Positions 1 to 64,000 of a stretch of 64,000 nt of DNA are shown here, piece after piece; within the stretch, counting starts at the first letter, position 1; every line of letters begins with the position of its first letter. The notes under the pieces are model-generated. The model saw only the letters and a list, made by a program, of their open reading frames with translations. It searched no databases and was not told the origin of the DNA. Source of the DNA: Azorinus chamasolen (taxonomy: Eukaryota > Mollusca > Bivalvia > Cardiida > Solecurtidae); the NCBI GenBank assembly GCA_963576725.1, contig OY755246.1:78880040-78944039 (forward strand). The letters are read 5' to 3'. Position numbers and translations under genes: made by a program.

Positions 1-480
1 CATGAAGCTGAACAGTTTGAGGGGTGACATGGCAAGGTCATCCTTCAGGGTCAAAGGTCACCAACTTCAAATTGGCCATAACTTTTGAACCAATTGAGAT
101 AGAGTCTTGATATTTGGTATGCATGTGTATCTCATGAAGCTGCACATTTTGTGGGTTGACATGTCAAGGTCAAGGTCATCTTTCAGGGTCAAATGTCACA
201 GACTTTAACATTGGCCATAACTTTTGAACCAGTAGAGATACAGACTTGATAGTTTGTATATATGTGTTTCTCATTTGGCTGCACAGTTTCAGGGGTGACA
301 TGTCAAGGTCAAGGTCATCTTTGAAGGTCAAAGGTCATTAACATTGGCCATAACGTTTGAACCAGTAGATATACAGCCTTGATACTGGTATGCATGTGTA
401 TCTCATGAAGCTGAACAGTTTGAGGAGTGACATGTCAAGATCAAGGTCATCCTTCAGGGTCAAATTTCATATTGAGGGGG
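1..480. repeat. TGACCTTGACC-type bivalve repeat
   Basis: About two and a half units of roughly 180 bp contain CATGTCAAGGTCAAGGTCAT, CATAACTTTTGAACCAGTAG and CATGTGTATCTCATGAAGCT. Non-coding; the same family recurs at 1860-2343, 34205-35640 and 47430-49030. Confidence 0.9.
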
Positions 481-908
481 CATAGTGTTTCACAAACACA
501 TCTTGTTTTTAGCTGAGCTTAGTATGTTCAGAGGAGTTTTTGTGATCGCCCACCTTCCGGCGTCCCTCCATCTGTCCGTCTGTCTGTCTGTCCATCCGTC
601 AATTACTTTTACTATTAAACGACATCTCTGAAACCACATGGCAGAATGTAACCAAACTTTACAGAAATGATCTTTGCATCATGCTCAATAAAAATTATTA
701 AAAGAATCTGGATTTATGTAGATTTATTAAAATCTTTAAACGTCTCCAAAACCAATGATCAGAATTAAGTTTTATTAGATAGGAATAGTTTTCTTGTGAA
801 CCTCTACAAAACTTGTTAAAATCTCCAGAACTGGTGGTCCAGTTTAAATGGCATTTAGTAGGAATAGTCTCTTGGTGACCTTTTATCAAATCATGTTGAT
901 ATACATTG

Positions 909-1155
909 TTAACCCTTTCCCTGTTCTATGTTTATTACAAATTTCAATACCTACTGAATATTCATGGATAAAAGGTTATTATGAAATATGAAAGGTGGAG
1001 CATTGTAGCCATTTTAGAAAGTAAAGACAGACCTTTGAAATTCTATTGGCAAACAGAGTAGACCCTGATCAGACGGCTCCTCTAGGAGCCGTCTGATCTG
1101 GGTCTGCTCTGTTGGCAAATGTGTGAAAACACGTTTATATGAGGGAAAGGGTTAA
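909..1155 (+). mobile_element. PAL1a element
   Basis: TTAACCCTTTCCCTGTTCTATG to GAGGGAAAGGGTTAA, 247 bp, with the central palindrome around CGGCTCCTCTAGGAGCCG. Stem word GACCCTGATCAGACG on the left, CGTCTGATCTGGGTC on the right. Confidence 0.92.
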
Positions 1156-1402
1156 CTATTTTGAAAACCTTTAAAAACAATTCTCCAAAGCATGTGATCC
1201 AGTTTCAATGATATTTGGTGAGAATAGTTGTCTAGTGACCCTTTATCAAGATTGTTAAAATCATGTTGATATCTCACTAAAACATGGCCATCAGGAGAGG
1301 GGCTAAATTTCCTTATATATCTACAATGTATCTATCTGGGCAACTATTTGCACGGAATCTCGAAACTACCTCTCTCCATTCTTCTTCTTCTCTGTTACTC
1401 AT

Positions 1403-1500
1403 TAGCTTCGCCAATGTTTTTACAGATATCAGCTTCGTTTTAACAATTTATCAAAATTGTTAAAACGAAGCTGATATCTGTAAAAACATTGGCGAAGCTA
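1403..1500. repeat. 98-bp near-perfect palindrome
   Basis: Arms of about 47 bp start TAGCTTCGCCAATGTTTTTA and close AAAAACATTGGCGAAGCTA, with a 2-4-bp centre. The near identity of the arms means it is young or maintained by conversion. Confidence 0.93.
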
Positions 1501-1859
1501 ACTTTCCTTATATGGCTGTAGAAAAAACTTCAAAAACTGGCCCAATTTGAATGGTATTTGGTAGGAATAGTCCTGATGACTATATTGAAAATTAATTAAG
1601 ACTACCATACATTTTGAACAAATTGAATAATCTTCAGCTGACAAAATTAAAATTCATCTCTATCTAGTGCTACAATTCGCAGGTGAGCGATTTAGGGCCA
1701 TCATTGCCCTCTTGTTAAAATGTTGCCATGGTAACCAAATGGTGGGCTCAGATTGGTTGAAAATTAGATTTGTTAAATTTTGCTGAAAATTGGTATAATG
1801 GGGGTATTTGGGTACTCTGAACTAAATCGAAGGTGTTTCGAAAAGTTTGTCAAATCACT

Positions 1860-2343
1860 GACTTTAACATTGGCCATAACTTTTGAACCAGTAGAGATAG
1901 ATACATTTGTACTTGATATTTGGCATGTATGTGTATCTCATGAAGCTGCACATTTTGAGGGGTGAGTTGTCATGGTCAAGATCCTTCAGGGTCAAAGGTC
2001 AGATGTGTGTTTGTCAGCAACTTTAACATTGGGCATAACTTTTAAAAACAATAGAGATAGACTTGATATTTGGCATTCATGTATGTCTCTTGAACGCACA
2101 TAATCGGAGGTGACCTGTTAAGGTCAGCCTTCATGGTCAAAGGCCAGGTATATAGGTCAAATCACTTACTTTCAAACCAATAGATAGAGACTTGATATTT
2201 GACATGTATGTGTATCTCATAAAGCCTCACATTTTGAGTGGTGATATCAATGTCAAGGTCATCCTTCAAGGTCAAAGCACAAATGTATAAGTCAAAGTTT
2301 ACATTTGATATTCTGTGCAGGGAGGGGGGGGGGGGGGGGGGCA
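1860..2343. repeat. TGACCTTGACC-type bivalve repeat
   Basis: Units with TTGGCCATAACTTTTGAACC and TCATCCTTCAAGGTCAAAGC, ending in the poly-G run. Confidence 0.9.
2321..2341. repeat. Poly-G run
   Basis: Run of G with a single A near its start, at the end of a TGACCTTGACC-type repeat. Confidence 0.95.
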
Positions 2344-2589
2344 TAGTGTTGCGTTTCCTTTTCCGTAGATTTATTCAGAGGTAGGTCAAAAGCAGCCTAT
2401 GAGGCAATAGTGTAAATAGCCTTTGAGGGAATGGTGTAAAAAGCCTATGAGGGTATGGGTTAGGGGATAAATAAAACAAGAGCAAAACACATTTTACCTT
2501 TTTATTATTTTTTCTTCACATGTAAGTAAAACCATGGTACTGTACAAAAATGATGATATTCTGTAAAGCTACCACTGTATGAATAAACA

Positions 2590-2775
2590 TGAGTGTCTTT
2601 AAAAGCTGGTGGTAGCTTAATGCAGGATGAAATTAATGCAGAAAGCTCCTGTGAGAATTTTGCACATAAATTATTATACATTAAGCTACCACCTGCTTAC
2701 TAGGCTTACTGCAGAATTATTGTGATGCAGAAAGCTCCTGTGTATGACTCATCCTGCATTAAGCACAACCTATCT
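2590..2775. mobile_element. PAL6 fragments
   Basis: Pieces of the PAL6 family (TGGTAGCTTAATGCAGGATG, AGAAAGCTCCTGTG, CATCCTGCATTAAGC) in mixed order. PAL1 core pieces follow at about 2790-2870 and 2995-3060. Confidence 0.7.
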
Positions 2776-3519
2776 TTAAGACAGAATTAAAGCAAACGGA
2801 GCAGAACCTGATCAGATGGTTCCTACAGGAGCTATCTAATTTGGGTCTACTCTGTTTGCCAAGGGGTTAGGGGTTAAAAGTGTGCAAAGATTTTTTACAG
2901 GGGTTACCTGACTTTCTATAACATACACAGGATGTTTTGGTATTGGTGGAGACTGTAGAGTGGGATCTATTATTATAATTATCATAATCAAACTGAGCAG
3001 GCAATGATCAGATGGCACCTACAGGAGCCGTCTGATCTGGGTCTACTGTTTGCTAAAGCGTGAAAAAGGGTTGTATGATGGTAAGGATTAAAACAAGTCT
3101 TTCTAGAAACTTACCAGGCAACATTTTCTATAGTTGATGATGGAAATGATATTTATAGGTGCATGAGTTACAGAATGTGAACAAATTTACATGAAAAAAC
3201 AAAAATTATATAAAAAAACCCTTCAAGTTTTGTCATGATCTCACTAACACAAGTTTAGAATGCTGTTCATAGTACCATATGGTGGCAGTATTCCAATGTA
3301 GTACTCTCTTGTCTCCATACATACTGCCCCAGGTTAGAAACACTGTTCCAAGTTCTTTGGATTATCACTGCCCGGCATTCAAATCCATATGAATTGTCAC
3401 ACTGTCTTTGAACATCCTTGTTCCACTAAAGTGAATCTCTAGAATACTGTGCAAGTTTTTTTTATTTTTCAATCACAGTTCAACCTCTCTACAATGGCAG
3501 TTTTGTCCTTTTACACATT

Positions 3520-3751
3520 ATAACCCATTATTCCCACTTAGGCTATTTTTAGACCTAACCACTTTGATTAAATCTACCAAAAAGGAGCATTAACTAGAGA
3601 AAAGGAAATTTTCAGAATTGTGTAGTTTTGAAACCATTGTGATAAATAGAGCATTTGCTCCTGTGGAGCAAATGCTCTATTTATCACAATGGTTTCACAA
3701 AGTGACTTTTACAGAAGCGCCAAAAGGTGTCAATATGCAGGAATGGATTAA
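3520..3751 (+). mobile_element. PAL2 element
   Basis: TAACCCATTATTCCCACTTAGG to GGAATGGATTAA. Centre GAGCATTTGCTCCTGTGGAGCAAATGCTC in the GAAACCATTGTGATAAATA stem. It runs into a PAL1 half (to about 3955). Confidence 0.9.
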
Positions 3752-3973
3752 TGCCTTTGCAAACTGGGTAGACCCAGACCAGATGGTTTCTGTAGGAGTC
3801 ATCTGATCAGTCTGCTCTGATAGTTTATGACATACAGGTCTGATTCTACACTTTTTAGTCAAAGTAAAACTTTACATGATAAAAAGGAAGCTAATAAATA
3901 TTCATGATGTTTTTATTTCTTACATGAATATTGAACAGGTAACGTGTTAACTCTTTCCTGATAGAAACCCCCT

Positions 3974-4221
3974 TTAACCATTCGCTTGCTATTCACATCA
4001 ATATACCTACCTGTAAATAGTGAAGACCCATAGGAGACAGCTCCTGCAGGAGCTGTCTCATCAGGGTCTGCACTATTTACAAGTTGATTGTGCAACCAGT
4101 GCACTCCACAGCAGTTATTGCACAGCGAAATACGTGTAAACTGAAGATATATGTAATTATACAAGAGGGCATGGGTAAAGAAGGAGAAATGTACTTTAAA
4201 ATTCAGCAAGTGAAGGGTTTA
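3974..4221 (-). mobile_element. PAL3 element
   Basis: TTAACCATTCGCTTGCT to AGTGAAGGGTTTA. Centre GACAGCTCCTGCAGGAGCTG within TGTAAATAGTGAAGACCC. Confidence 0.9.
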
Positions 4222-4449
4222 CAGAGTAGATACAGATCAGACTCAGGAGCGGTCTGATCAGGGTCTACTTTGTTTGCTTATGAACTTTTGTAGATTCTAC
4301 AGTTTCTTCCATAACTTGTTCATATGCCATTTAAAAAATTGAGCAAATTTATACTTATGGTATTATTATTTCTTCTGATCTGGGTCTTCTCTATTTTCAA
4401 AGGTGTGGAAAAGGGTTTATATGAGGGAAAGTGTTAAACTTTTAGCTGA

Positions 4450-4913
4450 TTAACCCCGTTCCTTAATAGACATTTGTGTAGGAATTGTTTGATTCATAAA
4501 TATTCATCAATTTAACTTTTATAAGGTAAGTATTATTTGAAGGAAATTTTGGCTTTGACAACTGTATGATTAAATCTATATAATTCCATAAGCAAGCAGA
4601 GCAGACCCTGATCAAACGGCTTCTACAGGAGCCGTCTGATTTGGGTCTACTCTGTTTGCAAATACATGTACAGTAAAACCTCTCTATAACGGCCATTAAG
4701 TTATGTTAATTAGTTGGTATTTAGGGCAAGTGACTGCTTAAAGCAAAGTTAAAGTAAAACAATACACCTATAGGAGCGTTCTGTTTTACTTTCACCTTGC
4801 TTTAAGCAGTCCCCTGTCTTTAACACAAAATATTTGATGTAATTTAGTGGGCGTTATAGAGAGGTTTTACTGTACATGAAAAATCATTTATATGAGGGAA
4901 TGTGTTGACCCTT
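4450..4913 (+). mobile_element. PAL1 element interrupted by PAL4
   Basis: The PAL1 left part and core (GCAAGCAGAGCAGACCCTGA...TACTCTGTTTGC) are followed by a PAL4 element at 4669-4874, after which the PAL1 right end TTTATATGAGGGAA resumes. Confidence 0.85.
4669..4874. mobile_element. PAL4 element
   Basis: Inverted ends TACAGTAAAACCTCTCTATA...TATAGAGAGGTTTTACTGTA, 206 bp, flanked by CATG or TA-type duplication. Inner stem GACTGCTTAAAGCAA...GCTTTAAGCAGTC with the apex CACCTATAGGAGCG. The ends resemble pogo/Tigger-type TA-inserting transposons. Confidence 0.9.
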
Positions 4914-5294
4914 GGGCTGATCAATATTCATGTAAGAAATAATGACTGAATACTAATTAGCATACTCTAATTAGACAGCTTCTACATGAACTCTCTGACC
5001 TGGGTCTAGCATGTATACAAATTATCAAAATGCATCTCTGTCCAAAATAATGGGTAAAGTCTCACACATTTGGAACAGAATTTCCTCATTTCTTTTCAAA
5101 CATCTGATCAAGGGTTCTAAGGGTTTAGATCTTGACAAGATATACAGTTACTCAGTGTCTCACAGAAGCCTAGATTAGAAGCGTAAATTTTTATTTCAAG
5201 AATAGCTGCTTTGTATCTCTATAAAATCCTATCTTGTGACCAGTCTCTTAAAAACTGTTTCTTTGAGGTGATTTTTAAAGAACGGTCACCCCTC

Positions 5295-5535
5295 TTAACC
5301 CTTCGCTTGCTGAGTTTTAAAATACATTTCTTCTTCTTCACCCTCGTCCTGTTGTATAATTACATATATCTTCACTGTCTACAATTATTTCTCTCTGTAA
5401 TCACTGCTGTTGCGTGCACTGGTTGCACTATCAACTTGTAAATAGTGCAGACCCTGATCCTACAGGAGCTGTCTCATCTGGATCTTCACTATTTACAGGT
5501 AGGTATATTGACGTGAATAGCAAGCGAAGGGTTAA
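5295..5535 (+). mobile_element. PAL3 element
   Basis: TTAACCCTTCGCTTGCTGAG to TAGCAAGCGAAGGGTTAA. One core arm is shortened (GACCCTGATCCTACAGGAGCTG). Confidence 0.9.
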
Positions 5536-5573
5536 GTGATCACCCAAATGAGGTATAATTCTTTGTCTTAGAG

Positions 5574-5634
5574 GTAGGTGGTAGCTTAAATGCAGGATGA
5601 AAGTTTCACACTGCATTAAGCAACCACCTACCTG
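5574..5634. mobile_element. PAL6 element, short
   Basis: AGGTAGGTGGTAGCTTAAAT...ATTAAGCAACCACCTACCTG inverted arms with a shortened centre. A PAL1 core (5675-5740) and a PAL2 half (5870-6054) follow. Confidence 0.75.
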
Positions 5635-6089
5635 CTTCTAACCATTTCCTTCATGTTAAAGCTTTTCCAAGCCTTTGCAAACAGAGCAGACCCAGATTAG
5701 ATGGCTCCTGTAGCAGACATCTGATCAGGGTCTGCTGTCTATGCTTATAACATGATATAAAACTCCACAGTTTTGTTTTTGTTGGTTTTTATTGAAAATT
5801 CTATATTATAAAATTTCAACTAATAGTCAATAAAATTTCAAACAAAGGTCAAAGACACCAACATTTTCTTCGTTTTGAAACCATTGTGATACACAGAGCA
5901 TTTGCCCCACAGGAGCAAATCCTCTATTTATCATAGTGGTTCTAAAACAACACAGTTTTAAAATTGTCCCTTTTTTCTAGCTAATGCTCCTCTTCAGTAG
6001 ATTTGTTCAAAGAGGTAGGATCTGAAAATAGCCTATGAGAGAATGAGGTTAACAACACCGGTGACTACTCATTCAGACGGGTTGAATTT

Positions 6090-6330
6090 ACAGTTTGGTG
6101 GAATAATGAACAATTTTATAATTATATCAGAGCAACAAATAAAGGTGCATACTCAAATACTAAAATCGTTATTTCTCCACCAAACCCTATGTTGTTACCT
6201 CTTGTTAGAATCGTCTTGAAGAGACGATTCTAAAGAGTGGCAACAACATAGGGTTTGGTGGAGAAATAAAGAAGTTATTGTTGAATATGTTTTAATTTAC
6301 ACATCTTATCTGGACCTCTGTATATCCTAT
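6090..6330. mobile_element. PAL5 element
   Basis: ATAAAGGTGCATACTCAAAT...TTATTTCTCCACCAAACCCT and its inverse AGGGTTTGGTGGAGAAATAA around AATCGTCTTGAAGAGACGATT. It ends about 100 bp before the alternative SCUBE last exon. Confidence 0.85.
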
Positions 6331-6429
6331 GTCTTATCTATACATAAATCATCACAAATTTACCCAAGGCAACTGTTGCCCTTTACCCACCATTTACCCT
6401 GCGGTTTCACTCTTTCATCACTGATTTTT

Positions 6430-6573
6430 TCATGACGACAAAAACTGAATCACTTTTCGACGTAAAAGTTTCAAGAATGATTGTGGAAACACGTCCTTGT
6501 AAACGCTCTCATATAGGATGTAGTTCTCTGGTCGGGCTATGACCTTCATCAGTGTGTTTAACAACTTCCTGTC
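6430..6573 (-). CDS. SCUBE: SCUBE last exon, copy A (alternative terminal exon)
   Basis: An acceptor CACTTATCCAG is followed in phase 0 by 47 codons and TGA. It reads DRKLLNTLMKVIARPENYIL, then YESVYKDVFPQSFLKLLRRK and VIQFLSS. It has the same length, phase and start and end landmarks as copy B, with differences spread along the exon and no stop or frameshift, so it is kept as coding. It lies 7.8 kb downstream of copy B and could be used as a mutually exclusive last exon. A minus-strand AATAAA occurs at 5788-5793; whether it ends this transcript is unknown. A second gene with the rest missing is less likely, since no other duplicated SCUBE exon was seen. Confidence 0.8.
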   Translation of the reverse strand, partial: DRKLLNTLMKVIARPENYILYESVYKDVFPQSFLKLLRRKVIQFLSS

Positions 6574-6645
6574 CTGGATAAGTGAAGCACATGTATTATA
6601 AGCAATTTGACACTACATGTACCTCATACCCCGTAGGTATACCCT

Positions 6646-6887
6646 TTAACCCTTTCCCTGATGAATATTCATGTAGGAAATAATGACATCATGAATATTC
6701 ATTAGATTAATTTGCTATTATAGCTCATGGACACAATTTTTGGTCATGGCAGAAACTGTAAAATCATATCTATATTATATCATAAGCAAACAGAGCAGAC
6801 CTATTCAGACAGCTCCTATAGATCTTGTTTGATCTGGGTCTACTCTGTTTTCACAGGTGTACTTATGGAGTAGATCTAATGGGTTAA
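6646..6887 (+). mobile_element. PAL1b element
   Basis: TTAACCCTTTCCCTGATGAATATTCATG to TAATGGGTTAA, with a core of GCAAACAGAGCAGACC...GGGTCTACTCTG. Confidence 0.88.
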
Positions 6888-6893
6888 TGGCCT

Positions 6894-7130
6894 TACCTGT
6901 TCACTACGCATGTAAGAAATAATGACATCATTAATACGTATAAGATTAAATGTTATAATAGTATATAAATACATGCCCTTTTTACTTAGGCAGAAGCTGT
7001 AGAATCAGATCTATATTATATATCATAAGCAAAACCGAGCCTGATCAGACGGCTCCTATAGAAGCCATTTGATCTGGGTCTACTGTTTTGCAAATGTGTA
7101 AACGGGCATTTACATGAAGATAAGGGTTAA
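6894..7130 (+). mobile_element. PAL1b element, diverged
   Basis: ACGCATGTAAGAAATAATGA to GAAGATAAGGGTTAA; a further PAL1 core (7131-7195) is attached. Confidence 0.82.
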
Positions 7131-7387
7131 TATGCAAACAGAATAGTGCCAGATCAGACAGCTCCTATAGGAGCCATCTGATCAGGGTCTACACAGAATT
7201 CTAACACACCCTGCGCACACATCTACATAAACAAAGAAGGGACGTATCTATGTTTTAAATTCTCAATAAAACACCGCACGCGCTGTAACAGCTTAACGTG
7301 ACGTAATATGACTTCGAAAATTCGTACGACAAGAAACGTAGTGCCGTTGTGGCGGTGCACATTATAGTTAAATTGAAGTGTTAGAAT

Positions 7388-7560
7388 TGAAATAATAAAT
7401 TTATACCAGTGTTTTATCGTGCAATCGAACACGGGTAGTCGATGAGATGCTTATAATTAAATCCCTCGGCCTATCGGCCTCGTGATTTAATTAATACGCA
7501 TCTCAACTCCAACCAGTGTTCGATTGCACGATAAAACACTGGTATGAATTTATTATTTCT
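7388..7560. mobile_element. Foldback element, ~170 bp
   Basis: GAAATAATAAATTTATACCA and GTGTTTTATCGTGCAATCGA recur inverted at the other end (TCGATTGCACGATAAAACAC). Inner pairs are GATGAGATGC/GCATCTCA and CTCGGCCTATCGGCCTCG at the apex. Unrelated to PAL1-PAL9. Confidence 0.88.
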
Positions 7561-8088
7561 TAAGTGATTCTACAGTTTCTGTCGAAAATTCTCTTGTTAA
7601 TGATGCCGTTATCAACATTAATCTTATCAATAATTTTACATAATTTCCTAATAAATATTCATCACTTCATGTGTTAATATTAAACTTATTGAGCAAATTT
7701 GTTTCATCAATTTCCTCCTTGAATCCATGAATATTCATAATAACATCATGAATAATAATTAAATTAATTTGTATGATGGGATATAGACACGGGAATGTTT
7801 GGCCATATCAGTAACTGTAGAATAACATCTATATTATTTCATAAGCAAACAAAACATTGATATGATTCTACAGTTAACCCTTTCTTACTTGCTAACACTT
7901 TTTCACACCATTTCAAACCAAATAGACCCAGATCGGAGCCGTCTCTGATCAGGGTCATCTCTGTTTGCTATTGAACTTATATGCATGTAGATCTGATTCT
8001 ACCGTTTCTGCCAAAGCAATCCTGGTTTCATGTATCATAGAAATTCTTATAATAAGTATCTATGGTGTCATTATTTCTTACTTTAATA

Positions 8089-8331
8089 TTAACAGTTTCG
8101 GCGCCAAATTTCGAATTGTCGTCTGCAATCCAATTTTGTTAAATCATTCGGTAAAATATGGAAATAAGATAAATAAATGCAAATTTCAAAGTAATAAAGC
8201 ACAGATATAGAAATGGAGTTTGAGACAAAAAGTGAAGTCCCTGATCACACGCCACCTATCGGAGCCATCTGATCCGAGTCTGCTCTGTTTGCAAATGCGT
8301 AAAAAGGTGTTTATATGAGGGAAAAGATTAA
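8089..8331. mobile_element. PAL9/PAL1 chimeric element
   Basis: TTAACAGTTTCGGCGCCAAA up to AAAAGTGAAGTCCCTGATCA is the PAL9 half (compare 51377-51616 reversed). From GGAGCCATCTGATC to TATATGAGGGAAAAGATTAA it is a PAL1 half. TTAA stands at both outer ends. Confidence 0.88.
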
Positions 8332-8505
8332 GTGTCTACTCTGTTTGCATATGATATATTATAGATAATATTCTGCCATGGCCAAACATTCCTGTATCCA
8401 TGTGCTGTTATAACAATCTGATTAATATTCATGATGTTATTATTTCTTATATAAATATTCATGGAGCCATGGATTAAAGCTAAACTGGTTACATATGTAT
8501 ATTAA

Positions 8506-8822
8506 TCCCTTCCCTGTTGAATATTCATGTAAATAACAATAACATCATGAATAAATATTACCAGAATTTTTACTATGACATAATCTCTAGGGCTTGGTGC
8601 AAAACTATTCTAACTCATTCACAAAGTGAACCAGTTAGAATAGTTTTGCACCAAGCCCTCGATTATTCTACAGAGGAGTGTTTGGTATTGGTAGAAATGG
8701 TAGAGCCAGGTTTATTACAATTCTTATGCAAACAGAGAAGACCCTGATCTGACAATTATAGGATCCATCTGTCTGCTCTGTTTGCAAAGCCATGAACAGG
8801 TGTTTAAATAAAGGAATGGGTA
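8506..8822 (+). mobile_element. PAL1b element containing PAL7
   Basis: ATTAATCCCTTCCCTGTTGA to AGGAATGGGTAAA, with a reduced core (GACCCTGATCTGACAATTATA). PAL7 is inserted at 8590-8658. Confidence 0.85.
8590..8658. mobile_element. PAL7 hairpin
   Basis: GGGCTTGGTGCAAAACTATT...AATAGTTTTGCACCAAGCCC around ATTCACAAAGTGAA. It consists only of a palindrome. Confidence 0.93.
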
Positions 8823-9102
8823 AATACAAATTTGTTGCTAGCAAAGAGGTTTAACTACAATCGGAGGCCATCTTGAAGAATACATGGTTGGACGGTATTG
8901 AAAACACCAATTTTATTAAAAACAAGCTTTATTCAGTAATATTTCATCCATAACGCAGAAATGAACTAATTTCACCCTAATTACCATAAGTATTCCGAAA
9001 GACGAAGACAAGCAAATACATGTAATGTAGACCCATATTTAACGGGTCCTGAAGTAGCTGTATGAACAGTGTTTTCACTGTCTGCTACTATATCAGTCTA
9101 GT

Positions 9103-9356
9103 TTAACCCTTTCCCTCATATAAACGTGTTTTCACGCATTTGCAAACAGAGTAGACCCAGATCAGACAGCTCCTATAGGAGCCGTCTGATCAGGGTCTGC
9201 TCTGTTTGCTAAAGAAATGGTAGATCTGTTTCTATACTTCCTATAATTGCTATAATGTTCCACCTTCCATATTTAATTATACCTGTAAATGATTTGTCTA
9301 TGAATATTCAGTAGGTAATGAAATGTGTAATAAACACAGAACAGGGAAAGGGTTAA
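9103..9356 (-). mobile_element. PAL1a element
   Basis: TTAACCCTTTCCCTCATATA to ACAGGGAAAGGGTTAA, 254 bp. Core GACCCAGATCAGACAGCTCC / GGAGCCGTCTGATCAGGGTC. Confidence 0.94.
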
Positions 9357-9380
9357 AGTTATCAGAATGGTGCCAAATTG

Positions 9381-9609
9381 ACTTAATCCATTCCCTCATA
9401 AACTATTTTTAGAAACAACCTCTTTGAATAAATCTACCAAAAAGGAGTATTAACTAGAGAAAATAATTTTTTTAGAATGTTGTAGTTTAAAACCATTGTG
9501 ATACATAGATCATTTGCTCCTATAGGAGCAAATGCTCTATCACAATGGTTTCACAATGTGAATTTTATAGAGGCGCAATAATGTGTCACTAGGGGTTTTA
9601 TGTGTTAAT
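9381..9609 (+). mobile_element. PAL2 element
   Basis: TTAATCCATTCCCTCATAAA to GTGTTAATA. Core TTTGCTCCTATAGGAGCAAA. Confidence 0.9.
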
Positions 9610-9783
9610 AGTTCAATTATAAATATGCAATTAATTAATATTCATGATTTAATTATTATTTGGATGAATATTCAAGGAGAAAAGAGTTATTCAGTTTTAC
9701 AAAGGTCATGATGTAGGGAGATTGTGTGTCTGAAAACCGGTAATTCTAGTATGTTAATCCTTTACTGCAAATATATTAGCCTT

Positions 9784-10033
9784 TTAACCCTTCGCTTGCT
9801 GAATTTTAAAATACATTTCTTCTTCTTTACCTATGCCCTGTTGTATATTTACATATATCTTCACTGTGTACAAGTATTTCACTGTGAAATCACTGCTGTG
9901 GAGTGCACTGGTTGCACAATCAACTTGTAAATAGTGCAGACCCTGATGAGACAGCTCCTGCAGGAGCTGTCTCATCTGGGTCTTCACTATTTACAGGCAG
10001 GTATATTGACGTGAATAGCAAGCGAAGGGTTAA
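9784..10033 (+). mobile_element. PAL3 element
   Basis: TTAACCCTTCGCTTGCTGAA to GCAAGCGAAGGGTTAA, 250 bp. Core GACAGCTCCTGCAGGAGCTGTC. A PAL1 core (10040-10110) follows. Confidence 0.94.
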
Positions 10034-10620
10034 TACACAGCAAACCCAGATCAGACAGCTTCCATAGGAGCTCTTATGGAAGCTGTCTGATCTGGGTCTA
10101 CTTTATTTGCTTATGGAATAATAAATATATGACTCCACAGTTTCTGCAATTACTAAAAATTCTTCTGGTCATTTGGCCCAATTCAGCTAATTAATTTTCA
10201 TGACGTCATTTGTTAAAGCATTAACCGAACACAAATATAAATATGAAAAATAGTATAATTATATACTGTATTTATCAAAAACATTATGTCACATAGTTTA
10301 TAGCATCTGCGTAATTACTTCAAACCAGGATAATCATTGTGAACAAAAATACTTAATCCAAACTTGATGTTGCTATGGTTACTGGATGTTGCTATGGTTA
10401 CTGAAACTAACTTGACCTTCTACATTTTGTGCCAGATTCAAAACTGCCCCTTGCACATAATGCGATCATAAAAGTTCAGCTAATTAATATTCATAATCAT
10501 TTATTATATAAATATTCATGAGGTAAATGGTTAATGTAATTATTACATAAATCGGAAATTGTATTTAACCCTTTACCTCATAAATATTCATGAAAGAAAT
10601 TATGACATCATGAATAGTCA

Positions 10621-10911
10621 TTAACCCTTTCCTCCATAAATACGCCTTTCTACCCCTGTGTAAAAGTCACTGTTTTAAACCATTGTGATAAATAGAGCAT
10701 TTGCTCCTTAGGAGCAAATGCTGTATTTATCACAATGGTTTAAAAACTACACAATTCTAATATTTTCGTTTTCTTTAGTTCATGCTCCTTATCACAATGG
10801 TTTCAAAACTACACAATTCTAATATTTTCCTGTTCTTTAGTTAATGCTCCTTTTCGGTAGATTTATTCAAAGAGATTGGGTCTAAAAATAGGCCAAGAGG
10901 GAATGGGTTAA
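10621..10911 (-). mobile_element. PAL2 element with internal duplication
   Basis: TTAACCCTTTCCTCCATAAA to GAGGGAATGGGTTAA. The stretch TATCACAATGGTTTCAAAAC...TAGTTAATGCTCC is present twice. Confidence 0.88.
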
Positions 10912-11177
10912 TTGAAAATTTATACTGATATTTGTACATACTGTACATGGTGTTGTTTGCAATGGTGTCAAAATGTATCCCTATCCGGCAAAGTGTTAAA
11001 TCAGTTTCATTTGCCATAGCAATATTCACAACTTTTTACCAGAAAATAGAATATAAAGGTCAATTTCAGTTGCCATAGCAATATTGTTTGTTATATGATT
11101 TTAAATAAAAAATATAGTTTATATTTTCCAAATGCAGACTAAAAATTAAAAAAATTTGGCAAGAATTTCTTTTAGAA

Positions 11178-11428
11178 TTAACCCTTCCCTCCATGAATAC
11201 ATTTGTATTGATGTAAAAAATAATGATGTCATGAATATTAATTAGATTAATTTGTTATAATAGCACATGGACACATGAATGTTTAGCAATGGTAGAAACT
11301 ACAGAATAACATCTTTATTATATCATTAGCAAACAGAGCTGACCCTGATCAGATGGCTCCTATGGGAGCCATCTGATCTGGGTCTACTCTGTTTGCAAAG
11401 GTGTAGAAAGGTGCATTTACGGATTAAA
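11178..11428 (+). mobile_element. PAL1b element
   Basis: TTAACCCTTCCCTCCATGAA to ACGGATTAA. Core GATGGCTCCTATGGGAGCCATC with the T-T mismatch. Confidence 0.9.
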
Positions 11429-11431
11429 GGT

Positions 11432-11653
11432 TTTCCTTCGTATAGATACATTTGCAAACAGAGTAGACCTAGATCAGATGGCTCCTATAATAGCCATGTG
11501 ATCAGGGTCTGCTCTGTCTGCTTTAGGTGTAATATAGATCTGATTCTACAATTTCTGCCTTTATAGCCAAAAATCCTGTGTACATATAACAACTCCGCTA
11601 ATAAATATTCATGATATGATTATTTGTTACATATTAAACAGGGAAAGGGTTAA
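11432..11653 (-). mobile_element. PAL1b element
   Basis: TTCGTATAGATACATTTGCA to ACAGGGAAAGGGTTAA, in opposite orientation to the preceding copy. A third, shorter copy follows to 11867. Confidence 0.85.
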
Positions 11654-11970
11654 GGCATTTTAGAACATTTGCAAACAGAGTAGACCCAGATCAGATGGTT
11701 CCTGTAAAATCTGATCAGGGTTTGTTCTGTTTTAATTTGACATGATATAGATCTGATTCTACAGTTTTTGTAATAGTAAAGCATTTCCTTCCAAGGTTTA
11801 CCTTATAAAACTTTTAAACTAATAATGATTATTCATAATTTCTTACAGGGAACCGGGGAAAGGGTTATAAGGTATATCTGATGGTGACTCTAATTAACAT
11901 TACTATGACCACCATTGCCAACAGTCAGGAGACAAATGAGATATTAAGTAACTCATCAGAATCCAAGCTG

Positions 11971-12174
11971 TTTAACCCTTTCCCTATTCTATGTTTAACC
12001 CTTTCCCTGTTCTTTGTTTAACCCTTTCCCTATTCTATGTTTAACCCTTTCCCTATTCTGTTTAACCCTTTCCCTATTCTATGTTTAACCTTTTCCCTAT
12101 TCTATGTTCAACCCTTTCCCTATTCTATGTTTAACCCTTTCCCTATTCTATGTTTAACCCTTTCCCTATTCTAG
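11971..12174. repeat. 23-bp tandem array of a PAL1a end
   Basis: Nine copies of TTTAACCCTTTCCCTATTCT-ATG stand directly before a PAL1a element whose own left end is the last unit. The unit is exactly the terminal sequence of PAL1a (TTAACCCTTTCCCTGTTCTATG). Confidence 0.94.
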
Positions 12175-12379
12175 ATTTATTCCAAATTTTAACACCTACT
12201 GAATATTCATGAACAAAATAGTTATAATGAAATATAGAAGGTGGAACAGTGTAGCCATTTTAGAAAATAAAAAAAAAAGATCTTTAAAAAAATTTTAATC
12301 CTCCTATAGGAGCCATTTGATCTGGGTCTACTCTGTTTGCAAATGCACGAAAAGGTGTTTATATGAAGGAAAGGGTTAA
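12150..12379 (+). mobile_element. PAL1a element after the end array
   Basis: TTTAACCCTTTCCCTATTCTAGAT to GAAGGAAAGGGTTAA. The left core arm is lost (TCCTCCTATAGGAGCCATTT). Confidence 0.88.
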
Positions 12380-12519
12380 ACTTATGACACACACTTTCCC
12401 TCATATAAGTGCCTTTTCACTCCTTTGCAAACAGAGTAGACCCAGATCAGCTGGCTCTGTAGCGACTGTCTGGTCAGGGTTTGCTGATGTAATTATACAT
12501 CTGACTGATCTCAACAGAG

Positions 12520-12596
12520 TTGAGGGCTTGGTGCAAAACTATTCTAACTCCTTCACAAAGTGAAGGAGTTAGAATAGTTTTGCACCAAGCCCTCAA
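12520..12596. mobile_element. PAL7 hairpin
   Basis: TTGAGGGCTTGGTGCAAAAC...GTTTTGCACCAAGCCCTCAA around CCTTCACAAAGTGAAGG. A perfect 77-bp palindrome except the 3-bp centre, inside a PAL1 copy (12385-12705). Confidence 0.95.
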
Positions 12597-12713
12597 ACTG
12601 CTTTTGTTTGCTTCAAATCCCTTAAAAATCTTACATAGAAACATAATGAATATTCATGAAGTGAGCAATTCACACATGAATTGTTCATTAGGGAAAGGTT
12701 TAATTTTTACAAT

Positions 12714-12945
12714 ACATTCCCTGCTCAATATTTATGTAAGACATACTGACATCATGTACATGACTGTATATTTCTTGGCAGCATTTACTTTTTGCATTTA
12801 TAAAAACATAGAAGAATAACATCTATATCATGTAAAAGCAAACAGAGCAGACATTGATCAGATGGCTCCTAAAGGAGCCGTCTGATCTGGGTCAATTCTG
12901 TTTGCAAATGCATGAAAAGGCATTCATATTAGGGAAAGGGTGAGA
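12714..12945 (+). mobile_element. PAL1b element
   Basis: ATACATTCCCTGCTCAATAT to TTAGGGAAAGGGTGA. Core GATGGCTCCTAAAGGAGCCGTC. Confidence 0.88.
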
Positions 12946-13418
12946 GTTTGAAAAATGAAACATAAAATCGACAACATGTTTTGCAGGCAGTAATACATGA
13001 TAGCAAAGATTTGACAGCATGATAATTATGGAATATGTATGTGAAGCATGGATAAAAATGATTGCATAAACATACAGACAAATGAACAGACAAGCGCAAT
13101 CCATGTTGCTAAGAAGCGTAAGCTTTGCGCCAAGGTTAGGTCTGCAGTGATAGATGTATCAGATTGGATCAGAATGAGACATTTGACCCTTTCCCTTGTT
13201 CAAACAAGTTTAATCCATATTCATGAAGTTATATTTATTCCATGAATATTTATGAAGTAAAAAAATTAGCATCAACAATTTTTTATATGTAGCAGTCACC
13301 TTGACCCTTTGTATCAGTCACATTGACCTTTGTACCAGTCACCTTGACCTTTCTGCAGTTTATAAGTTAAACTCCACCCTCTTTGCATATTGATTATCCC
13401 AAATGGTAGTATGGTATG

Positions 13419-13627
13419 TACAGCAAAACCTCTCTATAATGACCACTAAATAACATTAATTATTTTGTGTTAAAGGCAGGTGGCTGCTTAAAGCAAGGTG
13501 AAAGTAAAACAGAACACTCCTATAGGAGTGGTTTTTTTTAACTTTCACCTTGCTTTATACAGCCACCTGCTCTAAATACCAACTAATTAAAACAATTTAG
13601 TGGTTGTTATAGAGAGGTTTTACTGTA
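13419..13627. mobile_element. PAL4 element
   Basis: TACAGCAAAACCTCTCTATA to TATAGAGAGGTTTTACTGTA, 209 bp. Apex ACACTCCTATAGGAGTG. Confidence 0.93.
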
Positions 13628-13680
13628 TATATATTGGCAGTTATTGCTATGAAAGGCATGATTAACTCAAGCCTCAAAAA

Positions 13681-13796
13681 TCATGACTGCAAAAAGTGCA
13701 GACCCAGATCAGACAGCTCCAAAAGGAGCTGTCTGATCTGGGTCTATACTATTTGCAAAAAGGCGAAGAAAAGCGTATCTATGGAGTAAAGGGTTA
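13681..13796 (+). mobile_element. PAL1 element, short
   Basis: Core GTGCAGACCCAGATCAGACA...TGTCTGATCTGGGTC. Unlike most copies the stem position W is paired here, so the arms are perfect. Ends GAGTAAAGGGTTAA. Confidence 0.85.
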
Positions 13797-13966
13797 AAAA
13801 AACTACTCAGCTTCATTTGCATAAATTGCCACTAATTCTGACCCGTCATCTGGAATATGAACCCTGTTGCAGTACAATACTAATGGCAGATTTGACCATA
13901 AATTGTTACAAAGAATTATTCTGAATTACTATTATTATTCTGAATTACTATTATTATCAATTAGTC

Positions 13967-14050
13967 ACATTTGCAAACAGCTTAGATCCAGATGAGATGC
14001 TGAGTAACTCGACGTCTCATCAGGATCCAAACTGTCTGACATTGAGTCAT
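13967..14050. mobile_element. PAL8 hairpin
   Basis: CAGCTTAGATCCAGATGAGA...TCTCATCAGGATCCAAACTG around CTGAGTAACTCG. Confidence 0.85.
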
Positions 14051-14404
14051 TGAGTCTCAAAAAGCCTTTGTCATGAAAGTTGGTCAAAAACTTGATTGGT
14101 CAAAAACTTGATTGAATCGTATGTAGCCAAAATTGTGCCAGATTCAAATCTGAGCAGACATACGGTATATATATATATATATATAGCGAGATAAGGGTAA
14201 AAAATCGGCCCCAGTTCCGGAACATTTTGTACGGAATTAGTTCTCCAGGACTGATCACATTTTCTTTAAGTCATAATTTTTACAATCTCTATCACTGACT
14301 ACCGATAAAGAATATTAATATCTTATTTACACATTTTTCTTTCAAACAGAAAGCATTTGAAACATAACTTTATACAAAAACACAAGTGAAAAACAGCCCT
14401 GAAA

Positions 14405-14548
14405 CTAAGGGTAAAAGAACTGAATCACTTTCCTTCGTAAAAGTCTTAAGAAAGATTGTGGAAAAACGTCCTTTGAATAGAGTTCATATTTGGGGAAATG
14501 TTCAGGCTGTGCTATGACGTCAATGAGCGTGTTGAGAAGCTTCCGATC
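14405..14548 (-). CDS. SCUBE: SCUBE last exon, copy B (family-like)
   Basis: The acceptor CTTTGTTGCAG is followed in phase 0 by 47 codons and TAG. It reads DRKLLNTLIDVIAQPEHF, then PKYELYSKDVFPQSFLRL and LRRKVIQFFYP. The vertebrate SCUBE tail has the same pattern (DKKLIK-type start, F-P-x-S-F-I/L-R-L-L-R-x-K-V ending). Within the stretch after the start, copy B is closer to vertebrates than copy A (I-D-V-I-A-Q-P-x-x-F-x-K-Y). I see no canonical AATAAA shortly downstream, so the 3' UTR end is not defined. Confidence 0.94.
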   Translation of the reverse strand, partial: DRKLLNTLIDVIAQPEHFPKYELYSKDVFPQSFLRLLRRKVIQFFYP

Positions 14549-14696
14549 CTGCAACAAAGCATAATACATGCTGTAAGTAACCCGTAACATGCCTGCTGAC
14601 CAATAAGCTTTACAGAGCAGTAGACCAGATACATGCTGATCTATCAAAACTCACTTATTTCTCAGTCAGACCCTATCTTGCTTCTCCGAGGCTACT

Positions 14697-15312
14697 CATT
14701 AGCTACTCTCCGATGCTACTCATTAGCTTCTCTCTGAGGCTACTCATTAGCTACTCTCTGAGGCTACTCATTAGCTACTCTCTGAGGCTACTCATTAGCT
14801 ACTCTCTGAGGCTATTCATTAGCTACTCTGAGGCTACTCATTAGCTACTCTCTGGGGCTATTCATTAGCTACTCTCTGAGGCTACTCATTAGCTACTCTC
14901 TGAGGCTACTCATTAGCTACTCTCAGAGGCTATTTATTAGCTACTCTCTGAGGCTACTCATTAGCTACTCTCTGAGGCTACTCATTAGCTACTCTCTGAG
15001 GCTATTCATTAGCTACTCTCTGAGGCTACTCATTAGCTACTCTCTGAGGCTACTCATTAGCTACTCTCTGAGGCTACTCATTAGCTACTCTCTGAGGCTA
15101 TTCATTAGCTACTCTCTGAGGCTACTCATTAGCTACTCTCTGAGGCTACTCATTAGCTACTCTCTGAGGCTACTCATTAGCTACTCTCTGAGGCTATTCA
15201 TTAGCTACTCTCTGAGGCTACTCATTAGCTACTCTCTGAGGCTACTCATTAGCTACTCTCCAAGGCTACTCATTAGCTACTCTCTGAGGCTATTCATTAG
15301 CTACTCTCATAG
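14697..15312. repeat. 24-bp minisatellite with 96-bp higher order
   Basis: About 25 copies of GAGGCTACTCATTAGCTACT-CTCT. Variant units with GGCTATTCATTAG recur every fourth unit (about 15002, 15098, 15194, 15290), giving a 96-bp higher-order period. The array lies between inverted flanks (CAGACCCTATCTTGCT left, AGCAAGATAGGGTTTGG right), so it grew inside a palindromic element next to the SCUBE last exon. Confidence 0.95.
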
Positions 15313-15500
15313 GTGATTCTAATGAGTAGAGCAAGATAGGGTTTGGCTGTGAAATATGAAAAAAATATTTTCTTAGATTTTCTATGCCTCTTTCCTCTCA
15401 TCTACAGCTCTGGGCTTAACTCTGAATATGCATACGGCAGATAACTTATGCAAATAGGCTAGCTCCTAGTAATTTGGTATCTCGTCAGAATCCAAACTGT

Positions 15501-15750
15501 TTAACCGTTCGCTTGCTAATCGCGTCAATATACCTACCTGTAAATAGTGAAGACCCAGATGAGACAGCTCCTGCAGGAGCTGTCTCATCAGGGTCTGCAC
15601 TATTTACAAGTTGATTGTGCAACCAGTGCACTCCACAGCAGTGATTGCACAGCGAAATACTTGTACACAGTGAAGATATATGTAATTATACAACAGGACA
15701 TGGGTAAAGAAGGAGAAATGTATTTTAATATTCAGCAGGCGAAGGGTTAA
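15501..15750 (-). mobile_element. PAL3 element
   Basis: TTAACCGTTCGCTTGCTAAT to GCAGGCGAAGGGTTAA, 250 bp. Core GACAGCTCCTGCAGGAGCTGTC. Confidence 0.94.
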
Positions 15751-15821
15751 TACTGACATTTTTAGAATAAATGGAAGAACTTTGAAAACTACAGCAGATA
15801 AAACTGGCAATACAGCAATCA

Positions 15822-16220
15822 CTCATCCAATTCCCTCATACACTATTTTTAGACCTAAACTCTTTGAATAAATCTACCGAAAAGGAGCATTTATAGAGAA
15901 AAAGGAATTTTCTAAAACTGTACTTTTGAAACAATTGTGATCAACAGAACATTTGCTCTTTGGTGCTTGTCCACTAAAAACATAAAGGACAATAACTCCA
16001 AAATTTTGAAATCAAGAGTTATGGTTCTTATGTAGGGGCCTTCTCCTCAATGAGATCTACCAACCTATGAAGTTTCATGTTAATACCTCTTATACTTTTC
16101 GCGTAATGAGCTACATTAAAGTTTTTGCATGACGTCTACAACCCAGTGACCACAAAAGCTCGACTTTTTTTCAAAAACAGACAAGCTAAAAATGGACTTT
16201 TACAGAGGCGTTAGTAAGAG
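15822..16220 (+). mobile_element. PAL2 element split by another repeat
   Basis: The PAL2 left part (to about 15960) and right end (ACTTTTACAGAGGCG, 16195-16220) are separated by about 230 bp of a different repeat ending TTTTTCAAAAACAGACAAGC. The same ending is seen at 36636-36652 after an unrelated start. Confidence 0.8.
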
Positions 16221-16974
16221 AGAATGGAATAGCATGCAATGAGCACACTATTGCATGCTTTGAAACAAGTTTGCAAAAACGTTCTTCCACTGGAATTCCA
16301 ATTTTTTTATATTTCTTTAATTCGATTAGAATTTGCACAGGTAATAACTTGTAACAGGTAATTTGCTGCTAGTGAGAAAATAGGTTACAACTAAAACTGG
16401 GTCTATGCTGTTAGCCTATGATCCTGTGAACTATTCTTTTGAGAAATAATTAATATATCAATTAATTAGCTAAAATTTATAACATCTTCATGGATGTTTG
16501 CCGACAAGGCAGAAGTTTGTAGAATCAGATCTATATTATTTCATAAGCAAACAGAGCAGACCCTGATTGGACAGATCCTAGAGTAGTTGTCTGATCATAG
16601 TCTAATCTCTTTGCAAATGAATCAAAAGGAATTTCTATGCAATACAAACACTTTTTCATGCCTTTGCAAACAGTGGACCTCCTATAGCAGCCGTCTAATC
16701 ACAGTACTCTGCATGTGAAATTATAATAAATCTGTCTTTTATCTAGTAACATTCCTCCTTTTCAGTAGATTTATTCAGAGGTTATGGGATGGGGTCTAAA
16801 AATAGCCTATGAGGTAAAAGTCTAAAAATAGCCTATGAAGGATTAGATTAAAGGGACACTAGTCCCAAATGGTTTTAACAGTGTAGACCCTGATGATGCA
16901 AGTTCAGGGTTACTCGTCTGAACAAGACTGCCACCATACATAACAGAAAAGCTCTGCAGTCATGTAACCCAGAG

Positions 16975-17110
16975 CTAGAGATAAAGGTGCATACCCAAAT
17001 ACTAAAATTGTTATTTCTCCACCAAACCCTATACTGTGACTCGAAGAGACGATTCTAAAGAGTGGTCACAGTATGGGGTTTGGTGGAGAAATAAAGGAGC
17101 TATTGTTGAA
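16975..17110. mobile_element. PAL5 element
   Basis: TTATTTCTCCACCAAACCCT / GGGGTTTGGTGGAGAAATAA around GACTCGAAGAGACGATTC. Confidence 0.88.
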
Positions 17111-17646
17111 AATGTTTCATTTATGCAAAAGGGTGTTGCAGTATATATAGATAGATAGATTTATGCATCTTATTTGGACCGCTGATGCAACATTTCAACT
17201 ACCATCAGTGATTACCAATATTGTCCATTCAGTATAAAAGGGTTATCCCTTTACTCCATGAATATTCATGTCAGAAATGATGACATCATGAATATTAACA
17301 CATCAAATGTTTGGCCAAAGCACAAACAGCAGAATCAAATCTATATCATTCCATTAGCAGCCCCTGATTAAAGGGCTGCTACAGGAGTCATCCGATCTGG
17401 GTCTACTCTGTAAAAAAAAAAAAGTGTAAAGGGCTGATGGCTATGGATGGAAATGGTAGATCTACCCGCCTTCAGAAGCTGAGGCATAAATATTTAAGTC
17501 GCATATGTCATGCATGGATTGCTTGCATATTGCTACGAGTAAAACGTGCATGTTTCCGCACAGTAAGATCAGCAAGGAGGCAAGCCAACAAATGCATAAG
17601 CTATAGTTACTCCATGAATATCCATGGAACCCATTATGAACATTAA

Positions 17647-18116
17647 TTAACCCTTTACTCCATGAATATTCATGTAAGAAATAATGGCATTATGAATATT
17701 AATTAGATTGTTATAATATAACATAAACACAGGAAATTTTGACTGGCAGACATTGCAGAACCATATCTACATCATTCCATATAAAAACAGAGCCGACCCT
17801 GATGAGACAGCTGTCCTATAGGAGCCATCTGATCTGGGTCTACCCTGTTTTCAAAGACATAGAAAAGCGTATTAACACATTATCTCCTAGTGACGCATTT
17901 TTGCGCATCCATAAAAGTCACTTTATGAAACCATTGTGATAAATAGAGCATTTGCTCTTATAGGAGCAAATGCTCTATTTATCGCATTGGTTTCAAACTA
18001 CAAAATTTTGAATTTTTCCTTTCCTCTAGTTAATGCTCCTTTTCGGTAGATACATTCAAAGAGGTTGTGTCTAAAAATAGCCTAGGAGGTAATGAGTTAA
18101 TAGAGTAAAGAGTTAA
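17647..18116 (+). mobile_element. PAL1b element with nested PAL2
   Basis: TTAACCCTTTACTCCATGAA to GAGTAAAGAGTTAA. PAL2 is inserted at a TTAA in the right arm, which is duplicated on both sides. Confidence 0.93.
17872..18100 (-). mobile_element. PAL2 element nested at TTAA
   Basis: TTAACACATTATCTCCTAGT to GGAGGTAATGAGTTAA, 229 bp. Removing it and one TTAA restores the PAL1b end ...AAGCGTATTAATAGAGTAAAG. Confidence 0.94.
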
Positions 18117-18787
18117 CTACATTGTAGCTTATATTGTTATTGATAATCTATAAGCAAACAGAGCAGACCCTGATCAGACAACTCCTACATGAGCTGTCTG
18201 ATCTGGGTCTACTCAGTTTTCAAAGGTGCCAAAATGCATCTCTATGAAGTAATGGATTTAGCTATGATTTACCAGCAAAGCTTAGCCGTTGTTCAACAAC
18301 AATTGCTACAGTAAAAACTACCAAGAGCGACCACATAATAAATATGGGATAGTTGCTTGACCCTTTCCCTTATAAACAATTTTTTTCATCTTTGCAATCA
18401 GAGAAGACCCAGATCTGATGTAGATCAGATCAGATCAGAAAAGACCCAGATTCTGTAGGAGCCATCTGATCAGTGTCTGCTCTGTTTGCCTACGAAATTA
18501 TATAGATCTGATCCTACAGTTTTTGTCTGAGACAAACATTTACCCTTGAAAACAGAGTAGACCTAGATCAGACGGATCCTGTATGAGTCGTCCAATCAGG
18601 GTCTGGTCTGTTTGCTTACGAAATTATACAAATTTGATCCTATAGTATTTGTATTAGCCAACAATTCCCTTTTGAGTTTTACTCTATAAAAATGAATTAA
18701 TGAATATTCATGAAGTGATAATCATGCATAAATATTCATGAGGGGAAAGGGTTAATATAGGATCCTGCACTAAGCTAGCACTTGTCT

Positions 18788-19242
18788 TATCCCTTTACTC
18801 CATAAATAGCCTTTTTACGCCTTTGCACACAGAGTAGATCCAGATCAGACGGCTCCTATAGGAGCCATCTGGTCAGGATCTGCTGTTTGCTTATAATATA
18901 ATATAGATATGATTCTACACTTTCTGCCATGGCCAAAACGTCCTGTGTCCATGTACTATTATAACAATTAACCAAACTAATATTCATACTGTTGTTGTTT
19001 TCTTACATTAACCCATTCCCTCATATTGACTGTAAAAGTCACTTTGTGAAACCATTGTGATAAACAGAGCATTTGTTCCTATAGGAGCAAATGCTCTATT
19101 TATCACGATGGTTTCGAATTACAAAATTCTAAAATTTTCCTTTTCTCTAGTTAATGCTCCTTTTCGGTAGATTTATACAAAGAGGTTGTATCTAAAAATA
19201 GCCTATGAGGTAATGGGTTAATATTCATGGAGTAAATGTTTC
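18788..19242 (-). mobile_element. PAL1b element with nested PAL2
   Basis: CCCTTTACTCCATAAATAGC to TATTCATGGAGTAAATG. PAL2 occupies 19008-19221. Confidence 0.9.
19008..19221 (-). mobile_element. PAL2 element nested at TTAA
   Basis: TTAACCCATTCCCTCATATT to GAGGTAATGGGTTAA. The flanks join as CTTACATTAATATTCATGGA when one TTAA and the element are removed, matching the PAL1b consensus. Confidence 0.94.
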
Positions 19243-19893
19243 AAACCCAGCTACAGACTTTATTTGGGTGGTCGCTGCGGACAGGTTTTTACTGCATTTC
19301 TTATGAAAGCTACATGTATATGCACTTAATTTGAAACCCTGGCATTGATTGGTTATTGCAAAAAGCAAATCAGTGAAATTAATACATATCTCGATAGCCA
19401 ATCAAAGTAATTTGTTACATACAAGTACATTGTACATATATTAACCAAACATTACATACATGTCATAAGTAGATAATTTTGTGTGTATTGCGTATACATG
19501 TATAGTATTTTCGGTATATATTATGAAGTCTATTGCTGTCCCTCCCCCATTCCCAAAAAGGAGATCAAAATTTAAATTATTAAAGATATAAGGATTTGAA
19601 GTTACTAAAAGCATAGATCTAGATCAACCATACATCTAATCTGGATCCATACATTTTTTGCAAATTTGCATGTTAAAGATTAAAGCATGTCTCATTTAAT
19701 CCTTCTGCTGTTGAATATTCATTTACGAAATAATAACATCTTGAATATTTATTATAACATATGTACACATGATTTTTCGGTAATGGTTGAAACTGTAGTC
19801 AGATATATTATTATATCACTAACAAACAGAGCAGACCTCCTGAAGGAGCCATCTGATCAGGGGCATGAAAAAGCGTTTATATAAGGGAAAGCT

Positions 19894-20123
19894 TTAACCC
19901 TTTCCTCCATTGGCTATTTTTTTATCCAACCTCTTTGGATGCATTTATCGAAAAGTAGCATTAACTAGAGAAAAGGATTTTTTTTAGAATTTTGTAATTT
20001 GAAACCATTGTGATAAATAGAGCATTTGCTCCTATAGGAGAAAATGCTCTATTTATCACAATGGTTTCAACTGGTGACTTTTACAGAGGCATAGAAAGGC
20101 GTATTAATGGAGGAAAGGGTTAA
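19894..20123 (+). mobile_element. PAL2 element
   Basis: TTAACCCTTTCCTCCATTGG to GGAGGAAAGGGTTAA. It shares its first TTAA with the preceding PAL1 copy (19697-19897). Confidence 0.92.
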
Positions 20124-20218
20124 GACACTGTAGACGATGACAGTATTTTGCTGAAGACACCTACCTTAGCAAGCATAGAGTATGACACATGGCCTGAATT
20201 GTTTGTTATTTTACTTAC

Positions 20219-20298
20219 TTTGAATATTGACTGATGCTGCAGCGAGCTGTAAAGCCGGCCATCTTCAACGATGTCTTCAATTAATGGCTGATAATCCT
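20219..20298 (-). CDS. SCUBE: SCUBE exon: conserved C-terminal tail, part 1
   Basis: This 80-nt exon (2+78) has acceptor CCTTTCAG and donor AAA|GTAAGT (phase 0). It reads (Q)DYQPLIEDIVEDGRLYSS followed by LQHQSIFK. D-Y-Q-x-L-I-E-D-I-V-x-D-G-R-L-Y is unique to SCUBE proteins just after the CUB domain. This phase-0 end can be joined to either of the two terminal exons at 14.4 kb and 6.4 kb. Confidence 0.96.
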
Positions 20299-20366
20299 CT
20301 GAAAGGTTCATCAAGGAAAATAAATGACGATTATTCATAAGAGAGCCCATCCACTTTGGATATTAA

Positions 20367-20588
20367 TTAATCCATTCCCTCACATGCTCTATTTAGATCC
20401 TTCGACTTCTTTGAATAAATCTACCGAAAAGGAGGATTTACTAGCAGAAAGGAACTTTTGAGAATTATGTCCAGTAGTCTTGAAACTGTTGTGAATAAAT
20501 AGAGAATTTGCTCCTATGGAGCACATGCTGTATTTATCACAATGGTTTCAGACTTTTAGAGAGCCGTCAATATGAGGGAATGTGTTAA
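20367..20588 (+). mobile_element. PAL2 element
   Basis: TTAATCCATTCCCTCACATG to GAGGGAATGTGTTAA. It shares a TTAA with the PAL1b copy that follows (20585-20900). Confidence 0.9.
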
Positions 20589-20900
20589 CTCTTTCCCTGT
20601 TCAATATTCATGTAAGAATTCATATGAATATTTATTAGCTGAAGTTTTATAATATTTTTTATAATTTATAAGTAGACCCCTTTCTACACCTTTGCAAACG
20701 GAAGATCCAGATCAGACGACTCCTGTAGGAGCCGTCTAATCAGAGTCTGCCCTGTTTGCTCTTGAAATAATATAGATATGATTCTACATTTTCTGCATTG
20801 CTAAAAATGCTTATATTCATGTTTCATTATAAAGAATAAACTAATTAATATTCAGTATGTCATTATTTCGTACATGAATATTCATAGAATAAAGGATTAA
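20585..20900 (-). mobile_element. PAL1b element
   Basis: TTAACTCTTTCCCTGTTCAA to AGAATAAAGGATTAA. Core GATCCAGATCAGACGACTCC. Confidence 0.85.
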
Positions 20901-20993
20901 TACTTTAGTGACCCTGTTGACTATGTGTTCAACACCTTGGATTCAGAAGAGACACAGACTAAATTGGCATCTCATCTGGATCCAAACTAACTG

Positions 20994-21251
20994 TTAACCC
21001 TTTACTCCATAAATACGCCCTTCTGCACCTTTGTAAACAGAGTAGACCCAGATCAGACGGCTCCTATAAGAGCCGTCTGATCAGGGTCTGCTGGCTCTGC
21101 TCTATTTGCTTATGAAATAATGCAGATATGATTCTATATTTCAGCTATGGCTAAAACTTTCTGTATTCATGAGTCATTATAAAAAATAATCCCAATTGAT
21201 ATTAATTACGTCATTATTTATTACAGGAATATCCATGGAGTAAAGGGTTAA
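20994..21251 (-). mobile_element. PAL1b element
   Basis: TTAACCCTTTACTCCATAAA to GGAGTAAAGGGTTAA, 258 bp. Confidence 0.94.
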
Positions 21252-21495
21252 CCCTTTCCCTGTTCTATGTTTATTTAAATTTTCAATACCTACTGAATAT
21301 TCATGAACAAATAGGTATAATGAAATATGGAAGGTTGAACATTGTAGCCATTTTGGAAAGTAAAGAAAAAGGTCTACTAAATTCCATTAGCAAACAGAGC
21401 AGACCCTGATTAGACGGTTCCTATAGGAGCCGTCTGATCTGGGTCTACTCTGTTTGCAAATCCGTGAAACACGCTTATATGAGGGAAAGGGTTAA
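21248..21495 (+). mobile_element. PAL1a element
   Basis: TTAACCCTTTCCCTGTTCTA to GAGGGAAAGGGTTAA, 248 bp, back to back with the previous copy through one TTAA; 75 bp from the second CUB exon. Confidence 0.95.
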
Positions 21496-21570
21496 TGACA
21501 GATAGGTCATAATCAGCAATGAAAGGGTTAGAATAAAAAGTGTTTGGTAAGCAAATTTGGACCAACTTAC

Positions 21571-21723
21571 GAAGATATGTAACAAAAGGTATTGAAAATC
21601 CTTTTGCTGTTCCAAGACCATCAGACTGAAACTGTATCCACAATCGCTTGGAGCGTGCAGTAAACGTAATTGGACCATCTCCCTTTTCACATGTCTCATA
21701 CGTCACAGTTGAAAAAGCATTCT
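21571..21723 (-). CDS. SCUBE: SCUBE exon: CUB domain, second part
   Basis: This 153-nt exon has acceptor TTCTTTCACAG and donor C|GTAAGT. It reads (K)NAFSTVTYETCEKGDGPI, then TFTARSKRLWIQFQSDG and GTAKGFSIPFVTYL. The fourth CUB cysteine lies in T-Y-E-T-C; P-I-x-F-T-x-R-S-x-x-L-W-I-Q-F and G-F-x-x-P-x-V-T-Y are near identical to the SCUBE CUB end. Confidence 0.96.
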
Positions 21724-21751
21724 CTGTGAAAGAAATACCATTATTTAACCA

Positions 21752-21992
21752 TTAACCCTTTAATCCATGAATATTCATTTAAGAAATAATGACATCATAA
21801 ACATTAATTAGATTTATTTTTATGAAACATGAATACAAGAATAATTTGTCATGGCAGAAACTGTAGAATCATATTTTTATCATAAGTAAACAGAGCAGAC
21901 CCTGATCAGATGGCTCCTGCTGGAGCCGTCTGATCTGGGTCTACTCTGTTTGCAAAGGCATAGAAAGGCATATATATGGAGGAAAGGGTTAA
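21752..21992 (+). mobile_element. PAL1b element
   Basis: TTAACCCTTTAATCCATGAA to GAGGAAAGGGTTAA, 29 bp beyond the second CUB exon. Confidence 0.93.
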
Positions 21993-22021
21993 TCTGCTGA
22001 ATAATTAAAACTGACTCCTTT

Positions 22022-22315
22022 ATTTCTGAGGGGCCTCCGTGGCCAAGTGGTTCTGGTCTCGACTGACAATTACTTAAACCCTCATCCCGTTGGTTTGAAT
22101 CTCGGCATGGGAATTTTGTTTTTACAAGTGAGGAAGCTTTCCAGTTGGCTTGCAGTAGGTCAGTAGTAGGTTCTACCAGACTGTTCAATGCATGGAACAA
22201 TGCAATTTGCTCTGTGCTCACAAAAACCTCATGGGTGTTCCCTCCACCAATAATTAGTGGGACATAGTGATATGACTAAATACTGTTAAATTGACATTAA
22301 ACATCAACAACAAAA
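22022..22315 (+). mobile_element. tRNA-derived SINE
   Basis: A tRNA-like head has an A-box-like TGGCCAAGTGG and a B-box-like GGTTTGAATCT about 45 bp later. It is followed by a SINE body (GTTCTACCAGACTGTTCAAT, CTCATGGGTGTTCCCTCCAC) and a tail ACATTAAACATCAACAACAA. It lies in the intron between the CUB exons. It is not a tRNA gene: the acceptor stem is not intact. Confidence 0.85.
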
Positions 22316-22534
22316 TCCTTTTCTGAATATTAACTAAATAAGAAAGTGTATCACCAATGATAATGTTTATTATCATAGAGCAATTATGTCATTATTTCTT
22401 ACATGAATACGTGGAAAGGGCGAACTCTGAACCCTAGCAGTGAATTTGTCATCATCTTTGCAGAAAGTTTGGATCCAGATGAGACGACGAGTAACTCAGC
22501 AGATCCAAACTGTTTCACACTCTGTCTGTAATGT

Positions 22535-22763
22535 TTAACCCATTCCCACATAGGCTATTTTTAGACGCAACCTCTTTGAATAAATCTACCGAAAAGGAGC
22601 ACTAACTAGAGAAAAGGAAACTTTTAGAATAGTGTAGTTTTGAAACCATTGTGATTAATAGAGCATTTGCTCCATAGGAGCAAATGCTCTATATATCACA
22701 ATGGTTTCAGAAAGTGACTTTCACAGAGGTATCAAAAGGCGTCAATATGCGGGAATGGGTAAA
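22535..22763 (+). mobile_element. PAL2 element
   Basis: TTAACCCATTCCCACATAGG to GGGAATGGGTAA. A PAL8 fragment (22450-22515) precedes. Confidence 0.9.
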
Positions 22764-22843
22764 AGAAAGAGAAGGAGAACTGATTTTGAAAATTGTAGTT
22801 TATGACCCATTTACATACCTTCAGTCACTTACAGTGAACAGAG

Positions 22844-23074
22844 TTAACCTATTCCAGACTACTGACACCTTTTGACGCCTCTGTAAAAGTCAATTTTAGA
22901 AACCATTGTGATAAATAGAGCATTTGCTCCACAGGAGCATATGCTCTATTTATCACATTAGTCGCATAGGTATGCAATTCTAAACATTTCCTTTTTAATC
23001 TAGTTAATGCTTCTTTTCAGTAGATTTATTCAAAGAATTTGGGTCTATTAACAGTCTAGGCGGGAATGTGTTAA
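22844..23074 (-). mobile_element. PAL2 element
   Basis: TTAACCTATTCCAGACTACT to GCGGGAATGTGTTAA; it ends 19 bp from the first CUB exon. Confidence 0.9.
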
Positions 23075-23092
23075 CATATCAATAATACGTAC

Positions 23093-23296
23093 TTGATTTG
23101 CGCATCACCAATTTATCTCCACACTTATCGGCTTTTCGTAGATCAATGCTCGGTATGATTACAAGGATTCTACGGTTTCTTCGAGGGCGTATTTTCCAGA
23201 CACACGACACATTAGCCGGATAGTTGCCAGGATAGTTGGGCGACTCGATCACACCATGAAGAACACTACTGTCAAACACCTTTCCACACTCGCGAC
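23093..23296 (-). CDS. SCUBE: SCUBE exon: CUB domain, first part
   Basis: This 204-nt exon has acceptor TTTTTCCTAG and donor A|GTACGT. It reads [20 protein letters not shown], then [17 protein letters not shown] and ends [13 protein letters not shown] is the CUB hallmark. The first three of the four CUB cysteines are here and form pairs C1-C2 and C3-C4 with the next exon. NVS is a sequon. CUB domains of SCUBEs mediate ligand and partner binding at the cell surface. Confidence 0.96.
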
Positions 23297-23356
23297 CTAG
23301 GAAAAACAAAATACAATGATAACCCTTGTTTCTTTAGTTTCTAAGATGGCTATGAC

Positions 23357-23601
23357 TTAAACCTTTCCCTGTTTTATGTTTAAACCAAACTTAAATACCT
23401 ACTGAATATTCATGGACAAAATAGTAATGAAATATACGATGTGGAACATTGTAGCCTTTTAATAAAGTAAAGAAACATCTTTCAAATTCCATTAGCAAAC
23501 AGAGTAGACCCTGATCAGATGGCTCCTACAGGAGCCATCTGATCTGGGTCTACTCTGTTTGCAAATGCGTGAAAACACGTTTATATGAAGGAAAGGGTTA
23601 A
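23357..23601 (+). mobile_element. PAL1a element
   Basis: TTAAACCTTTCCCTGTTTTA to GAAGGAAAGGGTTAA. Confidence 0.92.
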
Positions 23602-23701
23602 TACAGAATATGGAAAGGGTTAATTAATATTCATGATGTAATCATTTCTTGCATGAATATTCATGAAGTAAAGGACTTATGACTGTTTGATATTGACTCA
23701 C

Positions 23702-23863
23702 TTTTACAGTCAAAGCTATCTGTGGAACCTGTGTGGTCAGTAGTGGTTTGGTCTGGACATTTGATGCAGAAGTTCTGACCACTGTCAGGCTGGTATGTGC
23801 CTTGTGGACATTGGGTGCATTTCTGTGTGGTCATCTCATAGTAGTGACCCTTGGTGCAGGAGT
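23702..23863 (-). CDS. SCUBE: SCUBE exon: GCC2/GCC3 cysteine-rich module 3
   Basis: This 162-nt exon has acceptor TTTTCATGTCAG and donor A|GTGAGT. It reads (D)SCTKGHYYEMTTQKCTQC, then PQGTYQPDSGQNFCIKCP and ends TTTDHTGSTDSFDCK. The T-T-T-D-x-x-G-S-T and P-x-G-T-Y-Q-P landmarks match SCUBE module 3. The next codon, completed across the intron, is Ser-Arg before the first CUB cysteine. Confidence 0.95.
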
Positions 23864-24032
23864 CTGACATGAAAATAGAAACAAAACATGCAATCTCTTT
23901 ATGAGACCAAACCGGATTCTTTCACATAACAATGAATCATTTAAGCCTAATTATTTCATATAGACAATTTTTTATAGGTGCTTTCTGCATTACTTTTGTT
24001 CCGCATTCAGCAAGCACTCCCATTTTCATTCA

Positions 24033-24291
24033 TTAACCCTTTCCTTCATATAATATCATATATATATCTTTTCACACATATGCAAACAGAGTAGACCCAG
24101 ATCAGAAGGCTCCTATAGGAGCCTTCTGTTCAGGGACTGCTCTGTTTATTTTTGACATGATATAGATCTGATTCTACAGTTTTTAAAAAGGCAAAAAAAT
24201 ACCTTGAAAAGTTTACATTATAAAAAGACAGCTGATAAATATTCATGATGTCATATTTTCTTACATGAATATTGAACAGGGAAAGGGTTAA
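24033..24291 (-). mobile_element. PAL1 element between direct repeats
   Basis: TTAACCCTTTCCTTCATATA to ACAGGGAAAGGGTTAA. About 100 bp (23941-24036) recurs diverged after it (24291-24409; AGGTGCTTTCTGCATTACTT in both). Confidence 0.9.
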
Positions 24292-24764
24292 GCCTTTATT
24301 TCATATACATATACACACTTTTTTATGTCATTACAGCTTCTGTAGGTGCTTTCTGCATTACTTTTGTTCTGCATTATTAAGCAAGCACCCCCATTTTCAT
24401 TCATCAAATGGTTAATATGAAGATATATCATATATGATAGAAATCAGGATACATGTATATCCATATCAGATTCTGAAACTTCACATAAATTCTGACAGCG
24501 CAGAAGATCTTTCGAAAGCAAAAGGAGAAATGCGAAAAGAGAAAGTTGCAGTCTGTTCATGAGCAGTTATTAAAAGTGCAACACCACACATGCCCCTAGC
24601 ACCAGCTTAAGAGGTATTCATTTTTGATAACTTAACAAAACATCAAAACTAATGATCACGAAGGACCAGAAAATACAACAAATCTGAGAATGAAGCCTCA
24701 TTTCCTCAATAAAAACTTCGTGATGGTTGGTAATGGACTAGCCTGAATGAGGCCAAAGCCAGAA

Positions 24765-25245
24765 TAGAGCTACAGATAAACCTGCATACTCAATTACTGA
24801 AATCGTCATTTCTCACATACCTTCCCTTATCTCCGAGTTAGAACAACGGGTTAAGATTCCCTTATCTGTAACACGTGTAAGATCACTTCAGAACATATAC
24901 GAAGTCATACGTCATATATGATGTCAAACCATGGAAACCGATGTTTACATGTCATTTAAACGGCGAAAATATACTTTTTAGCTATGTGAGTAAAAGGATC
25001 TGATACTCGTTGTCTTTTAAGATCACATGTTCCTAAACTCACCAAGGAAATGTTATTAAGCTCGCCAAGGCTCGTTTAATGACATTTTCTAAGGCTCGTT
25101 TAGGAACATGTGATCTTAAAAGACAACTCTACCAAACAGTATGTCAGTGTGACCACTCTTTAGAATTGTCTTAAAGAGTGGTCACAACATAGAGTTTGGT
25201 GGTGAGATAAAGAAGTAATTCTTATCTGGACCTCAGTAGAATCAA
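24765..25245. mobile_element. PAL5 element with nested foldback
   Basis: The PAL5 left arm (TGCATACTCAATTACTGAAA) and right arm (GTGGTCACAACATAGAGTTT) are separated by a foldback at 25006-25128 with arms TTGTCTTTTAAGATCACATG / CATGTGATCTTAAAAGACAA. Confidence 0.82.
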
Positions 25246-25253
25246 TGAGTTAC

Positions 25254-25421
25254 CTTTTGTCTGGCAATCTTTGAATGATGTTGAACCAACTTTGTCAGTC
25301 TTGAGGCTGCCTGGGCATACTTGACACGATGTGCGGCCATATTCTGGCTGGTACGTCCCAACAGGACATGGTTGACATGGCTTATAGCCGTGGTTTGAGT
25401 AATATCCTGGCTGACACTGGA
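25254..25421 (-). CDS. SCUBE: SCUBE exon: GCC2/GCC3 cysteine-rich module 2
   Basis: This 168-nt exon has acceptor TTTATTCCCAG and donor G|GTAACT. It reads (V)[18 protein letters not shown], then [18 protein letters not shown] and ends [11 protein letters not shown]. The C-x-P-G-x-Y, C-x2-C-P-x-G-T-Y-Q-P and G-S-T-S-F-x-D-C landmarks are those of SCUBE module 2. The overlapping open frame of similar length in another phase is a shadow. Confidence 0.95.
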
Positions 25422-26181
25422 CTGGGAATAAACAAAAATCATAGCATCATCACAATGTGCTAATATATTCCACTAGTAAAATTTCATAAAGCCTATAATC
25501 TATAACTTCATGAGGAGTCCTGCTATAAACAGTGCCATCAGTGTCATTTAAATGAATGTTAGAATGACATAAGAACACAAACACTTTTGGCCATTGCAGA
25601 AATTGAAGAATTAAGAGTCTGTATTATTCGATAAGAAAACAGAGCAGATCCTATAAGAGCGGTCTGATCTTGTTCTACTCTGTTTGCAGTGGAAGTAATG
25701 GCGTCTCTCTGCAGTAATGAGTTGATTTTCTCTGTTAGAATTTTGGTTTAGAGGGATTTACTACTACCGAATTTCATTTATGGCTAAACTTTCTTGTTTA
25801 TAATGCCATTTCAGTAACTAAATTTCTTTATAACGCCATTTCAGCAATTGAATTTCTTGTTTATAATGCCATTTCAGCATTTTCACACCTTTTCAAACAT
25901 TTGCAAACTCAGGAGATCCATATCAGATGGCTCCTGTAGGAGCCGTCTGACCAGGGTCTGCTCTGCTTGCTAATGGAATTTGATAGATCTGTTCTGTTTC
26001 TTTATTTTTTAAGAAGGCTACAATGTTCCACCTTCTAAATTTCATTATAACTACCAGTATTTTTTTCTATGGATATTCAGATAGTATTGAAATTCGGAAG
26101 AAGTATAGACCAGGGGAAAGGCTAAAACCAACAATCAAACTTTCTTTTGAGTGGCTGCAAATGTGGTGTTAGTGTACCAAC

Positions 26182-26346
26182 CTGAACAGTTGTCAAGACT
26201 ACCAGCGCCATGGATACCAATGCCTGGTGGGCTTCCTGGACAGACCTTACATTTGTGTTGGCTCTCATCATCCTGGTAGTAGCTGGGTGGGCAGTAAGTA
26301 CAAACTTTACGGCCCTGATGGTAGTATGAGCCCTTGGCACACCCAA
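26182..26346 (-). CDS. SCUBE: SCUBE exon: GCC2/GCC3 cysteine-rich module 1
   Basis: This 165-nt exon has acceptor ATTCCCAACAG and donor G|GTTGGT. It reads (V)GCAKGSYYHQGRKVCTYC, then PPSYYQDDESQHKCKVCP and ends GAGSLDNCS. The C-x2-G-x-Y-Y-x-C-x2-C-P-x3-Y-Q-x-C-x2-C pattern is the ephrin-receptor-like GCC2/GCC3 motif repeated three times in SCUBE. NCS is a possible sequon. Five or six decayed copies of its 5' end and acceptor lie upstream on the transcript (26370-26800). Confidence 0.93.
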
Positions 26347-26369
26347 CTGTTGGGAATAAGAAGCAAAAA

Positions 26370-26800
26370 TGTGAGTGATAAACAAGCATGATGGAGTACA
26401 AGCCCTTGGCACATTCAATCATTGTAATTAGAGATTAAAATTTTAGTGTCAGATCAACAAGGTTGGATAAGAGCTATTTACACACCCAACTGCTGGGAAT
26501 TAAAGGTAAAAATGTGAGTGTTATACCAACATGATGGAATACGAGCCCTTGGGCTTGGCACACCCATCTAAAGGAAGTAGAGGTAAAACTGTGTCTGCAT
26601 ACCAGCATGATGGAGTATGAGCCATTGGGACGTCCAACTGTCGGGATTTAGAGGTAAACATGTATGTCATATCAACATAATGGGTCCAAGCACACCCAAC
26701 TGTTCAGAATTAGAGGTAAAAATGTGAGTGTCATACCAACATGATGGAGTACAAGCCCTTGGGACACAAAACTGGTGGAGGTAAGGGGTAAAAATGTGAA
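26370..26800 (-). repeat. Decayed tandem copies of the GCC1 acceptor and exon start
   Basis: Units of about 65-80 bp contain the first 25-35 nt of the GCC1 exon, its CAG acceptor and the adjacent intron. They recur at about 26388, 26480, 26533, 26610, 26680 and 26747. Copies of the acceptor (CAGTTGG-type) are visible near 26490, 26630 and 26702. They have diverged by point changes and indels, so they are older than the EGF6 array. Confidence 0.85.
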
Positions 26801-27132
26801 TAAAACAACAGAAAACCCTTATTTGATACGTTTACCCATTTGCAAACAAGGTAGATCTGTAGGACGTGTTTGATCAGGGTCTATTCTCTTTGCTATGGTA
26901 TAATACAGATCTGATTCTTAAGTTTTCACCATTGCTGAAAATTTCTGTGCTCATAATTATATCATTGTAAAAATTAAACGATTAATATTTATAAAGTCAT
27001 TATGTCTTACATGAACCCTCTTTAAGTGTAGGTTGAGAAGGGTACATGGGCACTGCAAATCAACAAAGTTTATTGTAAAACTGTCATAAAAAGACAAAGT
27101 CACATTGATAGCCTTTATCAAATTGCCCTGTG

Positions 27133-27356
27133 TTAACTCACTCCTCCTAGACTCTTTTTTGACCCAGCATCTTTGAATTACTCCACCAAAAAAGGAGCAA
27201 TAATTACAGAAAAGGAGAGTTACGTAGTTTTGAAATCATTAATTGTGATAAACAGAGCATTTGTTCCATGGAGCAAATGCTCTAATTATCACAATGGTTT
27301 CTAAATGTGACTTTTACAGAGACACCAAAATGTGTCAATAGGAGGGAATGTGTTAA
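27133..27356 (+). mobile_element. PAL2 element
   Basis: TTAACTCACTCCTCCTAGAC to GAGGGAATGTGTTAA. Core ATTTGTTCCATGGAGCAAAT. Confidence 0.9.
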
Positions 27357-27581
27357 CCCTGATATTCATTTAGACACCTTTGGAAACATAGTAGACCCAG
27401 ATTCAGTTGTTTTATTTATCATTAACACCCCCCCCCCCCCTCCCCAGAAGTAAGAGGGTGTTTATCAGAGTGGGAGCATTTATTAGGGAGAATACGGTAT
27501 ATGAATCAATTTGAGATTTAAACTTTATCTACCAACATCATAATGAAATAACCATAATTATAATGACTGTTCTAAAAACGA

Positions 27582-27779
27582 TTTAAACCCTTTGAATGTG
27601 GGATGCACATTCACGAGCCGTCATTTGCAAACAGTGTAGACCCAGATCAGAGGGCTCCTAGAGAAGCCCTCTGATCAGGGTCTACACTGATAGTCATTTA
27701 AAATCCTCTAGCAAGTTTTAACCTTCGTACTGATTGTACTCTCTATTCTACTTTCAATATTCATTGTTGAAAGGGTTAA
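27582..27779. mobile_element. TTAA-type element with PAL1-like core
   Basis: TTTAAACCCTTTGAATGTGG to TGTTGAAAGGGTTAA. Core GACCCAGATCAGAGGGCTCC...CTGATCAGGGTC, but the outer arms are unlike PAL1-PAL9. A relative stands at 52530-52690. Confidence 0.82.
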
Positions 27780-27796
27780 GAATTTCCCTTTTTTAC

Positions 27797-27897
27797 CACA
27801 TGTGTCACCAATCAACATTGTGTCATCATCACACCAAAGTTTCACTCCTCGTGGTGCCTTCCATTTCTTCCCTGCTGTATAAGTCTCTCCTAAATAA
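27797..27897 (-). CDS. SCUBE: SCUBE exon: spacer 5
   Basis: This 101-nt exon (1+99+1) has acceptor ACTTTTCAG and donor G|GTAAAA. It encodes (S)YLGETYTAGKKWKAPRGV followed by KLWCDDDTMLIGDTC. It leads into the first cysteine-rich module. The call rests on phase continuity on both sides and the cysteine placed just before GCC module 1. Confidence 0.86.
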
Positions 27898-28911
27898 CTG
27901 AAAAGATATTATGATAAATTCAACTTCAACCCTTCCCCTGATAAAGAAACCTTCTGATGGCTTTGTAAACATAGTAGACCCAGATCAGATATCTCCTGTC
28001 AGAGTAAAATCATATGTATAATATCAGCAAGCAGAGCAGACCCCGATCAGGTGGCTCAGGAAAGGCATGTTTATGGAGTAACGGGTGACTGTTAGAATTT
28101 TCGGCAGACATAATTTGTTGCAGAAAAGGATATTGACAAACAATAGACTATCTACTAAGCTAATGAATATTCATGAAAGAAATATTTACTTTAGGAATAT
28201 TAATTAGATGAAATTTGTAAATGGCATATGAAAACAGAAAGTTTCAGGCATGGCAGAAACTGCACCATCAAATCAATTATTCCATGAGGAAACAGAGCCA
28301 ACCCTGAACTGAACATATAGCTCTTACAAGGGGAGTTTCATCAGGGTCTGCTCTGTTTGAAAAGGTGTAATTATGCCTGTACTCTGTTTGCAAAAGCATG
28401 TTTAAGAAAAAGTGTTAAGCCAATACTTGATAAATATCCATAGCAAGACAAGAATGTCAGCCATGATGTCATGATTTAAAACTCCACCGCCTCTAGAGAC
28501 TGGGATACTACATGAGGTTATTAAACCTTTTGCTTCAGTCTGCGGTCATTCTCAAGCATCTTATTGGTCAGATTCTGAGCTTGCTCAGAATCTGATCAAT
28601 GAGATATTTGAGAATGATCTCAGACTCAGACTTCGAAATTTTATGACCTTGGGGCTAGGGTACATTTTACTAAATTACTTTACATACGGTAAGTCAAAAT
28701 GAAATTTACAGGATTATGAAAAACTTGCAGACAGTGTAGATCTTGTTCAGATGCATTGTTCTCAGTGTGGCATCTGATCTAGTTTTTATGCAATTTACAA
28801 CTGTGCAAGGTTGGTTTTTGCATAGCATGTTCTTTGGAAAAGTTGCATGAATAGTTTAGCCAAACAGTATGGAGATCAAAAGCAGAACCAAGCAACTTCA
28901 ATCTGTACTAC

Positions 28912-29014
28912 CTGAATTTAAATTCTTCTTTTTTAATCCCTCGTCTCAGCTTTTTGACAACCTTTTTCAATTTTCTCTCCAATTTTTTCAGCACACATTT
29001 TACATCACAATTTT
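28912..29014 (-). CDS. SCUBE: SCUBE exon: spacer 4, basic helix
   Basis: This 103-nt exon (2+99+2) has acceptor CATTTCAG and donor AG|GTAGTA. It encodes (K)NCDVKCVLKKLERKLKK, then VVKKLRRGIKKEEFKF. Almost half the residues are Lys or Arg in a heptad-like pattern, suggesting an amphipathic, strongly basic helix that could bind heparan sulfate. The equivalent stretch of vertebrate SCUBEs is also basic (RKLRK-type). The shift to phase 2 here is compensated by spacer exon 5. Confidence 0.88.
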
Positions 29015-29163
29015 CTGAAATGTAAAAATAATAAAACCCATTATTAATTAGAAAGAATAAAAAAAATATTCAATGTATAAAGGGTTAACATCAGATAATT
29101 GATATACATCATTTATCCCATCTCATCCTCATTATATTCATGGTGCATTCCTCCATATAAAGA

Positions 29164-29372
29164 TACAGTAAAACCTCTCTACAACAGCCACTAAATTGTC
29201 CTAATTAGTTGGCATATTAGCACAGGTGACTGCTTAAAGCAAGGTGAAAGTAAAACAGAACGCTCCTATAGGAGCGTTCTGTTTTACGTTCGCCTTGCTT
29301 TAAGCAGCCACCTGCCTTTAACTCAAAATACTTTATGTAATTTAGTGGCCATTATAGAGAGGTTTTACTGTA
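29164..29372. mobile_element. PAL4 element
   Basis: TACAGTAAAACCTCTCTACA to TATAGAGAGGTTTTACTGTA, 209 bp. Apex AGAACGCTCCTATAGGAGCG. Confidence 0.94.
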
Positions 29373-30003
29373 GGACATGCTCTGAATCTGACCAGTCTTA
29401 CACTTGAGAATGATCTCAGACTCAGAAATTTTATAACCTTGGACCCATGTACCTGGCAGAAATGACTTTTGATTCATTGGCAAATAGTGTAGACACTACT
29501 TAGACGGCTCTTCTAGGAGCCATGTGATCAGGGTCTGCTCTGTTTGCTTATGAAATAATATAGATCTGATTCTACAGTTTCTGCCATGGTAAAAAATTCA
29601 TGATGCCATTATGTAAATACAGCTAATTAACCCTTTTCCTCAATTAAACGCCTCTTCATGCTTTTGCAGAGTTTAGATGTAGGGGTGTTAAAATTTAAAA
29701 CACAGTTAAAATGTAATTATTGTAAACTACATGTAGTGAATCTTGTAGATAATAACCATAGAACAAATGAAAACACTGAAACAATGTTAATATTGTAAAA
29801 TGCAAATACTGTAAAAACGTAAACATTGTAAAATATAAAACAATATGAAGAATGTAAACATTATGAAACATCACATTCTGGAACTTCAGGATGTTGTGAA
29901 GACTATCATAATGAGGAAGGTGGAGAGCTATCGATAAAAGTGTATATTCAAATACTAAAATCATTATTTATCACTACACATACATGTATCTAGAAAAACA
30001 TGT

Positions 30004-30190
30004 AACAGCTTAATGCAGGTCAAAAATAATACTGAAAGCTCCGACAGGAGCTTTCAGAATTTATTTTGACATGCATTAAGCTGGGAATTTTGAGAAATTG
30101 TTCAGATTTGAAATTGAATGACTCGAACCTCTTTTATCTCGAAGTAATTTGTATGGTCTCTTGAAGTTCAAGATATCGAAGTTCAACTGT
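30004..30190. mobile_element. PAL6 element inside a pogo-like element
   Basis: ACAGCTTAATGCAGGTCAAA...TTTTGACATGCATTAAGCTG around AGCTCCGACAGGAGCT. Flanked on the right by TCGAACCTCTTTTATCTCGA...GATATCGAAGTTCAACTGTA. Confidence 0.8.
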
Positions 30191-30289
30191 ATTAGACATT
30201 CGACATGACAGAAATATAATTTGAAAGTAGTGGCAGACGAAACACTTTTTGCAGAGAACAATTGTTTAGAGTGATAAAGAAGGACTAAC

Positions 30290-30442
30290 TTTTTATTTGT
30301 CCCATCTCTGTCCTCATCAGATCAAACTCGACTGTGATGTGGTATTTGCGAATTTCTCCGCGTTTAACTCTCATCTTTTTACACTTCAGCGTTACGGACT
30401 CCGGTATTTTACAGTCATTGTCACACTTATACTTCTTCTGAC
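30290..30442 (-). CDS. SCUBE: SCUBE exon: spacer 3
   Basis: This 153-nt exon has acceptor TTGTGTTTCAG and donor A|GTTAGT. It reads (S)QKKYKCDNDCKIPESV, then TLKCKKMRVKRGEIRK and YHITVEFDLMRTEMGQIK. It contains three cysteines and alternating charged and beta-like stretches. It belongs to the spacer; no separate domain is recognised. Confidence 0.87.
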
Positions 30443-30671
30443 CTGAAACACAATAAAATAAAACATCTTAACCGTTTACTACATAAAATTCATGAAATAA
30501 AATGAGACCATGAATATTAATTAGATGATTTTTTATCATGGCATATGAATACAAAAGCCGTCTGATCTGGGTCTAGACTGTTTGCAAATGCATATCTGCA
30601 TGTCAAATTACAATGGTTTCAAAAAGGGACTTTTAAAGAGGCATCAAAATGCGTCAGTAGGAGGGAATTGG

Positions 30672-30902
30672 TTAACACTTTCCTCCATAAAATGCATCTT
30701 TCTATGCCTCTATAAAAATCACTTTTTTGAAACCATTGTGATAAATAGCGCATTTACTTCTAATGAGCAAATGCTCTGTTTATCACAATGGTTTCAAAAC
30801 TACAAAATTCTGAAACTTTCCATTTCTCTAGTAAATGCTTCTTTTCGGTAGATTTGTTCAAACAAGTTGGATCTAAAAATAGCCTATGAGGGAATGGGTT
30901 AA
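30672..30902 (-). mobile_element. PAL2 element
   Basis: TTAACACTTTCCTCCATAAA to GAGGGAATGGGTTAA; 24 bp from spacer exon 2. Confidence 0.9.
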
Positions 30903-30925
30903 TTGACATTACTATAAATACTTAC

Positions 30926-31045
30926 TGTTTAGCACATCTGTGATATTTCTTGTCAGTTTCATCTTAATGCTCCGCCTCTTTTTACATTTGATTGACATAA
31001 AGTTAAATATAACCCTCCTGGAGAGATTTGGGGATACCACACTTG
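30926..31045 (-). CDS. SCUBE: SCUBE exon: spacer 2
   Basis: This 120-nt exon has acceptor AATTTCAG and donor A|GTAAGT. It encodes (S)SVVSPNLSRRVIFNFM, then SIKCKKRRSIKMKLTRN and ITDVLN. It is basic, with one cysteine and an NIT sequon. I recognise no known domain; it is assigned by position, clean splice sites and a continuous phase between spacer exons 1 and 3. Confidence 0.85.
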
Positions 31046-31284
31046 CTGAAATTGAATAAAGACATGTAAGAGTTTGGAAGGCATCTCTTCACCGCATAAA
31101 TATTCATGTAAGTAATAATAAACTTGTATGTTTACAATAAAACATCTCTAAATCGGAATTTCAATAAAGAAGAATTTAGGTCTTTTGAGGCAGGCGACTG
31201 CTAGTTTATCAGTAAATCAGTTTATTGATATTCATGATATCATTATTTATTTGCCCAAATAGTCATGGAGTAGAGGGTTATCAT

Positions 31285-31536
31285 TTAACCATTTCCCTCA
31301 TGTAAACGTGTTTTCACGCATTTGCAAACAGAGTAGACCCAGATCAGACGGCTCCTAGAGGAGCCGTCTGATCAGGGTCTACTCTGTTAGCTAATAGAAT
31401 CTGAAAGATCTGTGTCTTTAGTTTCTAAAATGGTCACACAATGCCCAACCTTTCATATTTCATTTTAACTATTTTGTTCATAAATATTCAGTAGGTATTG
31501 AAATTTTGAATGAACATAGAACAGGGAAAGGGTTAA
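31285..31536 (-). mobile_element. PAL1a element abutting a splice donor
   Basis: TTAACCATTTCCCTCATGTA to ACAGGGAAAGGGTTAA, 252 bp. Its end lies one base beyond the donor hexamer of spacer exon 1. Confidence 0.94.
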
Positions 31537-31543
31537 TACGCAC

Positions 31544-31756
31544 ATGAGCAAGATGGCATAACCAAGCCTTGCGCTTCGTGGTCCCACTTGTACTGTGTCC
31601 CAGGTCCACAGTGGGTCGTCATCACTTGCTGATTGGTCTTAGAAGTAAACACGCCACCTGGTAAACACTTGTGGACACATACGGTATCTTCGCCATCCTT
31701 CCTACATGACAAATCGCTCCCTGGCGGAGTCTGTAACTTGTAACACGTCGTGTTGT
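31544..31756 (-). CDS. SCUBE: SCUBE exon: spacer 1, cysteine-rich
   Basis: This 213-nt exon has acceptor TTTAACAG and donor T|GTGCGT. It encodes (D)NTTCYKLQTPPGSDLSCR, then VCVHKCLPGGVFTSK and MTTHCGPGTQYKW, ending MPSCS. It starts the SCUBE spacer between the EGF array and the cysteine-rich modules. Several cysteines and an NTT sequon are present. The donor hexamer is followed after one base by the TTAA end of a PAL1a element (31285-31536), so the intron begins almost directly with a transposon. Confidence 0.9.
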
Positions 31757-32218
31757 CTGTTAAATCAATAACAAATGTACAATAGAGTACATGTATATAC
31801 CAAAACTCTTCATCCCTTTCACATTTGTAAATACCAACGTTTCTTGACATCTCATCAGGATCTATACTGTTTGACACTTTAAATCTTGGAGAATTGTAGA
31901 AAACGACAATTTTTGCAGATAACGATTTTATGCAAAGAGTTAACCCTTTCAAACATGAATATTCATTATAACCCTTTCAAACATGAATATTCATTTAAAA
32001 GTAACGACATCATTAACATTAATTACATGAATTTTTGAAATTGCCAAAATTCCCTTGTTCATATGATTATAAATATTAACCTGTTCCCTCATAGGCTACA
32101 TATAACTTTGAATAAATCTACTGAAAAGGAGCATTTACCTTTAATTGATGAATATTCACGAAAAAAAATCCTGTAATGAATAATAAGTAATTCTTCTTTT
32201 GAAAGTTATTACAGGTGT

Positions 32219-32330
32219 CTGTAAAAGCAGGTGGTTTCTTAATGCGGGGCAAAAGTAATGCAGAAAGCTCCCAAAGGAGCTTTCTGCATAACTTTTGTCC
32301 TGCATTAAGCTACCACCTGTTTTAAAAATC
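32219..32330. mobile_element. PAL6 element
   Basis: AAGCAGGTGGTTTCTTAATG...CATTAAGCTACCACCTGTTT around AGAAAGCTCCCAAAGGAGCT. Confidence 0.9.
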
Positions 32331-32479
32331 CAGAATTTTCAGAGGCTCTATTAGAGAGACTGTAGTTGCAAACAGAGAAAAAAGCGTTGATCTGTAATCA
32401 GTGAGTAAAGTAAGAAACCATCTTCAAATGGATTGCTGCATGGACAAAGAAGAGCAACACCATATTATGTACCCAATCT

Positions 32480-32729
32480 TTAACCCTTTCCTTCATATAA
32501 ACACCTTTTCACGCATTTGCAAACAGAGGAGGCCCTGATCAGACGGCTCCTATAGGAGCCGTCTCATCAGGATCTGCTCTGTTTGCTGATGGAATTTGAT
32601 AGAACTGTTTCGTTACTTTATAAAATGGGTAAAATGTTCCGCCCTCCATATTTCATTATAACTATTTTGTCCATGAATATTCAGTAGGTATTGAAATTTG
32701 GAATAAACTTAGAACAGGGAAAGGGTTAA
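32480..32729 (-). mobile_element. PAL1a element
   Basis: TTAACCCTTTCCTTCATATA to ACAGGGAAAGGGTTAA, 250 bp; 31 bp from EGF9. Confidence 0.94.
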
Positions 32730-32759
32730 ATGAGTGAAAACAGATGACGATATACGGAC

Positions 32760-32882
32760 CGATACAATCCTTCCCGTTCTTGTGCAGCTTGTAACCCTTA
32801 TTACACACACACTCGTAATCTCCGATGGTGTTCCGACACTCGTGTTGACATCCTCCATTGTTGTCTGAACATTCGTCATTGT
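32760..32882 (-). CDS. SCUBE: SCUBE exon: calcium-binding EGF 9
   Basis: This 123-nt exon has acceptor TTTTTTGCAG and donor G|GTCCGT. It reads [16 protein letters not shown] then [11 protein letters not shown] and ends [11 protein letters not shown]. It is the last EGF, and the K-N-G-K-D-C ending matches the W-N-G-K-D-C type seen at this place in SCUBEs. A PAL1a element ends 31 bp beyond the exon. Confidence 0.94.
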
Positions 32883-33356
32883 CTGCAAAAAAACCCAAAC
32901 AAACAATCAATACAATTTGTTGTATCCTTGTAACAACAATTCATTTCAAGTTTGTGGGAACTTATGCAAACAGTCTGGAGCCAAATGAGCTGCCAGGATC
33001 CAAACATTTATCTCGAACTTCAAGGGGCTTTACAAGTTACTTTGAGACACCACAGGTTCAATTCATACAATTTCTAATCTGAACAATTTCTCAAGGGCAC
33101 AGCTTAATGCAGGTCAAATCACTCTTACAAGAGCTGTCGGAAGTGGGTTGGCTCTTTTTCCAAAGGTGCCAAAAAGGGTCTTCATGGAGTAAAGGGTTAA
33201 GTATCGGGAGACCTGAAAGAAAGATTTTTCCAGTCAGCTCTAACTGTGAAGCCTTTCTGAGGAGATCTTGCATTTCGAAGGCAGACCATTCTCTTGAATT
33301 ATCAGACCAGATCTCTATTTAATGGTCCCATCATTCATTTCCCTTCAAAACATCTA

Positions 33357-33636
33357 CAGTTGAACTTGGAATATCTCGAACTTCATGAGAACATACAAAT
33401 TATTTCGAGATAACAGAAGTTCAAGTCATTCAATTTCTTGTCTGGACAATTTCCCAAGTTAATGCAGGTCTAAAGTAATACTGAAAGCTCCTGCATTAAG
33501 CAGTCATGTGTTTCTAGATATGCGTAGTGATACAATTTAGAGCAATTGTGTACTGTAAAATTGGAAGGAGAAACTTTTAGTCTGAGTTATCGCGAAGTTC
33601 GAGTTATCCGAGTTCGAGATATCGAGGTTCAACTGT
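33357..33636. mobile_element. Pogo-like short element
   Basis: Inverted ends CAGTTGAACTTGGAATATCT and GATATCGAGGTTCAACTGTG. The CAGTTGAAC-x-TCGATATCTCGAA type is typical of pogo/Tigger-related ends. A PAL6 remnant (33460-33500) lies inside. Confidence 0.8.
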
Positions 33637-33683
33637 GTAATAGCAATAAACACCCAATATATTTTAGGGTTATAAGACAGGTG

Positions 33684-33920
33684 GTTCCTTCATATAAATG
33701 CCTTTTCACGCATTTGCAAACAGAGAAGATCCAGATCAGACGGTTCCTAGAGGAGCCGTCCGATCAGGATCTGCTCTGTTTGCTTATGGAATTCGATAGA
33801 TCTGTTTCTTTCGTTTCTAAAATGGATACAATGTTGTACCATCCATATTTCATTACATGTATAACTAATATTCAGTAGATATTTAAATTTGGCATAAACA
33901 TAGAACAGGGAAAGGGTTAA
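33684..33920 (-). mobile_element. PAL1a element
   Basis: TTCCTTCATATAAATGCC to ACAGGGAAAGGGTTAA. Core GACGGTTCCTAGAGGAGCCGTC. Confidence 0.9.
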
Positions 33921-34064
33921 TGCAGAATTTGTATCATGCATTTAGATACAATCTGCTCTTACATACCCGTATTTACTCATAATGGGGTTGATATAGACAG
34001 ATTCTACAACATAAATAAAAGACTGGACTTTTTAATTTTGTGTTGCTATGGAAACATGTCATAC

Positions 34065-34181
34065 CTGCGCAGTGAGAAATTCCATAGATACCATAGCCGG
34101 GTTGACATGAACACTCGTAGCTACCAGGTGTGTTCTTGCAAGTGTGGTCACATGTTGTGTTCAGTTCACACTCATTTATAT
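34065..34181 (-). CDS. SCUBE: SCUBE exon: calcium-binding EGF 8
   Basis: This 117-nt exon has acceptor TTTTCTAG and donor G|GTATGA. It reads D-I-N-E-C-ELNTTCDHTC, then KNTPGSYECSC, and ends GYGIYGISHCA. The short first loop and the Y-G-I-x-H-C ending are distinctive of SCUBE EGF8 and are among the best evidence for the family call. NTT is a sequon. Calcium-binding and hydroxylation motifs are present. Confidence 0.95.
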
Positions 34182-34204
34182 CTAGAAAACAAGAAATATC
34201 CTTT

Positions 34205-35603
34205 AACAAGATGTGTTTGTGAAACACTATGCCCCCTCGATATGATATTTGACCCTAAAGGATGACCTTGATCTTGACATGTCACCCCTCAAACTGTGCA
34301 GCTTCATGGGGCGCACATGCATACCACATATCAAGTCTGTATCTCTACTGGTTCAAAAGTTATGGCCAATGTTAAAGTTTGTGACCTTTGACCATGAAGG
34401 ATATGACCTTGACATGGTACCCCTCAAACTGTGCAGCAAAATGAGAAACACACGTATACCAACTATCAAGTCTGTATCTCTACTGGTTCAAAAGTTATGG
34501 CCAATGTTAAAGTCGGTGACCTTTGACCCTGAAAGATGACCTTGACCTTGAAATGTCACCCCCTAAAATGTGCAGCTTCATGAGATACACATGCATACCA
34601 AATATTAAGACTTTATCTCTATTGGTTCAAAAGTTAGGGTCAATTTGAAGTTGGTGACCTTTGACCCTGAAGAATGACCTTGACATTTCACCCCTCACAC
34701 TGTGCAGCTTCATGAGATACACAATCATGCCATATATCAAGTCTCTATCTGTACTGATTCAAAAGTTATGACCAATGTTAAAGTCGGTGATTTGACCCAT
34801 GTGTTTGACCTCTGACCTTTAAAGATGATCTTGACCTTGACATGTCACCCCTCAAAATGTGCGGCTTAATGAGATACATATGCGTGCCAAATATCAAGTC
34901 ACTAGCTGTACTGGCTCAAAAGTTATGACCAATGTTAAAGTTACAGACACAGAAACAGACAATTTGACCTTTGACCCTGACGTATGACCTTGACCTTGAC
35001 ATTTCACCCCTCAAAATTTGCAGGTTCATGAGATACACACGCATGCCAAATATCAAGTCTCTATCTCTACTGGTCAAAAAGTTATGGCCAATGTTAAAGT
35101 CAGTGATTTGACCCATATATTTGACCTCTGACCTTGAAGGATGACCTTGACCTTGACATGTCACCCCTCAAAATGCGCGGCTTTATGAGATACATATGCA
35201 TTCCAAATATCTAGTCTCTATCTGTACTGACTCAAAAGTTATGACCAATGTTATAGTTGCGTTAAAGTTACAGACAAAAAACAGACAATTTGACATTTGA
35301 CCCTAAAGATGACCTTGACCTTGACATGTCACCCCTCAAAATATGCAGCTTCATGAGATACACAAACATGCCAAATATCAAGTCTCTACCTCTACTGGTC
35401 CAAAAGTTATGGCCAATGTTAAAGTCGGTAATTTGACCCATATATTTGACCTCTGACCTTGAAGGATGACCTTGACCTTGACATGTCAACCCTCAAAATG
35501 TGCGGCTTCATGAGATACATATGCATACCAAATATCAAGTCTCTATCTGTACTGGATCAAAAGTTATGACCAATGTTAAAGTTGCTGACAAACAAACAGA
35601 CAA

Positions 35604-35635
<32 letters not shown>

Positions 35636-35640
35636 GGCAA
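34205..35640. repeat. TGACCTTGACC-type repeat array, reverse orientation
   Basis: Seven or more units of about 190 bp with GATGACCTTGACCTTGACAT, AAATATCAAGTCTCTATCTG and AAAAGTTATGGCCAATGTTA. It ends in an ACAGACAAAC simple repeat (35590-35635) and starts 24 bp from the EGF8 exon. Confidence 0.93.
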
Positions 35641-35740
35641 AAACAATATGCTCCCCCAGAGAAGAAGACAAATAATACATGTTCATATGAATAATAAACA
35701 AGACAACTATTTACAAAAGAAAAGTTGAAACTTTTCCATT

Positions 35741-35964
35741 TTAACCCTGTACTCCATAAATATTCATCCATGATACCATGAATAGTTATTCAATCATTTT
35801 TAATTTTGGTAAATGAACAACTGGGCATGGTAGAATCAGATCTATATAATTTGATATATGCCAATGGAACAGACCCAGATCAAACGGCTCCTACAGGAGT
35901 CGTATCTGAGTCTATTTTGTTTGCTAATGGCATATTAAAATATATTTATGGAGTTAAGGGTTAA
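35741..35964 (+). mobile_element. PAL1b element
   Basis: TTAACCCTGTACTCCATAAA to TGGAGTTAAGGGTTAA. Confidence 0.9.
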
Positions 35965-36153
35965 AAGATAAATTCTTTCCAAGTTAACCATTTGTAATCT
36001 GCAAAACTTTTCTGCAGCAATTTATAAATGAAATGATGCTTCTGTTTCTTCTCAAATGCATATGTGTGAGTGCCAAATATCCTGACTTGGTGAGTAGCTG
36101 GGTTACTCTATTGGTTAAGGCAAAAAGATGGTTTAAGGAGTAAGAAGCATAAA

Positions 36154-36382
36154 TTAACCCATTCCCACTTAGGCTATTTTTAGACCTAACCTCTTTGACT
36201 AAATCTACCAAAAAGAAGCATTAACTAGAGAAAAGGAAATTTTCAGTATTATGTAGTTTTGAAACCATTGTGATAAATAGAGCATTTGCTCCTGTGAAGC
36301 AAATGCTCTATTTATCACAATGGTTTCATAAAGTGACTTTTACAGAAGCGTCAAAAGGCATCAATATGCAGGAATGGGTTAA
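36154..36382 (+). mobile_element. PAL2 element
   Basis: TTAACCCATTCCCACTTAGG to CAGGAATGGGTTAA, 229 bp. Confidence 0.93.
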
Positions 36383-36439
36383 AACGTTTTCAAAAATACA
36401 CTCCTTTATTTCTCCATTAAATAGGAGAGACAATTCTAA

Positions 36440-36655
36440 ATGAAAACTAATTATAACAAGAGCACCGCAAGCGGGTGCAACGCTCGTCTATCATCATTGT
36501 CAAGATGAACATGCATACCAAAAATGAAGGTTGTAAATGAAAAATTGAAGAAGTTATGGTCAATGTTAAGATTTTGGACGACGACAACGATGACGCGGAC
36601 GCCGCGGTTACGACAATAGCTAGTGATTTCTTCGAAACAGACAAGCTAAAAATGG
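36440..36655. repeat. Repeat ending GAAACAGACAAGCTAAAAATGG
   Basis: AGAGCACCGCAAGCGGGTGC...CATGCATACCAAAAATGAAG...GACGACGACAACGATGACGC...ACAGACAAGC. It shares its end with the insertion at 15962-16190. Non-coding; it ends 45 bp from EGF7. Confidence 0.75.
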
Positions 36656-36699
36656 TCTAACTTACAGCTGCTGTAGCAGAAAAACAAAAACATTCATAC

Positions 36700-36822
36700 C
36701 TTCACACGTCTTTTGGTCAGCCTTGACCTTGTATCCCATGGGGCAAGTGCACTCATACCAGCCATTCATGTTCACACACTCACTACCACATCCGCCATTG
36801 TCTACAGCACATTCATCAATAT
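36700..36822 (-). CDS. SCUBE: SCUBE exon: calcium-binding EGF 7
   Basis: This 123-nt exon has acceptor TTTGTTTCAG and donor G|GTATGA. It reads D-I-D-E-C then AVDNGGCGSECVNMNGWY and ends GYKVKADQKTCE. The calcium-binding start and the C-x-N-x4-Y-x-C-x-C hydroxylation motif are complete. No ORF of 60 residues shows it because stops flank it closely, but the splice sites and phase are clean. Confidence 0.93.
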
Positions 36823-37288
36823 CTGAAACAAATTAATTAATTATCTCCCATGTTACAAGTTGTAATTTTTCATAAAGTATGACAGTGCACAAATATTTGC
36901 AATGGTTTGAGACCAGTTATCTCCCTTGTAATTAATCATAAAATTTGCAAGGGTTTGGTCTGAAACAAAGAGGTCAGTTATCTCCATTATAAATTGTCAT
37001 ATAATACATGTACTAATATATGCAATGGTATGGTCAGAACAAACATACTAATTATCTCCATTATAAATTGTCACATAGTATAAGTAAACAACAAGCAGTG
37101 AACCATAAAAATCAGCACAGTCCACATTTTGGGGGAATCAGCTGTCTGTTTTATATATTAAAACCTGCATGAGAAAATCGTGATTTTCCCCTTAGTTATA
37201 TGGACTGCAGCAATGCCAACACCCCTAAATCGTGGAAAGTACTAAAATGTAAAGTACATTGAGGGTCACTGCTTATTGTTTACCTACA

Positions 37289-37660
37289 TGTACTAAAGGC
37301 AAACAGACCAGTTTTCTCCCTTAGAACTTGTCATATAGTACATGTACTAGAGGCCAGTTATCTCCCTTAGAACTTGTCACAGAGTACATGTACTAGAGGT
37401 CGGTTATCTCCCTTAGAACTTGTCACAGAGTACATGTACCAGAGGCCAGTTATCTCTCTTAGAACTTGTCACAGAGTACATGTACTAGAGGTCAGTTATC
37501 TCCCTTAGAACTTGTCACAGAGTACATGTACTAGAGGCCAGTTATCTCCCTTAGAACTTGTCATATAGTATATGTACTAGAGGCCAGTTATCTCCCTTAG
37601 AACTTGTCATATAGCACATGTACTTGAGGCTAGTAATCTCCCATATAAATTGTCAAATAG
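37289..37660. repeat. 46-bp minisatellite in the EGF6-EGF7 intron
   Basis: Seven or so units contain CCAGTTATCTCCCTTAGAAC and TTGTCACAGAGTACATGTAC. More diverged and longer relatives (GTTATCTCCATTATAAATTG) extend the series back to about 36900. Confidence 0.92.
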
Positions 37661-37735
37661 TACTTGGTTTGGTCTCAAACAAAGAGGCTAGTTATCTGCC
37701 AGAACCCTGAATATAGTTTACGGTACATCTAAACT

Positions 37736-38054
37736 TTCAGACAATGTTGCAGTAAACTTACCAAGGCACATTTTCTGATCCTGGTGCAGGTTATATGTAA
37801 AATTAACAGAGGAACATTTTCTCGTCTTGATGCAGGATGATCTAAACCTGGTGCAGGTTATATCTAAACTTACCAAAGCATGTTTTCTGATCCTGATGGA
37901 GTTTATATCTAAACTTACCAAGGCATGTTTTCTGATCCTGATGGAGTTTATATCTACACTTACCTAGGCATGTTTCCTTATCCTGATGCAGTTTATATCT
38001 AAACTTACCCAGGCATGTTTCCTTATCCTGATGCAGTTTATATCTAAACTTACC
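37736..38054 (-). repeat. 45-bp tandem repeat of the EGF6 exon end and donor
   Basis: From the EGF6 donor onwards the unit (last 34 nt of the exon plus GTAAGTTTAGA) repeats every 45 bp. GTAAGT donors stand at 38048-38053, 38003-38008, 37958-37963, 37913-37918 and 37868-37873. Degenerate units follow to about 37736, with another donor at 37756-37761. Each unit translates as Y-K-L-H-Q-D-K/Q-E/K-T-C-L-G-K-F-R in the EGF6 frame without a stop until 37842. Confidence 0.93.
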
Positions 38055-38176
38055 TAGGCATGTTTTCTGATCCTGATGGAGTTTATACCCAATTGGACAG
38101 GAGCACACTGGGCCATTGTTTGTATCATTGCAGTATTTTCTTGAGTGGCATCCTCCATGACTGACATTACATGAGG
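38054..38176 (-). CDS. SCUBE: SCUBE exon: EGF-like domain 6
   Basis: This 123-nt exon runs from acceptor ATTTCAG to donor G|GTAAGT. It encodes (A)SCNVSHGGCHSRKYCND and ends CPIGYKLHQDQKTCL. Six cysteines; NVS and NDT are possible sequons. The upstream-most donor at 38048-38053 was chosen because it closes the EGF fold after its sixth cysteine and keeps the family length. The 3' end of this exon with its donor is repeated four more times at 45-bp spacing, all in frame, so longer isoforms are possible. Confidence 0.92.
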   Translation of the reverse strand, partial: PHVMSVMEDATQENTAMIQTMAQCAPVQLGINSIRIRKHA

Positions 38177-38329
38177 CTGAAATTATAACAGAGAGCATGA
38201 GCTATTTTTCCATGCGCAGAAAAAATGTGGACTCTCCCTCCACCTGTAATTAGCTTGCCATCATGATATGACTGAAAAGCTATTAACCTATTCAATTTCA
38301 GCTATTTTCAGATCATACCTTTTTAGCTC

Positions 38330-39975
38330 ACCAGAGCACTTTTGTGCTCAGGGTGAGCTTTTGTGATCACTTGATGTCCGTCGTGCGTCGTCGTGCGTCG
38401 TGCGTCGTCGGGCGTCAACAATTTGAACCTTTAAAAATCTTCTCCTCTGAATCTACAGGGTTCTCAGCTTTCATCTTTTGTACATAGCATCATCTTTGGG
38501 TCCTCTACAAAAGTTATATAAATTTTGCCCCTGGGGTCAAAATTGGCCCCGCCCCAGGGGTGCCTTGTTTTCTATTGAAATATATAGTAAAACTTTGAAA
38601 ATCTTCTCCTCTGAATCTACAGGGTTCTCAGCTTTCATATTTGGCACATAGCATCATGTTCAGGTCCTCTACAAAAGTTATATACATTAAGCCCCTGGGT
38701 CAAAATTGGCCCCGCCCCAGGGGTAGCCAGTTTTGAATAGAAACATATAGTGACAACTTTGAAAATCTTCTCCTCTGAATCTACAGGGTTCTCAGCTTTC
38801 ATATTTGGCACATAGCATCATGTTCAGGTCCTCTACAAAAGTTATATAAATTATGGCCCAGGGGTCAAAATTGGCCCCGCCCCAGGGGTAGCCAGATTTC
38901 ATTAGAAACATATATATAGTGACAACTTTGAAAATCTTCTCCTCTGAATCTACAGGGTTCTCAGCTTTCATATTTGGCACATAGCATCATGTTCAGGTCC
39001 TCTACAAAAGTTATATAAATTATGCCCCTGGGGTCAAAATTGGCCCCGCCCCAGGGGTGGGCAGTTTTGAATAGAAACATATAGTGACAACTTTGAAAAT
39101 CTTTTCTTCTGAATCTACAGGGTTCTCAGCTTTCATATTTGGCACATAGCATCATGTTCAGGTCCTCTACAAAAGTTATATAAATTATGCCCCTGGGGTC
39201 AAAATTGGCCCCGCCCCAGGGGTGGTCAGTTTTCAATAGAAATATATGGTAAAACTTTGAATATATTCTTCTCTGAAACTGAAAGGTTCTCAGCTTTCAT
39301 ATTTGGCACATAGCATCATGTTCAGGTCCTCTACAAAAGGTATATACATTATGCCCCTGGGGTCAAAATTGACCCCGCCCCATGGGTGGCCAGTTTTCAA
39401 TAGAAACATAGTGAACACTTTGAAAATCTTCTCCTCTAAATCTACAGGGTTCTTAGCTTTCATATTTGGCACATAGGATCATATTCAGGTCCTCTACAAA
39501 AAATATATAAATTATGCCCCAGGGGTCAAAATTGGTCCCGCCACAGGGGTAGCCATGTCTCAATAGAAACATATAGTGACAACTTTGAAAATCTTCTCCT
39601 CAGACACTGGAAGGTTCTCAGCTTTCATATTTGACACATAACATCATGTTCAGGTCCTCTACAAGAGTTATAAAAATTATGCCCCCAGGGTCAAAATTGG
39701 CCCCACCCCAGGGGTAGCCAGTTTGCAATAGAAACATATAGTGTCAAATTTGAAAATATTTCCCTCAGAAACTGAAAGGTTCTCAGCTTTCATATTTGGC
39801 ACATAGCATCATGTTCAGGTCCTGTACAAAAGTTGTATAAATTATGCCTCTTGGATCAAAATTGGCCCGCCCCAGGGGTGGCTAGTTTTCTCTAGAAACA
39901 TATAGTGAAAACTTTGAACATCTTCTCCTCTGATTGCCTGGTGAGCGATGTCAGGGCCATTCTGGCCCTCTTGTT
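38330..39975 (+). repeat. Repeat with internal ~165-bp tandem units (EGF5-EGF6 intron)
   Basis: The left end CTCACCAGAGCACTTTTGTG...TTTTGTGATCACTTG is followed by GTCGTGCGTC repeats, then about nine units with CTTCTCCTCTGAATCTACAG, TTCTCAGCTTTCATATTTGG and TCAAAATTGGCCCCGCCCCA. The right end is CTGGTGAGCGATGTCAGGGC...GGCCCTCTTG. Non-coding; no transposase seen. Confidence 0.9.
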
Positions 39976-40448
39976 TAATAAATCTACTGAAAAGAAGCAT
40001 TTACTAGACAAAAAGAAATTTTTAGACGTGCGTGATTTTGAAACCATTGTGATATAAGAGCATTTGCTACGAAGAAAATGCTCATTTTATCACAATAGTT
40101 TCAAAAAGTGACTTTTACAGAGATGCTAAAAGGAGTCAATAAGAGGGAATGACCTATACAAACGCTTTTTCACTCAGTTTCAAACAGAGTAGACCCAGAT
40201 CAAATGATTCCTATAGGAGCCAAAGAATCAGGGTCTGCTCGGTTTGCTTATGAAATTATAATAGAACTGATTCTACAGTTTCTGTCTGAGCCAGAATATC
40301 CTTTATTCATATGCCATTGTAAAAACTGATTAAATTAATATTCATGATGTCATTATTTCTGACAAGAATATTGAACAGAGATGGGTTAAAGCGACATAAA
40401 AGCATAATACAAAAAACAAAATGAAACCCTGGGCATCAGTAAGCCTAC

Positions 40449-40565
40449 CTATACAGGTTTTCTTGTCATCTGTCAGTATATAGTCCACCGCACAGCTGCA
40501 TCGGACTCCATCTGCAGTGTCTGTACAATTGTGTTGGCAGCCTCCATTGAACACTTGACATGTCT
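40449..40565 (-). CDS. SCUBE: SCUBE exon: EGF-like domain 5
   Basis: This 117-nt exon has acceptor TTGTTATTACAG and donor G|GTAGGC. It reads (Q)[17 protein letters not shown] and ends [13 protein letters not shown]. Six cysteines are present, without the calcium-binding start. NCT is a possible glycosylation site. It corresponds to the SCUBE EGF with a TCxxxNGGCQHxC pattern. A partial copy of its 5' end and acceptor lies just upstream on the transcript at 40677-40720. Confidence 0.93.
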
Positions 40566-40599
40566 CTGTAATAACAAATATATAGCGCTGCAGATAAAA

Positions 40600-41045
40600 T
40601 GTGTTCAGTCCTATCAAATGTGTTCTGTTCTATCAAATGCATTCTGTTCTGTTCTATAAAATGTGTTCTATAAAATGTGTTTGCAGCCTCCATTGAACAC
40701 CTGGCATGTCTCTCTATATAATAACAAATATATAGGGATGCAGATGAGATGTGTTCAGTTCTACCCAATGTATTCTGTTCTATCAAATGTATTCTGTTCT
40801 ATCAAATGTGTTCTGTTCTATCAAATGTATTCTGTTCTATTAAATGTGTTCTGTTCTATCAAATGTATTCTGTTCTATCAAATATATTCATTTCTCTAAA
40901 AACTATTAAATGTGTTCAGTTATATCAAATGTGTTCTGTTCTATCAAATGTGTTCAGTTCTATCAAAATGTTTTCAGTTCTATCAATGTGTTCAGTTCTA
41001 TCAATTGTGTTCAGTTCCATCAAATGTGTTCTGTTCCATCAAAAT
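40600..41045. repeat. TTCTGTTCTATCAAATG(TG/TA) minisatellite
   Basis: About twenty imperfect copies of a 19-bp unit with TTCTRTTCTATCAAATGT fill the intron upstream of EGF5. They are interrupted by the partial EGF5 acceptor copy. Open frames here are artefacts of the repeat. Confidence 0.9.
40677..40745 (-). repeat. Partial copy of the EGF5 acceptor and exon start
   Basis: About 30 nt of the EGF5 5' coding end (TTGCAGCCTCCATTGAACAC on the plus strand), its AG acceptor and the AACAAATATATAG intron stretch are repeated about 145 bp upstream on the transcript. The two copies are separated by the TTCTGTTCTATCAAATG minisatellite. Confidence 0.85.
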
Positions 41046-41779
41046 CTCTTATTTCTCAGCCAAACCTTATCTTGCTGTGACTCATTTGTATAGTCTTTTT
41101 GAGGCAATTCCACCGATAGGTTTTGAAGGCAAACTATTAAGCATTATCAAAACATTGAACGGACGGTAGGACAGGTTTAGTTTAATCCTATACTCCATGA
41201 ATATTGATGTAAGAAATGATGACATCACGAATATTAATTAGATACATTGTTATAACAGCACATGGACACAGTAATGTTTTGTCTCTGCAGAATCAGGACT
41301 ATGTAATATGATTAGCAAACAGAGCAGACCCTGATCAGATGGCTCCTACAGAACATGTCTGAACTGGGTCATGTCCATTTCTGACATGAATATTCACAGA
41401 GTAAAGAGAGGATACAAAAACACAGGTAACAAGTTTACTCTGAATGAGCCCATAATAAGATAACAAGAAGAATTGGTTTTCTTTTCAAAGTTTTATGTAC
41501 ATAAGTATTGAGATATAGTTAGGTGAAACTTGGATAAAAATGGTTGAGGTAATGAAGCAAACAAGGAGATTCAAGGTGGATACTCGTAAATCTACAATGG
41601 CTTCAGTAACCTGACTGGATGTCAAACTTGGTGGAGATCTTATGCAAGGAAATATTATGATGAAGTTTCATGAAGATCTGTTCAGAATTACCCAGCTTAG
41701 ACATCAGGCACCTGTCAGTATTCTCTTTATCTGTTCATGTAAGACCCAATCTATTATTAAGATTAATTCAATTCTTGTT

Positions 41780-41986
41780 TTAACCCTTTCCTCCATAAAT
41801 ATACCTTTCTATGCCTCTGTAATAGTCAATAGAGAATAAGAAACATTTAGAACTGTGCAGTTTTTAAACCATTGTGATAAATACAGCATTTGCTCAATTG
41901 GAGCCAATGCTCTATTTATCACAAGACTTTCAAAAAGTGACTTTTACAGAGGCATCAAAAGGCATCAATATGAGGAATTGGATTAA
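41780..41986. mobile_element. PAL2 element
   Basis: TTAACCCTTTCCTCCATAAA to GAGGAATTGGATTAA. The left outer arm is of the opposite PAL2 end, so it may be a recombinant. Confidence 0.85.
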
Positions 41987-42434
41987 ATATTAAATAAAGT
42001 AATGTGTTGCCATGGCAAACAGTAGAGAATCTGAAACATAACTATGAGGATATAGAACAGGCCCTGATAATCTGTTTGGCACTTTGATCACATGTTTGCG
42101 AAGAAATGAGAAAAATGTTATTTTAAGAATTGAAGCAGATAACAATTGTTGCAAACGAAAAATTACTTAGCATGCTTAGAGTTAAAACTAAAAAATAATT
42201 ATCCATCAAATAAATATATTTTTTCCAAAATATAGGGGAGCTTTCTGCGTGTATTCATATTACACAACTGCCTGTGTACAAAATGTAATAAGCTCCTTTT
42301 AAAAAAATAAAATGCTCCCGAGAGTGTTTGATAGAGATAATTCAAAAAATAAAAATTTACGTAATCCTTTACCTAAAATAACTTTTAATAAATATTCATG
42401 AGATTATAATTTCTTACACAAATATCTATGAGAG

Positions 42435-42676
42435 TTAACCATTTCCCTGTTCAATATTCATGTAAGAAATTATGACATCATGAAGATTTATTAGCTTTTA
42501 TAATGTAAACTTTTAAAGGAATTTTTTTGCTCTAACAAAAACTGTAGAATCATATCTATAATGGCAAAAGCAAACAGAGCCGACCCTGATCAGATGGCTC
42601 CTTTAGGAACCATCTGATCTAGGTCTACTCTGTTTGCAAATGTGTGAAATTTCGTTTACATGAAGGAAAGGGTTAA
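42435..42676 (+). mobile_element. PAL1a element
   Basis: TTAACCATTTCCCTGTTCAA to GAAGGAAAGGGTTAA; 43 bp from EGF4. Confidence 0.93.
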
Positions 42677-42718
42677 CAGGAAGTAGAATTATCGGCCCTG
42701 ACTGGGCTACGTACGTAC

Positions 42719-42841
42719 GAATACAACTCTTGCCATTCTGGTGCAACTTGTATCCCTCCCGGCAGTAACACGTCACTGATCCCTGGGTGGTACTTCGGCA
42801 GAGGTGCTCACAACCCAGGTGCTTCTGACACCAATTGGTTA
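42719..42841 (-). CDS. SCUBE: SCUBE exon: EGF-like domain 4
   Basis: This 123-nt exon lies between acceptor TTTCCATAG and donor C|GTACGT. It encodes V-T-N-W-C-QKHLGCEHLCRSTTQ and ends GYKLHQNGKSCI. It has six cysteines but no D-x-D-E-C start, so it should not bind calcium in the usual way. That agrees with vertebrate SCUBE EGF4, which is also non-canonical with a KNHGC-like loop. The donor lies in a short run of GTAC repeats (GTACGTACGTAG), so a donor 4 or 8 nt further on is conceivable but would shift the frame or add residues. Confidence 0.92.
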
Positions 42842-43536
42842 CTATGGAAACAATAAAACATCATTTTTGTATTGGACTGTAAGATATAACTAACTATTCC
42901 CTTTTATTAACCCCATGTAAGAAATAATGACATTATTAACATTAATTAGATCTTTTTAATAATAGTAATGGCACATGAATATAAAAACTTTCGGCCATAG
43001 CAGAAACTGTAGAATCATATCTACATTATAGTATAAGCAAACAGAGCAGCTAGTTCCTGATCAGACGGCTGCTTTATCCTTGTATTAGTCTAGAGGCATG
43101 TACAACTCTTAACATTTTCCTTCATATAAATACCTTTTCACACATTTCAAACAGATTAGACCCAGATCAGATGGAGCCGTCTGATCAGGGTCTACTCTAT
43201 TTGCCTATAGAAGTCGTCTGATCAGGGACCGCTCTATTTGCTTATGGTATAATATAGATCCATTCTACAGTTTATGTCTGAGTCAAAGTGTCCTGTGTTC
43301 ATATGCCATGATAAAAAAGAAACTAACTACATTATCGATATCTCTACATTGTGTAACTCTTATAGGAGCCATCTGATCTGGGTCTTCTCTGTTTGCAAAT
43401 GTGTGAAAACACATTAAGATGAAGGAAAGGAATAAGTATGCGAGACAGAAGCATGGTCCCTTGCAAAATTATAGCTGTACTGATATCAAACACGTGACAA
43501 AGTGCCACAGTTTTACCAAACACCTGTGGTGACAAG

Positions 43537-43782
43537 TTAACCCTTTCCCTGTTCTTTATTTTGTCCAAATTTCCAAATATTCATGGACAAAATAAATATA
43601 ATAAAATATGGAAGGTGAAACACTGTAGCCATTTTATGAACTTAAGAAACAGATCTATCAATTCCATTAGCAAACAGAGCAGGCCCTAATCAGACGGTTC
43701 CTAAAGGAGCCGACTGAGATGGGTCTACTCTGTATGCAAATACATGTACATGAAAACACCTTTGCATGAAGGAAAGGGTTAA
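43537..43782 (+). mobile_element. PAL1a element
   Basis: TTAACCCTTTCCCTGTTCTT to GAAGGAAAGGGTTAA. It shares its last TTAA with the next element. Confidence 0.93.
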
Positions 43783-44012
43783 TCCTTTCCTCCATAAATA
43801 CCCCTTTCTACACCTCTGTATAAGTCACCTTTTGAAACCATTGTGGCAAATAGAGCACTTGCTCCATAGCAGCAAAATTAATGCTCTATTTGGCCAAATG
43901 GTTTCAATACTACATAATTCTAAAACTTTCCTTTTCTGTAGTAAATGCTCCTTTTTGGTAGATATATTCAAAGAGGTTATATCTAAAAATAGCCTATGAG
44001 TGAATGGGTTAA
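43779..44012 (-). mobile_element. PAL2 element
   Basis: TTAATCCTTTCCTCCATAAA to GAGTGAATGGGTTAA. Confidence 0.92.
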
Positions 44013-44257
44013 TATAGTGAAGCACATTTTATATGTTTGACAATCATATGAAAATGACAATAGATAATGATGCAGAAAAGATGAGAACTTTTAACTCTTT
44101 GCACTCTGGGAAATTTTCCGTCTGCAAAGCTTGTTGTCTGGTATATTGTTTTATAGTGTAATTTTCCAATTGTTTTTCTGATTGTCAAATTATTTACTGA
44201 TGAGTTATGGGGTTTCTGTATGAAAAGAACTCACACTCAATGTGCAAAAGTGTTAAA

Positions 44258-44520
44258 TCTTGTTCCTGCAAACTTTAATTCTTGTGGTTCCTAATTTTTT
44301 AAGTGTCGTCTGCAACCATATTTTGTTAGAAAAATTCAGTAAAATAAAGAATTGAGAAATAACAAGATGTTGAGACAAACAATGAAGTCCCTGATCAAAC
44401 CTCGCTTAAAAAATGGTGTCTTATAAGTCCTTATCTTGAAAAGATGGTGTCTGATCAGACCTCACCTTGAAAGGATGGTGTCTGATCAGGGGCTGCATTG
44501 TAAGTGTGTAAAAGAGTTAG
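44258..44520. mobile_element. PAL9 element with repeated core
   Basis: TTAAATCTTGTTCCTGCAAA...TGTCGTCTGCAACCATATTT; the core AAAATGGTGTCTTATAAG / AAAGATGGTGTCTGATCAG is repeated three times. It ends GTGTAAAAGAGTTA. Confidence 0.8.
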
Positions 44521-44594
44521 TGCTTTAGGCATTATAGAGTTAATTTAAGTCATAACTTTTACCTTAGATGAAATTCAAATGTGTACTCACTAAC

Positions 44595-44717
44595 CTTTGC
44601 ATGTGCGTTCATCAAGGTCAAGGGCGTATCCCTGGTTACACCTACATTCGTAACCCCCTATGGTGTTCATGCACTGCTGCGCACAGCCTCCTTTGTCCAC
44701 AAAACATTCATTTATAT
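44595..44717 (-). CDS. SCUBE: SCUBE exon: calcium-binding EGF 3
   Basis: This 123-nt exon has acceptor TTTCAATTTCAG and donor G|GTTAGT. It reads D-I-N-E-C then FVDKGGCAQQCMNTIGGY, and closes with GYALDLDERTCK. The calcium-binding signature and the C-x-N-x4-Y-x-C-x-C hydroxylation motif are intact. The phase-1 end joins Val of the next exon (EGF4). Confidence 0.94.
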
Positions 44718-44956
44718 CTGAAATTGAAACCATACCACCACAAGCTGCATTGAATACTATTTCAAAGGCCAAAAAAAATTTCATTGAATTAATATTCATA
44801 AAGTCATAAATTCCAACATGAATATTCATGAAGTAAAAATTCCAACATGAATATTCATCAAGTAGAAGGTTCAGAATAACCTGTTGCTGAAGGAGCAATC
44901 TATTTAGGGTCTATGTTATTTACTATTCTGCCTGTTTAATTCAAGGTTATCTAAAA

Positions 44957-45205
44957 TGCTACCCTTTCCTTGTTCTATGTTTATTCCAAATTTCCAATAT
45001 CTACTGATTATTCATTGACAAAATAGTTATAATGAAATATGGAAGGTGGAACATTGTAACAATTTTAGAAAGTAAAGAAACATATCTGTCAAATTCCACT
45101 AGCAAATAGAGCAGATCCTGATCAGACGGCTCCTATAGGAGCCGTCTGATCTGGGTCTACTCTGTTTGTAAATGTGAAAACATGTTTATATGAAGGAAAG
45201 GGTTA
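44957..45205 (+). mobile_element. PAL1a element
   Basis: CTACCCTTTCCTTGTTCTAT to GAAGGAAAGGGTTA. Core GACGGCTCCTATAGGAGCCGTC is perfect at the apex, with the T-T mismatch kept. Confidence 0.92.
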
Positions 45206-45529
45206 TTCAACTTTATATACCCATGAAGAGGGGTGATTCAGTGTCTGAATACTTATAGTGTACTGTAAACCCAACCCTGATCAGAAACCAAGGTGGCAAG
45301 GTCAAATGCAGAAACTGATCTAGATCTACACTATTTGCAATTTTGAATAGGGATTAAGTGCAGCCAAATAATCTCATGCCAGGGAGTCAGGGTGGGGGAG
45401 GAGACTAACGATACATGTAAAAGAATCCCAACGAAACACCATATATAATAAATAATCATTAATAATGAAATATAGATGGCAATTAGGAGTTGGGATCGTT
45501 TATTAGAGATACTATGGCAAAGTCAGTAT

Positions 45530-45670
45530 TTTGAAGAAAAATAATTATTTCTTCACCAAATTCAATGTTGGTTACTCCACAAAATCATCCCAAAGACGCA
45601 ATTCTAAAAAGAATCCATAACATAGGGTTTGGTGGAAAAATGACAATTTTGGTATTTAAAATATGCCCTC
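45530..45670. mobile_element. PAL5 element, diverged
   Basis: TTATTTCTTCACCAAATTCA / ATAGGGTTTGGTGGAAAAAT. Confidence 0.75.
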
Positions 45671-45774
45671 AGAACTATGGATGTATACAGGAAACATATT
45701 TAGAAAACTTAATAAACTAAAAAAAAAATTATTTCTCCACCAAAGCCTATCTTGATATAGCTCATTAGAAATGT

Positions 45775-46672
45775 CTCAAAGAGTTGCACCAATGAGAAAG
45801 GGGTTGCCTGAGAAATGCCTCAAAGAGTTGCACCAATGAAACAGTTGCACCAATGAGATAGGATTTGATTGAGAAATGCCTCAAAGAGTTGCACCAATGA
45901 GATAGGGTTTGGCTGTAAAATGCCTCAAAGAGTTGCACCAATGAGATAGGGTTTGGCTGTAAAATGCCTCAAAGAGTTGCACCAATGAGATAGGGTTTGG
46001 CTGTAAAATGCCTCAAAGAGTTGCACCAATGAGATAGGGTTTGGCTGTAAAATGCCTCAAAGAGTTGCACCAATGAGATAGGGTTTGGCTGTGAAATGCC
46101 TCAAAGAGTTGCACCAATGAGATAGGGTTTGGCTGTGAAATGCCTCAAAGAGTTGCACCAATGAGATAGGGTTTGGCTGTAAAATGCCTCAAAGAGTTGC
46201 ACCAATGAGATAGGGTTTGGCTGTAAAATGCCTCAAAGAGTTGCACCAATGAGATAGGGTTTGGCTGTAAAATGCCTCAAAGAGTTGCACCAATGAGATA
46301 GGGTTTGGCTGTGAAATGCCTCAAAGAGTTGCACCAATGAGATAGGGTTTGGCTGTGAAATGCCTCAAAGAGTTGCACCAATGCGATAGGGTTTGGCTGT
46401 GAAATGCCTCAAAGAGTTGCACCAATGAGATAGGGTTTGGCTGTAAAATGCCTCAAAGAGTTGCACCAATGAGATAGGGTTTAGCTGTAAAATGCCTCAA
46501 AGAGTTGCACCAATGAGATAGGGTTTGGCTGTAAAATGCCTCAAAGAGTTGCACCAATGAGATAGGGTTTGGCTGTAAAATGCCTCAAAGAGTTGCACCA
46601 ATGAGATAGGGTTTGGCTGTGAAATGCCTCAAAGAGTTGCACCAATGAGATAGGGTTTGGCTGAGAAATAAG
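45775..46672. repeat. 44-bp minisatellite from a palindromic element
   Basis: About twenty nearly identical units contain CTCAAAGAGTTGCACCAATG and AGATAGGGTTTGGCTG. The left flank TTATTTCTCCACCAAAGCCT and the unit's AGGGTTTGGCTGAGAAATAA form the inverted ends of a PAL5-like element, so the array is an expansion of one arm. It lies in the EGF2-EGF3 intron. Confidence 0.95.
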
Positions 46673-46975
46673 AAATTTTGATAGATTATTAAACAGCTTA
46701 TCTACAGCCCTGTCCTCTTCATCTACAACTCTATCTAATGTATTCACAAAAGAAATGGTGACATGATGAATATATTAATTATATTAATTTTTGAAATTGT
46801 ATATTAAACACATGAATTTTTTGCCAAAGCAGAAACTAGATAATCAGTTTATACATGTATATATTCAATAGCAAACAGAGCAGACCCTAAACAGACAGCT
46901 CCTATAGGAGCCATCTGATCTGGGTCTACTCCGTTTGTAAAGGCGTAAAAAGGTGTGTACATATGGAGTATAGAG

Positions 46976-47040
46976 TAAACTTGCCTGCACATTTTTTCCA
47001 CTTTTATTCAATTCAAACGCCTCCATGCAATCATATTTCT
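46976..47040 (-). repeat. Degenerate copy of the EGF2 exon end
   Basis: The plus-strand stretch CCACTTTTATTCAATTCAAA...CCTCCATGCA aligns with the 3' coding end of the EGF2 exon (CCACTTTTGTCCAGTTCAAA...CCTCCATACA) 65 bp away. The donor position reads GCAAGT. The match is imperfect, so this copy is old. Confidence 0.75.
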
Positions 47041-47049
47041 ATAACTTAC

Positions 47050-47172
47050 CAATACAATTTTTGCCACTTTTGTCCAGTTCAAACCCCTCCATACATGCGC
47101 ATGTGTAGTTGCCTGGGATGTTTTGGCAGAAATGCGTGCAACCTCCATTTTTATACATACATTCATTTTTGT
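47050..47172 (-). CDS. SCUBE: SCUBE exon: calcium-binding EGF 2
   Basis: This 123-nt exon lies between acceptor TTTGTGTTTCAG and donor G|GTAAGT. It encodes D-K-N-E-C followed by MYKNGGCTHFCQNIPGNY and ends FELDKSGKNCI. The D-x-N-E-C start and the C-x-N-x4-Y-x-C-x-C stretch fit a calcium-binding EGF with an Asn hydroxylation site. NYT is a possible N-glycosylation sequon. A degenerate copy of the 3' part of this exon sits immediately downstream on the transcript (46976-47040). Confidence 0.94.
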
Positions 47173-47429
47173 CTGAAACACAAATAAAAAACAATACATT
47201 AAATCTACTTGACAATGGCACACTTTCACCCATTCCCTCATACTGACACATTTTGATGCCTCTGTAAGTCACATTTCGAAACCATTGTGATAAATAAGAG
47301 TATTTGTTCTAAAGGAGCAGGAGTGTGTGAATAAACTTTTCATGTGCAGACATATAACATGGAACACATCATGGCATTTCTATAAACAACATGCACAATG
47401 TGTGTTTCTGAAACATATATGTCCCTGGT

Positions 47430-49030
47430 CTGTGTCTGAACTGTCACCTTGACCTCTGACCTTGAGGTGTGACCTTGACCTTGATATGATCTCAGTCAAA
47501 ATGTGCAGTTTCTTGAATAGTATGTACACACCAAATACAAGTCTGTATGTCATAGAGTACAATTTGTCATGGATGAATCAGAGAATAAATACTTGGAAAA
47601 TATACTTGTTTCTCGTGTTCTTTTCAGTTTCCCAAATACATTTCTGTAGCTACCTTTAATTAACATTGTGTTTTGGTAAAGGGAAATAACAACTAACTTA
47701 TAACCTAACTTTAATCACGGGAATCACGGGTCATTCGTATTTTCTACATATTCAGTTGACAGCCATTTTTGAATTCTGGCATGGTTTTGATTAAATTCTG
47801 GAGGAATTCTATATTTTACCAGAGGTAACTATTTCTTCATTTCATCCATAACGATTCTTGTTTAACAGTTTATTTTCTTGAATGTTAATTATTTGGTTAA
47901 ACTGTAGAATGACATGTAAAGGTTTGGTAACTATGCTACGCATTCACCGTGCCGTCGTTTTGTACATGTAAGTTTGTTTACAAATCGTCTCCGACGATCA
48001 GATATATTTGACTATCTGTATCTTTTATTTATTTGATGTATGCCTTTTGCTTATAATATTTCTCATTGTTTCAGATAGTACACCAATAAATCGAGAACCA
48101 CATAGACTTGTTACTTATACAGTAAGGAACCCTATGAAATGTATCTCTACTAGTTCAAAGATTATAGCCAATTTTAAAATCATTAAAAAATCATTTTGAA
48201 CTTAACATGTGATCTTGACATAGATAAGACACCACTTAAAAAATGCAGCTTCATGAGATGCATAAACACACAAAATATAAATGCCATCATTTCTACTTAT
48301 TCAAATTGTATAGCCAATATTACATTTGTGGAAAAATGATATTTAACCTTGACTCGTGACCTTGACCAGACCTCACATAAAAGATGTAGTTTTATGAGAT
48401 GCATGAGCCAACCAATAATGTAGCATTTATCATAATCTCTATTAGTTCAAAATGTATAAACAATGTTAAGCAATGTATAAATAAACAATGTTAAGAACAT
48501 GTACAAGTTACAGGAAAATTACATTTGACCTTGACATTTGACATTGACCTTGATTAGGTGTCACTTAAAATATGCAGCTTTATGAGATGCATATGCACAA
48601 CAAGTGTCAAGTGAAAAGTTATATCCAACATAAAAAGTCATTAAACTTAGGGAAAACGATATTTGATTTGACACCTGACTGTAACCTTAACCAAACAGTA
48701 CCATTCTCTTGCTGAATTTTGAAATACATGTCTCCTTCTTTACCCATGGCCTGTTGTATAATTACATATATCTTCACTGTATACAAGTATTTTGCTATGC
48801 AATCACTGCTGTGGAGTACACTGGTTGCACAATCAACTTGTAAATAGTGCAGACCCTGATGAGACAGCTCCTGCAGGAGCTGTCTCATCTGGGTCTTCAC
48901 TATTTACAGGTACGTATATTGACGTGAATAGCAAGCGAAGGGTTAACAGATGCAGTTTCATGAGATCCGTATGCACACCAAAATTCAATTTTGTATATCT
49001 ACCAGTTCAAAATGTACAGCCAATGTTAAG
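47430..49030. repeat. TGACCTTGACC-type repeat, diverged, with nested PAL3
   Basis: Older units of the same family (ATGCAGCTTCATGAGATGCA, GACCTTGACC) are interrupted by a PAL3 element at about 48697-48946, and the repeat resumes afterwards at CAGATGCAGTTTCATGAGAT. Confidence 0.85.
48697..48946 (+). mobile_element. PAL3 element nested in a repeat
   Basis: ACCATTCTCTTGCTGAATTT to GCAAGCGAAGGGTTAA, inserted in the 47.4-49.0 kb repeat. Confidence 0.9.
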
Positions 49031-49828
49031 GTAAAAACAACTGAAGTGTGTATTAAGCTACTATGAAACAATAAACTATGCAAACTGCGGGAAATACGCA
49101 TGCATACACGTTTAAATGCAGACATCTGTCAAAACTGAAAGTAGCGTCGACGAGGAGAAGAGAAACAAGTTTTAATTTTGTGTTTACTGTTATAAAAAGA
49201 TTTTATTCATCACAAACAGCCATACTTTACATGACCAGCTAGGCTACCGACTTGAAATTTCTGCAAGACCGGACAGCCATACTCCATCATGAGATATTGA
49301 ACGCACTACTTTGAGTCGCGATTGATTACTGAGTGATCGGTATTGTAAAATGGTACCTACAGACAACTTCAACTACGTTGAATCCATTAAAAAAATAGTC
49401 CATTAGTGTCATGTATGCGACAAAATGTCTACTAGGGTTATGACAAAGAGGTTGGGTCTAAAATAGCTGCAAAGAGGTTGGGTCTAAAATAGCCTAGGTG
49501 GTAATGGGTTAATAAATATCCATTCTTGTATGAATAATCATGAGGTGAAGGGTATACATTCGGATGCAGCAAAGTCTCGCGAATTTATGTTAATACGGTG
49601 GAACCTCGATATCTCGAACTCGGATAACTCAACCTCCACATAGCTCGAGTTGAAAGTTCAATCGCTAACAATTTTTGAGATGTACCGACGGGCGTACGAA
49701 CATATGGCAGCACGATGTGAGATATTGAATATGCCAAGAAGGTGGAAGAAGGTGGATGTTTACTTATGAATATTCATAGAGTAACGGTTTACACAGACTT
49801 TGGGCGCAAATCATTACACGCTACATGT

Positions 49829-50425
49829 ATATATATGTAAGACTCAAATCGTGGGTCGGTCCTATATCGAGGGCCGATTCGAAAATCGTGGGCCAATACA
49901 AAATCGTGGCCTGTTTTCTGAAATCTTGAAAGACCCTTTAGCCCCCACATAGGAGTTTAAGCCTTCAATCATTTAACTTCTGTTATAAAATCCATCTCTT
50001 TCCAGAACCAATTAGGGTTCGGATCTTTTGACATCGGTTGTCTCCGGTTCTGAACTAGATCTAGAGTAGTTTCACTCCGACGTCTACGGTTGAAAAATAT
50101 GACGTCATTTACGCACAGCGTCGTCCGTTTTGACGTCGTATAATTTCGCGCCACCATTATTGTGACATTTTATTTTTCTTTAACTCCGCCAGTCTATATA
50201 GATCGATACTTTTAAATTTTAAGATATATTTGCAATTTTAATGATCTGTGTTCTGTGTTCTGTGTTTTGTGATCTGTGTATTTTGCCAGGTAGGATGTGT
50301 GTTTTTGTGGGTTATAAATCGGCCCACGATTTGGGAGCAAACGGCCCACGATTTTGGATCGGCCCACGATTTTCGAATCGGCCCTCGATCTGGGACCGGC
50401 CCTCGATTTGAGTCTTACATATATA
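49829..50425. mobile_element. Inverted-repeat element with ATCGNGGGCC iterations
   Basis: About 85-bp inverted ends start ATATGTAAGACTCAAATCG and contain four to five ATCG(T/A)GGGCCGAT-like words. About 600 bp in all, with no transposase frame. Confidence 0.9.
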
Positions 50426-50548
50426 TTTGTGAAATCCTTCGGTTGGCCTCAAACGGAACATCTTATGGATTTCTACGTAAATCACGTTTCCGAGAATTGC
50501 CGTAAAATGCCGAGTATTTACACTTGATAAACACTAAGTCTCCGGAAT

Positions 50549-51072
50549 ATGGAACGCCATTCTGCCATGCTATTTGCTGAATGATAAGTACGAAATGCTA
50601 AATGCAAAATGCGAAATGCTTTTTGCCAATTGAGTAAATTGCTAGGAAAAGAACCAGAATGTTCCAAATGATGGATGTAAATGACAAATGCGAAATGCTT
50701 ATTGCTAAATGCATGTTTACACTACTGGCATTGGAGGGCGCCATTTTAAAGTGACTGTAAATTGCAATGGAAAGAACCGAACTGTTCGAAATGATGAATG
50801 TAAATGACAAATGCGAAATGCTTATTGCTAAATGCGCTACTAGTATTGAACAGCGCCATTTCATTGGTATTTGTTTCAACCTCAACAGTATAAGCATATT
50901 TGGACCATGCCATTTATTTAATTCCTTATCTTTTTATTTCTTTATTCGAATACCACAAAAAACATTTAGCCTTTGATATTAAGCAACTGACATTTCGCAA
51001 TTGGCATTTAGCAATAAGCATTTAGCAATTGGCAAATTGTATTTAGCATGGCAGAATGGCGTTCCATATGAC
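50549..51072. mobile_element. Foldback element with AAATGC words
   Basis: The ends GGAACGCCATTCTGCCATGC and GCATGGCAGAATGGCGTTCC are inverted. Both arms carry many AAATGC/GCATTT words. A partial second end stands at 51078-51112. Confidence 0.88.
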
Positions 51073-51183
51073 CAGAACGCCATTCTGTCATGCTATTTGC
51101 TAAATGATAAGCCGGAAGAAAAGAAATAGTTAACAGTCGGACACGAATTGAAGAACTGCGGGAAAAGGATTCAAACGACATAC

Positions 51184-51303
51184 CTACACATTTATGTCCA
51201 TCCCCAGAGAAGCCGGGTTTACATTTGCACCGAGAGGATCGAACAGAGTCCCTACATATGGCATCAGGATGACACTTCAATGACCCTTTGGCACACTCGT
51301 TTC
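51184..51303 (-). CDS. SCUBE: SCUBE exon: EGF-like domain 1
   Basis: The acceptor TTCATTACAG and donor G|GTATGT frame a 120-nt exon in the 2+117+1 phase pattern. It reads NECAKGSLKCHPDAICRD and ends CKPGFSGDGHKCV. This is the type of EGF with a short first loop and a GFSGDGHKC end that vertebrate SCUBE EGF1 also has. Six cysteines are present. The upstream split codon gives Gly, so the calcium-binding D-x-D/N-E-C signature is incomplete at its first position (G-N-E-C). No in-frame initiator or signal peptide is joined to this exon, so translation must start in an upstream exon. Confidence 0.93.
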
Positions 51304-51376
51304 CTGTAATGAAAATATTGTTACACAATTACTTCATGAATATTCATGGACGACATTCTGACTTAATCAATGTCTA

Positions 51377-51616
51377 TTAACCATTTCACTGCCAATGTCG
51401 CATAAATGCACCACGACAAAAAGTGCAGTCCCAGATCAGACGCCGCCTTGAAAAGGCGGCGTCTGATCAGGGACTTCACTTTTTGTCTCAATCTCTATTT
51501 CTATGCTTTATTCCTTTGAAATTTGCATTTATTTATCTCATTTACTTATTTTACCAAATGATTTAACAAAATTGGTTTGCAGACGACAATTAGAAATTTG
51601 GCGCCGAAAGGGTTAA
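51377..51616 (+). mobile_element. PAL9 element, reference copy
   Basis: TTAACCATTTCACTGCCAAT to GGCGCCGAAAGGGTTAA, 240 bp. Core GTCCCAGATCAGACGCCGCC / GGCGGCGTCTGATCAGGGAC. Confidence 0.92.
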
Positions 51617-51835
51617 GCTTTTGTTCCATTATAAATAATTTAAACACTAATGACATTATATATATTAACCTCATCCTCCATGGATATTCATGAAAAAATA
51701 AAAACATGATATTAACCCCTTCCGTGCCACAATGACGAATTTATGATATCACATGCAAACAGTTTGGATCCAGATGAGACGCCGAGTAACTCGGCATTCT
51801 TTAATTTGCTTCTATTCTATACTTTTCTATTCTAT

Positions 51836-52012
51836 CGAGAGAGCTGGGAGAGAGGGGGAAGGGTGGTACAGGGATGGAAAGAGGGAGAAAGGGGATGAGA
51901 GATGGGAGGGAGCGAGAGAGAAGAGCTGAGAGGGGGTGGAGAGGAGAGAGAGTGTAGGGAGAGGAAGAGGGAGAAAGAGAGAGAGAGAGAGAGTCAGAGA
52001 GAGAGAGAGTCA

Positions 52013-52068
<56 letters not shown>

Positions 52069-52085
52069 GTTGAGAGGGGGATGGG
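51836..52085. repeat. GA-rich polypurine tract
   Basis: About 250 bp of almost pure purine on the plus strand, GAGAGA in the second half, lying 0.5 kb upstream (transcript sense) of the EGF1 exon. Mirror symmetry would permit triplex DNA. Open frames here are artefacts. Confidence 0.95.
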
Positions 52086-52529
52086 GAGGGGAGAGACAGA
52101 GGGGCCGATAAGGGTTGAAATAGACGAGATGAACTGCTCGATTTAACGAGTGTTTTTCTATGTTCAACATTCGAACATAAAACCACACAATAAACTATTT
52201 TTGAATAAAACTGTAGTACAAAGTAATTAAAGTCATTAAATACTAATATATTGTCTGAATATTTGAAGCACAATTGAATCTCTTTGAAATGAACAAATTT
52301 ATTGCCATGACAAACAGGGATGTCTGGTAAGGCTCTGTTCTGCGTGTATACATGTAAGATATCTAATTTTTCGCTATTTCATTAAATTTGCATTTTATAG
52401 GGCATTTCTTTTAAATATAACAAAGGGAGGCGTTTGGCATACGTTTCCATCAAGTAAGGGATACAATCTTAGATACGCGTGCATCATATCAAAATCGACC
52501 CTTGATATGCTGCAAACCTGCTGTGTACT

Positions 52530-52690
52530 GGCATTTGCAAACAGCGTAGACCCGGATTACCTATGATCCGGGTCAGCACTGTTTGTCATTCAAAATCCTC
52601 TTGTCAAATATGCCCTTTCATAATGAATGAACTAAGCAGTTAAACCTTTATAAGACATACCACAATCATTGTTAAGTCGGGAAAGGGTAA
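52530..52690. mobile_element. TTAA-type element with reduced PAL1-like core
   Basis: TTTGCAAACAGCGTAGACCC / GATCCGGGTCAGCACTGTTTG and right arm TTCAAAATCCTCTTG like 27695-27720. Ends GGGAAAGGGTAA. Confidence 0.75.
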
Positions 52691-52844
52691 AAAGATTATA
52701 GAACTGCATCATGTTGGACAATATTCAAGGGAGATAACTAATGGTCGTTCCTTATTAGATAACTACAGAAAATAGCTCACTACAGCGATAGAAAATAACC
52801 CACTACAGCGACTATTCAACAGTTTGACGCGGAATCTTTCAGAA

Positions 52845-52935
52845 ATATAGTAGCTTAATTGCAGGACGTAAGTCATACAGAAAGCTCCCATGGGAGCTTT
52901 CTTTATTACGTTCGTTCTGCATTTAGCTGTCTGCT
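52845..52935. mobile_element. PAL6 element
   Basis: AGTAGCTTAATTGCAGGACG...GTTCTGCATTTAGCTG around GAAAGCTCCCATGGGAGCTTTC. Confidence 0.85.
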
Positions 52936-53448
52936 GATTTTATACACGCACGTTTAAATACGCATTTGTTAATTACATGACCGATTTAGACATGGTCTAC
53001 TGTATGTAAATGAATCTGTCAGAAAATCCTGCATCCATCTCAGAACGCCCCGGTGATTTATTCCAGTTTAACTAGCAAAATAATTGGCATGCAAGACGAT
53101 TAATTTCAGCAGGTAAACCAGTAAAGATTTAAACGGTTTACTTCACTCACTGACTAAAACATCCAGTGCAAGTTTCAAATTATTTAAATCTCCGTTCAAT
53201 CATGACGGACTGATCTTAATAAATATACCCGGTGACTCTTGTAAGAATTGTGCTATGTAGTTCATACATACAATTTTTCGCCAAATATTGAAATATCAAT
53301 TGAGGATATATTAATACCACTTTACAGTGGACTCTCTCTTCAGCGGAAACTTTCCGATTGAATATCAGATGTTTGAAAGCAGTTAACTGCTCACAGCAAG
53401 AATGGAAGAAATCCTATTGAGAGCATTCTTAATGTCTGTCGTTCTACA

Positions 53449-53695
53449 TTAACACTTTCCCTGATGAATATTCATGTAGGAAATAATGACGTCATGAGTA
53501 TTAATACGATTTTTTTATATTGGCATATGAACACAGGACATTTCGGCTCAGGCAGAAGCTGTAGAATCAGATCTATATTACCCCATAAGCAAACAGAGCA
53601 GACCCTGATCAGACGGCTCCTGTAGGAGCCGTCTGATCTGGGTCTACTCTGTTTGCAGATGCGTCAAAATGCGTTTACGTAAGGGAAAGGGTTAA
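53449..53695 (+). mobile_element. PAL1b element
   Basis: TTAACACTTTCCCTGATGAA to AAGGGAAAGGGTTAA, 247 bp. Core GACGGCTCCTGTAGGAGCCGTC. Confidence 0.95.
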
Positions 53696-53946
53696 CCCTT
53701 TACTCCATGAATATAATTATTCATATGAGAAATAATGGCGTCATGAATATTAAGTAAATCAATCGCTATAATATCACATGTACATAGGGATGTGCGGTCA
53801 AGGCAGAAACTGAAGAATTATATCTATATTATATCATAAGCAAATATAGCAGACCCTGATCAGATGGCTCCTTTAGAAGCCGTCTGATCTGGATCTTCTC
53901 TGTTTGCAAAGGCATAGAAAGGCATATTTATGGAGAAAAAGTTTAA
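53692..53946 (+). mobile_element. PAL1b element
   Basis: TTAACCCTTTACTCCATGAA to GGAGAAAAAGTTTAA, sharing a TTAA with the previous copy. A further reversed copy follows (53961-54193). Confidence 0.93.
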
Positions 53947-54612
53947 GCTAACATTTGTCTAAACCCTTTACTCCATAAATACGCCTTTCTCTATGTCTTT
54001 GCGAACAGAGTAAACCCAGATCAGACGGGTCAGTTTGAAATTATTCTACACTGATTCTACATTCTCCTATGAAATGATTCTACACTTTCTGCCATTACCA
54101 CAAATGCATTGCTCATTTGTCATTATATAGATCATTTAATTAATATTCATAGCGCCAGTACTTTTTACATGAATATTCATGGAGTAAAGGGTCAAATGTT
54201 GTAAAGTTCACATATTTTCAATGGCTGTTGTAGCGCGGGTATCACTGTATCATATCTCGTCAATATCAAAGCTGTTGGTATTTCTGACAGATTAGTTCAG
54301 CTGTTTGTAAATTTGCACCTAATTTGCATAAATTGATAAGCCTTTTTAAAATGGTGGCCCCGTTTACAATGACCTTTAACCCCCCCCCCCCGTGATTCAG
54401 TACATTGGACATTGGAGAACAGTGTAGACTCAGAATAATAGATTCCTGCATGAGCCATCTTTTTCCGGTATTGTGCCGCGCCATATGGCACGTTTGCAAA
54501 CAGAGTAGTTCCAGAGCCTGTAGGAACACTGTCCCCTTCTTGTCTTCTGTCAATGTTTTTGACCATTTTATTAAGCTTTAGCCTGCTATGCCGTTTGAGC
54601 GGGTGAGTGAAT

Positions 54613-54690
54613 ACCTATGCAAACAGTTTAGATCCAGATGAGACGTCGAGTAACTCGGCGTCTCATCAGGATCCAAACTGTTTGACACTC
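54613..54690. mobile_element. PAL8 hairpin
   Basis: AAACAGTTTAGATCCAGATG...CATCAGGATCCAAACTGTTT around GTCGAGTAACTCGGC, with A-A at the W position. Confidence 0.92.
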
Positions 54691-54699
54691 TGATTGCAT

Positions 54700-57000
54700 T
54701 TTGGTAGACAGTATTGATTATAGCTTGAATTTTGAAAATGTAGCAGGTGAAACATTCTGCTAAAATAATTTGCTCAGCAGGCTAAAGGTTTATAAACATT
54801 CTAAATATACATGACGTCACAACAAAGGAATATTAATAATTTACATGTAAAATGTAGTAATTAGCGAGGCACGATGAAACATAAGATCATAATTGAAACG
54901 GTATAAACTGCCTCAGTTTTGCTGTTGGATGAATAATATCCAGACACATCCAAGACCTATACTCGTATTTGAGAACAGATGCTACGAACTTCAAACTATA
55001 CAACTCAAATGACTGCATTATAGAATTGATGTAAACGAGGTATTTCTACGACTGGTAAATCATCTCGGATACAATATGGAGGCCGAGATTTTGACGGACT
55101 ATTATCACATGGCGTTGTTGAATTAGGAATATTTATTTCAATGTACAGAAGCGTCTCGATAGATGGGCCACATTATTCGGATACTGGAAAAGCAGGTGGT
55201 TGCTTAATGCAGGGCAAACATGATTCAGAAAGCTCTTATAAGAGCAGTGGTCATAAGACAAAATACCCCTTTCTATTGATTTCGTAAGAACTTTTTATCA
55301 CATTTGTGAGTATTATTCGCACACTGGTGAACACTACTCATATTGTATATTCTGCGGCTATAGTACACTCACTTTGAACATTCGTGAATAGTGTTCACTG
55401 GTTATCGAGAAGTGTTCTAGTGATTATCATTTGAGTGATTGTATTCACTCATGTTAACGGCATTTACTCAAAGGTCGGGTAATTGCAGATTAATGTGTTT
55501 TAAACAAGGTACTAAGTGAAAAAGACACGCAACATTACAAGTAGCCAATTCATGATTACGTCATACCTTTAATTCGCCGTGTTACCAATAGAACATATCA
55601 CCAGTACCCCGGATGTCTAGTACACACGTAACACATTACTCCGTAAATACGCATTTGCAAAAAGAGACCCAGATCAGACGGCTCCTGTATACTGCTAAAT
55701 CATTAGAAAAGCGCCGACCTTATAAGAGACAGAAAAGTTCATAGATTACACGGAACTCAACGGACACGTCCGGTCAGTCTCCGATTTCCGAGCAATATTA
55801 TGAACATTAATTAGGTGTTCAAGACAATGGCCGACGTGTTTCAGTCGAAAGAGTAAAACGAGAAAAGAGTGTCTACTATGTGATACTTTATACCGAGTTC
55901 ATCTGAGACACAATTTTGATTTTTACGACAAATTCTGTGTATGGCGGACGTGTTCCCGTTTGCTTCCGAGCTAATAAAAAAACCTCTATCTTTACCATGT
56001 GATTGGGCAGTTAGGTTCCACTCACACAGGTTCCGATTCTGGCGTTATTTTGTTCCGCAAATTTGCGTTGACGTACGACTAGGTGACATACAGTATTGCG
56101 CGTTCTACTGCACACAGCTCTGTCTCCGTAACACAGGGTACATCTTTAATTACTGCATATTATATACATGTATATCTTGCTTGTATGCCATGTAATTACC
56201 TTGTACCACGGGAGAGGGGTTACATAGCAAATGTATTTTGTCAAGTCCTTTTGTTTATTTAATAAAATATTGTTAAAATAAAGTTAAAAGTTTTATAACC
56301 TCGGGACCTAATTTATACGAGGTGTTTCCCGAGCCTGCCGGAAACCGCCGAATAGTTACGATCAATGCAAACATATCCAGATATGTAATAACATTTGTAA
56401 AACTTTCTTCTGCTCACCAAGTTTTATAACAATTATCACTAATCTTTTTAACTTTGAATATTTGATCTGCTGTTTGTTATCTCTTTACCAGATGAATATT
56501 AATATGCCTATAATGGTATTATGAACAAGGGATTTCTTTAATCTGAACTCCATGAATGTTCATGCAAGAAATAGAGGATCTGACATGAGTTTTCATTACA
56601 AATTGTTTCATGAAAACAATTTGTAATGAACACGAATGTTAGATTCTTTTTATCACATAAGCCTTAAAATGTCATTGGAAATGAAACAGGCTATAGCTGA
56701 CGACTGTTTCGGCCAGTGCTTACAAACAGCGCAGTAATACAACGGACAACGCACACGGAGCGCTAAGACTGTCTAACACTAAAATGAGCGCCACGATTTG
56801 CCAACGATTGCTTATTTGCATAAAAAAAATCACTGGTGCATTTTTGCGATTTACAGCACTCTGTTAAGGCACTCCCACTTGGCAGATTATGTGATAAACA
56901 ATGTTATCATAAATACCAATTAGATTAATTGTTATAATAGCACATGGACACCGGAATTTTGGGCCGTCACAGAAAATCATAATATTACATATATTATATC
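54700..57000. other. Non-repetitive stretch without a supported gene
   Basis: Apart from a PAL6 piece (55190-55250), a small palindrome (56590-56630, TTCATTACAAATTGTTTCAT type) and PAL1 remnants (from 56880), this is the least repetitive part of the window. ATGGCCGACGTGTT at 55824 and ATGGCGGACGTGTT at 55941 begin similar words. The second opens an 84-codon frame, and AATAAA follows at about 56260. No domain, splice pattern or homology is evident, so no gene is called. Confidence 0.4.
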
Positions 57001-57610
57001 AAAAGCAAACAGAGCAGACCCAGGTCAGCCGTCTGATCTGGGTCTGCTCTGTTTGCTAATGCGTTAAAATGGCGTCTATATCAGTTAATGGTCCTGGGTC
57101 AAGTATGGTCAGTTATTGATATGTCATATGAGGACACGGACTTCAGCCAGTTTGACCGAGGTCATTCCCAGGACGTAAGTAATCACCCAGGGGCATTAGT
57201 AGGCTCGTAACAAGTACTCGTGAAATGTCCCATAGTCATGAAAATTATCATATGGCCACTGTGGTGTCTACCGAAGAACCGTGTGTTTCTCAAAGGAACA
57301 TTTTATGCGCGAATTGGTATCTTCGTGATTATTCATTAACATGTTTTACAATATATTTTTTTCAATAGAATGTTAGCTTTGACAAAAACTATTGGGTCAG
57401 TTCTATATATTATTTTCATAAGCAAACATCACACCCTGATCAGACGGCTCCTGCAGGAGCCATCTGATTTGGGTCTACTCTGTTTGCTTGAAAATTTGAT
57501 AAAAAGCGTGTCTACGAGGGAAAGAGCTATCTCGGCAATTCTCGTTAAATTCCGGTAGATTCGTGTTGGCAGTGATTATAGCATAACCCTTTACTCCAGG
57601 GACATAACCT

Positions 57611-57652
57611 CCCCCCCCCCCCCCCACACACACACACACAAACACACACACA
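57611..57652. repeat. Poly-C and CA microsatellite
   Basis: C-run followed by (CA)n. Similar C-runs stand at about 27428-27440 and 54379-54391. Confidence 0.95.
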
Positions 57653-57744
57653 CCACCCTTGCAAACAAAGTAAAGTATACTTGTACAGGAGACGCTTGAT
57701 CAAGGTTTTCTCTGTTAGCTTCTAGTGTTATATAGAATTCAGAG

Positions 57745-57931
57745 CTCCAGATAAGGTGCGTAAATCAAAATGTTTTCAAGTATAACTTCTTTATTTCTCC
57801 ACCAAACCCTATGTTGTGACTACTCTTTAGAATCGTCTCAAAGAGACGATTCTAAAGAGTGGTCACAACACAGGGTTTGGTGGAGAAATAACAATTTTAG
57901 TATTTGAGTACACACCGTTATCTGTAGCTAT
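57745..57931. mobile_element. PAL5 element
   Basis: TTATTTCTCCACCAAACCCT / AGGGTTTGGTGGAGAAATAA around AATCGTCTCAAAGAGACGATT, nearly perfect. Confidence 0.92.
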
Positions 57932-58032
57932 GATATTATATACAGGTCTGAATATACAGTTTCTTCAATAGCTAAATTCTCCTGTATTCATTTGCCTTTA
58001 TAAAAACATAATCTAATGAACGGTTCATGATG

Positions 58033-58267
58033 TTAACCATTTGCTCCATAAATATGCCTTTTCTATGCTTTTGCAAACAGAGTAGACCCAAGTCAGACGG
58101 TTCCTACAGGTGTGTTCTGTTTGCTTATAATATAATACAGATGTGATTCTACAGTTTCTGCCATGGCTAAAAATCCCTGTGTCCATATGCTATTATAACA
58201 ATTTAATCTAATTAATATCCATGACGTCATCATTTCTTGCATGAATATTCACTGAGGAAAGGGTTAA
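58033..58267 (-). mobile_element. PAL1b element
   Basis: TTAACCATTTGCTCCATAAA to GAGGAAAGGGTTAA. The core is shortened. Confidence 0.9.
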
Positions 58268-58327
58268 TTCTTATATGAAAACCTGAACACATGACCGGGC
58301 TCGTCACTGATACCACCTAGAATTATA

Positions 58328-58830
58328 TTAAAGAGGAGGTCCCTACAATGATCGCATATTTTCATTAATATCATAAAACTTGGTATTTGTTATGCTCTAT
58401 CATTATTATGAAGGTTCCCAATTTGAACTTATATCGAAAAATGCCCATGTGATACAAATAAACCGATTTCATCAATAACTGATAATTTTTGTTCTACAAC
58501 ACAATATTATCGGCCCTTTCCGTAAATTCTTACGCGTTTTGCCGATGATCACCCGATCCCTCAATTGTTTACGTAATAGCTTTCTCGGAAGTGGTCGGAG
58601 AATCGCGAATGGGGCGAACAGTTACGAAATTTAAACTCAACCCGAATAAAACTGAAACATCGGGGAGTTAAACCGGGATCGGCGATATCAAACACATGGA
58701 TGTTTTGTCATTATAAACGGTAATTAGATGGGACTTTTTGTGATATACTACTTTTCAGCATATAAACAAATGAGTTTTGTATATTTCAAGTGTTTATGAA
58801 ACGCGTCAAATGTAGGGACATCCCCTTTAA
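58328..58830. mobile_element. TTAA-ended element with GTCCCTACA ends
   Basis: TTAAAGAGGAGGTCCCTACA at the left and TGTAGGGACATCCCCTTTAA at the right, about 500 bp. No coding frame. Confidence 0.82.
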
Positions 58831-59151
58831 CACTTTATCTCATGCATATTTATACAAGAATTCATGACTCAATGATATGCAATCGCAAAATCGGATAAGT
58901 AAGTTTAGAGTAAGACGTCTTTGATTTATAAAATATAGCATATTTACTGTGAAAACTATTTACCAGTTGAATAATTAAGACTGATTCTCCTTTCTGATTG
59001 CTAATTAAACAAAAAATTCTATCAAAATTTATACCTGAAGAAAATATGACGAACAATGCAGACGCTGATCAAATGACTGCATCTACATGTAGCGACCTCT
59101 GATCAGGGTCTGCTCTGTTTGCAACGTTGTTATATACTCGATTTCCTTGAT

Positions 59152-59398
59152 TTAACCATTTCCTTGACATAAACGCATTTTCACGCATTTGCAAACAAAG
59201 TAGACCCAGAGACTGTAGGCCTGTAGGAGCCGTCTGATCAGGGTCTACTTTGTTTGCTTATGGAAATTTATAGATATGGGTATGCAGTTTCCAAACCAGT
59301 GAAACATTCCCTTTTCTATCTTCCAGTTTATTCATTCGTTCACGAATATTCATGAGGTGAATAAATCATGAATAAATATTGATCAGGGAAAGGGTTAA
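59152..59398 (-). mobile_element. PAL1a element
   Basis: TTAACCATTTCCTTGACATA to GATCAGGGAAAGGGTTAA. Confidence 0.92.
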
Positions 59399-59528
59399 TG
59401 GTTAAGGATGGGCACGATCTGGTTGCCATAGATATTATTTGTAAATATGACAAAGATCCTTGAAAAACGAAGGTGTAAGACTGTAAACACGGTAAATTAG
59501 ATAGCTTTGATAAATCAAGGGCACATTT

Positions 59529-59777
59529 ATCCTTTTCCTTGTTCTATGTTTGTTCCACATTTCAACACCTACTGTATATTCTTGGACAAAATAGTTATAA
59601 TGAAATATGGCAGGTGGAACACTGCAGCCATTTTAGAAAGTTAAGAAACAGAACTATCAAATTATATCAGCAAACAGAGCAGACCCCTATGATCAGACAG
59701 CTCCTATAGGAAGCGCCTGATCTGGGTATTTTTTGTTTGCAAATGCGGGAAAAAGCGTTTACATGAAGGAAAGGGTT
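59529..59777 (+). mobile_element. PAL1a element
   Basis: TTATCCTTTTCCTTGTTCTA to GAAGGAAAGGGTTA. Confidence 0.9.
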
Positions 59778-59964
59778 ATGCGAAAATTTGCCGTCGAGAA
59801 CTTACAGCCATACATGCACTGTGAATGTGGGCAACGAATGTACTGGCATTTGAAAACAGTGAAGATCCAGATCAGATGGCTCAAAGAGGTTAAGGGTTAA
59901 CTCTTTCCTTCATACATGTCTTTTAACGCATTTGCAAAAAGAATAGACCCAGATCAGACGTCTC

Positions 59965-60850
59965 TGTGTGTAAATATAGGTGGTAGAGTGTGAATGAGGG
60001 TGGTAGAGTGTAAATGTGGGGTGGTAGAGTGTTAATGTGGGTGGGATAGTGTAAATATGGGTGGTAGAGTGTAAAAATGTGGATGGGAGAGTGTCAATGT
60101 GGGTGTTATAGTGTAAATGTGGGTGGTAGAGTGTTAATGTGAGAGGTAGAGTGTGAAAGAGTATAAATGGCGGTGGTAGAGTGATGTAGGTGGTAGAGTG
60201 TAACTGCAGGTGGTATAGTGTAAATGTGGGTGGTAGACAGTGAAACATGTGGTAGAGTGTAAATATGGCTGGTAAATCTGGGTAGTAGAGTGTAAATGTG
60301 AATAGAAGAGTGTAAATGCGGATGGTAGAATGTAAATGTGGGTGATAGACTGTAAATATGGCTGGTATAGTGTAAATATGAGTGTTAGAGCGTAAATATG
60401 GGTGTTGCAGATTGTAAATATCGGTGGTAGGGTGTGAATTTGGCTGGTAGAGTGTAAAGGTGGCTAGTAAAGTGTAAAATTTGGGTAGTAGAGTGTATAT
60501 GTGTGGTAGCATGTAAATATGGGTCGTAGAGTGTGAATGTAGGTGGTAGAGTGTAATTGCGGGTGGTATAGTGTACATATGGGTGTTAGAGTGTGAGTGT
60601 GGGGGATAAAGTGTAAATGCTGTTGGGAGAGTGTGGTGTAGAGTGTAAATGTGTGTGAAAGAGGGAAAATGTGGGTGTAAATGCGTGTCGTAGAGTGTAG
60701 AAATGATAGCGTGTGAACGTGTCTTGTAGAGTGTAAATGTGGGTATGGTAGTGTGTAAATATGTGTGATAGAGAGTGAACGTGTCTTTTGTAGAGTGTAA
60801 ATGTGGGTGATAGAGTGTAAATGGTATGTGGATGTTAGAGGGTAATCAAA
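59965..60850. repeat. Degenerate GTGGTAGAGTGTAAATGTGG minisatellite
   Basis: About 0.9 kb of imperfect 18-21-bp units. The longest open frame of the window (222 codons, minus strand) is a translation of this array (L-Y-H-P-H-x-H-S-T-T-type repeats) and is not a gene. Confidence 0.93.
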
Positions 60851-61404
60851 TTAAACGTTGATGGACGAATCGACGAGAGATGGAATTCAACCTAAAGTTC
60901 ACACCGAGTACTTCTTTTCCCGGAGAGCTAAAAATCTACTTTGAAATCTGAAGCAGACGACACCCCTTAGCAGACGAAATTTATCTGACGGCGAAAGGGG
61001 TTAAGTGCTCAGGGGGTCATTATGCTAATGTAGAAAGGCATCCGTATAGATAATGACTGAATAAAGCCATCATGCAAAACTAACATTTACATAACAGGGA
61101 CATATTATAGATACAATCATATCAAACTAGATGCTCTCTGGTGGCGTGGGAAGATTCGCTCTTTAACCGTTTCGACCCTAGAAATCAGAGTGGAGTAGCC
61201 CGTCGGTGTTTTAACTATACAGTCCACTAAGTACGAAAGGTGTTAACTTGATACAGGATTGCGCATGACAAACAGTGCAGGCCCTGACCAGAGGGCTCCT
61301 CAAGGACTCAACTGATCTGGGTCTACATTGTTTGCAAATAACAGTACATGCGTTTCCAAGGTTGAAAGGGTGAACTATTTCAATGCCGAAGTCAAATAAA
61401 CGAT

Positions 61405-61482
61405 TACCTTTGCAAACAGTTTGGATCATGATGAGACGCCGAGTAACTCGGCATCTCATCAGCATCCAAACTGTTTGACACA
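61405..61482. mobile_element. PAL8 hairpin
   Basis: AAACAGTTTGGATCATGATG...CATCAGCATCCAAACTGTTT around GCCGAGTAACTCGGC. Confidence 0.92.
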
Positions 61483-61984
61483 TCAGTTACGTTTTAAAAA
61501 GAAATTGAAGGAATGTCCATCGTTAAACGTACAACAGGCGACAAGAGTGTGTGCAGGTGAAACTGTTTTAGCGCCAAAAGTGGTAAACACTATGTAACTT
61601 TCATCTGCAAAATTTGTCGTCTGCTTCAATAAAAAAAAGTGGTTTACAAAACCATTGTCAGCGTATCAGACAGTTTGAATCCTTGGTGTATCATCTGGAT
61701 CCAAACTGTTTGCACATGTTAGTTAATGCTAGCATCCCTCTGATCAGGGTCTGCTCTTTTTTCTAATAAAAATACTATAGATCTGTTTCCACAATTTGTA
61801 CCATGACCATTATAAAACCTCATATAACTAATATTCATGACGTCATTATTTCCTACATGAATATTAATTTGGGAAAATGTTAACTATACATTCATGTACA
61901 ATGTACATGTGTTTGGTACACTGTTGAGGTTAGTGTCTCTGGCTGAAACATTTTATTTTACTGTTTCAAGAGACCATTTGCTGA

Positions 61985-62177
61985 TTAACACATTCCCTCA
62001 TAGGTTATTTTTAGATCCTACCTCTTTGACTAAATCTACCGAAAAGGAGCATTTTCAGGCAAAAAGGTAATTTTTGGAATTGTGCAGATTTGAAACCATT
62101 GTGATAAATAGAGCATTTGCTCATATGGAGCAAATTCTCTATCTATCACAATGGTTTCAGAAAGTTACAGAAAAGTT
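61985..62177 (+). mobile_element. PAL2 element, right end lost
   Basis: TTAACACATTCCCTCATAGG up to AATGGTTTCAGAAAGTTACAG; it then runs into the GACC repeat. Confidence 0.88.
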
Positions 62178-62184
62178 TCGGAAT

Positions 62185-62265
62185 GAACGAACGACCGACC
62201 GACCGACCGACTGACTGACTGACCGACCGACCGACCGACTGACCGACCGACTGACTGACTGACTG
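62185..62265. repeat. GACC/GACT tetranucleotide repeat
   Basis: GACCGACCGACCGACT-type repeat, followed to about 62460 by a TTCATTCATTTATT-rich stretch. Confidence 0.93.
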
Positions 62266-62984
62266 AAATCATTTATTCACTCATTCACATTCATTTATTA
62301 TTTCTCATTCATTCTCATTCGGTCATTCATTCATTTATTCATGCATTTATCATTTTTGTTTGTTCGTTCATTCATTGGATAATTCGTCTGTCGCTTCATC
62401 CAATCATTCATTTATTGATTCACTCATTCATTTATCCATTCACTCATTTATTCATTCATCTATGTCCTTGATTACGTAATCATAATTTAACATATTTAAA
62501 TAATTACCCACAATGCTGTGCATTATCTTCTAACTTCCTCTCTTCTGCAGTTTATACAAACACTAAGATTGAAACCTCACACTCACTCCAGCCAATGTAA
62601 CTCAGCGCGCGCGCTGAAATGTTTATTTTGCGTGAAACATTATCGTAACGTTAATCATTTTAAGTTCGACATGGCAGTTGCACACAGTTTCGATCCAAAT
62701 GAGACGATGAGTAACTTTCCATTTTCCATGCTGTTTGACATCTTGCCACTTTCCATGCTATTTGACACCTGATCAGTAGTTTCTGGAACTTTTGAACGAC
62801 TCGAAAATAAGTAAAACTTTGCAGTAGATCTGAGTGTTGTGCAGACATTATTTTATTTCAGCAGGACAAAGGTTAACCATTAGCACGTGCAATAATTATC
62901 GTTTGCTTAAACAACTGTCGTCTGCTTCAGTTCTAAAAATAGAACATCTTACTCGTCTTCCCAAATATATTTTCAATGTGTCAA

Positions 62985-63052
62985 ATAGTTTGGATTCTGA
63001 TGAGACGCCGAGTTACTCGGCGTCTCATCTGAATTCAAATTATTTGAAAACG
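62985..63052. mobile_element. PAL8 hairpin
   Basis: AATAGTTTGGATTCTGATGA...CATCTGAATTCAAATTATTT around GCCGAGTTACTCGGC, with T-T at the W position. Confidence 0.9.
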
Positions 63053-63377
63053 TTACAAGGAATACCTAATTACATGCTACGGCTAAAGTTGGTTATCTGC
63101 TAAATTTTTTCACCACTATCTCTTTAATTAATAGAAAGTGGAAAGCACGTGACCGTCTGATAAATCGTGCATCTTCGTGCCAACTTGAATGCATTCTAGA
63201 TTCATGTGGTCTCCATCAACAAAATGGCGTCTGCTTACAGAATTTGCACGTTGAGGCAAGTGTCACCTGTTCAATTTTTTTGAAATATAAATTGTTGAAT
63301 TTTCTTGCCAAACATAACACAATCCCTTCAACACTTTCCCTCGTTTAAATTCATGAGATAAATAATGATAGTATGCC

Positions 63378-63457
63378 TATCGAGGGCTTGGTGCAAAACT
63401 ATTCTAACTCCTTCACTTTGTGAAGGAGTTAGAATAGTTTGCACCAAGCCCTCGATA
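63378..63457. mobile_element. PAL7 hairpin
   Basis: TATCGAGGGCTTGGTGCAAA...GCACCAAGCCCTCGATA around CCTTCACTTTGTGAAGG, with one base missing in the right arm, inside a PAL1 copy. Confidence 0.94.
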
Positions 63458-63779
63458 TGGACTGGCTGAAAATGATATTGGGATCATGAACAAGGAGCAT
63501 TTTGGCGAAAAGGACATTTTTATATAATTCCATAAGCAAACGTTGCAGATCCTGATTAGATGGTTCCTAAGGAACTGTCTGGTCTGTGATTATTTTGTTT
63601 GAAAAGGTCCCAAACGGAATCTCTATGAGAGAAACAGTTAAAAGATTTTCAGCTGAGTATGAATGTAATGTCCGGTTTCTAGGGACACTTTTCAATTCCG
63701 ACTTAGCATTCCATAGGCACATAATTTGAAAATCGTTAGCGATGCGGTCCGCTTCTTAGTCCTTCCCCTTATTGAGAAG

Positions 63780-63952
63780 CCTTTTAACAATTTAGCAAAC
63801 AAAGGAGACCCAAATCAGAGTCAGATCTATATATTATTTCGTAAGCAAACAAAGCAGACCCTGTTCAGACGGCTCCAGCAGGAGCCGTCTGATCTGGGTC
63901 TACTTGTTTGCAAAAGGTGTTCCAATGTGTATCTATAGAACAAAGGGTTATT
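63780..63952 (+). mobile_element. PAL1 element
   Basis: Core GACGGCTCCAGCAGGAGCCGTC flanked by GCAAACAAAGCAGACC and GGGTCTACTTGTTTGC. Ends ATAGAACAAAGGGTTA. Confidence 0.88.
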
Positions 63953-64000
63953 CAGTAAATGGTGGATTCTTAAATGTTTCGCTAATGACAAATGTTTACA

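Follow-up and report, generated by a model that had tools for sequence, protein, structure and literature searches.

Palindromic elements of the window and their ends

The window, by which we mean the whole 64,000-nucleotide stretch of the Azorinus chamasolen genome analyzed here, contains several families of miniature inverted-repeat transposable elements (MITEs), and in each family there is an inner palindrome with arms of approximately 32–48 bp. The elements and palindromes considered below are as follows, where a strand is given if one was assigned.

9103..9356, plus strand: PAL1, a TTAA element of family A whose short end comes first; palindrome centre at 9175, apex AGCTCCTATAGGAGCC at 9168-9183
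9383..9608, minus strand: family E (PAL2) TTAA element; centre at 9522, apex at 9514-9531; ends placed by eye
9784..10033, minus strand: family B (PAL3) TTAA element with TTAACCCTTCGCTTGC ends; centre at 9960, apex at 9953-9968; ends placed by eye
29164..29372: PAL4, a family F1 element flanked by TA, its terminal inverted repeats being CAGTAAAACCTCTCTA; palindrome inside it at 29223-29314, apex at 29261-29276; outer ends placed by eye
32224..32323: PAL6, a palindrome of family F3; apex at 32265-32282
52856..52925: diverged copy of the family F palindrome; apex GCTCCCATGGGAGC at 52884
1045..1120, minus strand: family A palindrome; apex at 1076-1089
48836..48911: family B palindrome; apex at 48866-48881
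3626..3700: family E palindrome with a 3-nt spacer (GCTCC-TGT-GGAGC), outside the count of the N4 pattern
51413..51488: family C palindrome with A-like arms and another apex, CGCCGCC
54618..54685: family D palindrome with A-like arms (by eye) and the apex CGAGT-N-ACTCG
61444 and 63013: further family D palindromes

The PAL1 element ends in TTAACCCTTTCCCTCAT 72 bp before its palindrome centre and in the partner of this sequence 181 bp after it, and ends of this kind (up to four mismatches) occur 65 and 68 times in the window versus 0–2 times in five shuffles. TTAA pairs were found in the nine aligned A copies and in the five further E copies aligned besides the PAL2 element, the exceptions being one E end that reads TTTA and one A end that is shifted to TTTAA by a base change. 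The original prediction had these families differing in both termini and target type, which is correct for PAL4 and the majority of the other F1 elements, where the ends are TACAGTAAAACC... on TA, but not for PAL1 and PAL2, the termini of which are of one kind (TTAACCCWTTCC). Their short ends agree at 16 of 23 bases past the first 17, a value equaled by 0 of 2000 shuffles, and the short ends of families A and E are alike over 40 bp. The PAL3 terminus, read directly, is a variant (TTAACCCTTCGCTTGC). The terminal CC[C/T]T motif, as defined in PMC2872659, fits A (CCCTTTCC) and B (CCCTTCGC), and more loosely E (CCCATTCC). Judged by their ends and target sites, A, B, and E are predicted to be piggyBac-type TTAA MITEs with CCCTTTCC-like ends.

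The F palindromes are related to each other while the ends of F1–F3 differ. By eye, TACAGTAAAACCTCTCTA flanks most F1 palindromes on both sides, many F2 and F3 palindromes have TACAGTAAAACCTCTCTA or further end types at one or both sides, and clean outer ends were not found for the PAL6 copy at 32273. The F elements, which are bounded by TA on either side and have terminal inverted repeats of the form CAGT..., are presumably pogo/Tigger-like MITEs.

The shared tip and the arms around it

The motif GCTCC-N4-GGAGC has 27 exact occurrences in the window, compared with 0.008 expected from base composition and 0 for the reversed motif. The 1.72-Gb genome contains 448,035 copies versus 223 of the pattern read backwards, a number that, taken alone, only shows high copy number. 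All five of the apex types originally quoted are present, but the positions given for them were exact for PAL4 alone and off for the other four (correct values are listed above), and the GGCTCCTATAGGAGCC apex is found at 18851, 24108, 32545, and 45128. The apex does lie at the centre of symmetry of the palindrome, but this is not the centre of the element, since, where both ends of an A or E copy were located, the palindrome centre is approximately 72–89 bp from one end and 139–185 bp from the other. The tip common to the three arm lineages (A/B, E, and F) is the 14-bp sequence GCTCCTATAGGAGC, which spans two transposon classes, and the match is longer between PAL1 and PAL4/6 (CAGAnnGCTCC). 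E palindromes often have a 3-nt spacer at the apex instead of N4.

When apices were redrawn from the arms, the probability that three of seven share an apex 5-mer by chance was ∼2e-4, and 5e-5 for the 7-mer. The A and F tips agree at 9–10 of 13 positions, none of the 459 other offsets per pair being as good, and among 12,863 offsets between unrelated groups 18 reach nine matches and one reaches ten in the same 13-position comparison. For A/B versus F, the match is above chance and descent as whole elements is not seen. The case for E is weaker because it shares only GCTCCTA with the other lineages, which amounts to 5 of 13 positions when anchored and is equaled by 98 of 419 other A-E offsets. 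The triple coincidence and the A-F offset comparison both disfavor a chance origin of the tip, and although the further palindrome families in this DNA (G, H, J, C, and D) have other apices, chance combined with a selective listing of the families that agree is an exceedingly improbable explanation.

The five families had also been described as unrelated, and PAL1 and PAL3 as differing in arm sequence. The first description is right only in part and the second is not confirmed. The PAL1 and PAL3 arms are homologous (11 of 13 at the tip and 0.79 across the rest), as are those of A, A2, and B, PAL1 and PAL2 have common ends, and the PAL4 and PAL6 arms are related. Comparison of the arms gave no clear likeness of E or F to A beyond the tip. 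Families C and D have PAL1-like arms (D by eye) but other apices, from which it follows that the tip is not indispensable, and other apices are also found in families G, H, and J. The A-B-C-D group keeps its arms and changes its apex, which is the opposite of what is seen between A, E, and F, where the apex is held.

Half-element hybrids joined at the tip

Sequence patterns representing half of one family joined to half of another match 105 places genome-wide for A-E, 68 for A-F, and 52 for E-F (the last a pattern count alone), with 0 matches for each of the reversed controls. These exact-pattern places are scarce relative to the 448,035 apices, and as all three patterns require the apex they say nothing on whether joins at other sites are less frequent. 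Of 22 loci that were read, 13 are half-A/half-E (6 of 10) or half-A/half-F (7 of 12) with the join inside the shared tip, and one more A-F locus, L052, is a double switch. The A-E matches cannot all be taken as hybrids, as the remaining four that were read (L043, L046, L047, and L048) are A elements from which one arm is gone, the break being at GGAGC^AAATGC. Similarly, three of the 12 A-F loci (L055, L061, and L063) are diverged A palindromes and L056 is a complex nested case. In L060, which was called genuine, a deletion in the A arm makes the A score weak (0.44).

Sampled elements with both ends identified are of the ordinary short-plus-long form in 31 of 31 cases for A, 10 of 10 for B, and 35 of 38 for E. 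The A-E hybrids include short-plus-short, short-plus-long, and long-plus-long combinations, and five of the six genuine ones have a TTAA-type end on both sides, the left end of L050 being ATAA. In the four A-F hybrids for which both outer ends were found (L053, L054, L057, and L062) one end is TTAA-type and the other TA-type, showing that halves can be joined without having matching ends. Inspection by eye indicates that L052 is an F3 palindrome whose apex has received an insert of an 18-nt A arm plus apex; this double switch exits through the shared tip and favors template switching. L054, also by eye, has A inserted within an F3 arm followed by an apex-to-apex join, and its flanks, like those of L049, fit a simple deletion between neighboring apices or insertions. 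At position 26 of L051 the join exits the F1 apex and enters E outside the E apex.

Two different arm labels were assigned to 9 of 196 sampled palindromes, all involving related families or low scores, in a scan that depends on a match between both arms and would overlook genuine hybrids. A search for empty sites of five A-E hybrids gave no spanning matches in 39 sequences (318 kb). The median distance between neighboring palindromes of these families is 1,011 bp (n = 79), and a sampled 200 kb contains 10 palindromes of H and 27 of E. The original suggestion that the elements are modular, with a hairpin in common, is supported by L052 and by the apex-joined A-E and A-F hybrids, as is template switching or recombination as a route, but the premise that all five families are unrelated is not.

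Origin and consequences of the shared tip

Under selection, the 14-bp palindrome might be a site, or a hairpin, to which a host protein or transposase binds and which several families gained independently. The dyad GCTCCTATAGGAGC is perfect and occurs in two element classes, in keeping with this, as is the binding of subterminal palindromes by the C-terminal domains of piggyBac transposases, reported in PMC11707139. When the last five positions (tip) were compared with those outside the last ten (arm), the B tip was conserved above its arm (0.975/0.913), but this was not clearly so in A (0.921/0.901), A2 (0.800/0.886), E (0.962/0.954), F1 (0.893/0.951), F2 (0.855/0.924), and F3 (0.900/0.884), and within families there is not clearly an excess of tip conservation. 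Among the E copies, 97 changes affect one arm and 2 are matching double changes, where 2.2 double changes are expected, indicating no upkeep after insertion, and F1, F2, and C give no sign of such upkeep either. Matching double changes exceed the double changes expected in A (24 versus 5.9), A2 (8 versus 1.7), B (2 versus 0.2), D (13 versus 2.3), F3 (11 versus 3.1), G (2 versus 0.1), and H (5 versus 2.7), for which sub-families could be the explanation. Recognition of the hairpin by a common factor thus receives little support from tip conservation or from E and F1 arm changes, and given also the frequent 3-nt spacer of E and the other apices of C, D, G, H, and J, we consider selection an unlikely explanation. 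Even less probable is an advantage at the RNA level, whereby transcribed hairpins would be recognized and then excised or cut by inverted-repeat splicing or Dicer-type processing. The consensus sequences of 10 of 10 families fold into very stable hairpins, and PMC13155455 refers to an RNA splicing system that handles inverted-repeat transposons, but the whole window gave no Rfam match at the gathering threshold and any stable hairpin would be favored, not specifically the GCTCC-N4-GGAGC tip.

The rare hybrids consist of half of one family and half of another, and the tip looks like a site for swapping parts. We propose, with about even confidence, that it is a recombination or template-switch point that shuffles half-elements, and that such exchange may also be how the tip came to be shared. 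A palindrome would extrude or stall a replication fork, a strand with its end in the tip, whether broken or nascent, would pair with the tip of a neighboring palindrome (at a median of ∼1 kb), and the strand would then continue into either half of that neighbor, giving both deletion-type and template-switch joins. Exchange of this type may have moved the tip between families such as A and F, which share up to 22–26 bp, while simple inheritance would account for its presence in A and B, and A and E may derive from related TTAA elements. The hybrids show what the shared tip permits, not the origin of its sharing, and common descent alone is a possible though less probable account, in which A, B, E, and F come from one ancestral hairpin, the arms of which diverged or were replaced, and the hybrids are later deletions between repeats already sharing 14 bp. 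The homologous A, A2, and B arms, the similarity of the A and E short ends, the CAGAnnGCTCC match of A and F, and the flanks of L054 and L049 all agree with descent, but A and F elements differ in ends and target sites, neither the E nor the F arms clearly resemble A outside the tip, and the A-B-C-D group shows the reverse pattern. More speculatively, and we think rather improbably, the tip might be a transmissible module, copied from palindrome to palindrome across superfamilies by tip-to-tip switching and then fold-back copying. Once the tip lay beside new sequence, its self-complementary end would fold back and copy that sequence, giving rise to a palindromic family that is new but retains the former tip. 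If true, this would explain the same tip with unrelated arms, the half-element hybrids, and the A tip within F in L052.

It had been remarked that no described family was known to have such a property, but this is too strong in view of the coral CMITEs, which share their interior and not their ends. According to PMC2872659, these Acropora elements are piggyBac-related MITEs of ∼100 bp with a TTAA target and a 75-bp conserved interior. Like A, B, and E they use TTAA, several have CCCTTTCC-type ends, and families with different terminal repeats have a conserved interior. The likeness is one of description. The elements in Azorinus share just a 14–26 bp hairpin tip that, unlike the CMITE interior, crosses to TA-flanked pogo-like elements and is accompanied by half-element hybrids. 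An interior that varies less between families than the ends do is seen in F1–F3 and, for the apex, across A, E, and F, but not when A is set against C and D. Chimeric transposons also form by (FoSTeST-like) template switching at short homologies, but in that case the transposon takes up other sequence of its host, whereas here two families join at one fixed tip (PMC8277862). Chimeras of Galileo in Drosophila also form by recombination between foldback-like copies, but these belong to one subfamily and recombine in a 141-bp stretch, in contrast to different families and a 14-bp tip (PMC2775673). The Pearl-family MITEs of bivalves are likewise modular, and DTC84 has a conserved palindrome near its repeat junction, but their modules are satellite-like tandem repeats and the excerpt describes no hairpin apex common to families (PMC5139131). 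One viral and one genome scan with the A/B arm pattern gave 1 and 12 matches, none followed by the complementary apex, and the E palindrome had no match in viral contigs.

A single hairpin tip present in ∼450,000 copies bears on how new MITE families and their palindromic interiors originate, and this genome supplies hybrids between transposon classes, so that counting can distinguish exchange of tips from fold-back copying and from simple descent. The tip would also be a measurable hotspot for small deletions and reshuffled transposon halves.

Abundance of the common apex and the elements that carry it

The GCTCC-N4-GGAGC apex that the original prediction described at the centre of palindromes with otherwise unrelated arms is real: the window contains 27 exact sites against 0.008 expected from base composition and 0 of the reversed motif, and the whole genome (1,723,440,353 bases counted in 137 contigs, the window lying on contig C12) contains 448,035 sites versus 223 for the backwards-read pattern. 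The 58 sites in 20 10-kb stretches from contigs C1-C5 scale to ~500,000, in agreement with the whole-genome count. One of the five examples originally quoted is correctly placed and four are displaced by 1 to 10 bases; on its left side the PAL1 example, quoted as GGCTCC, reads AGCTCC in the sequence. The window and the 20 stretches together (264 kb) contain 196 palindromes with a score of at least 14, versus 0 in the shuffled window, and these were sorted by arm.

Palindrome families by arm (n = 196), with the corresponding PAL family of the original prediction, consensus tip, and within-family conservation of the tip (last five arm positions) and arm (positions outside the last ten)
A (PAL1): 47; tip GCTCC; 0.921/0.901
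A2: 7; tip GCTCC; 0.800/0.886
B (PAL3): 12; tip GCTCC; 0.975/0.913
E (PAL2): 40; tip GCTCC; 0.962/0.954
F1 (PAL4): 14; tip GCTCC; 0.893/0.951
F2: 11; tip GCTCC; 0.855/0.924
F3 (PAL6): 14; tip GCTCC; 0.900/0.884
C, 5; D, 13; G, 5; H, 12; J, 4; J2, 3: GCTCC absent from the consensus
Without family: 9

The A, B and E palindromes are housed in TTAA elements of ~210-260 bp that end in TTAACCCWTTCC... in A and E and in TTAACCCTTCGCTTGC in B. The short ends of A and E match at 16 of 23 bases past the first 17, a level that none of 2000 shuffles reached, and their long ends are without clear agreement (98 of 2000 shuffles as good). The F1, F2 and F3 palindromes are related to one another and, judged by eye, TA-flanked elements contain most of F1 and many of F2 and F3, with termini of CAGTAAAACCTCTCTA or at least three other types. 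The class names piggyBac-type (A, B, E) and pogo-like (F) were assigned from target site and end motif, and the E terminus CCCATTCC is only a loose match to the published piggyBac motif.

Other palindromes and repeats in the window and the extracted stretches (L0nn)
Window 1402-1501: perfect 48-bp palindrome with a 4-nt centre, outside all families
Window 10040-10115: A-like palindrome with a longer and different centre (GACAGCTTCCATAGGAGCTCTTATGGAAGCTGTC)
Window 14810-15316: open frame encoding short peptide repeats in tandem (RLLISYSL-type), a probable minisatellite
L024 1198, L027 4111 and L035 8175: palindromes of family J, each with one or both arms made of a ~30-bp unit (TTTTGATTGGTCAGATTTGAG...) in tandem

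Extent of tip sharing

The comparison of apex with arm conservation proposed originally gives no clear excess at the tip in A, A2, E and F1-F3, while the tip of B is the higher of the two. The two arms mutate independently in copies of E (97 changes in one arm and 2 matching doubles, against 2.2 expected doubles of all kinds) and of F1 (40 one-arm changes and 1 matching double, with 1.2 doubles expected); matching changes are in excess in A, A2, B, D, F3, G and H (24 in A, 13 in D, 11 in F3), which may stem from sub-families.

Sharing of the tip is due partly to descent and partly goes beyond descent of whole elements. The A and F tips are identical at 9-10 of 13 positions (CAGAnnGCTCC), a level reached at 0 of 459 other offsets per pair, and in the background of unrelated groups 9 matches occur at 18 of 12,863 offsets and 10 at one. 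The A and E tips agree at 5 of 13 with nothing past GCTCC, and 98 of 419 other offsets are equally good. Family C arms resemble A at 11 of 13 positions near the tip and at 0.68 farther out, with three of five tip bases identical, and D arms are A-like by eye with a different tip. For seven arm lineages of our own choosing, a common apex in three has P ~2e-4 (5-mer) or 5e-5 (7-mer) with apices redrawn from arms, and the triples expected under independent bases are 4e-5 and 2e-7, respectively.

Hybrid elements joined at the tip

If the shared tip is a point of exchange, then elements composed of halves of two families are expected. Patterns consisting of the inner arm of one family, the tip and the inner arm of another occur genome-wide at 105 places for A|E (47 + 58) and 68 for A|F (29 + 39), and as 52 matches for E|F (25 + 27; a pattern count), with 0 in each reversed control, and as every pattern presupposes the tip these counts are circular as a test of tip dependence, which is a real limit. 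Six of the ten A|E loci inspected (L042, L044, L045, L049, L050, L051) are half-A/half-E elements, five with a TTAA-type end on both sides and L050 with ATAA at its left end. Their ends combine as long + long (L044), short + short (L045, L049, L050) or short + long (L051), and hence several independent events are likely. A further type of TTAA element, whose inverted ends are rich in ATTCATG, lies in the flanks of L045 and seems to enclose the hybrid. The remaining four loci (L043, L046, L047, L048) were rejected as hybrids; they are A elements whose long halves are of at least two kinds and that lack one arm at an identical GGAGC^AAATGC junction (around 1500) with a 2-bp GC overlap.

Half-A/half-F elements account for seven of the 12 A|F loci inspected (L053, L054, L057, L058, L059, L060, L062), the A arm being damaged in L060. 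The four with both outer ends located each have one TTAA-type and one TA-type end, which means that a transposase working on a matched end pair cannot be required for their joining. In L052 an 18-nt A arm together with the apex has been inserted at the tip of an F3 palindrome, L056 has a complex nested structure, and L055, L061 and L063 were rejected as diverged A palindromes. TTAA is present in F palindrome arms (GCTTAATGC), where A elements are apparently inserted (L054, L056), so that one MITE class appears to be an insertion target for the other. Hybrids are rare; where both ends of an element in the 264-kb sample could be identified, the ordinary short + long arrangement is found in 31/31 A, 10/10 B and 35/38 E, the three remaining E elements having weak scores.

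Proposed tip exchange and its precedents

We propose that a replication fork may stall or break at a palindrome, that the tip might then pair with the tip of another palindrome, and that the join would be completed by what we infer to be template switching or annealing. In L054, by eye, an A element occupies the TTAA within an F3 arm, with its tip joined to that of the same F3 and the middle lost, which points to deletion between neighbouring tips, and in L049 the flanks come from F3-type repeats (by eye) that are not continuous with each other, as would result from fusion of two insertions. Both traces point to local events, L052 needs two switches, the second via the shared tip, and exchange partners are close, given the median spacing of 1,011 bp between GCTCC-family palindromes (79 distances, 17 of them <500 bp); together these favour tip-to-tip pairing. 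At least one join formed without two tips: in L051 (position 26) an F1 half exits at its apex and enters E outside the apex of E. Around 1-90 of that locus the F1 half runs through GGAGC directly into E short-end sequence (CTCTGTAAAAGTC), with a GC-type overlap. The same tip exchange could have given E and F their tip, and in F the A-like centre of 22-26 bp fits the remnant that would be expected of a captured A tip, although common ancestry of the A and F palindromes would account for it too.

Our literature search (titles and abstract openings, with few subscription papers) returned no hairpin apex common to MITEs of two classes. Families that differ at their ends but share an interior have a precedent in the coral CMITEs, TTAA elements that in several cases end in CCCTTTCC and that are better conserved between families in the interior than at the ends (PMC2872659). 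Template-switch chimeras carrying captured DNA (PMC8277862) and chimeric foldback-like elements arising by ectopic recombination (PMC2775673) are already described. A hard-clam repeat survey reports piggyBac as almost absent and ~25% of repeats as unclassified (PMC8905726), and thus such elements may be hidden in the unclassified class. In A. chamasolen, the tip-joined hybrids provide direct evidence of modular exchange as a process, and tip exchange is the likely origin of the shared tip.
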